A stretch of 32,984 nt of DNA, taken from assembly GCA_020341735.1 (NCBI GenBank), contig CP070833.1, forward strand, positions 338,900 through 371,883, given 5' to 3'. The DNA is from Gammaproteobacteria bacterium. Its GTDB lineage: Bacteria; Pseudomonadota; Gammaproteobacteria; Steroidobacterales; XN24. Every line of letters starts with the position of its first letter. Within the stretch, counting starts at the first letter, position 1. Positions 1 through 32,984 of the stretch are shown one piece after another. The translations under genes were made by a program, and so were the position numbers. The notes beneath the pieces were generated by a model. That model worked only from the letters and a program-made list of their open reading frames with translations, had not been told where the DNA came from and ran no database searches.

Positions 1-1
1 C

Positions 2-17
2 CATGACAGAAGTCATG
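2..17. repeat. Short inverted repeat CATGAC-N4-GTCATG
   Basis: A perfect 6-bp inverted repeat with a 4-nt spacer lies about 145 nt upstream of the -24 box at 162. It has the form of a binding site for a dimeric DNA-binding protein, such as a sigma-54 activator, but no second copy was found in the window. Bases 1-161 contain no convincing gene. Function is inferred only from shape and position. Confidence 0.3.
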
Positions 18-78
18 CAACCTCTGTGCCACAAAGTAAGAACCCGTACTCATGCCGTTTGCAGACGGTGAGTGGCGG

Positions 79-107
79 TCTGCAATCTATTCACCGCAAT
101 CTGCAAT
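79..107 (+). repeat. Direct repeat TCTGCAAT x2, 21 bp apart (candidate enhancer)
   Basis: TCTGCAAT occurs at 79-86 and again at 100-107, a 21-bp period, so both copies lie on the same face of the DNA helix. The block includes CAATCTGC at 97-104, exactly 65 nt (start to start) upstream of the sigma-54 -24 box at 162. The same octamer lies exactly 65 nt upstream of the -24 box at 28928. This is a candidate upstream activator site; binding is inference. Confidence 0.4.
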
Positions 108-161
108 GCAATATGCATCGGGAGAGGGCTGGGCGGGCCCGCGATCCCGATGGATTAGGGT

Positions 162-177
162 TGGCACCGAAGTTGCA
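162..177 (+). promoter_or_regulatory. Sigma-54 (-24/-12) promoter, P1
   Basis: TGGCAC-N5-TTGCA, a full match to the RpoN consensus, with GG and GC separated by the required 12 nt. The expected transcription start is near 188, almost on top of the GTG codon chosen for the next gene. The mRNA would therefore be nearly leaderless, or the true start lies slightly elsewhere. It would drive the receiver-PP2C gene and the overlapping HATPase gene. Confidence 0.7.
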
Positions 178-188
178 TTTTGGTGGTT

Positions 189-1496
189 GTGAGCACGATT
201 ACGACATCGCAATCAGACGATCATCCGTCCACGCGACCGACCCATGACATCGCCGAGGTTGAGCGGGCCAACCGTAATCCGACCCGCTCGGTACTGGTCG
301 TAGAAGACGACGCTGCTGAGCGAGTAAGGCTCTCGGCAATTCTCGAGAAGATGCAGTTCGATGTGGTGTGCGCGGGGGAAGGCCAAGAGGCGGTCGGCCT
401 ACTTGAAGCCGGCTATCGCCCGGGGATTATCATCAGTGACTGGAGTATGCCGGGCATGGACGGGGTAGAACTGTGCCAGTGGGTAAGGCGTCTCGCGAAC
501 TCGGACAACTTCTATTTCATTCTCGTGACCGGTCGGGACGGTTCGTCAGTCGTGGAAGATGGCCTGAACGCCGGCGCGGACGATTTCATCGCCAAACCCT
601 ATCGCGGCGCCGAGCTACGAGCTCGGGTCGAGGCCGGCCGCCGGGTGGTCGGCCAGCGCGCTCACCTGCAAGAAAGCAATTCTCAGCTCCGGCAGTTTCT
701 AGCGGTGAAAAAGGCTTCAGAGCAGCGCCTCACGTCCGGACTTGAAGCGGCGGCTAAGCTGCAGAGGAGACAACTTCCGCCGCGTTTGAGTGTCGTCGAA
801 GGCGTCGAATGCGGGCGCATCTTTCACTCTGCCGATGCGTTGGCCGGGGACGTCTTTGGATGCGTCCGGCTATGCGGTAACAGGGTGGCATTCTATCTCC
901 TTGATGTCGTCGGGCATGGCTTTTCGGCTGCATTGAATTCTTTTGCGATTGGGCGGATTTTCTCGTCGAACAACTCGCTGGCGGAACTGTGCATGGACGA
1001 TGGCCTGCCATGCGCTCCCAGCAAAGTGATTCGCCGCCTCAACACACAGTTCCTTGGCGACGAGGAGTGCGACCAGTACTTCACCATGATCTACGGCACG
1101 CTGGATACCCGAACGGGATCAGGCTCGATATGCCAGGCGGGTCATCCGCACCCCATGGTCCTTGGACGTGATGGCGGTGTTCGCCTCCTGGGCACCGGCG
1201 GGTACCCGGTGGGGCTGCTGGAAGAAGCTGACTACGAGGACAGCGACTTCTCTCTTGAACCTGGTGATCGTTTGACGCTTTTCTCCGACGGAATAATCGA
1301 ATCAAGCGGTCTCGACGGTGAAATGTTCGGTTACGACCGTCTCTCAAAACTTCTTTCCTCTATTCAGGATATGCCGCTTGGTTCCGCGCTCGATAGCATC
1401 GAAGCCGATCTGAATGAATGGCAGAACGGAAAAGATCTAGACGATGACGTGTCGCTGATGGTCATCGCTCGTACAGGCGTCGAGGAAGGCTCATGA
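189..1496 (+). CDS. Response regulator with C-terminal PP2C (SpoIIE/RsbU-type) serine phosphatase
   Basis: This protein probably dephosphorylates the STAS antagonist encoded at 2048 when its receiver domain is phosphorylated. Counting from GTG 189, a CheY-like receiver spans about 33-155, with acidic pair D40/D41, phospho-acceptor D84 in a SDWSMPGMDG loop, T114 and K136. A helical linker (about 155-200) leads to a PP2C/SpoIIE domain whose metal-binding Asp residues are visible as GDVFG (D221), LDVVGHG (D239), FSDGI (D367) and the late DDDVSL. The stop overlaps the HATPase start by 4 nt, indicating translational coupling. In-frame TTG 180 and GTG 183 are alternative starts, but they lie upstream of the transcription start predicted from P1, and no clear Shine-Dalgarno marks any of the three. 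The layout is that of RsbU/SypE-like partner-switch regulators; the inducing signal is unknown. Confidence 0.9.
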   Translation: MSTITTSQSDDHPSTRPTHDIAEVERANRNPTRSVLVVEDDAAERVRLSAILEKMQFDVVCAGEGQEAVGLLEAGYRPGIIISDWSMPGMDGVELCQWVRRLANSDNFYFILVTGRDGSSVVEDGLNAGADDFIAKPYRGAELRARVEAGRRVVGQRAHLQESNSQLRQFLAVKKASEQRLTSGLEAAAKLQRRQLPPRLSVVEGVECGRIFHSADALAGDVFGCVRLCGNRVAFYLLDVVGHGFSAALNSFAIGRIFSSNNSLAELCMDDGLPCAPSKVIRRLNTQFLGDEECDQYFTMIYGTLDTRTGSGSICQAGHPHPMVLGRDGGVRLLGTGGYPVGLLEEADYEDSDFSLEPGDRLTLFSDGIIESSGLDGEMFGYDRLSKLLSSIQDMPLGSALDSIEADLNEWQNGKDLDDDVSLMVIARTGVEEGS

Positions 1497-1894
1497 AGCA
1501 GCTTCTTCTGATCAATCTCAAGCCCGACAACATCCCGCGGGCCGCAGATTGGATAGAGTCCATCTGCCGGTCAGAAGGGCTGCCCGAAATGGACTCCTAC
1601 CAGGTCAAGACCTGCGTCGTTGAAGCTATCAATAACGCAGTGGAACACGCTTACGGGTTCGGCAAGGGCACGATCAACATCGGCCTCTGGAAAGAAGGCC
1701 GACAGATGATGATCGAAATCAGTAACGATAACGAGAATAGCCAATCAGTTGACTTCGCCCAGGATGCCGAGCCTGTGCCCGAGTCCGAGCGCGGCAGGGG
1801 CTGGCTGATCATCAAGTCCTGGGTCGACGACGCCGTGATGAAACGCCGCGGCGGCCGCACTGTCGTTCGTCTCACGAAAAGGATTCCCATTTAG
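1493..1894 (+). CDS. RsbW-like anti-sigma/serine kinase (HATPase_c_2 family)
   Basis: A 133-aa stand-alone GHKL ATPase domain of the RsbW/SpoIIAB type, expected to phosphorylate a STAS antagonist and to sequester a sigma factor or other partner. The N-box is clear (EAINNAVEHAY, E44/N47/N48) and a GRGW turn (101-104) stands where the G2 box lies. The usual D-x-G-x-G of the G1 box is not evident: residues 78-82 read NDNEN. Kinase activity is therefore less certain than the fold. The ATGA overlap with the PP2C gene places both in one operon. No sigma factor gene lies nearby, so the sequestered partner may be encoded elsewhere or may not be a sigma factor. Confidence 0.88.
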   Translation: MKQLLLINLKPDNIPRAADWIESICRSEGLPEMDSYQVKTCVVEAINNAVEHAYGFGKGTINIGLWKEGRQMMIEISNDNENSQSVDFAQDAEPVPESERGRGWLIIKSWVDDAVMKRRGGRTVVRLTKRIPI

Positions 1895-1982
1895 GCATTC
1901 CGCCCTAACCCGCGATTTGCATTCTGCACGCGAGCCCTTTCGGTTCCTCCGCAACTTATTGTTTTTAATGCCACTTCCGTTT

Positions 1983-1998
1983 TGGCACGGCACTTGCT
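1983..1998 (+). promoter_or_regulatory. Sigma-54 (-24/-12) promoter, P2
   Basis: TGGCAC-N5-TTGCT, a full RpoN consensus match with correct 12-nt GG-to-GC spacing. The predicted start at about 2009 leaves a 39-nt leader before ATG 2048. CATTCTGC at 1920-1927 is one mismatch from the octamer seen upstream of P1 and P6, at 63 nt start to start. It separates the STAS gene from the PP2C/HATPase pair and, with no later terminator visible, probably drives the plus-strand operon to 15962. Confidence 0.8.
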
Positions 1999-2047
1999 TT
2001 GGCATTAGGGACACGAAATTATTCGGCGCTCATAACGGAGAAGAGCC

Positions 2048-2398
2048 ATGCACTTGCAAAGATTTGAAAACGGTACCGTTGATGTCATCCGCTTGCCGCA
2101 ACGGCTCACGATGGCTGACGCGGCGACCTACCGGCATGAAATTCGCGATCTCGTGGACGAGGGGCACACTCACCTGGTGATGGAAATGGGCGACGTCCAG
2201 TTCGTGGATTCCAGCGGCCTCTCAGTTCTGGTTTCGGCAATCAAGGCGGCCCGCAGCGCGGGCGGCGAAGTAGTTCTCTCCGGGTTGACGCCGCAGGTCC
2301 AGGCGCTTGTTGAGCTAACCAGGCTTCATCACCTGTTCGAGATCTTCGCCGACGAGCAATCCGCGGTCTTATTTCTCGACAGCCGCGCGGCCGCCTGA
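2048..2398 (+). CDS. STAS-domain anti-sigma factor antagonist
   Basis: A 116-aa single STAS domain of the SpoIIAA/RsbV/SypA type. The motif FVDSSGLSVLVSA carries the expected phospho-acceptor, S56 (second Ser of DSSG). In this family the RsbW-type kinase phosphorylates this Ser and the PP2C reverses it; the unphosphorylated form binds the partner. GGAG with suitable spacing precedes ATG 2048. The gene is followed after only 20 nt by the biosynthetic operon, so the antagonist is made together with the EPS enzymes it may control. Confidence 0.92.
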   Translation: MHLQRFENGTVDVIRLPQRLTMADAATYRHEIRDLVDEGHTHLVMEMGDVQFVDSSGLSVLVSAIKAARSAGGEVVLSGLTPQVQALVELTRLHHLFEIFADEQSAVLFLDSRAAA

Positions 2399-2418
2399 CG
2401 CACCACCGAGTTATTGAC

Positions 2419-3573
2419 ATGAGCAATCTCGACAAACGAACGCTTTCCATCGTCACATTTATAGACGCGCTGGGATGGGAAGTCCTCAAGGGCCGCAGTT
2501 TCATGGAGGAGGAACTGCCCCATCGACGTCCCCTGCGTTCAGTTTTCGGATTCTCCTCCGCTTGCGTTCCGTCGATCCTGACGGGCAGACAACCGCAGGA
2601 GCACGGACACTGGTCTTTCTTCTACAAGTCCCGGGGACCGTCGCCGTTCCGAGGCCTGCGCTGGTTGCGCCATCTGCCACGCAGAATCACGGATCGAGGT
2701 CGGGTCCGGTCGCAAATCAGCAAGCGTCTGAAGAAAAAATTGGGCTTCAAAGGGTACTTCCAGCTCTACAACATTCCGTTCCAGCACATTGATCGGTTTG
2801 ATTACTGCGAGAAGAAAGATCTCTTCAAGGCAGGCGGGATCAACCAGGGCAACAGCATCTTCGATCGACTCGACAATGCTGGAGTGGACTACCACGTTTC
2901 AGACTGGCGCAGCGGCGAGCCCGAGAACATCTCCAGCCTACTCGGCGCGATCAAACAGGATTCCATCCGATTCGCCTTTCTTTACATGGCCGATATGGAT
3001 GCCCTACTCCACCAGGTCGGCAAGAACAGCGATCGGGTGGACGAGAAACTTAGGTGGTACGAGCATCGCCTGAGAGAACTACTTGACTGTGCCGGACAGC
3101 ACTACGATGAGGTGCGACTGTTCGTCTGCTCCGATCATGGGATGGCAACGGTGCACACCCATGTCGACGTGATGGCGCAGATAGAGTCGTTACCGCTGGA
3201 GTTCGGCAAGGATTACCTCGCGACCTACGATTCGACCATGGCGCGCTTCTGGTTCGACGCCCCAGAGGCCGAAGCACAGGTGCGGCGAACCTTATCCAAT
3301 ATCCCTCAGGGCCGGGTCTTGTCACGTGATGAGCTGGAAGCGCTCGGTTGTGCATTCGCCGGCGATCAGTATGGCGAACTCATTTTTCTCGTCGACGCGG
3401 GCACGATCATTCTGCCCTCACACATGGGTACTGCGCCGATCACCGGCATGCACGGATACCATCCTGATCATGCGGACTCGGACGCTGCCTTGTTGTCAAA
3501 CGTCCCGCCACTGACAGATCCCCGTGGAATCGCAGATGTCTTCCACCTGATGGCCGCGGAGGCGGGCGCGTAG
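2419..3573 (+). CDS. Alkaline-phosphatase-superfamily hydrolase (type I phosphodiesterase-like)
   Basis: A 384-aa protein with the metal-site pattern of the alkaline phosphatase / nucleotide pyrophosphatase / sulfatase superfamily. D16 lies in an early IDALGWE segment. A nucleophile segment FGFSSACVPSILTG offers S46 or S47 as the attacking residue, followed by a TGRQPQEHGH stretch. YMADMDALLH (D192, D194, H198), CSDHGM (D239, H240) and GMHGYHPDH (H344, H347, H350) supply further ligands. No signal peptide or membrane segment is evident, so it probably acts in the cytoplasm. The substrate cannot be told from sequence; removal or transfer of a phosphate, phosphodiester or sulfate on a sugar or lipid intermediate is possible. 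It is the first gene after STAS and is 8 nt from the flippase gene. Confidence 0.8.
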   Translation: MSNLDKRTLSIVTFIDALGWEVLKGRSFMEEELPHRRPLRSVFGFSSACVPSILTGRQPQEHGHWSFFYKSRGPSPFRGLRWLRHLPRRITDRGRVRSQISKRLKKKLGFKGYFQLYNIPFQHIDRFDYCEKKDLFKAGGINQGNSIFDRLDNAGVDYHVSDWRSGEPENISSLLGAIKQDSIRFAFLYMADMDALLHQVGKNSDRVDEKLRWYEHRLRELLDCAGQHYDEVRLFVCSDHGMATVHTHVDVMAQIESLPLEFGKDYLATYDSTMARFWFDAPEAEAQVRRTLSNIPQGRVLSRDELEALGCAFAGDQYGELIFLVDAGTIILPSHMGTAPITGMHGYHPDHADSDAALLSNVPPLTDPRGIADVFHLMAAEAGA

Positions 3574-3581
3574 GGGCCGGG

Positions 3582-5108
3582 ATGAACCGCTGGATTGTCA
3601 ACATCGGCTCCAGTTACGCCAGGTTTCTTGTGGCGATCGCAGCCGTCGTCTTCGTCACGCCAATCATTATCGAACGGGTGGGGCTAGAAGCGTACGGCAT
3701 CTGGGCGCTGGTACTCGCCACGGTCGGGCTCCTGGGACTCATGGACTTTGGTCTGGCCACTTCCGCCGTGAAGTTTATTGCGGAGCGGACCGGGGATGCC
3801 GACCGAGATGGCCGCAACCGGGTCATGTGCGCTCTGTTCACCGTGTATACCGGGATCTCCATAGCCCTGCTACTGGGCGTGACTGTGGCCACCCTTGGCG
3901 GGCCAGGCGAAAGTATGTTCGGCGAGACACGCGGGCAAGCAGTGTTGCTTCTGGCGGTCGGCGGATCTGTGGCTGCCGGTCTCTTCTTGAGTCTATTCCG
4001 GGCCGCACTGGCCGGCGCGGGACTGATGTATCTCGCCAACGTCGTCGAGATCATGGTGACGTTTCTGTATGTAAGCCTGACCCTGCTGTTCCTGGGCCTG
4101 GACTACGGCGTTCCCGGGCTCGCTGCGGCTTTGCTGATGTCTAGCTCGGCAGGGGCAATCAGCCTGGCGATCATCGCCCGGCTGCGAATCGAGGGCCTCC
4201 GGCCGCGACTCACGCTGATGCGTTGGCGCGAGGTGAAGGGTCTGCTGAGTTTCTCGATCTGGGCATTTGTCGCGAATGCCGCGGTCCTGGCCATCCTGCG
4301 AATGGATCCGATAATTATCAAAGCATTCATGCCGCTATCTGCGGTTGCCGTCTACGCCATCGCCGGACGTATAGCGGAATACGTTCTGTTATTGAATAAG
4401 CAATTTTCAAACGCGCTTATGCCGCTCGTATCCCAGGCCCATGGCCGCGGAGATGAAGCCGTTGTTGAGCGTGTTCTCCTTGACGGATCTCGGTACCTGA
4501 TGGCAATCGCGCTGCCGATGCTTGCCTTGCTCGCCTTCCACGCGGAAACATTGCTCTTGATCTGGCTCGGCGAGGATTTGCGTGCGGCCACGACTCCGCT
4601 TCGTCTTTTGTCGGTGGCGGTGGGCTTCAGCATCATCCAGCTAAACGCTGCCAACGTCCTCGGCATGACCGGCCGGCATCGATTCGTGGCGATAACGATG
4701 GGCGCCTCGGCCGCACTCAACCTGGTGGTCACCATCGCGCTGATTCCCGCCTATGGCCTGGTCGGCGCAGCGACAGCGACGCTCATCACCGCAGGCGTCG
4801 TCGAGATGGGCGTGATCCTCCCCGTAGCCTGTCGGCACCTCGGGATCAAAATGCGAACTTTTCTCCATCACGCTCTGGTACCAGGAATGGTCGGCGCAGT
4901 TTCGGCGACCGCAGTGGCGGCCGCACTGGCAACACAATCTCCACCCGACTCCCTGACGGGATTGGTGATTCACGGATCCACGGCAGTCGCCGTTGCCATG
5001 CCGGCAATGCTGTTTGTCGGACTGTCGCGCTCGGAACGTGAAAGCCTGTCTGGAACCATCGCACGGTTCGGGCGCCGTCGATCGGTAGCAAACGAGGGGA
5101 TTGCCTGA
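3582..5108 (+). CDS. Wzx-like polysaccharide flippase (MOP/MATE superfamily)
   Basis: A 508-aa integral membrane protein with roughly 12-14 hydrophobic segments along its length. The N-terminus (about 15-60) combines VTPIIIERVGLEAYGIWAL with LLGLMDFGLATS, the recurring start of Wzx/RfbX-type oligosaccharide flippases. In the Wzx/Wzy pathway this protein moves undecaprenyl-linked repeat units across the inner membrane. It follows the hydrolase gene by 8 nt, and its stop overlaps the acyltransferase start (TGATG), so it belongs to the same operon. Family assignment is firm; the transported repeat is unknown. Confidence 0.9.
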   Translation: MNRWIVNIGSSYARFLVAIAAVVFVTPIIIERVGLEAYGIWALVLATVGLLGLMDFGLATSAVKFIAERTGDADRDGRNRVMCALFTVYTGISIALLLGVTVATLGGPGESMFGETRGQAVLLLAVGGSVAAGLFLSLFRAALAGAGLMYLANVVEIMVTFLYVSLTLLFLGLDYGVPGLAAALLMSSSAGAISLAIIARLRIEGLRPRLTLMRWREVKGLLSFSIWAFVANAAVLAILRMDPIIIKAFMPLSAVAVYAIAGRIAEYVLLLNKQFSNALMPLVSQAHGRGDEAVVERVLLDGSRYLMAIALPMLALLAFHAETLLLIWLGEDLRAATTPLRLLSVAVGFSIIQLNAANVLGMTGRHRFVAITMGASAALNLVVTIALIPAYGLVGAATATLITAGVVEMGVILPVACRHLGIKMRTFLHHALVPGMVGAVSATAVAAALATQSPPDSLTGLVIHGSTAVAVAMPAMLFVGLSRSERESLSGTIARFGRRRSVANEGIA

Positions 5109-5755
5109 TGTCCAATTTGCCGAAACGCGCCATTTCGAACTTGCGGCACCGTTGGCTCGGCCACCGCCTCGCGGTTTTGGGCCGCGACGCATGGGTCGAT
5201 CGCCATGCCCGCATCGAATATCCAGGCAACGTGCATGTAGCCGCCGATGCACGCATTGAACACGGCGTGGTGGTTCGCGGCAACACGGCGGATTCCAGAG
5301 GCGACTCGCTGGCGGCCGGGACATCAGTGAAGGACTACGCGGTCATCAATGCCAACCAGGGTAACGTCACTGTGGGCGAACGCACATGGGTAGGCCCCTA
5401 CTGCCTGATCTACGGCAATGGTGGTGTGGATATTGGCGCCGATGTGTTGATCGCCGCTCACACCAGCATCAACACGGTGTCTCACATTGCCGAGCGCACA
5501 GATATTCCAATGAACGACCAAGGGATACGCTGCGATCCAATTGTGATCCAAGACGACGTCTGGATCGGCCTGAACTGCACCATCCTGCAAGGATTCACGA
5601 TCGGTCACGGTTCGATCATTGGCGCGGGCGCGGTCGTCACACGAGATATCCCGCCTGGATCGATCGCGGTGGGGACGCCGGCCCGTGTCGTCAAACAAAG
5701 ACAACAGTCCGATGTTGCAGATGCACGGTCGCTGCTGCTGGAGAGAGCCTCGTGA
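5108..5755 (+). CDS. Left-handed beta-helix (hexapeptide) O-acetyltransferase
   Basis: A 215-aa protein whose residues about 35-195 follow the imperfect hexapeptide repeat of the LbH acyltransferases. The C-terminus has the typical VVTRDIPPGSIAVGTPARVV ending of the maltose/galactoside acetyltransferase branch. The likely catalytic His lies in LIAAHTSINT (about residue 118). It would transfer an acetyl group from acetyl-CoA to a sugar hydroxyl or amine of the EPS repeat in the cytoplasm. ATG 5108 overlaps the flippase stop, and the next gene overlaps its stop by 4 nt (GTGA). The acceptor sugar cannot be told from sequence. Confidence 0.9.
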   Translation: MSNLPKRAISNLRHRWLGHRLAVLGRDAWVDRHARIEYPGNVHVAADARIEHGVVVRGNTADSRGDSLAAGTSVKDYAVINANQGNVTVGERTWVGPYCLIYGNGGVDIGADVLIAAHTSINTVSHIAERTDIPMNDQGIRCDPIVIQDDVWIGLNCTILQGFTIGHGSIIGAGAVVTRDIPPGSIAVGTPARVVKQRQQSDVADARSLLLERAS

Positions 5756-7035
5756 GCAACACCCAGCGACAGATGTCAGCACAGTCGGTCTGCCAGGCTG
5801 TTAACAGCATTCAGGTTCCGCGCCGTCTCGTAACCTCGGCCTGGGGAGGTACGGAAACCACGGTGATCGAGACAAGCCGTGCCTTGCAAGCGGAAGGTCA
5901 CCCGACCCGGGTGTTTACCAGCCTGGCAATGTCGGACCAGATCAGCGAGTGCATCGGCGACATTGAAGTCAGGCGATTCCCCTATGTCTATCCATTTCTC
6001 GGCCTGTCCCGGGAAGAATTGTGTGAGATGGATCGGAAGGGAGGAAACCTTGTATCCCTGGCCCTGCTGAGGGCGCTGCTTCGCGAACCTGGAGTGAACC
6101 TTCTGCACGCTCATTCCGGCAAGCGACTCGGAGGCATTGTGCGCACCGCCGCGCGGCTCCGCGGTATCCCGTATGTCGTCACGCTACACGGCAACGTTTT
6201 CGATGTGCCGGACGAAGAGAAAACCGATCTGGTCAAACCCATTCGCGGCAAGCTGGAGTGGGGTCGCCCACTCGGACTGATGCTCGGTTCCCGGCGGGTC
6301 CTGGATGACGCTGCCGCAGTGATCTGTGTCGGGCGCAGCGAATATGAGGCTGCTCGGGACGCACTGCCGGGGCAGAGAGTGGAGTTTTTGCCCAACGGTG
6401 TAAATTCGCAGCACTTCGCTAAAGGCGACGGATCCAGATTTCGGGCGCGGATGGCGATTCCTGAATCCGCCAAGGTCGTTTTGTGCGTCAGCCGGATTGA
6501 TCCACAGAAGAACCAGCTCTCCCTTGTCGAGTCCATGCCGGCCCTGCTGGCCGCAGCACCGGATGCACACCTGGTGCTTGTGGGTCCGGTCACAAGACCG
6601 GCCTACCTGGCTCGGGTCAGGTCACAGATTGAGGCGCTCAATCTGGTCTCCAGAGTGCACGTCATCGAGGGACTGGCACCGGACGACCCTTCCCTGGTCG
6701 AGGCCTATCATGCGGCGGACGTATTCTGCCTGCCGTCCATGCATGAACCATTCGGCATCGTGATCCTGGAGGCCTGGGCAGCGGGACTGCCGGTGGTGGC
6801 TTCGCGGGTCGGAGGAATACCCAGCTTCGTCGCCGACGGCGACGACGGATTACTGGTTCCACCTGGTGATGTCCATGCTCTGGCGCAGTCTTTGAAAGCC
6901 GTCCTTCGGAATTTCGGTCTCGGCGCAAGTCTCGGAGATAGCGGTCGCCGGCGGGCTTGTCGCGAGTTCGACTGGTCAGTCATCGCCGATCGTGTCCTCG
7001 CTCTGTATCGGGACATTCTCCGGAGGCATCGCTGA
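5752..7035 (+). CDS. GT4-family glycosyltransferase (first of three)
   Basis: A 427-aa GT-B fold enzyme. The acceptor half has a GGTETTVIETSRAL segment and VVTLHGN. The donor half has VLCVSRIDPQKNQ and the E-x7-E motif EPFGIVILEA, the nucleotide-sugar site of GT4 enzymes. GTG 5752 is chosen as start because GGAGAG stands 6 nt upstream and the codon overlaps the preceding stop (GTGA); the frame stays open further upstream, but that part is antisense-like and lies inside the acyltransferase gene. It adds one sugar, probably with retention of configuration, to the lipid-linked EPS repeat. Donor and linkage are not predictable. Confidence 0.9.
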   Translation: MSNTQRQMSAQSVCQAVNSIQVPRRLVTSAWGGTETTVIETSRALQAEGHPTRVFTSLAMSDQISECIGDIEVRRFPYVYPFLGLSREELCEMDRKGGNLVSLALLRALLREPGVNLLHAHSGKRLGGIVRTAARLRGIPYVVTLHGNVFDVPDEEKTDLVKPIRGKLEWGRPLGLMLGSRRVLDDAAAVICVGRSEYEAARDALPGQRVEFLPNGVNSQHFAKGDGSRFRARMAIPESAKVVLCVSRIDPQKNQLSLVESMPALLAAAPDAHLVLVGPVTRPAYLARVRSQIEALNLVSRVHVIEGLAPDDPSLVEAYHAADVFCLPSMHEPFGIVILEAWAAGLPVVASRVGGIPSFVADGDDGLLVPPGDVHALAQSLKAVLRNFGLGASLGDSGRRRACREFDWSVIADRVLALYRDILRRHR

Positions 7036-7036
7036 T

Positions 7037-8176
7037 ATGCGCGTGCTGCACGTCAATCAACGGGCCGGCTTCTTCGGAGGGGTCGAACGAATCTTGCACG
7101 ATACCGCCGCGAGCCTGGCCGTCGATGGATGGCCACAGGCGTTGCTGCATGAGGACGTCGATCCCGACGCGCGGTTTACGGGACCATTCGAAATTGCCGC
7201 ATCGGATCCTGAAATCGTGGATCGATTTCAGCCTGACATCGTTCTCGTGCACAAGACCGGGCAACCGGAGAAAACCGACTCACTGACGCACACCAGGCCC
7301 ACGGCGCGAATGGTTCATGATCATGATCTGGTCTGTCTTCGCCGCCACAAATACCTGCCGGTCAGTGGCCGAGTCTGCGACCGGGCTGCCGGCCGCTCGT
7401 GTTACACAAACCTCTGCTTCGTACAGCGCAGTGCTCCGGGATCGGTGTTTCCCATCGCGTTCCGGGGACTGTACGCTCAACGTCGGGAGATGGCCTCGAA
7501 CCGTGCAATGCGGCGGTACATCGTGGGCAGCAGGTGGATGCGCGAGCAGCTCGAGAAAAATGGCTTTCCAGCCGGCCGTATAGACGTGGTGCACCCCATA
7601 CCTCGGGTCCTGGAGGGCCTGCAGCCCTTCGCACCGTCCGGACAACAGGAAATCCTCTATGTTGGCCAAGTCATCCGTGGAAAAGGCGTCGACTTGCTGC
7701 TGCGTGCCCTTGCGCGTCTCGACCGACCCTGGAGGACCACCATCGTGGGCGATGGGAATCACCTTCAGGCGTGTCGGGATTTGGCTTCGGAGCTGGGAAT
7801 CGGCGATCGGGTCCGGTTCACCGGCTGGGTGGATCACGAGGCGCTGGGGGCTTTTTACTCGGCCGCCTGTTTTGCCGTAGTCCCGTCTCGATGGCCGGAG
7901 CCGTTCGGCATGGTGGGTCCCGAGGCGATGGCCAGGGGCCGACCTGTGGTCGCCTTCTCTGCCGGTGGCATACCCGACTGGCTGGCCGACGGCGTCTCCG
8001 GGTTGCTGGTACCTCCTGGCGACGTCCAGGGTCTGGCCGCCGCCATGGGACGACTTCTGGCCGACCCGGGACTGGCCGCCCACATGGGCCAGGCGGCCGC
8101 CAGACAGGTCCGCAATCACCTGAGTCACCGCGGGTACCTGGACTCTCTCAAGCGTTCCCTGGAGGCGACCCAATGA
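7037..8176 (+). CDS. GT4-family glycosyltransferase (second of three)
   Basis: A 379-aa GT-B enzyme. The N-terminal VNQRAGFFGGVERI is the glycine-rich acceptor loop of GT4 proteins. ILYVGQVIRGKGVDLLLRAL begins the donor domain and EPFGMVGPEAMARG supplies the E-x7-E motif. ATG 7037 has GGAGG 10 nt upstream and starts 1 nt after the previous stop. A cysteine-containing segment (about 110-150, with VCDRAAGRSCYTNLC) resembles the metal-binding insert of some GT4 subfamilies, but I cannot confirm that role. It ends with an ATGA overlap onto the third GT4 gene. Confidence 0.9.
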   Translation: MRVLHVNQRAGFFGGVERILHDTAASLAVDGWPQALLHEDVDPDARFTGPFEIAASDPEIVDRFQPDIVLVHKTGQPEKTDSLTHTRPTARMVHDHDLVCLRRHKYLPVSGRVCDRAAGRSCYTNLCFVQRSAPGSVFPIAFRGLYAQRREMASNRAMRRYIVGSRWMREQLEKNGFPAGRIDVVHPIPRVLEGLQPFAPSGQQEILYVGQVIRGKGVDLLLRALARLDRPWRTTIVGDGNHLQACRDLASELGIGDRVRFTGWVDHEALGAFYSAACFAVVPSRWPEPFGMVGPEAMARGRPVVAFSAGGIPDWLADGVSGLLVPPGDVQGLAAAMGRLLADPGLAAHMGQAAARQVRNHLSHRGYLDSLKRSLEATQ

Positions 8177-9309
8177 AAATCGGCATCTCCGCATTCGCCG
8201 GCGACGGCGGCCGTTCCGGTATCGGTCAGTACCTGGCCCAGGTCATTTCGCGGCTGCCCGACCAGGCGCCCGAAGACCGATTTGTAGTGTTCACAACCAG
8301 GAAAGCAATAGCAGACCTTGGCCTCGAAGACCCCCGTCTCGAAGTCGTGGCTGTGCCGGACTGGTTCGAACATCCGCTTATAAACATCGCCTGGCACATC
8401 CTGGTATTACCTCTGATGCTTCGCCAGCACGGCTGCGAGGTCATCTACCTGCCCGCCGGAAACCGGAGACTCGGCTGGTGGTATGGGATTCCGAGCGTCG
8501 GCACCGTACATGATCTGGCGCAGTTGCACGTGGATGACAAATACGATGGATGGCGCATGCTGTATGCCCGTCGTCTGATGCCCCGGCTCATGAGGCGCCT
8601 GACTCGGGTTATTTCGGTCAGCGAGGCGACAGGTCGTGATCTCGTCGGATTGGCGGGTGTCGACCAGCGTGTCGTTCGGACGATACCCAATGGCTTTGAC
8701 CAAAGCCGATTCCAGTGTCTCGATCGGGAAGAGGCACAGTTGCGCGTGGCGGGCCGGTGGGGTGTCTCAGGTCCGTACCTGCTCTACGTCGCGCGACTAG
8801 AGCATCCAGGGAAAAACCACGTTCGCCTTCTGGAGGCTTTCGCCCGCATGCGTGCCGACGGTCTGCAACATCAACTCGTACTCGCGGGCAGTCGCTGGTC
8901 GGGAGCCGAGGAGATTGAATCTCGAGCCCGGGAACTGGGGCTCGAAGACAGCGTCGTGTTCACTGGCTTCGTCCCCAATGAAGCTCTGCCTGATCTCTAT
9001 GCAGCCGCCGACATTTTCGTGTTTCCATCTTTGTTCGAGGGTTTCGGGATCCCTCTGCTCGAGGCGATGATGGCCCGCGTGCCGGTCTGCGCATCGGATC
9101 GCGCAAGCATCCCGGAGGTTGTTGGCGACGCTGGTCTGTTGTTCGACCCGGACGATCCATCCTCTATCGAGGATCGAGTGCAGCAGATTGTTTCAGACCG
9201 ACACCTCCGGGACAGTATGGTTGTTGCCGGCAGACAGCGGGCCGAGACCTTTTCCTGGGAGGCTGCTGCCGGACGCGTCGTAGGTGTATTGCGGGAGGCA
9301 GCGGCATGA
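8173..9309 (+). CDS. GT4-family glycosyltransferase (third of three, mannosyltransferase-like)
   Basis: A 378-aa GT-B enzyme resembling the WbdA/WfbU-like bacterial mannosyl/rhamnosyltransferases of GT4. It has GGRSGIGQYL near the start, GTVHDLAQLH, VISVSEATGRDL, YLLYVARLEHPGKNH at the donor-domain start, FVPNEALPDLYAAADIFVFP and the E-x7-E motif EGFGIPLLEAM. GGAGG lies 7 nt before ATG 8173, which overlaps the preceding stop. The sugar specificity is a family-level guess. The stop overlaps the next gene (ATGA), continuing the coupled operon. Confidence 0.9.
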   Translation: MKIGISAFAGDGGRSGIGQYLAQVISRLPDQAPEDRFVVFTTRKAIADLGLEDPRLEVVAVPDWFEHPLINIAWHILVLPLMLRQHGCEVIYLPAGNRRLGWWYGIPSVGTVHDLAQLHVDDKYDGWRMLYARRLMPRLMRRLTRVISVSEATGRDLVGLAGVDQRVVRTIPNGFDQSRFQCLDREEAQLRVAGRWGVSGPYLLYVARLEHPGKNHVRLLEAFARMRADGLQHQLVLAGSRWSGAEEIESRARELGLEDSVVFTGFVPNEALPDLYAAADIFVFPSLFEGFGIPLLEAMMARVPVCASDRASIPEVVGDAGLLFDPDDPSSIEDRVQQIVSDRHLRDSMVVAGRQRAETFSWEAAAGRVVGVLREAAA

Positions 9310-9650
9310 GAAACAGCCTCGTTTGCCTGCTGCTGACTGTTGTCGGCTGCGCCAGCGACTATGCCGAAGCTCCGGAGATGCGCGCGACGGAAGACGGCAG
9401 TACTGCGGCACTCGTGCAGATCAACTCGTCGCCCACCGAAGCATGGATATTCGTGGACGGAGAGTATGCCGGCATCACACCCATGGAGCAGGAACTCAGT
9501 TTCTGGGCAGCGACCCGGTACGTGGAGGTGGTGGCCGTGCCCATGTATCCGGCCCAGGCGCGTCAAGTAAAGCGGTTGCGTGTTCCGCCACTGCCGCACA
9601 CGCTCTTTTTCAACATGAATAATCCGCCGGTTATGGCATCGAGTGAATGA
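9306..9650 (+). CDS. Small PEGA-like outer-envelope lipoprotein
   Basis: A 114-aa protein with a short positively charged start, a hydrophobic core and a lipobox LTVVGC (Cys15), so it should be lipidated in the periplasm. The mature part contains INSSPTEAWIFVDGEYAGIT, which follows the pattern of the PEGA repeat (short beta-strands with a V-D-G-x-x-x-G-x-T-P turn). PEGA domains occur on surface-associated or envelope proteins; no enzymatic residues are evident. It sits between the last GT4 gene and the AAA ATPase gene, overlapping the former by 4 nt, which suggests a structural role near the export machinery (inference). Confidence 0.75.
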   Translation: MRNSLVCLLLTVVGCASDYAEAPEMRATEDGSTAALVQINSSPTEAWIFVDGEYAGITPMEQELSFWAATRYVEVVAVPMYPAQARQVKRLRVPPLPHTLFFNMNNPPVMASSE

Positions 9651-9651
9651 G

Positions 9652-10563
9652 ATGAATGGTGACACGACACGCCTTCGGCTGGCGGAAAATCAGCACGACG
9701 GGGAATCCTCTCCTTCCGTGACAGTAGCGGCCAGCCTCGCAGCCTTCGGCGAGAATCGAGATACGCGTTTCTTTTTCCCGGCGGGATCTGCAGGAGCCAC
9801 GCTCGAGGCGCTTCGGGATCTGGTGGCCGAGGCAGAAACAGGCCTCGCCGTGGTCACCGGCGATCCGGGCTGCGGCAAGACGATGCTCAGGAGTGAACTG
9901 CATCGACGGCTGACAGAGGATGGCTGCCGGTGTGCCACTCTGGAGAACGGCTGGCTGGACTTCGATGGCATCGTTCTCGAGCTGATAAGCCAGCTGGAAA
10001 ACCGACGGATCGAAGTATCCGAATACTCCGACCGCTACTCACGGGTGGCGGCCCTCAAGCAGGCATTATTGCGCCATGTCGTGCGCCCTAACCGGCGTTT
10101 CGCCATCCTCATCGACGAAGCTCAGCAGTTGGAGGAATCCGCTCTCGAGGGCATTCGGTCACTCACGAACATCAATGCAGAACGCCAGAATTACATGACA
10201 CCGGTGCTCATCGGCCAGCCCGACCTGGCTCAACGTGTGGCCAGTCGTCCTGAGATCTCGTCGAGGGCCCGCATCGTCGGTCAGCTGGAATCGCTGAGTG
10301 AGAAGGAAACGGAGGCCTATGTACGGCACCGTATCGGTGTTGCAACCGGAGGTTCCGACATTCCGTTCACCCGGGAAGCCCTCGCAATTCTGCACGAGGT
10401 CTCCGGCGGGATACCACGCGTTGTCAATCAGCAATGCAAATTGGCATTGAATGCATGCCAGGCGTTGGGCAGGAAGATTGTCGACGCCAATATACTGCGC
10501 GATTCTGCAGGCAAACTGGACGATGGGGGGAGTTGGCCCGATTCCTGCTTGTTGTCTGGCTAA
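9652..10563 (+). CDS. ExeA-like AAA ATPase of EPS loci
   Basis: A 303-aa AAA-type ATPase with Walker A GDPGCGKT (70-77), Walker B FAILIDEAQ (150-158), a sensor-like VLIGQPDL segment and a C-terminal helical lid (GGIPRVVNQQCKLAL). It is most like the ExeA / XrtA-system-associated ATPases that often accompany chain-length regulators in EPS clusters. Unlike ExeA, no peptidoglycan-binding domain or membrane segment is evident. ATG 9652 is preferred over GTG 9643 because it follows the lipoprotein stop by 1 nt. The stop overlaps the Wzc-like start (TAATG). A role in energising or positioning the Wzc-like protein, whose own ATP site is lost, is inference. Confidence 0.87.
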   Translation: MNGDTTRLRLAENQHDGESSPSVTVAASLAAFGENRDTRFFFPAGSAGATLEALRDLVAEAETGLAVVTGDPGCGKTMLRSELHRRLTEDGCRCATLENGWLDFDGIVLELISQLENRRIEVSEYSDRYSRVAALKQALLRHVVRPNRRFAILIDEAQQLEESALEGIRSLTNINAERQNYMTPVLIGQPDLAQRVASRPEISSRARIVGQLESLSEKETEAYVRHRIGVATGGSDIPFTREALAILHEVSGGIPRVVNQQCKLALNACQALGRKIVDANILRDSAGKLDDGGSWPDSCLLSG

Positions 10564-12740
10564 TGGACGGTACATTCTCTATTTCAGGCAGCCGGCGGGC
10601 GAGACACGCTGACTCAGGGGAGTCCGCCTGGGCTGTCGCCGACCCAGCCCGACCCGACACCGTGGACGATCCACCAGGCTCGGTTCCCCAGGACATCGCC
10701 GCACTCCTCGGAGACACCCAGTGCGAGGTTCATGCCACGCTTTCGCGTCTGACGATAGACCGCTTACTCCGGGGAATCTGGGCCCGAAAACGGCTGGTGA
10801 CCGCTGTCTCATTGCTGGTGGCGATCGCCACCGTTGTCATGGTGTTTACGCTGGTTCAGCGCCACTGGGAGGCGGTGACCACACTGATGCTCAGACAGGA
10901 CGTCGAAGAACTCAGCGTCGGCGGAGGCAAACCCTATCGAGTGCCGGAATATCGACTCGAGACCCTGTTAGACACACTGAAGTTACCCAGCTCCCTCAGG
11001 GCCGCGGCTGACAACGCCGGTGTTGATGCCGCGCCGACCGCCCTGGCGGGGGCCGTGGATGTCTCGGTCGCGCGCAATTCAGACGTGATCAATCTCAAAG
11101 TCTTGTGGAACGATGCGACGGCTGCCGCGAGACTCGCAAACGCCCTTGCCGAAGTCTTCGTGGAACGGACGCTGCAGATTCGGGTGGAGGAGGCCCAGGA
11201 AGACCTGGGACGATATCTCACCCAATTGGAAGAGGCCCGGATTCGTGTACAGAAGGCAGATGCCGCGGTGCTGAGCTTTCAGCAGGAACACGAGGTGTCC
11301 GATTTCAATGAGGAGACAAAGGCGCGTCTCATTGAACTCTCGCGTCTCGAATCCGAATACCGAACTGTGGTGGCCGAGGTAGAAGGCCTGGTGACTGCGC
11401 GCGCCGAGCTTCAGGTGGCGATTGGGGTCCAACCGGAAACCGTGGTTAACAGCACGCTCTATCGCAATCCCTTGCGCAAACGACTGGAAGAATACCGGTG
11501 GCAGCTGAAAGAGGCGCGAAGCCGCTACACATCCAATAACCCGAAGGTTGTCAAACTGGAACGCGAGATTACTGCTCTGGAGTTGGTGCTGGACGAAAGT
11601 GGAGAACAGACCGCACCGGAACGCACCGATGGTCCAAACGGCCTTCGGCAGGACATGCAACTTCACATGCATGCGCTCAACGATGAGATTCGCAAAACCG
11701 AGGGTCGGGCTTCCGGACTGGCATTATCAATTCAGGAAAACCGGGACAAACTTTCTTACCTCAGCGCCCGGGAGAAGGAGTACGCGGCGCTCAAGGCTAC
11801 CCAGGACGCCGCACGGCAGCTCGAGTCGAGTCTCGCAGCCAAGGCGGAGGAAGCCCGAGTCGCGGCTTTCTCAGGCGAAGCGGCTTTTCATGTGCTGGAA
11901 CCGGCGGCAGTGCCTGCCAACCCGGCTCCTTCGGGCCGCAAGTTGATGGTAGCCGCCGGGATGATCCTGGGCCTGAGCCTTGGCCTCGGCCTCGCCCTGT
12001 TGCTGGAAGTCCTGGACCCGCGAATCAGGGACCGGCGTGATGCCGTTACACTCGTCGACGAGGGCGTCGCGGAGGCATTCCCTGCAATCTGCCGTATCAG
12101 ACCGCATCTTCAAATGGACAAACATGCTCAGCGGTGGCGCCGGCTCGTTAACGATTTGGAGGCGGATAAAGCTCTGACTTCACTCGCCGTTGTCAGTCTG
12201 ACAGATCGGGAGCCGCGATCGGTGACCGCCTGGAATATTGCGGCAACGTTCGCGTCGAAGGGCTTGGAGACTGTACTGGCAAGCGACGGCCCTTGCGTCG
12301 ATCACGAGGGAGATGGCAACAAACGGTTTGAGCGGAACATCCTGCCTACCCATATCCCCCGGTTGGGGCATGTGCTCCTGGGCGACAGCGACGGGGCGAG
12401 TAATGTTGGAGACACCGACTGGATCGAGGAATTGACTTGCGTTGCTCCTCGGACTGTCGTCGACGTTCCCTCCCTGGCAGACGACGAAACGGCCTTTGAA
12501 CTGGCGGCGGCGGTCGGCAGCGTGGTCATCGTGACGACCAGCGGTATCACCGACCGGGGCACGGCTGAGCAACTGGTTTCCAGGCTGCGTTCGCTCGGCG
12601 TTGAGATCAGGGGAGCAATCGTGACCGATCTCCCGCGCGGGCGATTCGATGGATTCACACCTATTTCAGCGATCGCGAGCACCCTCGCCTCCCCGTTCCG
12701 CCGGCGCACAGATACGCCGGTCGAGGTGCAACATGCGTAA
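10563..12740 (+). CDS. Wzc/GumC-like chain-length determinant with degenerate BY-kinase domain
   Basis: A 725-aa PCP-2a type co-polymerase. Membrane segments lie at about 79-98 and 460-482, enclosing a Wzz domain and a long charged coiled-coil region (about 190-420). The Pro/Gly-rich PAAVPANPAP motif stands before the second segment. The cytoplasmic domain (about 505-725) keeps the outline of a bacterial tyrosine kinase, but the Walker A position reads SLTDREPRSV instead of a P-loop. The Asp-rich Walker A' position is ASDGPC, and the D-T-P-P position is DVPSL. No tyrosine cluster ends the protein. It should steer polymer length without kinase activity. Start ATG 10563 overlaps the ATPase stop; no good Shine-Dalgarno is seen, so translation probably depends on coupling. 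Confidence 0.9.
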   Translation: MDGTFSISGSRRARHADSGESAWAVADPARPDTVDDPPGSVPQDIAALLGDTQCEVHATLSRLTIDRLLRGIWARKRLVTAVSLLVAIATVVMVFTLVQRHWEAVTTLMLRQDVEELSVGGGKPYRVPEYRLETLLDTLKLPSSLRAAADNAGVDAAPTALAGAVDVSVARNSDVINLKVLWNDATAAARLANALAEVFVERTLQIRVEEAQEDLGRYLTQLEEARIRVQKADAAVLSFQQEHEVSDFNEETKARLIELSRLESEYRTVVAEVEGLVTARAELQVAIGVQPETVVNSTLYRNPLRKRLEEYRWQLKEARSRYTSNNPKVVKLEREITALELVLDESGEQTAPERTDGPNGLRQDMQLHMHALNDEIRKTEGRASGLALSIQENRDKLSYLSAREKEYAALKATQDAARQLESSLAAKAEEARVAAFSGEAAFHVLEPAAVPANPAPSGRKLMVAAGMILGLSLGLGLALLLEVLDPRIRDRRDAVTLVDEGVAEAFPAICRIRPHLQMDKHAQRWRRLVNDLEADKALTSLAVVSLTDREPRSVTAWNIAATFASKGLETVLASDGPCVDHEGDGNKRFERNILPTHIPRLGHVLLGDSDGASNVGDTDWIEELTCVAPRTVVDVPSLADDETAFELAAAVGSVVIVTTSGITDRGTAEQLVSRLRSLGVEIRGAIVTDLPRGRFDGFTPISAIASTLASPFRRRTDTPVEVQHA

Positions 12741-13779
12741 GACGACCCTTGCCCTGATTTTGTCACTTGGTGCCGGTTGTGCAGCCCCCCCGCCCGAGCC
12801 GTCACCGGAGACTCTCGGTGAAGAACGCCAGGCTGTCCAGGCATCTGCAGCGAGAGTCGTCGCGACCCGTCGCACGGTCGACGAGCAACTCGAAGAATTA
12901 CACCGTGTGCTTTCGGAATTCCCGAGCGAGTTCGCCCTTGGCAATGGTGACGTGCTGTCCGTAGTCGTCTACGACGAGCCGGACCTTACTCTGGAAGCCG
13001 TTCCAATTCGACCTGACGGCAAGATATCGGCTCCTTTGATAGGCGAGGTCCAAGCCGCAGGGCGCAGCACGAGCGCGCTCAACAGTGAGATCACGAGTCG
13101 GCTCGAGGAATTCCTGGTCCAGCCAAAAGTCTCGGTGATAGCACTTGAGTTCAACAGCTTCGAGTACACCATCGATGGAGAAGTCGTTGAACCCGGCGTG
13201 TACCCGCTGAGCACGGAAGTCTCCATCACGAAAGCGATCGCTAAGGCCGGCGGTCTTAGCAAGGGCCAATACCGCGCAAGTACAATCGAACTGGCTGACC
13301 TGACCCACGCATACGTCGCTCGGGAAGGTCGGGTTCTGCCGGTGGACTTTGTCAGGCTGTTTCGGGAAGGCGACCTTCGGTTCGACATCGATCTCAGGCC
13401 CGGTGACTATATTCAGATACCGTCAGGCCTTTCCAAAGAAATATACGTCCTCGGGGAAGTGCGCGAGCCGATGCTGTTCGCTTACCGCGAGAACCTGCCG
13501 ATGTCACGCACGGTTGCCCAAGCCGAGGGCTTTACACCCGACGCCGATCTGAGCCGCATTCACATCATCCGTGGCGCACTACACAACCCGACGGTCATCG
13601 TGTGCGATTTCCGGAAAGTGATTGCCGGCGAGGCTCTTGATGTCAAACTCGAGCCAGGTGACATCGTATATGTCCCGGAAACAGGGCTGACCTCCTGGTC
13701 GCGCGTCATGGACAAAATCCTGCCAACGATGCAGTCGATATGGACCGGATTCCTGGTTCACGACGCCCTCAACGATTAG
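12733..13779 (+). CDS. Wza-like outer-membrane polysaccharide export lipoprotein (OPX)
   Basis: A 348-aa export protein. The signal peptide ends in lipobox LGAGC (Cys16). A Poly_export domain follows (about 60-145, containing GNGDVLSVVVYDEPDL and RPDGKISAPLIGEV). Two SLBB-type beta-grasp domains come next (about 147-195 with DGEVVEPGVYPL, and 240-290 with VLGEVREPM). The C-terminal WSRVMDKILPTMQSIWTGF is a plausible amphipathic outer-membrane helix as in Wza. ATG 12733 has GAGGTG just upstream and overlaps the Wzc-like stop by 8 nt. It would form the outer-membrane channel that pairs with the Wzc-like protein. Confidence 0.92.
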   Translation: MRKTTLALILSLGAGCAAPPPEPSPETLGEERQAVQASAARVVATRRTVDEQLEELHRVLSEFPSEFALGNGDVLSVVVYDEPDLTLEAVPIRPDGKISAPLIGEVQAAGRSTSALNSEITSRLEEFLVQPKVSVIALEFNSFEYTIDGEVVEPGVYPLSTEVSITKAIAKAGGLSKGQYRASTIELADLTHAYVAREGRVLPVDFVRLFREGDLRFDIDLRPGDYIQIPSGLSKEIYVLGEVREPMLFAYRENLPMSRTVAQAEGFTPDADLSRIHIIRGALHNPTVIVCDFRKVIAGEALDVKLEPGDIVYVPETGLTSWSRVMDKILPTMQSIWTGFLVHDALND

Positions 13780-15962
13780 GGCGGCCGCGTCGAGGTTTGG
13801 TGCCGGCCCTCGCGCTAGGCAGCTGTCTCCTCGCAGGGAGTAAACCTCTGATATCGGATACAGCGCACGACTTGCAAGTGCGTGTCCTGAGCGCTCGAGC
13901 GGTCACTTTTGTATCCACCGCAGACAACCTTCTCTCGCAGGCCTCCCCGGACGAGTTGCGGCTACGATTAACTGACGGTCGGGAATTGACTCCGGTTCTT
14001 GTCGGCCAGGACAGACAGGTGACTGGATTCACTGACAACGGAGACCCGCTCGCCGAGCACCGATTGCACGTTTTGTTTGCCCACCCGCTTCCGAGTGGCG
14101 AAGACGTATCATTCAAATTCGGATCGCAGGCGATGAGTTTCCGCTACGCCGCAGACGCCGTCAGCTCTGCCATCCAGGTCAACCAGGTCGGGTATCCGAC
14201 GGCCGGCCCGAAATATGCGTATGTGGGCGAATGGCTTGGCACGGCCGGTCCCTTGCCTGTGGATTCGAACCGCTTCGACATTCTGAACAGGGCCGGAGAG
14301 AGTGTCTTCGGGGGCCCTCTTGTCTTACGCAGCAGGTCCGATCCGTGGAGCGGGAACAACGTCTATGCGGCCGATTTTAGCGATTTCCAATCGCCGGGCG
14401 CTTACCGACTAAGGGTGCCCGGCATTGGCATATCGTACCCGTTCAAGATCGGAGATCGGGTCTACGAACATGTATACAAGCGGGTCGCGAGACTTTTCTA
14501 CCACTCTCGCAACGGAACAAGTATTTCAGAGCCATGGGCGGACCCGGGATACGAGCGGCCTGGTGGCATTGACCCTGAGCTTGACGGGGTACTGCACGAG
14601 CGCGTCATGACATCACCGCTTGGAACCGGGTCAACCCGTGACCGCCGCCATCCAGTCGTACGCGGCTGGTTCGACGCTGGCGACTACGGCCAGTACATGA
14701 CCAACGCGGCCCCGGTCTGGTACTCGATCGGAGTCGGAATGGACCTGGCACCGCGGAACTTCCGGGATGACGATCTCGGCATCCCGGAAAGCGGCAACGG
14801 CGTGCCCGATCTGATCGATGAACTCGAGTGGGGAATGGATTGGGCGCTGTCAATGCAGGCGGAAGACGGTGGCGTCTACTGGAGGATTGCCAGTCGACGC
14901 TGGGACAGCACACTGCCCCATCAAGTGGACGAGCCGAGGCTGATTGCCGAACGAACCACTCACGCCACGGCCGTATTTGCTGCCATGGCGGCAATTCACG
15001 CACGACTGGTTCGGTCGCAGCGGCCCGAACGTGCCGATCTCGTTCTGAAAGCCGGACTTTCCGCCTGGCGTTTCGTGAAGACCCACCGGCAGTGGCCGCC
15101 AGAGGGAGAACAGTTCCGCAATCCGGAGGGGGTCTCTGCGGGTGAGTACCCGGATCGATCAGCCAAAGATGCGCTGGCGTGGGCAGCCGCGGAGTTATTC
15201 CGAACGACCGGAAATCATGAGTTTCTGGTTGAATTCGATAAGGCGTTCGGCGATCTTCGGCTCGATCCTACAGGGTCCGTTTCATTCAGAGATCAGGGCA
15301 TGGGAGCGCTCTGGGCGTATCTGATGAGCCCGGACCCTGCACGTGATGATGGTCTTGTGGCACACGCTCGTGAGACACTCCTGGCCGGCGCTGAGTGGAG
15401 GCTCCGGCAGATGGACGCGCATCCATTCCGAGCTGCCCAACATCCCGCGATCCAACTCGCCGGCTGGGGCAACTTCGCCCACTCGACCCGTGCTACCGCC
15501 CCCCTTTTACAGGCGTGGCACATCAGCGGGGACGACCGTTTCCGCAACGCGGCGTGGTTGACCACCGGTCCCCAGCTCGGCACCAATCCTCAGTCGATGA
15601 GTTACATCACCGGCGTCGGCAGTCGATCGCCGCAGCACCCCCTATCCAAATTGTCCATGTATGACAATGTCGATCGACCGCTGAACGGGATCCCGGTCAA
15701 TGGCCCGCACTATCATCTGCCAGCGATCTGGGACAGCACGCGCGCGGTGAATTCCGGCTATTTTCCGCGGGAAAATCCTCCTCCCGATGCACTCGCGTCC
15801 GGATATCCGGCGCTCAGGCGTTACACCGACAGCGAACTGCTTCCACCCATGAGTGAACCCACGGTCGCGGAGATCGCGGTGACCGCGGTAGCTTACGGAC
15901 TGCTGCGTGACGAGAATTTCGCCTTCGGGCCACAGACACGCGGCAGGCCCGTGGGCGAATGA
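13740..15962 (+). CDS. Secreted glycoside hydrolase family 9 (endoglucanase-like)
   Basis: A 740-aa protein with an N-terminal Ig-like CelD_N domain (about 140-240) and a GH9 (alpha/alpha)6 catalytic domain (about 245-730). The catalytic Asp pair is in GWFDAGDYG (D312, D315), and the acid Glu matches E711 in AEIAVTAVAYG. The usual H-H-R after the SYITGVGS..PQHP segment is replaced by LSK. ATG 13740 lies inside the export gene (40-nt overlap), but only this start gives the basic RRPQRLGRPRRG n-region before the hydrophobic VPALALGSCLLAG. GTG 13800, with GAGG 4 nt upstream, is the alternative. The leader could be Sec, Tat (RRGLV) or a weak lipobox (LGSC). GH9 enzymes cut beta-1,4-glucans; here it probably trims or releases the EPS. 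Confidence 0.88.
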   Translation: MDRIPGSRRPQRLGRPRRGLVPALALGSCLLAGSKPLISDTAHDLQVRVLSARAVTFVSTADNLLSQASPDELRLRLTDGRELTPVLVGQDRQVTGFTDNGDPLAEHRLHVLFAHPLPSGEDVSFKFGSQAMSFRYAADAVSSAIQVNQVGYPTAGPKYAYVGEWLGTAGPLPVDSNRFDILNRAGESVFGGPLVLRSRSDPWSGNNVYAADFSDFQSPGAYRLRVPGIGISYPFKIGDRVYEHVYKRVARLFYHSRNGTSISEPWADPGYERPGGIDPELDGVLHERVMTSPLGTGSTRDRRHPVVRGWFDAGDYGQYMTNAAPVWYSIGVGMDLAPRNFRDDDLGIPESGNGVPDLIDELEWGMDWALSMQAEDGGVYWRIASRRWDSTLPHQVDEPRLIAERTTHATAVFAAMAAIHARLVRSQRPERADLVLKAGLSAWRFVKTHRQWPPEGEQFRNPEGVSAGEYPDRSAKDALAWAAAELFRTTGNHEFLVEFDKAFGDLRLDPTGSVSFRDQGMGALWAYLMSPDPARDDGLVAHARETLLAGAEWRLRQMDAHPFRAAQHPAIQLAGWGNFAHSTRATAPLLQAWHISGDDRFRNAAWLTTGPQLGTNPQSMSYITGVGSRSPQHPLSKLSMYDNVDRPLNGIPVNGPHYHLPAIWDSTRAVNSGYFPRENPPPDALASGYPALRRYTDSELLPPMSEPTVAEIAVTAVAYGLLRDENFAFGPQTRGRPVGE

Positions 15963-15970
15963 CGGAAAAC

Positions 15971-15989
15971 CATACCGTGCGGCGGTATG
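15971..15989. terminator. Hairpin between convergent operons
   Basis: CATACCG-TGCGG-CGGTATG forms a 7-bp stem with a 5-nt loop in the 30-nt gap between the GH9 stop and the stop of the convergent minus-strand nucleotidyltransferase gene. No strong T-run follows on either strand, so its efficiency as an intrinsic terminator is uncertain, but the position fits a bidirectional terminator. Confidence 0.5.
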
Positions 15990-15992
15990 CGG

Positions 15993-17144
15993 TCAGTTGT
16001 AGCGGGCCCAGAATCTGAGGAACTGGTCATTCAGTGCTGCGCGTCCCGCGCCGCCCGGCTGCGCCAGTGCATCCGCGAGCACTCCGTTCGGGACATCAAT
16101 GGTGGGTTCGAGGAGAGCGGGCAGGACTGAGATCAATCGCTCGCGTGGGTAGCGAAGTGCCCAGGATATGTTCCGAACCAGTTCTGCCGGGCCGAAGTCA
16201 CGCATCGTCACGGCCAGATTCCGCAACAGGCCCATCGGACCTGCGGCGGACTGGCCCTTGCCGATACGGGCAGACGAGTACTCTTTCCACTCCGGCAGCT
16301 TGCCCAGCCGCGCTGTCTCGAGTTCGACCAATGCTTCCAGCCAGTCTGCGACTGCCACTGCCTGGGCATCGGCCTCCCTGCCCACTAGCGCCCCGCAGGA
16401 AACCTGGCCCGCCCTCGAACGAAGCGCCTTGTCGTATCGGGTCATGAAGTCGCGACTACCTGACCAACGCAGGCTATCCAGTCGCTGTCTCTTGATCATG
16501 TACGACGGGTGATACCTGCCCGCCGCTGCAAGACGTGCATCTGCACACGCCAGCAGGGCCTTGTCCAGATACCTGCCGAAGCACTCAAGCGCCTGATCGT
16601 CCCGGGGACCACCCTGCTGCAGCACCTGCCTGTTCATGAGCAGCAGGCTGCCGCGATTAAGCATCAGCCGAGAGAATTCCGACAGCGGCACATCTTCTAC
16701 CGGCATCGAAGGCATACGAGCAAGCACATCGGGATCTCCCATGACCACCTTGTGACCGTGTCGCAGCTCTGCGTACATCAGGGTGAAGTCCAGACGACGC
16801 AATCGGGATTGCCTCAGAACTGCAAAGTCCACCTCGACGCCGATCTGCGCCTCGAGTCGGTGGGCGAGTTCAGACAGCGTAGCCGTGGCCTGCCGGGCTG
16901 CCGATCGCCCTCCCCTTACTATCACGAAGTAGTCATAGTCGTTATACGGAAGGAAAGCGTCGCCGTTCAGGCGATAACCTCCCTCGCCCCTTCCATAACC
17001 TCCGGCCAGCACGAGCGCTACCAGATGGGTGGAACTGACCGCATCACGAACTGCCGCTCCGATGATCGCCTGGTCATTGGCGATGCGATGCTCGGCGCCC
17101 GGTGGGCCGTCTAGTGTGTAACGTTCTCTGTCAACCGAATCCAT
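15993..17144 (-). CDS. Pol-beta-fold nucleotidyltransferase-like protein
   Basis: A 383-aa protein with a minimal nucleotidyltransferase signature. LAGGYGRGEGG (about residues 46-56) is followed by NDYDYFVIV, giving the D-x-D pair, and later by GVEVDFAV, giving the third acidic residue; all three metal ligands are present. The remaining two thirds are helical, Arg-rich and unrecognised. ATG 17144 is chosen because GGAGG lies 4-5 nt upstream; the open frame continues further but that part is shadow of the GT2 gene. It overlaps the GT2 stop by 14 nt. Nucleotidylation of a sugar, protein or small molecule is possible; the substrate is unknown. Its pairing with a GT2 in an EPS locus is the only functional clue. 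Confidence 0.75.
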   Translation of the reverse strand: MDSVDRERYTLDGPPGAEHRIANDQAIIGAAVRDAVSSTHLVALVLAGGYGRGEGGYRLNGDAFLPYNDYDYFVIVRGGRSAARQATATLSELAHRLEAQIGVEVDFAVLRQSRLRRLDFTLMYAELRHGHKVVMGDPDVLARMPSMPVEDVPLSEFSRLMLNRGSLLLMNRQVLQQGGPRDDQALECFGRYLDKALLACADARLAAAGRYHPSYMIKRQRLDSLRWSGSRDFMTRYDKALRSRAGQVSCGALVGREADAQAVAVADWLEALVELETARLGKLPEWKEYSSARIGKGQSAAGPMGLLRNLAVTMRDFGPAELVRNISWALRYPRERLISVLPALLEPTIDVPNGVLADALAQPGGAGRAALNDQFLRFWARYN

Positions 17145-18009
17145 ATTCCCTCCGACCTGCTTTGAGTCCGCGCCAGCGTGCAAATTTCTGCACCATCCGG
17201 AGCGGTATCGAGTGCAGTGCCGCATCCATTGATCGATGCTCGACTGCCCAGCTGATGTCCCGCAGCACTGCCATCCCGAGGGGCGCCAGACAGTATCTGA
17301 ACATTGACGTCCCAAGTTCGCCGCGGCGAAAAATCCATGCATCCGCTTCGCCCTCTCCAAAGTGCCGCCGCCAGGATTGCCGGAGGCTGTAATTGTGCGA
17401 GTGCATCGCTACGGCATCGGCGACGTAGACGACGCGTTTGCCCATCCGTCGGACCCGATAGGACCATTCGATGTCCTCCGAATAATTGATGCGGGTCTCG
17501 AAGGGCACCTTCTCGGCGAGATCACGGCGGATAGCCGAATTCGCCATGGAGAAAAAGTGCACCCAGGATGATGAAATCGAACCGTCACCGAACGCCCGCT
17601 CAGTATCCTTGGTGAATAGGCTTCGGCAGTCGGGGCGGGAAACCTGACGGCCAAACACTGCGCCGGTCGTCGGATCTGAGAACGGTTGGATCAGACGCTC
17701 CAGCCAGCGGTCGTCGCAGGGCGTTGCATCCGAATTGAGGAAGACGATGATCCGGCCCGAGGTTTCGGACACAGCTTCGTTCAGAATCGTGCCCGGGTTG
17801 TAGGACCTGCTGTCATTCAGCCTTATTCTCTCAGGTTGATTAAACTCCCGAATGACATCCAGCGTCCCGTCTGTCGAAGTCGAATCGAAATTCCACAGTT
17901 CGAAGTCTGTATAGGTCTGCCGGTCTAATGCCTCGAGCGTCTGCCGGATGACATCAATGTCGTTGAAAGATCGCATGACTACGGCCACGCTTGGACGCGA
18001 CACTCGCAT
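17131..18009 (-). CDS. GT2-family glycosyltransferase (rhamnosyltransferase-like)
   Basis: A 292-aa GT-A enzyme. VAVVMRSFNDIDVIRQTLEAL opens the nucleotide-binding fold. FDSTSTDGT and FLNSDATP supply the UDP/dTDP and metal-binding acidic residues, and YSEDIEWSYRV carries the ED catalytic-base motif of GT2 inverting enzymes. No membrane segments are evident. ATG 18009 has GAGGAG 3-4 nt upstream. It is the first gene of the minus-strand pair and has its own sigma-54 promoter (P3). It would add one sugar to the lipid-linked repeat on the cytoplasmic side. Confidence 0.9.
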   Translation of the reverse strand: MRVSRPSVAVVMRSFNDIDVIRQTLEALDRQTYTDFELWNFDSTSTDGTLDVIREFNQPERIRLNDSRSYNPGTILNEAVSETSGRIIVFLNSDATPCDDRWLERLIQPFSDPTTGAVFGRQVSRPDCRSLFTKDTERAFGDGSISSSWVHFFSMANSAIRRDLAEKVPFETRINYSEDIEWSYRVRRMGKRVVYVADAVAMHSHNYSLRQSWRRHFGEGEADAWIFRRGELGTSMFRYCLAPLGMAVLRDISWAVEHRSMDAALHSIPLRMVQKFARWRGLKAGRREYGFG

Positions 18010-18095
18010 ATTCTCCTCACCTTTGCTGTCTGAACCTCATAAAAAATCTTGTTCCGGTGTTCGTGTCACTCATGAACCGTCACAACAATGAGATA

Positions 18096-18111
18096 TGCAA
18101 GTAACGGGCCA
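18096..18111 (-). promoter_or_regulatory. Sigma-54 (-24/-12) promoter, P3
   Basis: Read on the minus strand: TGGCCC-N5-TTGCA with exact 12-nt GG-to-GC spacing. The predicted start at about 18085 leaves a 76-nt leader before the GT2 ATG at 18009. An inverted copy of the shared octamer (plus-strand CAATCTGG, 18168-18175) lies 57-64 nt upstream of its -24 box. Confidence 0.65.
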
Positions 18112-18216
18112 AATTTGTTACCGCATCTATTGGCGCCATCGGGACTGCACATCCAGCCGCTTGCCTACAATCTGGTCCTGTGCTCCGCCCGCGTCGATGC
18201 TCCGACTCGCAAATCG

Positions 18217-18238
18217 GTGTGCAGAGTGACAGGCACAC
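18217..18238 (-). terminator. Weak hairpin after the acyltransferase gene
   Basis: GTGTGC-N10-GCACAC is a 6-bp stem located about 27 nt beyond the stop of the minus-strand acyltransferase gene. No clear T-run follows. The rest of the 255-nt gap 18010-18264 holds promoter P3 and no convincing gene. Confidence 0.25.
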
Positions 18239-18264
18239 GGACGCCTTTTGCGGTACCGATCCTG

Positions 18265-19563
18265 TTAACGAAACGCTCGGTTCACGGCAGCCATCAAGGT
18301 CGGGCGGGCGGTCGGGCTGATATCAGTCTTCCGCGATCGTCCTGGTCCCGGCCGTGTACGCCGGACACCCAGGCGCCGAATCGGTTCTTCGAAGAAAGTA
18401 AAACTCAGCCATGCAAGCGGTAGGACTACTGCCAGCGTGAGGACCATGACCGCGACCGGCTCTGTCGAGATCTTCTTTGCCGCGCTCAGAACCGGCATGT
18501 GCATGAGGTAGACGCCATAGCTGAGCAAGCCCATCCAGGAGAGCGGCTTGCCGCCGACCAGAGGCAGGCGTTTGTTGACCGCACATGCGCCGACCAGGAG
18601 CGTACAGATCAGATAGAAAGCCAGGGCCGATCCACCGGATGTGTCGTCGAGTTCTCCGAACAATAGGAATGCTCCGAATGTCGCGAGCAAAATGCCGGGG
18701 ACCAATGGTGACAATGCAAGCCGGGAATACCACCGAAAAGTTTGAGGCCTGTCGAGGAAGTAGGCCATCAGGACCCCCATGAGAATCGCCTCGCTGTAGC
18801 TCAAGACAACTCGCCAGGGCAACTCTGCCAGGTCGGCTTCAGGGTACCCGTGAACGAGCGCTACCTTGAGCGCGAGCATGCCTCCGAATATTGCTACCAG
18901 GGGACCGGGACGGAGAATCAGCAAGAGCGAAAGCAGTAGATAGAACTGTTCCTCGACGGCCAGCGACCAGGCGACGAAGAAGGGCCCCTCCCCGCTGGTT
19001 TCCAGCCAATTGGAGCAATACAAAACGTAGCAAGCCAGCTTATCCGCGAACAGGGCCTGATTCTGTGGCGAATAGATCTGCGCCGCGAAAACCAAGAGAA
19101 ATTCAGCCAGCAAGATCAGATAGTAGAGTGGCCAGAGGCGCAGCACCCGCCGCCACAGGAATCGGCGCACGTCGACGGAGCCTGACCGCCGGACCTCCCT
19201 GAGCATGAGGGTCATGACAATGTAGCCGCTGATAACGAAGAAGAGCGAAACCCCATATCTGCCGTTGTGCTGAAACTGGGCCACCCAGCCCGTTGCAGCG
19301 GTCGGGACGTGGTGCGCCAACACCAGCAGAATGGCGAGACCTCTGAGCCCATCCAGGTTCGGGATCCGAATTCTCGTCAGGTATCCCGAATGTTCGGGCA
19401 ATTTTGTTCTGCCGACCTCGTCGCCATCGCCTGGTAGTCGCTGGGAATGCGTATCTCGCCGCATTACATGTCTCGCTGAAACTCGATATGACAGGAATGG
19501 TGCAATCGGCGTGCCACTCGCAGAGACACGATGACCGACCGGTTTTCTGGGATCGTCGGCCAT
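18265..19563 (-). CDS. OafA/YrhL-type membrane O-acyltransferase (acyltransferase family 3)
   Basis: A 432-aa multi-pass membrane protein with about ten hydrophobic segments. It carries the acyltransferase-3 landmarks in order: RIPNLDGLRGLAILLVLAHH (catalytic His region), LFFVISGYIVMTLMLREV, WRRVLRLWPLYY, and WSLAVEEQFYLLLSLLL. The first 75 residues are hydrophilic. ATG 19563 has GGAG 8 nt upstream; an internal ATG at 19464 is the main alternative. Family members move acetyl or other acyl groups across the membrane onto sugars of O-antigen or EPS, so this is probably the second acyl-decorating enzyme of the cluster alongside the cytoplasmic hexapeptide enzyme. It has its own upstream sigma-54-like promoter (P4). 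Confidence 0.88.
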   Translation of the reverse strand: MADDPRKPVGHRVSASGTPIAPFLSYRVSARHVMRRDTHSQRLPGDGDEVGRTKLPEHSGYLTRIRIPNLDGLRGLAILLVLAHHVPTAATGWVAQFQHNGRYGVSLFFVISGYIVMTLMLREVRRSGSVDVRRFLWRRVLRLWPLYYLILLAEFLLVFAAQIYSPQNQALFADKLACYVLYCSNWLETSGEGPFFVAWSLAVEEQFYLLLSLLLILRPGPLVAIFGGMLALKVALVHGYPEADLAELPWRVVLSYSEAILMGVLMAYFLDRPQTFRWYSRLALSPLVPGILLATFGAFLLFGELDDTSGGSALAFYLICTLLVGACAVNKRLPLVGGKPLSWMGLLSYGVYLMHMPVLSAAKKISTEPVAVMVLTLAVVLPLAWLSFTFFEEPIRRLGVRRTRPGPGRSRKTDISPTARPTLMAAVNRAFR

Positions 19564-19631
19564 GTCATTCGCTCCGGCAAAAGTTGTTTTGCAATCTGGG
19601 ACGCGGACAGGTCTCGATATAGGAATCATTG

Positions 19632-19647
19632 TGCAAATCGAGAGCCG
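19632..19647 (-). promoter_or_regulatory. Candidate sigma-54 promoter, P4
   Basis: Minus-strand CGGCTC-N5-TTGCA: the GG/GC core spacing and the -12 box are perfect, while the -24 box deviates at two positions. The predicted start at about 19621 gives a 58-nt leader before ATG 19563. It lies in the 308-nt divergent gap 19564-19871, which contains no convincing gene. Confidence 0.45.
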
Positions 19648-19737
19648 CGCGAATCGGGGCCGTGACGAGGCTGTTCCTAAGCTGTCAAGCCTTATCCGCC
19701 ACTCGTCCGGCCATTCATTGGGCCTTGTCGACGCATC

Positions 19738-19753
19738 TGGCCTGGTTCTTGCT
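19738..19753 (+). promoter_or_regulatory. Candidate sigma-54 promoter, P5
   Basis: TGGCCT-N5-TTGCT with correct 12-nt GG-to-GC spacing; two -24 positions deviate from TGGCAC. The predicted start at about 19764 leaves a leader of about 108 nt before GTG 19872. This argues against the longer open frame that begins at 19629. It is divergent from P4. Confidence 0.5.
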
Positions 19754-19871
19754 TGAGTGCTGGAACAAGCCTTCGGGTCGAGTCTTGAAACGCTGCTGCC
19801 ATCAATACCGCAGTTCGTTAGCTGGGCTCAGTCGGGGTAATGATCGTGCTGCGCTTTACAGGAGTCATATC

Positions 19872-21596
19872 GTGGCAGAAAACATCTGCCGGCCCGAAAC
19901 AGGGCCTCCCTCATTGGCAGGCCGGACCCTGTCCTCCGGGGTCCTCGGCGGACTTTGCCTGTCCGCGATCGCCGTCTTCATCGTCTTCGGCATGCCTACG
20001 GGTACCTGGCTTGAAGCGTGGCTGGGGCTTGCGGTCGCGACTTTGGCTGGCTTCGTGGTGCGCGGACTGAGGAGAAAGGCCTGGTTCGGATCCAGGCTTT
20101 CCCTCCACCAGTCGCTATCCTTCGAGGGCGTGGTTCAAACGGTCCAGTGGTTAAGCCCGTCATTATCCTCGCGCGCATTCGAGACAGAATTTCTCATCCG
20201 CGAAACAAGCATGGGCAGAAAGGAGGTCACAGCCTGGTTGCGCAGTCGTCGGCTGACGCTGCCAGTAATTGCCTGCGCGGCCGCGGGCGTCATTTCATGG
20301 TCTTTCGGCACAATGACCGTTGCAGCGATTTTTTCGATGCTGGCGATCTTTGCGATTTTGAAGGGCACGCAGCAATTCACCGCGCTGGAGTCGGGGAAGG
20401 AAAACCAGCGCGTTCATGCCATGGCGACCATGTCGGGACTCGCTGTCTGGGGTATCGAGGGGACTCTTTTCGTAGTCGCCACACAGTCCTTGCTGGACCT
20501 GCCCCAGGCTCTTCTCCTTTATATAGGCTTCACGGTGGCCGTCGAGTCCGCTGTTATTCCCATGGCTCTTGGGGTAGCTGAATTACCTGCTGTTCTCGCC
20601 ATAGCCTGGGGAGGCGGGCCCACTGCGCTCGGCGTACTGCTCATATTCCATGCTTCCCGCCTGATACTTCTCATGGCGCTCGGGCTCGTTTACCTCCCTA
20701 GGTACAAACTGACGGTCGATGATCTGCTGGACACCGGGCTCATCACTCGTCTGGCCTCATCGCAGCGCCCGGCGGAGGGTTGGCAGTTCGAAGATGATGG
20801 AGAAGTCGCCTGTGATATCTCGGTGGTCATTCCTGCATACAACGAAGCTGAGCGGCTGCCGCCCTACCTCGATGAAGTAGTCAACACCCTCCGGCAAACC
20901 GTGGATCGATGGGAAATTATTGTCGTCGATGATGGCTCGACTGACCTCACACGGGAGATTGTACGAGACTTCTCCGCAATAGAACCCGGAGTCCAACTGG
21001 TCTGCAACGAGATCAATCTCGGCAAGGGTGGTGCTGTCGCGAGGGGCGTGTCGGAGGCCCGTGGCCGGTACATCCTGTTCACGGACGCTGACGGCGCGAC
21101 GCCGGCGTCGGAGATCCACAAGCTCGTGGCCGCGCTCCATTCGGGGGTTGAAATCGCTATCGGCTCCCGTCGTGCAAGCGACGTGGCTGTGACGCTCCGC
21201 AGAGATTCGATCCGTGCAGCATTGGGTTCCTCTTTCTACGCCTTCGTAAATTTCTTTGCGGTGCCCGGAATTCGAGATACGCAATGCGGATTCAAAGCGT
21301 TTCGTCGAGATGCTGCAAGCCGCCTGTTCGACCAGTTGACCGAGACCGGTTGGGCATTTGACGTGGAAGTTCTGTACCGGGCTCAGCTGGTCGGTTACGC
21401 CGTCGCCGAAGTGCCAGTCAACTGGCAGGAGATGGAAGGATCGAAGCTCGATCCGGTGCGCGATGCCATCCGGATGGCAAGGGCAATCTTCAAGATCCGC
21501 CGACAGAACGCCGGATTCCAGCGCCGGGTGGCCAACCACCGCGCAATATCAGACGACTTGCCGATCGGATCGGATCGATGGAAATGTACCCCATGA
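19872..21596 (+). CDS. Fusion: YbhN/LPG-synthase-TM-like membrane domain + polyprenyl-phosphate glycosyltransferase (GtrB/ALG5-like)
   Basis: A 574-aa two-domain protein. Residues about 20-290 are membrane-embedded with several hydrophobic helices and resemble the flippase-like YbhN/AglD domain. Residues about 313-555 form a GT2 domain of the dolichyl/undecaprenyl-phosphate hexose synthase type, with ISVVIPAYNEAERLPPYL, IIVVDDGSTDLT, NLGKGGAVARG, LFTDADGATP (D-x-D) and DTQCGFKAFRRDAA. This enzyme type transfers glucose or a related sugar from a nucleotide donor to a polyprenyl phosphate. GTG 19872 is chosen because AGGAG stands about 8 nt upstream and P5 predicts a transcript starting only at about 19764. 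The 19-nt overlap with the next gene couples it to the GtrA/GT-C protein. Confidence 0.88.
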   Translation: MAENICRPETGPPSLAGRTLSSGVLGGLCLSAIAVFIVFGMPTGTWLEAWLGLAVATLAGFVVRGLRRKAWFGSRLSLHQSLSFEGVVQTVQWLSPSLSSRAFETEFLIRETSMGRKEVTAWLRSRRLTLPVIACAAAGVISWSFGTMTVAAIFSMLAIFAILKGTQQFTALESGKENQRVHAMATMSGLAVWGIEGTLFVVATQSLLDLPQALLLYIGFTVAVESAVIPMALGVAELPAVLAIAWGGGPTALGVLLIFHASRLILLMALGLVYLPRYKLTVDDLLDTGLITRLASSQRPAEGWQFEDDGEVACDISVVIPAYNEAERLPPYLDEVVNTLRQTVDRWEIIVVDDGSTDLTREIVRDFSAIEPGVQLVCNEINLGKGGAVARGVSEARGRYILFTDADGATPASEIHKLVAALHSGVEIAIGSRRASDVAVTLRRDSIRAALGSSFYAFVNFFAVPGIRDTQCGFKAFRRDAASRLFDQLTETGWAFDVEVLYRAQLVGYAVAEVPVNWQEMEGSKLDPVRDAIRMARAIFKIRRQNAGFQRRVANHRAISDDLPIGSDRWKCTP

Positions 21597-23701
21597 ATCA
21601 GAACCTGAAGGTTGGCTGGCAGGTGAGCCGTTTTTCACTAGTCGGGATTTCCAACACGGCGGTGGATTTCATCGCCACCAACATTCTTTACTTTCTGTTA
21701 GCGCCAGACGATGACTCGGGTCTGTTGCTGATTTCGATTATTGCCTGCCTCATCGCGACCGCTAATTCCTTTGTTCTAAATTCGCGCTGGACGTTTGCGG
21801 AGGTCTCTGATGCCGATCACTCTTTGTCGCGTTTTCTGGCGACAGCGGGTGTGGGGATGCTCGTCAACACGGCGATATTTCTGTTCCTCATGCGTCATCT
21901 GCCGCTGTCCGGTCTGACCGACGATTATGTCGCCCTGAATCTCGCCCGGTTCGGCGGCGTCGTCGCCGCCATGGGGGTCACTTTCTGCGGCTACAGGCTG
22001 TGGGCCTTCGCACCGGGTCTCGCAGCGCGTCGTCGGACAGCCGACGATGATCTCCAGCCCAAGGCGGTGTTTTCTGCCGGGCCGTTCCTGATACTGATGG
22101 CCGTGGCCCTGGCGACGCGGATCGTAGTTCTCTGGATGGCTCCCGTCATTTACGGAGACGCTGTCAATTACGCCTGGGTTGCGCGCCTGACCGCCAGCGG
22201 ACATCTTGAGACCGTCGACCTCTTCTGGCACAGCCTGTTCGACTTCTGGCAGGTGCTGTTTGTGTGGCTGGGCGCGGGGCAATATGCGGCGCCCGTGCTG
22301 GCAAGCCTGATACCAGGCGTTCTGCTCGTCTGGCCGGTCGCCCTGATCACGTGGCGCCTGTATGGAAACCGCGCGGCCGGATTATCTGCCGCACTGGTGG
22401 CACTACACCCCAGATTGGTGGAGTACTCCCTCAATGGTTACGCAGAGAGCTTCTATATGCTCGGTGCCACATGGGCGACCTATGGCCTTGTTATTTTGGC
22501 GAGAGAACCACGGCGGCTGACGGCCCTTTTGGCTGCAGGCCTTGGACTGTCCGCGTGGATCCTGGTAAGAAACGAAGCTCTCTTGTTCGCCGCAATCGCC
22601 ATCCCGCTAGCGCTCTTAAGTCAACGCCATATGTGGCGGGAGATCGTCAGATCGGCTGTATGTGTTGCAATCATCGTAAGCACCCTTGTCGTCGCCTATG
22701 CATTCACGAATCTCGTCTTGTGGGGCGAGCCCGGTCTGGTCCAGAAAGGCAGCAATCTTGCTCGTGAACATGTCGAGATGCTGGATCCGCACGAGGCAGC
22801 CAGAGAGACCTATGGGGTCACAGCACCCGTTGCGCAACAGCCCGATGCCACTGCGATTGTCCGCAAGCTGGCCAAACGCTGGCCCGGGAATATCCGCTAC
22901 ACGGCCGAGCGATTGCCCGGCATGCTGCTGTCACCGATTATTCTGTTCGCCCTTCTGCTGCCGATACTGGGGCCGCGCAGATCCAGTTCAGCTTCGCCCA
23001 CTTGGCCTGTGATTCTGTTGGCAGCCTGGCCGATCGCTTTCTATCCGCTCATCCAACTCGAACCGCGGATGTTATTTCCTACCCTGATCGGCGCAATCAT
23101 ATTCGGCAGCGCCGGGGCGTTGCTGGCAGGCCAGCGCCTCGCCGGCCTTGTGCCCAGACATCGGACTCTCGTTCAGTGGGCCCCCGGGTTCGTCACATTG
23201 CTTCTGTTGCTGCCCTTGATCCCACTCCTCGCCTGGCACTCCGGCAGCGAGCGTGGGTTTCACCGCGAGGTCGGCACGTGGCTCGCAGAGACGCTTCCGC
23301 CGAACGTGCAAATTGTCGGTGACGGCTATGGATACGTGAGCGCCAGCGCTTTCTGGGCAGGGCGCCGCGCCGAACCTCGAATGTGGACTGACGACAAAGA
23401 GATTCTGGCCAACAGTGTTGGCGACAACGCCGTCCTGATTTTGTACGAACGGTATCTCCGTGAGGCCAACCCGGAGTTACTCTCGTCCCTCGATGACGGG
23501 CTACCCGGGATGATCCGGATCGTGGAGTTCGATTTCCCCCGTATCGGCCGCGTGCAGGCTTGGCGCCATATCGATGTAGTCGAACATGTCCGGGAAAAGC
23601 GGCGCGGTACTGTTGGCGTTGTCGACTCTATATCTCAACGTAATATACTCAAGCGTGCGTCTACTCCTGCGAACGCGTTGATTCCGGGAGATGAGATATA
23701 G
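21578..23701 (+). CDS. Fusion: GtrA-like flippase domain + GT-C polyprenyl-linked glycosyltransferase
   Basis: A 707-aa membrane protein. Residues about 14-145 form a four-helix GtrA domain (FSLVGISNTAVDFIATNIL, NSFVLNSRWTF, FCGYRLWAF). Residues about 165-560 carry many more hydrophobic helices in the manner of the PMT/ArnT GT-C superfamily, with D194 in the first external loop (VIYGDAVNYA) as the likely catalytic base, and a soluble C-terminal region. GtrA proteins flip polyprenyl-phosphate sugars, and GT-C enzymes use them on the periplasmic side. ATG 21593 is an alternative start; neither ATG has a strong Shine-Dalgarno. With the upstream fusion it forms a complete Gtr-like modification pathway in two proteins. 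Confidence 0.87.
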   Translation: MEMYPMNQNLKVGWQVSRFSLVGISNTAVDFIATNILYFLLAPDDDSGLLLISIIACLIATANSFVLNSRWTFAEVSDADHSLSRFLATAGVGMLVNTAIFLFLMRHLPLSGLTDDYVALNLARFGGVVAAMGVTFCGYRLWAFAPGLAARRRTADDDLQPKAVFSAGPFLILMAVALATRIVVLWMAPVIYGDAVNYAWVARLTASGHLETVDLFWHSLFDFWQVLFVWLGAGQYAAPVLASLIPGVLLVWPVALITWRLYGNRAAGLSAALVALHPRLVEYSLNGYAESFYMLGATWATYGLVILAREPRRLTALLAAGLGLSAWILVRNEALLFAAIAIPLALLSQRHMWREIVRSAVCVAIIVSTLVVAYAFTNLVLWGEPGLVQKGSNLAREHVEMLDPHEAARETYGVTAPVAQQPDATAIVRKLAKRWPGNIRYTAERLPGMLLSPIILFALLLPILGPRRSSSASPTWPVILLAAWPIAFYPLIQLEPRMLFPTLIGAIIFGSAGALLAGQRLAGLVPRHRTLVQWAPGFVTLLLLLPLIPLLAWHSGSERGFHREVGTWLAETLPPNVQIVGDGYGYVSASAFWAGRRAEPRMWTDDKEILANSVGDNAVLILYERYLREANPELLSSLDDGLPGMIRIVEFDFPRIGRVQAWRHIDVVEHVREKRRGTVGVVDSISQRNILKRASTPANALIPGDEI
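23619..23646 (+). promoter_or_regulatory. Possible sigma-70 promoter before the cyclase gene
   Basis: TTGTCG, a 16-nt spacer and TAATAT (4/6 match to each consensus hexamer) lie in the 3' end of the GtrA/GT-C gene, in an unusually AT-rich patch. The predicted start at about 23653 gives a 60-nt leader before ATG 23715. Weak evidence. No sigma-54 box was found before this gene. Confidence 0.3.
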
Positions 23702-23714
23702 GGAGAGCGGTTGG

Positions 23715-26700
23715 ATGAAGTGCCCCAACTGTCATAACGATACTAAAGAGAGCGCGAAATTCTGCGAGGAATGTGGGACACGTCTGATCGTTGCCTGCGG
23801 CTCATGCGGTACGGAGCTCTCACCAGCGGCGAAATTCTGCAGCGAGTGTGGTACGGCTGCCCAATCGACACAGTCGCCGGCACCCGAGGCGGATGCCCCT
23901 GTCACCCGGCATCCAGCGGCCACCAGCAGGACCGAGGACGTTGCGGCCGAACGGCGACAGCTGACGGTCATGTTCTGCGATATCGTGGGATCGACCGAGT
24001 TATCGGAAAAGCTGGACCCGGAAATCCTCAGAGAAGTGGTGCACTCGTATCACGATACGACGGGTCGCGTGATCGGTCGTTACGAGGGCCATAACGCTCA
24101 ATACCTGGGCGACGGTCTACTTGTCTATTTCGGCTACCCGATCGCACATGACGACGATGCCGAGCGGGCGGTTCGCGCGGGGCGCGAGATCATCACCGCC
24201 CTTTCAGAAATGAATGTAAGACTTGAGAAAGAACACGGCACAACAATCTCCGTCCGCGTCGGCATTCATACCGGGCCGGTTGTCATCGGCGCCGTCGGCT
24301 ACGGGGGACGACAGGAAAATCTGGCCCTTGGAAGCACAACCAATATAGCGGCCCGTTTCGAGAGTGCCGCAGAACCGAACACCGTCTTGATCAGCGAGAC
24401 CACACTGCGACTCATACCGGGCCTCTTCGTCACCGAAGAGGTGCCCATGCCGCCACTCAAGGGCGTCACGACACCGATCAGAGGTTATGTGGTACGACAT
24501 CCGAGCGGTGTGGGATCCAGCCTGGTCGACACGGTTCGCCTGACCCCGCTCGTCGGTCGCGAACTGGAAGTGGGTCTGTGCCTGGACAGGTGGGAGATGG
24601 TTCAGGATGGTGCGGGCCAGGCTCTCTTGATATCCGGGGATGCCGGCATTGGCAAGTCACGGCTGCTCACCGTTCTGCGCGAGCGCCTCGCCGATACGCC
24701 ACACACATGGCTCGAGTGCCGCGGTTCTTACTACATGAGACACACGGCATTTCAGCCTGTGACCGAACTCCTGCAACAAGCTGTCGGGTTCCAGGCGACG
24801 GATACCGTCGAAATCAAGCTGGAGCGTCTGCGCAAGGGTCTCGAGATCACGGGTGTATCCGTAGAGGATACCCTCCCACTGCTGGCGGCACTGCTGTCAC
24901 TGCCGCTGTCGGATGGTCAGGATCCGGTGTCGACGGTGAGCTCAGAAAAGCGTAAGGAAACGATTGCCGCCCTGGTAGGCTGGATTCACGCCGTCGCCGC
25001 AACGCAACCTCTGGTGTTGATTGTCGAAGACCTTCACTGGTGTGATCCGTCGACCGTCGAGTTTCTCGGCATTCTCATAGAACAGATCGAAGCTTCCAGA
25101 GTCATGGTGGTTGTCGCGTTCCGACCCGAGGCGAAACTGCCTTGGCCGGGGCGTTCCAATCAAACGCCGGTGGTCCTGAGTCCGTTGCGGCGCAGTCAGG
25201 TGACGTCAATGATCACAAGTGTCGCGGGCGGCCGGAGCGTTTCGAGTGAGATGGCCGAATTCATCATCGACAAGGCGGGCGGAATTCCGCTCTATGTCGA
25301 GGAAATCACGAAGATGATGATCGAGTCGGAGCAGGTCAACCTGGTGGATGGCCGCTACGAACTGGTCGGCCAGATTGACACGCTTTCGATCCCGACGACG
25401 CTCAAGGATTCGTTGATGGCGCGTCTCGATAGTCGCGCAGACGCGAAGGAGTTGGCGCAGTTAGCAGCGGTGATCGGTCGTGAATTCGGATACAGCCTGA
25501 TAGAAACTGTGACAGATCTGGACGAATCCGACTTGAGGCGGCGACTAGCGGAGCTTGTGGCGGCAGAGTTGTTTTACCAACGCGGCGTGATACCGGCGGC
25601 GACCTTTACTTTCAAGCATGCACTGATCCAGGACACCGCCTATCAGTCTTTGCTGCGCAGTGCCCGGCGTCGTTTTCACGCCCGGATTGCACAGGTACTC
25701 GAGTCGGACTTCCCTGAGCTCGTCATCGCGCGACCCGAGATGATGGCCCAACACTGCGAAACGGGGGGATTGGCCGAGCAAGCCCTTGAGTATTACGTTC
25801 GCGCGGGAGATGCGGCGGCGATGAGATCGGCTAACAGGGAAGCCATCCATCACTACGAAGGGGCGATCAAAACCCCTCGGACACTGCCGGATGTCGAGGA
25901 CCGCAGCCGCCAGCATTTGAATCTGTTGATGATGATCTCCGGTTGCCAAATGAGCGCCTTCGGCTGGGGTCATCCGGATGTCGCCAACACGCACAAGAGG
26001 ATCCAGAAGGTTTACAAGAACGTCGATGATCCTACGCTTGGCTCTGAGGCTTTGCTGGCACTGACCACCGCTGCCAATGTCAGGGCGGAATTCGATCAAG
26101 CACTGCAGCTGGCTGCAGATCTGTTGAATCTGGGCGAGTCGGCTAATGACCCATCGATTAGCTACATGCCGGAGTGTCAGCTGGGAGTGACGTCGTATCT
26201 CCAGGGGAAGTTGTCGGTCGCATTGAAACACTTCGAGCTCGCTGATGAACGCTATGACAACGAACGACATTTGCCGCTGACGCGTTATACGGGTTATGAC
26301 ATCAAAACATTGGCGCAGGCGTTCTCCGCGATGGTTATCTGGCTGCGAGGATTTCCTGATCAGGCCATTGCCAAAGGGCGAGAAGCCGTCGAGACGGCGG
26401 ACACAGTTCAGCATTTCGAAAGCGCTGTCATCGCGCGTTGTTTGCTCGCATGGGTATTGTTGATGCGTGGTGAACCATCCGCGGCGATGGCACCGTCCGA
26501 AGATGCAGTGCATACCAGCCAGACGCGGGAGCTGAAGTTCCTGGAAGGCTTCGGTCGTACGATGTTGGGCCTGGCGACGGCAGCGGCCGGCAACGAGCGA
26601 GAGGGAATCGAGGAATATCGGAACGGATGCCAGATTATGGCTGAAGCAGGTGCCCGATTTAACTCGACCGGGATTTTGAGTAAAGGCGCCGCTGCCTGTT

Positions 26701-27098
26701 TGCACGCCGGCGACCTCGGCACTGCCAAATCGGCGCTCGAAATCGCTTCCGCGTTTAGAGATGCGACTGGTGAACTCTTCTGGGAATCAGAATTACAGAG
26801 GCTCAATGGAGAAATCTGCCTCGCCGGTGACGACATAGATGAGTCTGAGGCAGAACAACATTTCCAGCAGGCGCTGGAAATCGCACGGGGACAGGGCGCG
26901 AAGTCATTCGAACTGCGTGCCGCCATGAGCCTCGCACGCTTATGGCAAAAACAAGGCAAGCAACAGGATGCCCTCGACCTGCTCGCTCCGATCCACGACT
27001 GGTTTGCCGAGGGGCTGGACACCGGCGACCTCAAGGATGCAGACGCCTTGCTGAAGATGCTGGGTGACAGCGGAACTACCGCCGCCGCCTCGAACTGA
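23715..27098 (+). CDS. Zinc-ribbon / class III cyclase / AAA ATPase / TPR regulatory protein
   Basis: A 1127-aa multidomain protein. Two zinc ribbons open it (C3, C6, C17, C20 and C28, C31, C42, C45). A class III nucleotide cyclase domain spans about 82-260, with metal Asp residues D89 (FCDIVGS) and D133 (YLGDGLLVYFG) and transition-state pair N210/R214. An AAA/STAND ATPase follows (Walker A GDAGIGKS 308-315, Walker B LVLIVEDLHWCD 433-444), then about 450 residues of TPR-like helices. The Lys that usually recognises adenine, just before the second Asp in this family, is Gln here (Q129), so cAMP production is not assured. AGGGAGAG precedes ATG 23715. It is probably a cytoplasmic signalling protein that links nucleotide or partner sensing to EPS control (inference). 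Confidence 0.88.
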   Translation: MKCPNCHNDTKESAKFCEECGTRLIVACGSCGTELSPAAKFCSECGTAAQSTQSPAPEADAPVTRHPAATSRTEDVAAERRQLTVMFCDIVGSTELSEKLDPEILREVVHSYHDTTGRVIGRYEGHNAQYLGDGLLVYFGYPIAHDDDAERAVRAGREIITALSEMNVRLEKEHGTTISVRVGIHTGPVVIGAVGYGGRQENLALGSTTNIAARFESAAEPNTVLISETTLRLIPGLFVTEEVPMPPLKGVTTPIRGYVVRHPSGVGSSLVDTVRLTPLVGRELEVGLCLDRWEMVQDGAGQALLISGDAGIGKSRLLTVLRERLADTPHTWLECRGSYYMRHTAFQPVTELLQQAVGFQATDTVEIKLERLRKGLEITGVSVEDTLPLLAALLSLPLSDGQDPVSTVSSEKRKETIAALVGWIHAVAATQPLVLIVEDLHWCDPSTVEFLGILIEQIEASRVMVVVAFRPEAKLPWPGRSNQTPVVLSPLRRSQVTSMITSVAGGRSVSSEMAEFIIDKAGGIPLYVEEITKMMIESEQVNLVDGRYELVGQIDTLSIPTTLKDSLMARLDSRADAKELAQLAAVIGREFGYSLIETVTDLDESDLRRRLAELVAAELFYQRGVIPAATFTFKHALIQDTAYQSLLRSARRRFHARIAQVLESDFPELVIARPEMMAQHCETGGLAEQALEYYVRAGDAAAMRSANREAIHHYEGAIKTPRTLPDVEDRSRQHLNLLMMISGCQMSAFGWGHPDVANTHKRIQKVYKNVDDPTLGSEALLALTTAANVRAEFDQALQLAADLLNLGESANDPSISYMPECQLGVTSYLQGKLSVALKHFELADERYDNERHLPLTRYTGYDIKTLAQAFSAMVIWLRGFPDQAIAKGREAVETADTVQHFESAVIARCLLAWVLLMRGEPSAAMAPSEDAVHTSQTRELKFLEGFGRTMLGLATAAAGNEREGIEEYRNGCQIMAEAGARFNSTGILSKGAAACLHAGDLGTAKSALEIASAFRDATGELFWESELQRLNGEICLAGDDIDESEAEQHFQQALEIARGQGAKSFELRAAMSLARLWQKQGKQQDALDLLAPIHDWFAEGLDTGDLKDADALLKMLGDSGTTAAASN

Positions 27099-27395
27099 CG
27101 GAGAATCACGTGCGGGTCACGGCCTCTCAAGGGGTGGCGGTTATGAAGCTCTATTGCTTCGTCAATGCCCTCTTGACGGTAGCCCAGGCATCGTCTTCCC
27201 CGCTGAGAGTACGCCCGAACGCCATCCGGCCCGCGACGTTATCGGCTCGTAGAAATAGCGTCATCGCGGGAAGCAGAACGCGCAATGGCTGCCCTGCCTC
27301 AAGAATCCGTACTCGACCTGTCGCTGGCACCGGGATGCCTCGTTGGCGAGGGGCTGAGGATAACGGGAAAATGGGCACCCTTGCCGCTGCGTGAT
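27099..27395. other. 297-nt gap between convergent genes; possible gene remnant
   Basis: This is the gap between the cyclase gene and the convergent polymerase gene. On the plus strand a 94-codon frame starts at GTG 27110 with GGAG 6 nt upstream, but its composition looks non-coding. On the minus strand an open frame runs to a stop at 27151. Its last ~45 codons, ending DDAWATVKRALTKQ, look more protein-like and could be the tail of a decayed gene. A short CCTCG-TTGG-CGAGG hairpin (27338-27351) is the only terminator-like element. Nothing here can be named. Confidence 0.3.
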
Positions 27396-28763
27396 TCAGA
27401 CCGTGTGTGATCGAGCCGCGGCGGAACGCCGCAGCAACCAGAGTGCCGCAATCTGGCGTCGCCGATTGCCATGAGTCGCCTTTACGACGCGGGGAAGCGC
27501 CGCAAGAAAACCGGCCAACATGAAGAACTCGACGGTCAGGTAGGTTTGGCGGAATGCCCACTCCAGGAAGGACTGCAGCCAGAATCCCAGCATGCCCACA
27601 AGAATCCCGACTGCCATCCAAGAGGCAGGGTCGTCTTGCCGACTAGCCACTGTCCTCAACCCGATCCAGAAGAAGTTGCCAATGAGAATCACGAAGGCGA
27701 TCAGCCCAGGCCACCCCATCTCGCAAGCATGTAACAAATAAATATTGTGCACGATGCCGCGGTCCATCTCGTTCGGAATATAGAGGGAGTACTTCGTCTC
27801 GTTGATCACATGAGAGTAGTTGTTGATACCGACCCCAAAAAGATGCTCGCTGGCCATTGCATAGGCGGCATCGTTGGCCTGCCCGCGACTTTCGCCCGAC
27901 GCAACGGGTGCATTTTGGAAGCGGTCGATAACGGCGGGTGCGAGCTTGATCGCAACCGGCATCGCCGCGAGTGCCATCAGTCCGACTAGGAGGAATTTTT
28001 GTCTGGTTGGTCGTAGGGCGATGGAAAACAGGACAACGAGCCCGTAGCAGCCGACCATCATCGCCAGCGCGCCACGCGAGAAGGTTGCCGCAACGATCAG
28101 CGTCCCCATACCCACACAGGCAAAATACAACCATCGCCGCCAGTGTCCCGGCTTCTCATTGAGGAAGAATGACAAGAAAATCATGTTCATCATGTTGATG
28201 TACATGGCGAGGGTATTTGGGTGGGGCGTCGAGCCAACTGCCCTGTACACACCGAATGCGCGCTGCTCAAGGACCAGGAAGAACTCCATGCAAACGATGG
28301 CTGCGAGTATGTAGAGAATAAAACGCAGGTCTTCCTCTTGCCGCAGATAATTGTATGCAACCCAGTACACGGCCATGGCCCGCAGCAACTTCATCAGGCC
28401 AAAGCCCGCATAGACGGGCACATAGGCAGCGATCGCTGATAGCAAGGCCAGGAGCATGTACAAGACGATCGGCCCCGAATTCGGCGGTAGTAGGGACAGG
28501 GACTGGCAACTCCATCTGGGAGAACGCGCCATTACGACGATCAGGGAGATCACCATCCAGTCGGTCAGTCCGAACTCGAATCCGCGAGTGTCGCCCCGAT
28601 ACCACTCCATCGACAACAGGTTGATATCCACCAGATAACAGGTGGAAAAGAAAGCTCCGGCGACGATGCCACGCTCTACCCAACGGTATCGACAACCCAG
28701 CCAGGCAGCCACGGGTATGAAGATGATCGCCGCGGCCAGGAATGTGTATTGCTTTGCTTCCAA
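27396..28763 (-). CDS. Wzy / O-antigen ligase family polysaccharide polymerase
   Basis: A 455-aa inner-membrane protein with about 11-12 hydrophobic helices. The Wzy_C region shows FSRGALAMMVGCYGLVVLFS. After the long periplasmic loop comes VHNIYLLHACEMGWPG, the H-N-x-x-L...E-x-G signature of O-antigen ligases and polymerases. TTG 28763 is chosen as start because a perfect AGGAGG lies 7 nt upstream and the product then begins directly with a membrane helix. The open frame extends to 29030, but that part would cross the divergent promoters. As the only Wzy-like gene here it is the likely polymerase of the repeat unit. Confidence 0.88.
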   Translation of the reverse strand: MEAKQYTFLAAAIIFIPVAAWLGCRYRWVERGIVAGAFFSTCYLVDINLLSMEWYRGDTRGFEFGLTDWMVISLIVVMARSPRWSCQSLSLLPPNSGPIVLYMLLALLSAIAAYVPVYAGFGLMKLLRAMAVYWVAYNYLRQEEDLRFILYILAAIVCMEFFLVLEQRAFGVYRAVGSTPHPNTLAMYINMMNMIFLSFFLNEKPGHWRRWLYFACVGMGTLIVAATFSRGALAMMVGCYGLVVLFSIALRPTRQKFLLVGLMALAAMPVAIKLAPAVIDRFQNAPVASGESRGQANDAAYAMASEHLFGVGINNYSHVINETKYSLYIPNEMDRGIVHNIYLLHACEMGWPGLIAFVILIGNFFWIGLRTVASRQDDPASWMAVGILVGMLGFWLQSFLEWAFRQTYLTVEFFMLAGFLAALPRVVKATHGNRRRQIAALWLLRRSAAARSHTV

Positions 28764-28788
28764 TGAAGGGCCTCCTGAATTCAAGGAA

Positions 28789-28804
28789 ACCAAGTTCCGT
28801 GCCA
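28789..28804 (-). promoter_or_regulatory. Near-consensus sigma-54 promoter, P7
   Basis: Minus-strand TGGCAC-N5-TTGGT: the -24 box is perfect, but the -12 box has GG where GC is expected, a normally conserved base. The predicted start at about 28779 sits just before the AGGAGG and TTG 28763 of the polymerase gene. The octamer at 28863-28870 lies 59-66 nt upstream of it. Confidence 0.35.
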
Positions 28805-28862
28805 GCGGGCATTTCTTGGCGAAATCGGCAGAGAACCTCGTCGCGGTTCGCAAATTGCCAAT

Positions 28863-28870
28863 CAATCTGC
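28863..28870 (+). promoter_or_regulatory. CAATCTGC octamer centred between divergent sigma-54 boxes
   Basis: The octamer is 65 nt (start to start) upstream of the -24 box of P6 and 59-66 nt from that of P7 on the other strand. One bound activator could serve both promoters. It is identical to 97-104 before P1, and related octamers lie before P2 (1920-1927) and P3 (18168-18175, inverted). The 218-nt divergent gap 28764-28981 contains no gene. Confidence 0.4.
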
Positions 28871-28927
28871 CGTCATCTCCTTGTCGACGGCCCCGAATTG
28901 CCGCGTCATCAAGGAGAAGAAGAGATC

Positions 28928-28943
28928 TGGCACACCTCTTGCT
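28928..28943 (+). promoter_or_regulatory. Sigma-54 (-24/-12) promoter, P6
   Basis: TGGCAC-N5-TTGCT, a full RpoN consensus match with correct GG-to-GC spacing. The predicted start at about 28954 leaves a 28-nt leader carrying AGGTGA before ATG 28982. It would drive the initiating transferase gene and the pseudo-nucleotidyltransferase gene behind it. Confidence 0.8.
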
Positions 28944-28981
28944 CCGGACTTCATCGAGCGAACACCCCCCAGGTGACAGAG

Positions 28982-31000
28982 ATGACCGGATCCACAGACA
29001 GCCCGACGACTTACGCGTTAGACAACCCAAAGCCGCTCAGGCGGAAACTGCGAGCACGCCTGCATCGGCTGCGCCCCCGTTTGCAGGGAGCGGCTGCCCG
29101 AACTCTCGACGTGACGCTGGCGGTTGCCCTGCTCACATTCCTTGCGCCACTCATCCTGGTGCGCGGCATGCTGGGATGGGCAGCGACCGGTCGATTACTG
29201 GCACGCGTCCACCGTATCGGCTTGGATGGAAAACAGATAGAGCTCTGGCTTTTCGCGGGCGACATTCCGGGCCGCGGCCTGGCGACCCCGTTCAACCTCA
29301 TTCGCGGTGAACTCTCCCTGGCCGGGCCGCGACCGGAGACAGTGCAGGAAGCTGCCTCCTCAGTTCCGGATCCTGTTCGCCGGTCCGTTTCACCTGGCGT
29401 TTTCTCACCTTACGAGGTGCGGCGAAATATCGGCCTCGATTGGGAGTCAGAAGGAGAAATCGAGCGCGACTTCGTGTATGCCCAGAGGCCACTCTCCGGT
29501 GTGGCGGTCGCCACACGCACTCTGGTCGGGCGCGTGCTCGGCGGTCAGTCTGATCGCCCCTGTCCGGATGAGGTCATCTTTTTCGGCATCTCAATACGCA
29601 ATACAACAATGGATGAGTCCCTGGACTGGATCATGACCAAGGTGAAGACGCAGGATCCGTCGATGTTGGCGTTCGTCAATCCAGATTGCCTGAACAGCGC
29701 GTGGGAGAACAAGATCTATCGTGCAGTCCTTCAGGGCGCGGCCCGCGTCCTTCCTGACGGCATTGGCGTCCATCTGGGCTGCCGCATTCAGGGAACCCGA
29801 CTCGCGGCAAATCTAAACGGCACAGACATGTTTCCGCGTCTGTGCAAGCGCGCTGCAGAAGACGGTGCAAGCCTATTTCTGCTTGGTGCACGTCCAGGCA
29901 TCGCCGCGGCCGCGGCAGAGAACATGGAGAAACAGATTCCCGGCCTGCGAATCGCCGGCACCCATCATGGTTACTTTGACGAACAGGAGACCGCGAAGGT
30001 CATCGCAGAGATCAATAGCTCTGGCGCCGACATATTACTCGTAGCCATGGGCGCTCCCCGCCAGGAGCTATGGCTGGCGCAGCATGCCGATGAACTCACC
30101 GCCTACGTCCGCATGGGCGTCGGCGGTCTGTTCGACTTTTACTCCGGCCGTGTCCAGCGCGCCCCCGTATGGGTTCGGGAAATCGGGATGGAATGGGTCT
30201 GGCGGATCCTGATGGAGCCCCGTCGAATGTGGCGACGATACGTCGTTGGCAACCCCGTGTTTCTTAGCCGTGTCTGGCGAGAGTCAAGAGGCCGAGGCCG
30301 ACAGGGGCGATCGCCGGTCGGGTCGTCCCGGCGGTTGCAAGCAGCGCGGCGCGGCAAGGCCTCCCTTAAGCGCATCAGCTGGCGGGCCGCACTTGCCGCA
30401 GGGGCGACATGCAAGCGCGGTCTGGATCTGGCTGGCGCTGCCGCCGGTTTGCTGCTGCTGTCACCGATTTTGGCACTGGTCGCGACCGCAGTGCGTTTTG
30501 AGTCTCCGGGACCTGTTCTGTTTCGCCAGCAACGTGTCGGTCTCGGCGGACTTCCGTTCATGATGCTGAAGTTCCGCTCCATGTACATGGATGCGGAGGC
30601 CCGTCGCGAGGCCATGATGGAGAAGAATGAGATGCAGGGCGGCGTGCTCTTCAAGATCAAGGATGACCCGCGTATCACCCGGGTCGGAAGATTCATCCGT
30701 AAAGCCTCTATAGACGAACTGCCGCAACTCTGGAATGTTTTCCGAGGCGACATGTCCCTGGTCGGCCCGCGTCCACCCCTGCCCAGTGAGGTCGCCGACT
30801 ACGACCTCGCCGACCGACGGCGGCTGCATGTGAAGCCCGGCATTACCTGCATCTGGCAAGTGTCTGGGAGGTCAGACATACCATTTGAGCGCCAGGTAGC
30901 ACTGGACCTGGATTACATCTACAGCCAGTCGCTGAAAACCGATATCAAGCTGCTTCTGCGGACGGTCCCGGCCGTCATTCTCGGCAGAGGCGCGTATTAG
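28982..31000 (+). CDS. Triple fusion: degenerate PGT + GT26 (WecG/TagA/CpsF) + intact phosphoglycosyl transferase
   Basis: A 672-aa protein. Residues about 38-188 follow the outline of a bacterial sugar transferase (membrane helix, then NLIRGELSLAGPRPE, then a C-terminal tail) but lack F-R-S-M and the D-E catalytic pair. Residues about 195-435 are a GT26 domain with FVNPDCLNSAW, LPDGIGV (D259), NGTDMF, MGAPRQELWL and GVGGLFDFYSG. Residues about 475-672 are a complete monotopic phosphoglycosyl transferase with SPGPVLFRQQRVG, KFRSM, catalytic D578/E579 (SIDELPQLWNVFRGDMS) and VGPRP. It probably loads the first sugar phosphate on undecaprenyl phosphate and adds the second sugar. ATG 28982 is chosen for its AGGTGA and because P6 starts transcription at about 28954; the open frame upstream is not expected to be expressed. 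Confidence 0.9.
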   Translation: MTGSTDSPTTYALDNPKPLRRKLRARLHRLRPRLQGAAARTLDVTLAVALLTFLAPLILVRGMLGWAATGRLLARVHRIGLDGKQIELWLFAGDIPGRGLATPFNLIRGELSLAGPRPETVQEAASSVPDPVRRSVSPGVFSPYEVRRNIGLDWESEGEIERDFVYAQRPLSGVAVATRTLVGRVLGGQSDRPCPDEVIFFGISIRNTTMDESLDWIMTKVKTQDPSMLAFVNPDCLNSAWENKIYRAVLQGAARVLPDGIGVHLGCRIQGTRLAANLNGTDMFPRLCKRAAEDGASLFLLGARPGIAAAAAENMEKQIPGLRIAGTHHGYFDEQETAKVIAEINSSGADILLVAMGAPRQELWLAQHADELTAYVRMGVGGLFDFYSGRVQRAPVWVREIGMEWVWRILMEPRRMWRRYVVGNPVFLSRVWRESRGRGRQGRSPVGSSRRLQAARRGKASLKRISWRAALAAGATCKRGLDLAGAAAGLLLLSPILALVATAVRFESPGPVLFRQQRVGLGGLPFMMLKFRSMYMDAEARREAMMEKNEMQGGVLFKIKDDPRITRVGRFIRKASIDELPQLWNVFRGDMSLVGPRPPLPSEVADYDLADRRRLHVKPGITCIWQVSGRSDIPFERQVALDLDYIYSQSLKTDIKLLLRTVPAVILGRGAY

Positions 31001-31010
31001 GAGTTATGCC

Positions 31011-32414
31011 ATGAATCACAGAGTCATCATTCTGGCCGATCGGAGCGGCGCGGAGCTTACACCCCTTGACCGCGAGACCTGTCCTGCCCTCATTGAAGTC
31101 GGCGGTCGGACCGTCATCGAGTACACGCTCGAGGACCTCGCCGAGTGCGGATTGAGAAGAGCCACCGTCATCTCCAACAGAGTCGAAAAGCTCCGCGAAC
31201 AGTTAGGTGACGGCAGCCGATGGGGATTGGATCTGTCATTCGTGCTGACCCGGCCGGAACAGACACCTGCCGACTCCATCCGGCGAGCGGCCGGAAAGGG
31301 GCCTTTACTGCTGATCCGCGGTGACATCGTTCGTGGACGCTGTATCGCCCGGTTTCTGGAGGCGGCGAAAGACAAGACCTGGCGCACGGTCGCAGCCGTC
31401 TCGGATCGATTCGACGCCGGCATGAGTCTGGTTCAGGGGGAGTGGACCCATGGTTGCACATGGCCTTCATTCGAACTCGGTATCCATGTCGTAGAGTTAG
31501 GCGACATTGGACTCCACCGCCTGGAGACGATGGCTGATCTGCATTCCGCCTGCATGGCCGCGGCCCGTGGTGACCTCCCTGGAGTGTCTCCAGCGGGAAG
31601 AGAAACAGAGAAAGGCCTGGTGACGGGTCGTCTGTCGCAAACTGACGGGGTGCGCATAGAAGACGGCCGGCTGTACGTTGGCCATGCGGCGAAGGTGGCG
31701 CCCGGCGTGAAGATACGCGGCACGGTCGTCATTGGAAGCGGTGCGCTCGTGGATGAGGAAGCCTATCTCGAAGAAACGGTCGTCATGCCCGGAAGTTACG
31801 TGGGGCGACACGTCGAACTTCGCAATGCGATCATCGCGGGGTCTCACCTGATCCGCGTAGACACCGGTGCTACGATGGAGGTAGCGGACGATTTCCTGCT
31901 GTCCCCTCTGCGACAAGAGAAACGGAAAATGAGGTGGGACAGTTGGTGGGATCGACTAATCGGAGTCTGCTTGCTGATTCTCTCTCTTCCTCTCTGGCCA
32001 CTTGCGTTCTTGACCAGCCTGTTCGCCAGCTCCGGCTCACCGTTGGTCAGCAGAAGCCTGCGCAGCAACCGGTTGCAGGAAGGCGGCCGTGCTCAATTCG
32101 CCGCGTGGGAGTGGAACACGCCCGTGCCGCTGCTTCGTTACCTGCCCTGGTTGCTGCCCGTCATATCTGGACACCTCCGTATCGTCGGCATTCGCCCCGC
32201 TCCGGCCCATGGCGCAGATCCGGACCGAACCGATGCCCCTGCCGGTATCGTTGGCCCCGCCTTATTGGACGTCGGCGCGGAGGCTACTGAAGAAGAGATC
32301 ATGCTGGGCGAGACAGTATTCCTTGAGCGCAACAATTTCTCGCAGCGCCTTCGCTATCTCGTCCGCAGCATAGTCTCGTTGTTCAGTATGAAAGCCTGGA
32401 ACCCAGCGCGTTAG
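31011..32414 (+). CDS. Fusion: pseudo-nucleotidyltransferase + beta-helix + degenerate PGT-like domain
   Basis: A 467-aa protein. Residues 1-200 have the fold pattern of NDP-sugar pyrophosphorylases (VGGRTVIEYTLEDLAECGL, LLLIRGDI with D105). The catalytic signature G-x-G-x-R...P-K is replaced by DRSGAELTPL and CPALIEVGG, so activity is doubtful. Residues about 222-290 form a short left-handed beta-helix. Residues about 308-400 look like a shortened bacterial sugar transferase: a membrane helix (WWDRLIGVCLLILSLPLWPL), then LPWLLPVISGHLRIVGIRP, without F-R-S-M or D-E-L-P. AGGAG lies 7 nt before ATG 31011, 10 nt after the previous stop. A scaffold or regulatory role with the initiating transferase is inference; a divergent active enzyme cannot be excluded. 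Confidence 0.78.
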   Translation: MNHRVIILADRSGAELTPLDRETCPALIEVGGRTVIEYTLEDLAECGLRRATVISNRVEKLREQLGDGSRWGLDLSFVLTRPEQTPADSIRRAAGKGPLLLIRGDIVRGRCIARFLEAAKDKTWRTVAAVSDRFDAGMSLVQGEWTHGCTWPSFELGIHVVELGDIGLHRLETMADLHSACMAAARGDLPGVSPAGRETEKGLVTGRLSQTDGVRIEDGRLYVGHAAKVAPGVKIRGTVVIGSGALVDEEAYLEETVVMPGSYVGRHVELRNAIIAGSHLIRVDTGATMEVADDFLLSPLRQEKRKMRWDSWWDRLIGVCLLILSLPLWPLAFLTSLFASSGSPLVSRSLRSNRLQEGGRAQFAAWEWNTPVPLLRYLPWLLPVISGHLRIVGIRPAPAHGADPDRTDAPAGIVGPALLDVGAEATEEEIMLGETVFLERNNFSQRLRYLVRSIVSLFSMKAWNPAR

Positions 32415-32455
32415 TAAAGTCAGGCAATCGGCAGGGCGGCCGCAGAACGATGCTG

Positions 32456-32484
32456 GCGGGCGCAGTCGCAGAGACTGCGCCCGC
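32456..32484. terminator. Strong bidirectional hairpin at the cluster boundary
   Basis: GCGGGCGCAGTC, a 5-nt GCAGA loop and the exact complement make a perfect 12-bp GC-rich stem. It lies between the stop of the plus-strand fusion gene (32414) and the stop of the convergent nirS-like gene (32494). No T-run follows on either side, but the stem and position support a shared terminator. Confidence 0.7.
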
Positions 32485-32493
32485 GGCGCGGCC

Positions 32494-32984
<491 letters not shown>

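Follow-up and report, generated by a model that had tools for sequence, protein, structure and literature searches.

A predicted sigma-54 regulon with a LuxO/SypG-like candidate activator across a Wzx/Wzy-type exopolysaccharide cluster

Introduction

Is an entire exopolysaccharide (EPS) cluster switched on through sigma-54 by a single enhancer-binding protein, and where would that protein be encoded? The question is raised by the 33-kb stretch of DNA analyzed here (the window), which from its gene content appears to hold one Wzx/Wzy-type exopolysaccharide cluster plus its regulators, and over which the original prediction laid a sigma-54 regulon. According to published work, a sigma-54 response regulator controls the four operons of syp and likewise the four of rbd, loci of the scv type are reported to occur in the order Chromatiales (both PMC8941931), and syp-type loci have a hybrid kinase with an Hpt domain upstream (PMC12369376, PMC4517449). 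The abstract of Francke and others (2011) connects sigma-54 with genes for exopolysaccharide and other surface features, and the main text of that paper makes no mention of Chromatiales or LuxO (PMC3162934).

Results and Discussion

All eight transcription-unit starts in our own map of the window bear a −24/−12 site. The bit scores given for sites rest on model weights that, like the sigma-54 consensus, are approximate. At the left end, two exact boxes diverge. The box TGGCACAGAGGTTGCA (16-31, minus strand, 19.1 bits) reads leftward out of the window into a unit that continues on another contig (L013) with proteins of 342 and 343 aa and the N-terminus of a kinase, while TGGCACCGAAGTTGCA (162-177, plus, 16.8 bits) precedes the gene of a receiver-PP2C (SpoIIE) phosphatase resembling part of SypE (180-1496, plus; Pfam Response_reg and SpoIIE) and that of an RsbW-type, HATPase_c_2 serine-kinase-like protein (1493-1894, plus) with weak NCBIfam anti-sigma matches below cut-off. 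In-frame starts of the phosphatase gene lie at 180, 183, and 189, the next at 351; with the predicted +1 at 188, translation could begin only at a leaderless GTG (189) or internally. The exact box TGGCACGGCACTTGCT (1983-1998, plus, 19.2 bits) precedes the main biosynthetic operon, made up of the gene of a SypA-like STAS protein (2048-2398, plus; Pfam STAS) and a remainder (2419-15962, plus) that encodes a type I phosphodiesterase, Wzx, an acetyltransferase, three glycosyltransferases, a PEGA protein, an XrtA-type ATPase, Wzz-like and Wza-like proteins, and a GH9 protein; the ATPase, Wzz, and Wza resemble XrtA-system parts, below cut-off.

Further right, TGGCCCGTTACTTGCA (18096-18111, minus, 16.2 bits, with an A-to-C deviation) precedes a leftward unit (15993-18009, minus) of a GT2 glycosyltransferase (17131-18009) and a protein without a Pfam match. 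The top score of the window, 19.6 bits, belongs to the exact box TGGCACGCCGATTGCA (19501-19516, minus), which stands 37 nt before the ATG at 19464 of an acyltransferase gene (18265-19464, minus; Acyl_transf_3) and predicts a +1 26 nt before that codon. Divergent from it, a weaker site (19738-19753, plus, 14.3 bits, predicted +1 at 19764) precedes the unit for GT2b, a GtrA/PMT-like glycosyltransferase, and a cyclase-AAA-TPR protein (19872-27098, plus), with GT2b starting at GTG 19872 or TTG 19785. A degenerate site (28789-28804, minus, 13.7 bits, TTGG for TTGC, predicted +1 at 28778) precedes wzy, encoding a Wzy/O-antigen-ligase-like polymerase (27396-28763, minus, with a putative TTG start at 28763), and the exact box TGGCACACCTCTTGCT (28928-28943, plus, 18.7 bits) precedes the last unit (28982-32414, plus), composed of the priming transferase, a WecG/TagA and polyprenyl glycosylphosphotransferase fusion (28982-31000), and a nucleotidyltransferase (31011-32414).

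The boxes originally listed as canonical or near-canonical, at 162, 1983, and 28928 (plus) and 18096 (minus), are present as described, but that list lacked the exact sites at 19501 and 16. Of the three given as weaker (19738, 28789, and 19632), all exist as sequences. We rejected 19632 (19632-19647, minus) as a promoter on account of its low score, the lack of a counterpart in a related genome (G033, below), and the much higher-scoring site that this gene has at 19501; at 10.95 bits, against a weight-matrix background of 7.4 sites of at least 10 bits per 33 kb, and without that counterpart, it is probably a chance match. The placement directly before a transcription unit, claimed for every site, applies to the eight mapped starts, and the 12-base GG-to-GC spacing within TGGCAC-N5-TTGC surroundings to seven of them; 28789 has GG where GC is expected. 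Two intragenic matches, at 10722 (minus, 14.8 bits) and 27433 (minus, 13.4 bits), are as strong as the weak sites and lie away from unit starts. The genome encodes RpoN (one Sigma54_DBD match, 229.5 bits), and its pilA promoter, adjoining PilR/PilS and used as a control, has an exact box.

A scan of the whole 2.89-Mb genome with the strict pattern TGGCAC-N5-TTGCW found 11 exact boxes, 5 of them in the window; with three contig-end copies merged, the window holds 5 of 8 distinct exact sites (binomial P = 1.1e-8). Two exact sites, at 443611 and 443757, were discarded as a second locus, as they belong to a 247-bp segment at the end of a different contig that repeats the left end of the window at 98.8%. 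Those at 97824 and 2776926 lie within a 991-bp stretch present twice (95.8%), and that at 2649920 is inside a long open frame. When up to one mismatch is allowed, 8 of the 81 genome matches fall in the window versus 0.93 expected (P = 4.5e-6), and elsewhere no stretch as long exceeds 5, the number reached at ∼2.75-2.80 Mb. The weight-matrix comparison of site density with background agrees: the window has 6 sites of at least 16 bits versus none in 13 stretches of 20 kb (260 kb), and 10 of at least 13 bits versus 2. Looser scans behave differently. With up to three mismatches, 52 matches compare with a shuffle mean of 55.3, and the genome-wide total at up to one mismatch (81) shows no excess over a reversed control (99). 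We therefore set loose consensus scans aside as evidence; the argument that so many sites are unlikely by chance holds for the strict sites, exact or weight-matrix, and fails for loose patterns.

The strongest evidence for the proposed regulon is comparative and lies in the positions conserved in G033, an uncultured Chromatiales genome. There the cluster is collinear, with matches for 20 of the 24 window proteins and 42.6-69.5% identity among the collinear ones (68% and 48% for the GT2 glycosyltransferase and its neighbor, 67% for the polymerase, 57% and 47% for the priming transferase and nucleotidyltransferase). Sites occur at 7/7 comparable unit starts: the counterparts of 16, 162, and 1983 are at 31825 (plus), 31656 (minus), and 29764 (minus); that of 18096, at 14301 (plus), shares the A-to-C deviation; that of 19738, at 14252 (minus), reaches 17.7 bits; that of 28789, at 8976 (plus), likewise misses the −12 C (TTGA); and that of 28928 is at 8830 (minus). 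The acyltransferase has no counterpart in the searched 40 kb of G033, and neither the main-operon ATPase nor the cyclase-like gene of the 19872-27098 unit has a match row there, the other main-operon genes being collinear. In a second genome of the same class (G447, locus L076), the STAS start again carries a site (7576, plus, 19.6 bits). The STAS protein is 62% identical in G033 and 51% in G447, and its Ser-Ser is invariant, as is the VDSSGLSVLV stretch across the three genomes.

Other genomes differ. In the more distant G720, no site of at least 12 bits was found in the 20 kb read, though the biosynthetic genes are collinear and rpoN is present, which suggests that sigma-54 control can come and go in clusters that retain their biosynthetic genes. 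Among clusters with a priming transferase or phosphodiesterase homologue, that of G072 has one site (15.7 bits), those of G192 and G005 none above 12.7 bits, and that of G023 three (14.3-15.9 bits) in 19 kb; the G566 cluster has one (11.5 bits) and the G658 cluster none above 11 bits. A site set like the window's is absent from all six. A scan of genome contigs recovered the G033 contig only, and plasmids gave no match. We note that the G720 contig starts ∼2 kb before the phosphodiesterase, and regulators may be off the contig.

These comparisons bear on how many of the sites are promoters. It could be that only the strong ones are (16, 162, 1983, 18096, 19501, and 28928), with 19738, 28789, and 19632 being decayed sites or random matches and sigma-70 promoters serving GT2b and wzy. 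The missing −12 GC of 28789, in G033 as well, would fit, as would the score of 19738, equaled by two intragenic matches, and the lack of a counterpart for 19632. We consider this unlikely, as the positions of both 19738 and 28789 are kept in G033, the former with a higher score.

Which protein would activate these promoters? The original prediction of a single enhancer-binding protein encoded elsewhere is correct in that no sigma-54 activator gene lies within the window and a candidate is found on another contig; control of all eight units by that one protein is what we infer, with exact operator-like dyads in 3/5 own promoter regions. In G033, a hybrid kinase with an Hpt domain and then a REC-AAA+-Fis protein adjoin the cluster, and in G447 a hybrid kinase and a REC-AAA+-Fis protein do likewise. 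The orthologue of this activator in our genome is 67% identical (next own match, 39%) and is preceded by a kinase C-terminus and followed by two proteins, LruC/DUF4842 (501 aa) and one of 148 aa, an arrangement that G033 shares. Its contig quite probably abuts the left side of the window across assembly gaps. The N-terminal and C-terminal kinase pieces are at two contig ends, and their similarity to the kinases of G033 and G447 is confined to the HisKA stretch (51 and 44 aa) and the receiver/Hpt end. In the part of the G033 contig searched, neither of the two proteins encoded between site 16 and the kinase is matched.

For all three activators, the best NCBIfam match is LuxO, the Vibrio quorum-sensing sigma-54 regulator, at 648.6 (own), 628 (G033), and 654.3 bits (G447), versus 392, 404, and 409 bits for the next-best family. 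The best solved-structure match is 5ep0 (480 bits). Unlike LuxO itself, all three stay below the 800-bit equivalog cut-off and the activator adjoins a polysaccharide cluster; we describe it as a putative LuxO/SypG-like sigma-54 response regulator. The genome has eight Sigma54_activat matches, one weak (29.1 bits), of which this candidate and PilR were identified. PilR was dismissed as the activator; it adjoins pilA, which has its own exact site, and GCA-N3-TGC is lacking from the 220 bases that precede this site. PrsR, of the PrsK-PrsR/RpoN system that controls PEP-CTERM genes in floc-forming bacteria, was likewise dismissed: the activators here match LuxO far better than PrsR (TIGR02915, 383.1, 374.6, and 366.4 bits for own, G033, and G447, versus a cut-off of 502.6), and the promoter mapped in that system belongs to a PEP-CTERM protein gene, unlike here.

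Upstream of the promoters, with the boxes masked and the background taken from our genome only, GCA-N3-TGC ranks first of 4160 dyads (8 matches versus 0.62 expected, P = 3.3e-7; ∼1.4e-3 after correction). In G447, which was left out of the ranking, 3 matches compare with 0.17 expected (P = 7.6e-4). The dyad is also the core sequence of LuxO's published operator TTGCAWWWTGCAA, to which the dyads here are nearer than to the SypG motif TTCTCANNNTGMDWN (both motifs as given in PMC10162802). Two dyads at 93-119, with cores at 96-104 and 108-116, separate the divergent sites 16 and 162 and have 3 and 4 mismatches to the full 15-bp motif TTYGCANNNTGCRAA; TTTGCATTCTGCACG, at 1916-1930, is centered 61 bp from the −24 GG of site 1983; and TTCGCAAATTGCCAA, at 28847-28861, is common to the divergent sites 28789 and 28928 and differs from TTYGCANNNTGCRAA by one mismatch. 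That motif was first drawn by eye from the same upstream regions, and the dyad ranking and the G447 check are less circular. When one mismatch is allowed, the genome has it at 15 places, 14 of them outside the window, so by itself it is no marker of the regulon. The exact dyad is missing from 2/5 own promoter regions (18096; 19501/19738), from 1/5 in G033 (the STAS site), and from a 220-bp stretch preceding the LruC site of our genome.

The gaps in this pattern could mean that the sigma-54 promoters are real but answer to several activators, for instance a LuxO/SypG-like one at the dyad units and NtrC- or PilR-type ones at GT2, the acyltransferase, and GT2b. The genome has activators enough for this, and no exact dyad precedes 18096 or 19501/19738. 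We judge it rather improbable: the non-dyad sites 18096 and 19738 are kept in the collinear G033 cluster, a weak dyad-like sequence (TTTGCAATCTGGGAC, 19588-19602, 2 mismatches, core inexact) lies between 19501 and 19738, and PilR has its own pilA target, free of the dyad. That the sites are a chance cluster and their agreement with G033 merely inherited DNA without function is very hard to credit; the loose patterns show no excess, but the strict sites are enriched, the boxes persist at 7/7 starts despite the divergence of the proteins, and sites are absent in G720.

The sigma-54 regulon over the whole cluster, as originally predicted, is well supported by strict-site enrichment together with the positions conserved in G033. 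One activator, apparently encoded just beyond the window, probably turns on the entire cluster. A multi-operon polysaccharide cluster under a sigma-54 response regulator recalls syp of Vibrio (Aliivibrio) fischeri, scv, and rbd, with their activators SypG, ScvE, and RbdG, as do the STAS protein, the PP2C/kinase regulator, and, in G033, the SypF-like hybrid kinase with Hpt. Of the features that mark syp/scv loci, a SypG-like activator in or beside the locus is found in G033 and G447, with our own orthologue on the other contig, and the STAS protein is a SypA-like, single-domain one with the conserved serine. The differences are that the kinase (1493-1894) and PP2C (180-1496) parts are two genes here and one SypE protein in syp, and that there are eight units here versus four in syp and rbd. 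Gene order and content presumably differ as well (here a phosphodiesterase, GH9, and a cyclase-like gene).

Conclusions

We consider it likely that the cluster forms a syp-like sigma-54 regulon of eight units with a LuxO/SypG-like activator and a PP2C/kinase/STAS partner switch. The hybrid histidine kinase, with its receiver and Hpt domains, would pass phosphate to the activator, which would bind GCA-N3-TGC dyads ∼50-130 bp upstream of the −24/−12 promoters, a single dyad sometimes serving two divergent promoters. Sigma-54 polymerase complexes would then be opened by the activator at the cluster's units, which include the partner switch and the kinase operon, the latter amounting to positive autoregulation. 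By analogy with SypE/SypA, the PP2C/serine-kinase/STAS switch may set polysaccharide output post-transcriptionally.

In this way a near-complete wiring (sensor kinase, activator, operator, eight promoters, and partner switch) can be named from sequence alone in an uncultured lineage. The presence of a LuxO-like activator and operator with a polysaccharide cluster outside Vibrio bears on the origin of the SypG/LuxO pair. Tentatively, a LuxO/SypG-type activator with a LuxO-type operator may govern a polysaccharide regulon, its own kinase, the partner switch, and perhaps a secreted LruC protein in uncultured gammaproteobacteria far from Vibrio; LuxO could then descend from an older regulator of polysaccharide genes, with its DNA operator retained and its quorum-sensing role acquired later.

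Sigma-54 Sites at the Transcription Units of the Cluster

A single contig, bounded on both sides by 100-N gaps, makes up the whole window (bases 338900-371883 of the 2.89-Mb record). It carries an exopolysaccharide cluster of the Wzx/Wzy type, whose left end encodes a receiver-PP2C regulator, a serine-kinase-like ATPase and a STAS protein. Judging by how the genes are oriented and spaced, which is our reading of the map and not a measurement, we count eight transcription units, leaving out a cytochrome-d1-like gene at the right edge: unit 1, which starts at the left end and reads left out of the window; unit 2, PP2C-kinase, from about 180; unit 3, the STAS-led main operon (2048-15962); unit 4, GT2 (18009-15993, minus); unit 5, acyltransferase (19464-18265, minus); unit 6, GT2b (19872-27098); unit 7, a Wzy-like gene (28763-27396, minus); and unit 8, priming transferase (28982-32414). 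A -24/-12 site is found at all eight starts, at 16 (-), 162 (+), 1983 (+), 18096 (-), 19501 (-), 19738 (+), 28789 (-) and 28928 (+). The original prediction named six of these, missing 16 and 19501, and added a site at 19632 that is probably due to chance; the GG-to-GC spacing that it claimed throughout breaks down at 28789, ahead of wzy, where the C of the -12 GC is absent. Two further sites, 10722 and 27433 (13-15 bits), are both intragenic, and the predicted start of the PP2C gene, 188, is poorly compatible with the available start codons.

The earlier view that so many sites exceed chance holds for strict sites; loose patterns show no excess over expectation. Comparison with background by weight matrix, along the lines proposed, places the strong sites in the window: six score at least 16 bits versus none across 13 background samples of 20 kb each, and 10 versus 2 score at least 13 bits. 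Five of the 11 exact TGGCAC-N5-TTGCW boxes of the whole genome fall in the window; once three duplicates at contig ends are set aside, the share is five of eight distinct boxes (P 1.1e-8). With up to one mismatch allowed, the window holds 8 of 81 (P 4.5e-6), and 5 is the most that any other stretch of this length contains. As a positive control, the promoter of pilA, a gene adjacent to those for PilR and PilS, carries an exact box (19.2 bits).

Conservation in Related Genomes

The cluster is collinear with one in G033, an uncultured Chromatiales MAG of the same order and another family (contig CAKZML010000025.1). Matches to 20 of the 24 window proteins are found in 40 kb of this genome, the collinear ones 42.6-69.5% identical; the XrtA-type ATPase, acyltransferase, cyclase-like protein and edge gene have no match there. 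All seven comparable unit starts have sites in G033: 31825 (+), 31656 (-), 29764 (-), 14301 (+), 14252 (-), 8976 (+) and 8830 (-) correspond to 16, 162, 1983, 18096, 19738, 28789 and 28928, with 19501 outside the count because its acyltransferase is absent from the stretch read. The two genomes share even oddities: an A-to-C change in site 18096 and its counterpart, and the lack of the -12 C ahead of wzy. A WecG/TagA-type glycosyltransferase and a polyprenyl glycosylphosphotransferase form one fused protein (28982-31000), in G033 too, and the zinc-ribbon, cyclase, AAA and TPR protein that closes the GT2b unit (23691-27098) finds no match in a search of 60 kb of the G033 contig.

In G447, of the same class, an 8.7-kb contig encodes a kinase, activator, serine kinase, nucleotidyltransferase and STAS protein and reaches into the beginning of the phosphodiesterase gene; sites of 19 bits stand ahead of the nucleotidyltransferase and STAS genes. 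G720, of the same phylum, keeps the window order of phosphodiesterase, Wzx, acetyltransferase, glycosyltransferase, PEGA protein, ATPase, Wzz, Wza and priming transferase. It has rpoN and no site of at least 12 bits in the 20 kb read, a soft control because its contig starts about 2 kb before the phosphodiesterase. A further genome (G023:C30:40000-59000) has three -24/-12-like matches (14.3-15.9 bits) within 19 kb, next to a WecG/priming transferase that is split.

Few genomes have the cluster, and its distribution is patchy. Among 369 genomes of the class, the phosphodiesterase was found in four, this one included and two of them distant (36%); at a stricter limit it was found in 2 of 398 genomes of the phylum, again including this one. 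At the limits used, neither the PP2C protein (180-1496) nor the priming transferase (28982-31000) was matched in six other listed genomes of the same family. The cluster has perhaps moved horizontally, being present whole in a genome of another family.

A Candidate Activator and Its Putative Operator

The divergent side of the G033 cluster encodes a hybrid kinase (GAF, PAS, HisKA, HATPase, REC, Hpt) and a REC-AAA+-Fis sigma-54 activator. As originally predicted, the activator is not encoded in the window: the best candidate orthologue of the G033 activator lies on another contig (1132862-1134241; 67% identical, next 39%). Ahead of it, starting immediately past a gap, is the C-terminal part of a kinase with receiver and Hpt domains. 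The left 247 bases of the window (1-247) recur at 98.8% in another stretch, L013 (7597-7843), and the pair ends at 100-N gaps, resembling overlapping contig ends; the L013 genes run leftward from site 16, and the last of them, cut off by a gap, is the N-terminal part of a kinase with HisKA. On the simplest reading, the two pieces belong to one kinase interrupted by a gap, and the activator lies a few kilobases left of the window; we consider this likely and no stronger, because the kinase pieces match those of relatives over short common domains only and assembly gaps are many. A second near-identical pair stands in the record (L010 7638-8628 and L016 7139-8128, 95.8% over about 990 bp). With contig ends that seem to overlap, as in the L013 pair, gene order across the gaps of this assembly is untrustworthy.

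After the activator come a LruC/DUF4842 protein and a small partner, both in this genome (501 and 148 aa; 2595-4543 in the activator-bearing stretch L075) and in G033 (17023-18998 in locus L060), each genome having a weaker site upstream (L075 4586, 14.3 bits; G033 39037, 15.8 bits); the former may be a secreted matrix protein belonging to this regulon. Across three genomes the activator side is kept and the sensing side differs: two unmatched proteins before the kinase here (L013 4546-7567), a GAF-PAS kinase in G033 (L060 12442-15306) and, in G447 (L076 238-4103), a kinase behind what we take to be a phosphonate-type binding protein.

NCBIfam LuxO is the best match of all three activators (648.6, 628 and 654.3 bits; next best 392-409), and the best solved structure is LuxO (5ep0, 480 bits); the GAFTGA loop is kept. 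Because these scores fall below the model cut-off of 800, we class the activators as LuxO/SypG-like rather than LuxO by that model.

Upstream of our and the G033 promoters, GCA-N3-TGC is the most enriched of 4160 symmetric dyads (8 observed versus 0.62 expected, P 3.3e-7, about 1.4e-3 corrected), occurring in three of five and four of five promoter regions, respectively. Two G447 regions outside the ranking set hold three dyads versus 0.17 expected (P 7.6e-4), two of them one mismatch from TTYGCANNNTGCRAA. No exact dyad stands upstream of 18096, 19501/19738, the G033 STAS site or our LruC site, and the motif also occurs elsewhere in our genome. An exact box outside the cluster (L010 7825-7840 (-); L016 7927-7942 (+)), stands some 18 bp ahead of a small open reading frame of 89 aa; upstream of its L010 copy, 220 bases contain no dyad. 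GCA-N3-TGC is the core of the LuxO operator, reported as TTGCAWWWTGCAA, and the SypG motif is given as TTCTCANNNTGMDWN (PMC10162802). Activator family and dyad, reached by separate routes, agree.

Relation to syp and Proposed Mechanism

Sigma-54 control is well established for the polysaccharide loci syp, scv and rbd, scv-type loci being reported from Chromatiales (PMC8941931), and for PEP-CTERM floc genes (PMC9850573), and sigma-54 has been linked in general to the cell exterior (PMC3162934). Our literature search, of incomplete coverage, found no report of this cluster or, beyond Vibrionaceae, of any cluster of the kind with an operator of LuxO type. The SypE kinase-phosphatase fusion of syp is absent here, so we provisionally keep the cluster apart from syp members. 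In Vibrio fischeri, Ser56 of SypA is reported as the target of SypE (PMC4517449), and the level at which SypA acts is described as unknown (PMC11112999). Very probably the cluster is a genuine regulon that operates in the manner of syp. The kinase most likely phosphorylates the activator via its Hpt domain, and perhaps also the receiver-PP2C protein; the activator most likely turns on the units through sigma-54. By analogy, the PP2C protein and serine kinase would control how far the STAS protein is phosphorylated, and this protein would act after transcription.

Follow-up and report, generated by a model that had tools for sequence, protein, structure and literature searches.

GMPPA and the gamma and epsilon subunits of eIF2B share a nucleotidyltransferase and left-handed beta-helix (LbH) fold, have lost catalytic residues, and serve as subunits of complexes. 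GMPPA binds GDP-mannose and regulates (restrains) GMPPB (PMC11228364). The DUF of WbaP-type PGTs, a domain related to sugar-nucleotide enzymes that is attached to the PGT, provides dimerization and uridine-nucleotide sensing; it keeps the dimer together and binds both UMP and UDP-sugars (PMC10942596). Myxococcus xanthus EpsZ lacks the dimerizing beta-hairpin of the WbaP DUF and is bound and activated by a separate protein, EpsW (PMC12802240).

The protein described here, P0001, has the same fold as GMPPA and the eIF2B subunits (Z 24-25), but its constant neighbor is a membrane PGT rather than a pyrophosphorylase paralog or a GTP-exchange complex, and it carries an extra fused dead PGT membrane domain. 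It resembles WbaP in the association of a domain related to sugar-nucleotide enzymes with a PGT. However, the WbaP DUF acts in cis and has a dehydratase-like fold, whereas P0001 is a separate protein with a nucleotidyltransferase fold, and its PGT partner has no detectable DUF. The likeness to EpsW that we propose is that of a separate protein acting on the initiating PGT; unlike P0001, EpsW is a soluble, phosphorylated single-domain response regulator of unrelated fold. The gene and its neighbors lie in the window, the whole stretch of 32,984 nucleotides that was analyzed, as follows.

31011..32414, + strand: whole P0001 gene, encoding a pseudo-nucleotidyltransferase, left-handed beta-helix and dead PGT (467 aa)
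31011..31625, + strand: pseudo-nucleotidyltransferase domain, residues 1-205 (Pfam NTP_transferase, VIA-align)
31032..31091, + strand: erased NTP-binding signature LADRSGAELTPLDRETCPAL, residues 8-27 (alignment, conservation)
31317..31334, + strand: RGDIVR, residues 103-108, with the metal-site Asp105 kept between the family-conserved Arg103 and Arg108 (conservation scores)
31626..31910, + strand: left-handed beta-helix without conserved His, residues 206-300 (Pfam LbH models, AF2 strand pattern)
31932..32411, + strand: C-terminal dead PGT domain with the catalytic segment deleted, residues 308-467 (Pfam, profile comparison, AF2)
31941..32027, + strand: predicted re-entrant membrane helix, helix-break-helix 311-325/328-339 (peak hydropathy 2.4)
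28982..31000, + strand: partner gene, encoding a dead PGT, WecG/TagA GT26 and live PGT; probable start at Met81 of the listed ORF
29027..29566, + strand: N-terminal dead PGT of the partner (hhalign to live PGT; helix/strand order)
29567..30301, + strand: WecG/TagA/CpsF glycosyltransferase domain of the partner (Pfam 224 bits; Foldseek TagA/TarA TM 0.94)
30377..30997, + strand: live monotopic PGT of the partner, with KFRSM, SIDELPQL and the dyad at 30713-30718 (Pfam 258 bits; Foldseek PglC 8G1N)
27396..29030, - strand: Wzy-like polymerase, divergent from the pair (Pfam Wzy_C 51 bits; same divergent layout in genome G036)

The window holds a Wzx/Wzy-type EPS locus with a flippase, Wzy, Wza-type export, Wzz-like proteins and many glycosyltransferases. 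In this pathway the PGT reaction comes first, likely followed by the fused WecG-type transfer as the second step. The partner fusion probably starts at 28982 rather than at the listed 28742, because the homologous part begins near Met81; the listed TTG start of the Wzy-like gene overlaps the partner gene, and the true start is therefore probably further in. Pfam found neither a WbaP-type TMH bundle nor a CoA_binding_3-type DUF in the partner (P0002), giving only WecG and Bac_transf.

Several other genes in the window were noted. At the edge of the EPS locus, a response regulator-SpoIIE phosphatase, HATPase and STAS in a row (180-2398, +) form a partner-switch module. Within the locus are a GH9 cellulase with a CelD N-terminal domain (13740-15962, +), a 655-aa protein with a GT2 domain after a long N-terminal region (19629-21596, +; a similar neighbor is present in G036, L019 12389-14158), and an 1135-aa protein with zinc ribbons, an adenylate/guanylate cyclase domain, an AAA ATPase and a TPR region (23691-27098, +). 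This last protein resembles the TOMM kinase/cyclase family below the cut-off (576 vs 706 bits). Convergent with the P0001 gene, and apparently outside the EPS locus, is the end of a cytochrome D1-type beta-propeller gene (32494-32976, -).

The earlier note on this DNA had proposed that the pyrophosphorylase signature is erased while the fold is retained, that a beta-helix follows, and that the gene lies directly behind a live PGT fusion; our analysis confirms all three points. Its further suggestion, a membrane-anchored scaffold that docks on the initiating enzyme or senses nucleotide sugars, is partly supported, and the case is widened here from a single gene to a conserved module of two genes. 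LADRSGAELTPLDRETCPAL replaces LAAGRGERMRPLTDDTPKPL, and the nucleotidyltransferase fold is recovered both by Pfam (NTP_transferase, 32.6 bits, residues 5-123) and by structural comparison of the AF2 model with VIA-align. LbH hexapeptide models of Pfam match residues 220-281, in agreement with the AF2 strand pattern. The P0001 gene starts 10 nt after the stop codon of the upstream fusion on the same strand, and its Shine-Dalgarno sequence AGGAG (30999-31003) overlaps that stop codon. At the C-terminus, the Pfam Bac_transf match is sub-threshold (16.9 bits, residues 378-458); the ortholog in G036 scores 26.9 bits against a cut-off of 27. Under automatic annotation, genes of this type would probably be labeled active pyrophosphorylases.

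The AF2 model of P0001 (mean pLDDT 86.6) shows a nucleotidyltransferase and beta-helix fold, followed by a PGT-like helix/strand order without the catalytic insert. VIA-align, which covered about residues 1-300 with the PGT tail outside the comparison, matched the model to the nucleotidyltransferase 8X7S (Z 28.7, 299 residues, 2.9 A), to eIF2B (Z 25) and to entries of the GMPPA/GMPPB complex (Z 24.6). The best PDB match in a sequence-profile search was eIF2B epsilon, a non-catalytic member of the nucleotidyltransferase fold without pyrophosphorylase activity. MurU, RmlA and archaeal GlmU share with P0001 the fold and the GDGxxWG loop (for MurU, 24% identity and Z 21.5), and enzymes of this type are the probable ancestors of its domain, although P0001 lacks their signature, catalytic Lys and second metal Asp.

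The loss of the signature is shared by the family. In an alignment with MurU-type enzymes of relatives, GG-x-GTR has become DR-x-GAE in P0001 (ADRSGAE) and the catalytic Lys has become Ala, whereas the relatives' real MurU-type enzymes retain AGRGERMRP...PKPL; the NTP-phosphate-binding motif reads LAAGRGERMRPLTDDTPKPLL in a relative's MurU-type enzyme compared to LADRSGAELTPLDRETCPALI in P0001. The GGxGTR-type signature is erased in every aligned family member. The altered signature is itself conserved across 27 homologs as A(N/D)R-x-G-x-EL-x-PL...CPALLPV, and is kept from Shewanella to Magnetospirillum, Azospirillum and the genome of P0001. P18, E41, G68 and D105 are invariant in the 27 homologs, and R11, R103 and R108 are nearly so. 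The catalytic Lys of the PKP motif corresponds to Ala26 and is Ala in 16 of 17 sequence-weight units. The catalytic Arg of nucleotidyltransferases is also gone from P0001 in the alignment, and of the two metal-site Asp residues the first (D105, in RGD) is invariant whereas the second (W-x-D-V-G) is not kept. The best-conserved polar residues of the family cluster in the two loops of the former active site, and the mean conservation score is 0.59 in the signature loop compared to 0.35 in the dead PGT, the least conserved part.

Judged by its sequence, P0001 lacks the residues needed for normal pyrophosphorylase or PGT activity. Classical binding of NTP is unlikely, given the loss of the nucleobase-loop Gly and of the metal-2 motifs. 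Because the new motif is conserved and D105 is kept, we consider the site to have been rebuilt rather than to have decayed randomly. The newly conserved pocket set R11/R103-D105-R108 probably binds a sugar nucleotide or phosphate; alternatively, the conservation of these residues could be structural in origin. An active enzyme with a rebuilt site, one that carries out a different transfer reaction with a sugar phosphate or in which the beta-helix transfers acyl groups, would fit the conserved pocket and the retention of D105. We regard this as very improbable, however, given the missing catalytic Arg, Lys and second metal Asp and the deletion of the PGT catalytic segment. An active pyrophosphorylase was rejected on the loss of the signature, the Lys and the second metal Asp. 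An acyltransferase of the LpxA/GlmU-C type was likewise rejected, as no conserved His was found among the top-scoring columns of the beta-helix (residues 206-300).

The C-terminus of P0001 had been described earlier as PGT-like without catalytic residues, a description that is correct with one amendment: the catalytic segment is deleted, not just substituted. A profile of this region from 22 sequences matched the live PGT profile (hhalign; local P 94.4, E 8.5e-8; global P 96), and gave a better match to the N-terminal segment of the partner (P 96-97, local E 5e-9). That segment in turn matched the live PGT with P 98.7 and E 4e-16, with about 40 residues missing. Dead PGT domains have in common with monotopic PGTs (PglC, and the catalytic domain of WcaJ/WbaP) the re-entrant helix, the beta hairpin and the LPQLWNV-GDMSLVG core, but they lack the stretch of about 40 residues that carries KFRSM and the DE dyad. 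KFRSM or DELP was found in none of the 22 C-terminal dead domains of long-form members and both were found in all 22 live PGTs; the one DELP string present in an N-terminal region, that of L046, lies off the dyad position. The C-terminal domain keeps the LPxL..V..G.L..G motif and a predicted re-entrant helix (hydropathy 2.4 for segment 316-334), in line with homology to PF02397, without the dyad or KFRSM. The AF2 models have a common order of helix-break-helix, beta hairpin, LPxL helix, short strand and two final helices, with the insert absent. The sequence profiles and models thus point to two dead PGT domains in the gene pair, with which the upstream protein begins and P0001 ends, and the dead PGT domain serves as a building block twice within one gene pair.

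One interpretation of these domains is that P0001 is a pure structural scaffold, in which the dead domains only anchor and oligomerize the PGT/WecG complex and act as a pseudo-dimer partner that replaces the WbaP DUF dimer, with no sensing. Both dead PGT domains keep the membrane helix and the LPxL..V..G helix/strand and lose the catalytic segment, the beta-helix is an oligomerization fold in relatives, and large PGTs function as dimers (PMC10942596). On the other hand, it is the loops of the former active site, not the dead PGT, that hold the top conserved polar residues. This distribution of conservation, highest in the active-site loops and lowest in the tail, indirectly favors a ligand role over a mere anchor, and we consider the pure scaffold rather unlikely.

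The two-gene module of pseudo-nucleotidyltransferase and PGT fusion occurs across Pseudomonadota and is not restricted to one genome. A homolog 47% identical to P0001 is found in a Chromatiales MAG, in the same two-gene arrangement and beside the same wzy and GtrA/GT2 genes. A profile search of contigs recovered 24 loci, most of them in Shewanella; the remainder come from Magnetospirillum, the Chromatiales MAG and three further proteobacterial genomes. In all 24 the gene is directly behind a live PGT. Azospirillum argentinense and a distant genome, G110, also carry a homolog; among 74 genomes of the family of G110 its member was found in G110 only, and a plasmid search with this member gave no match. 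Of the 31 homologs with the erased signature among all loci collected, a sample weighted to Shewanella, 29 directly follow a live PGT (28 counted by script, and L048, where the ORF start had been set too early), compared to 0 of 47 canonical nucleotidyltransferases. Among 97 Shewanella genomes, which are related and do not represent independent counts, 53 have the pseudo-nucleotidyltransferase, the same 53 have the fusion of dead PGT, WecG and live PGT, and 44 have neither. The pair is adjacent and on the same strand in 53 of 53, with a 647-nt spacing outlier that reflects a partial match. Within the genus the pair is distributed patchily, which suggests gain and loss of both genes as one unit.

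Conservation over the full length (26-47% identity over 470 aa) is accompanied by purifying selection. Between pairs of Shewanella sequences, dN/dS of the whole protein is 0.09-0.18. In most pairs the pseudo-nucleotidyltransferase alone gives 0.06-0.11 and the dead PGT 0.1-0.3, values similar to those of the fusion partner. Loss of signature residues could also be expected of a decaying pseudogene or an annotation artefact, and in Shewanella G795 (L085 794-2190) a frameshift divides the pseudo-nucleotidyltransferase gene into two frames, with the fusion gene intact. This explanation is scarcely credible and was rejected on the conservation, the dN/dS of about 0.1-0.2, and the perfect co-occurrence with the fusion. 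Comparative sequence evidence shows that P0001 and the PGT encoded immediately before it have been inherited and kept by selection together, and their conserved adjacency and perfect co-occurrence strongly support a functional tie of P0001 to that PGT. Separately, the fusions of the Shewanella loci L045 and L047 are 87% identical and their pseudo-nucleotidyltransferases only 63%, reflecting either unequal rates or recombination within the pair.

Alternatively, P0001 could be an adaptor that hetero-oligomerizes with a true pyrophosphorylase, as GMPPA does with GMPPB, and channels donor synthesis to the membrane PGT. Its fold is nearest to multi-subunit NT/LbH enzymes, 7 Shewanella loci contain a canonical nucleotidyltransferase no more than a few kb away, and a ManC-like gene (AILAGGSGTR) is close downstream in G110. 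However, no pyrophosphorylase was noted elsewhere in the window, nor does one accompany the family throughout; the constant partner is the PGT, making this explanation improbable.

The composition of the module is variable. The dead PGT tail is absent from some members (e.g., L024, L028, L046 and L048). In Milos-ODIII6 (L041) and G110 (L056) the tail is present, and the PGT of these loci has no dead N-terminal domain; docking between two dead domains is therefore not obligatory. A strict pairing of the two dead PGT domains was rejected: L041 and G110 lack the N-terminal one, and L046 lacks the C-terminal one. Two genomes of one genus carry tail-less members of the same family that are not beside a PGT (L025 331-1353 and L026 1495-2439). 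Such tail-less members and non-PGT neighbors indicate that the arrangement varies.

It is very likely that P0001 is a non-catalytic partner of the PGT. We give an even chance to the fuller reading, in which it is an accessory subunit of the initiating PGT that docks at the membrane and gates or scaffolds the initiation of lipid-linked EPS. The C-terminal dead PGT would insert its re-entrant helix in the inner membrane and pack against the PGT fusion, which itself has a dead PGT, the beta-helix would help P0001 to oligomerize, and the pseudo-nucleotidyltransferase would sit over the PGT active site on the cytosolic side. There, the remodeled pocket (R11, R103, D105, R108) may bind a nucleotide, sugar nucleotide or sugar phosphate, so that the complex would form or fire only with donor sugar available, or the product would feed back. 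That P0001 is a ligand-responsive regulator rather than a pure scaffold falls slightly short of an even chance. Because the WbaP DUF binds ligand and dimerizes, the PGT here has no DUF, and EpsZ is activated by the separate EpsW, we propose that P0001 may do the job of the WbaP DUF in trans. By analogy, GMPPA is the closest functional precedent. More tentatively still, three PGT folds, one of them active, could be present in one complex in which a dead nucleotidyltransferase senses the pool of sugar nucleotides and gates lipid-linked polysaccharide synthesis at its first committed step.

In the open-licence literature we found no paper on a protein of such make-up and none on tlr0611, and no curated family describes P0001. 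At the PGT step, how cells divide undecaprenyl phosphate and sugar nucleotides between polysaccharide pathways that compete for them is described as an open question (PMC12802240). A pseudoenzyme that is conserved and dedicated, and encoded beside the PGT, is a defined and testable candidate for such control; it is carried by culturable Shewanella as well, such as strain ANA-3, where genes are easily deleted. If the proposed role is true, the module would represent a point of control that is widespread in Pseudomonadota and has yet to be named.
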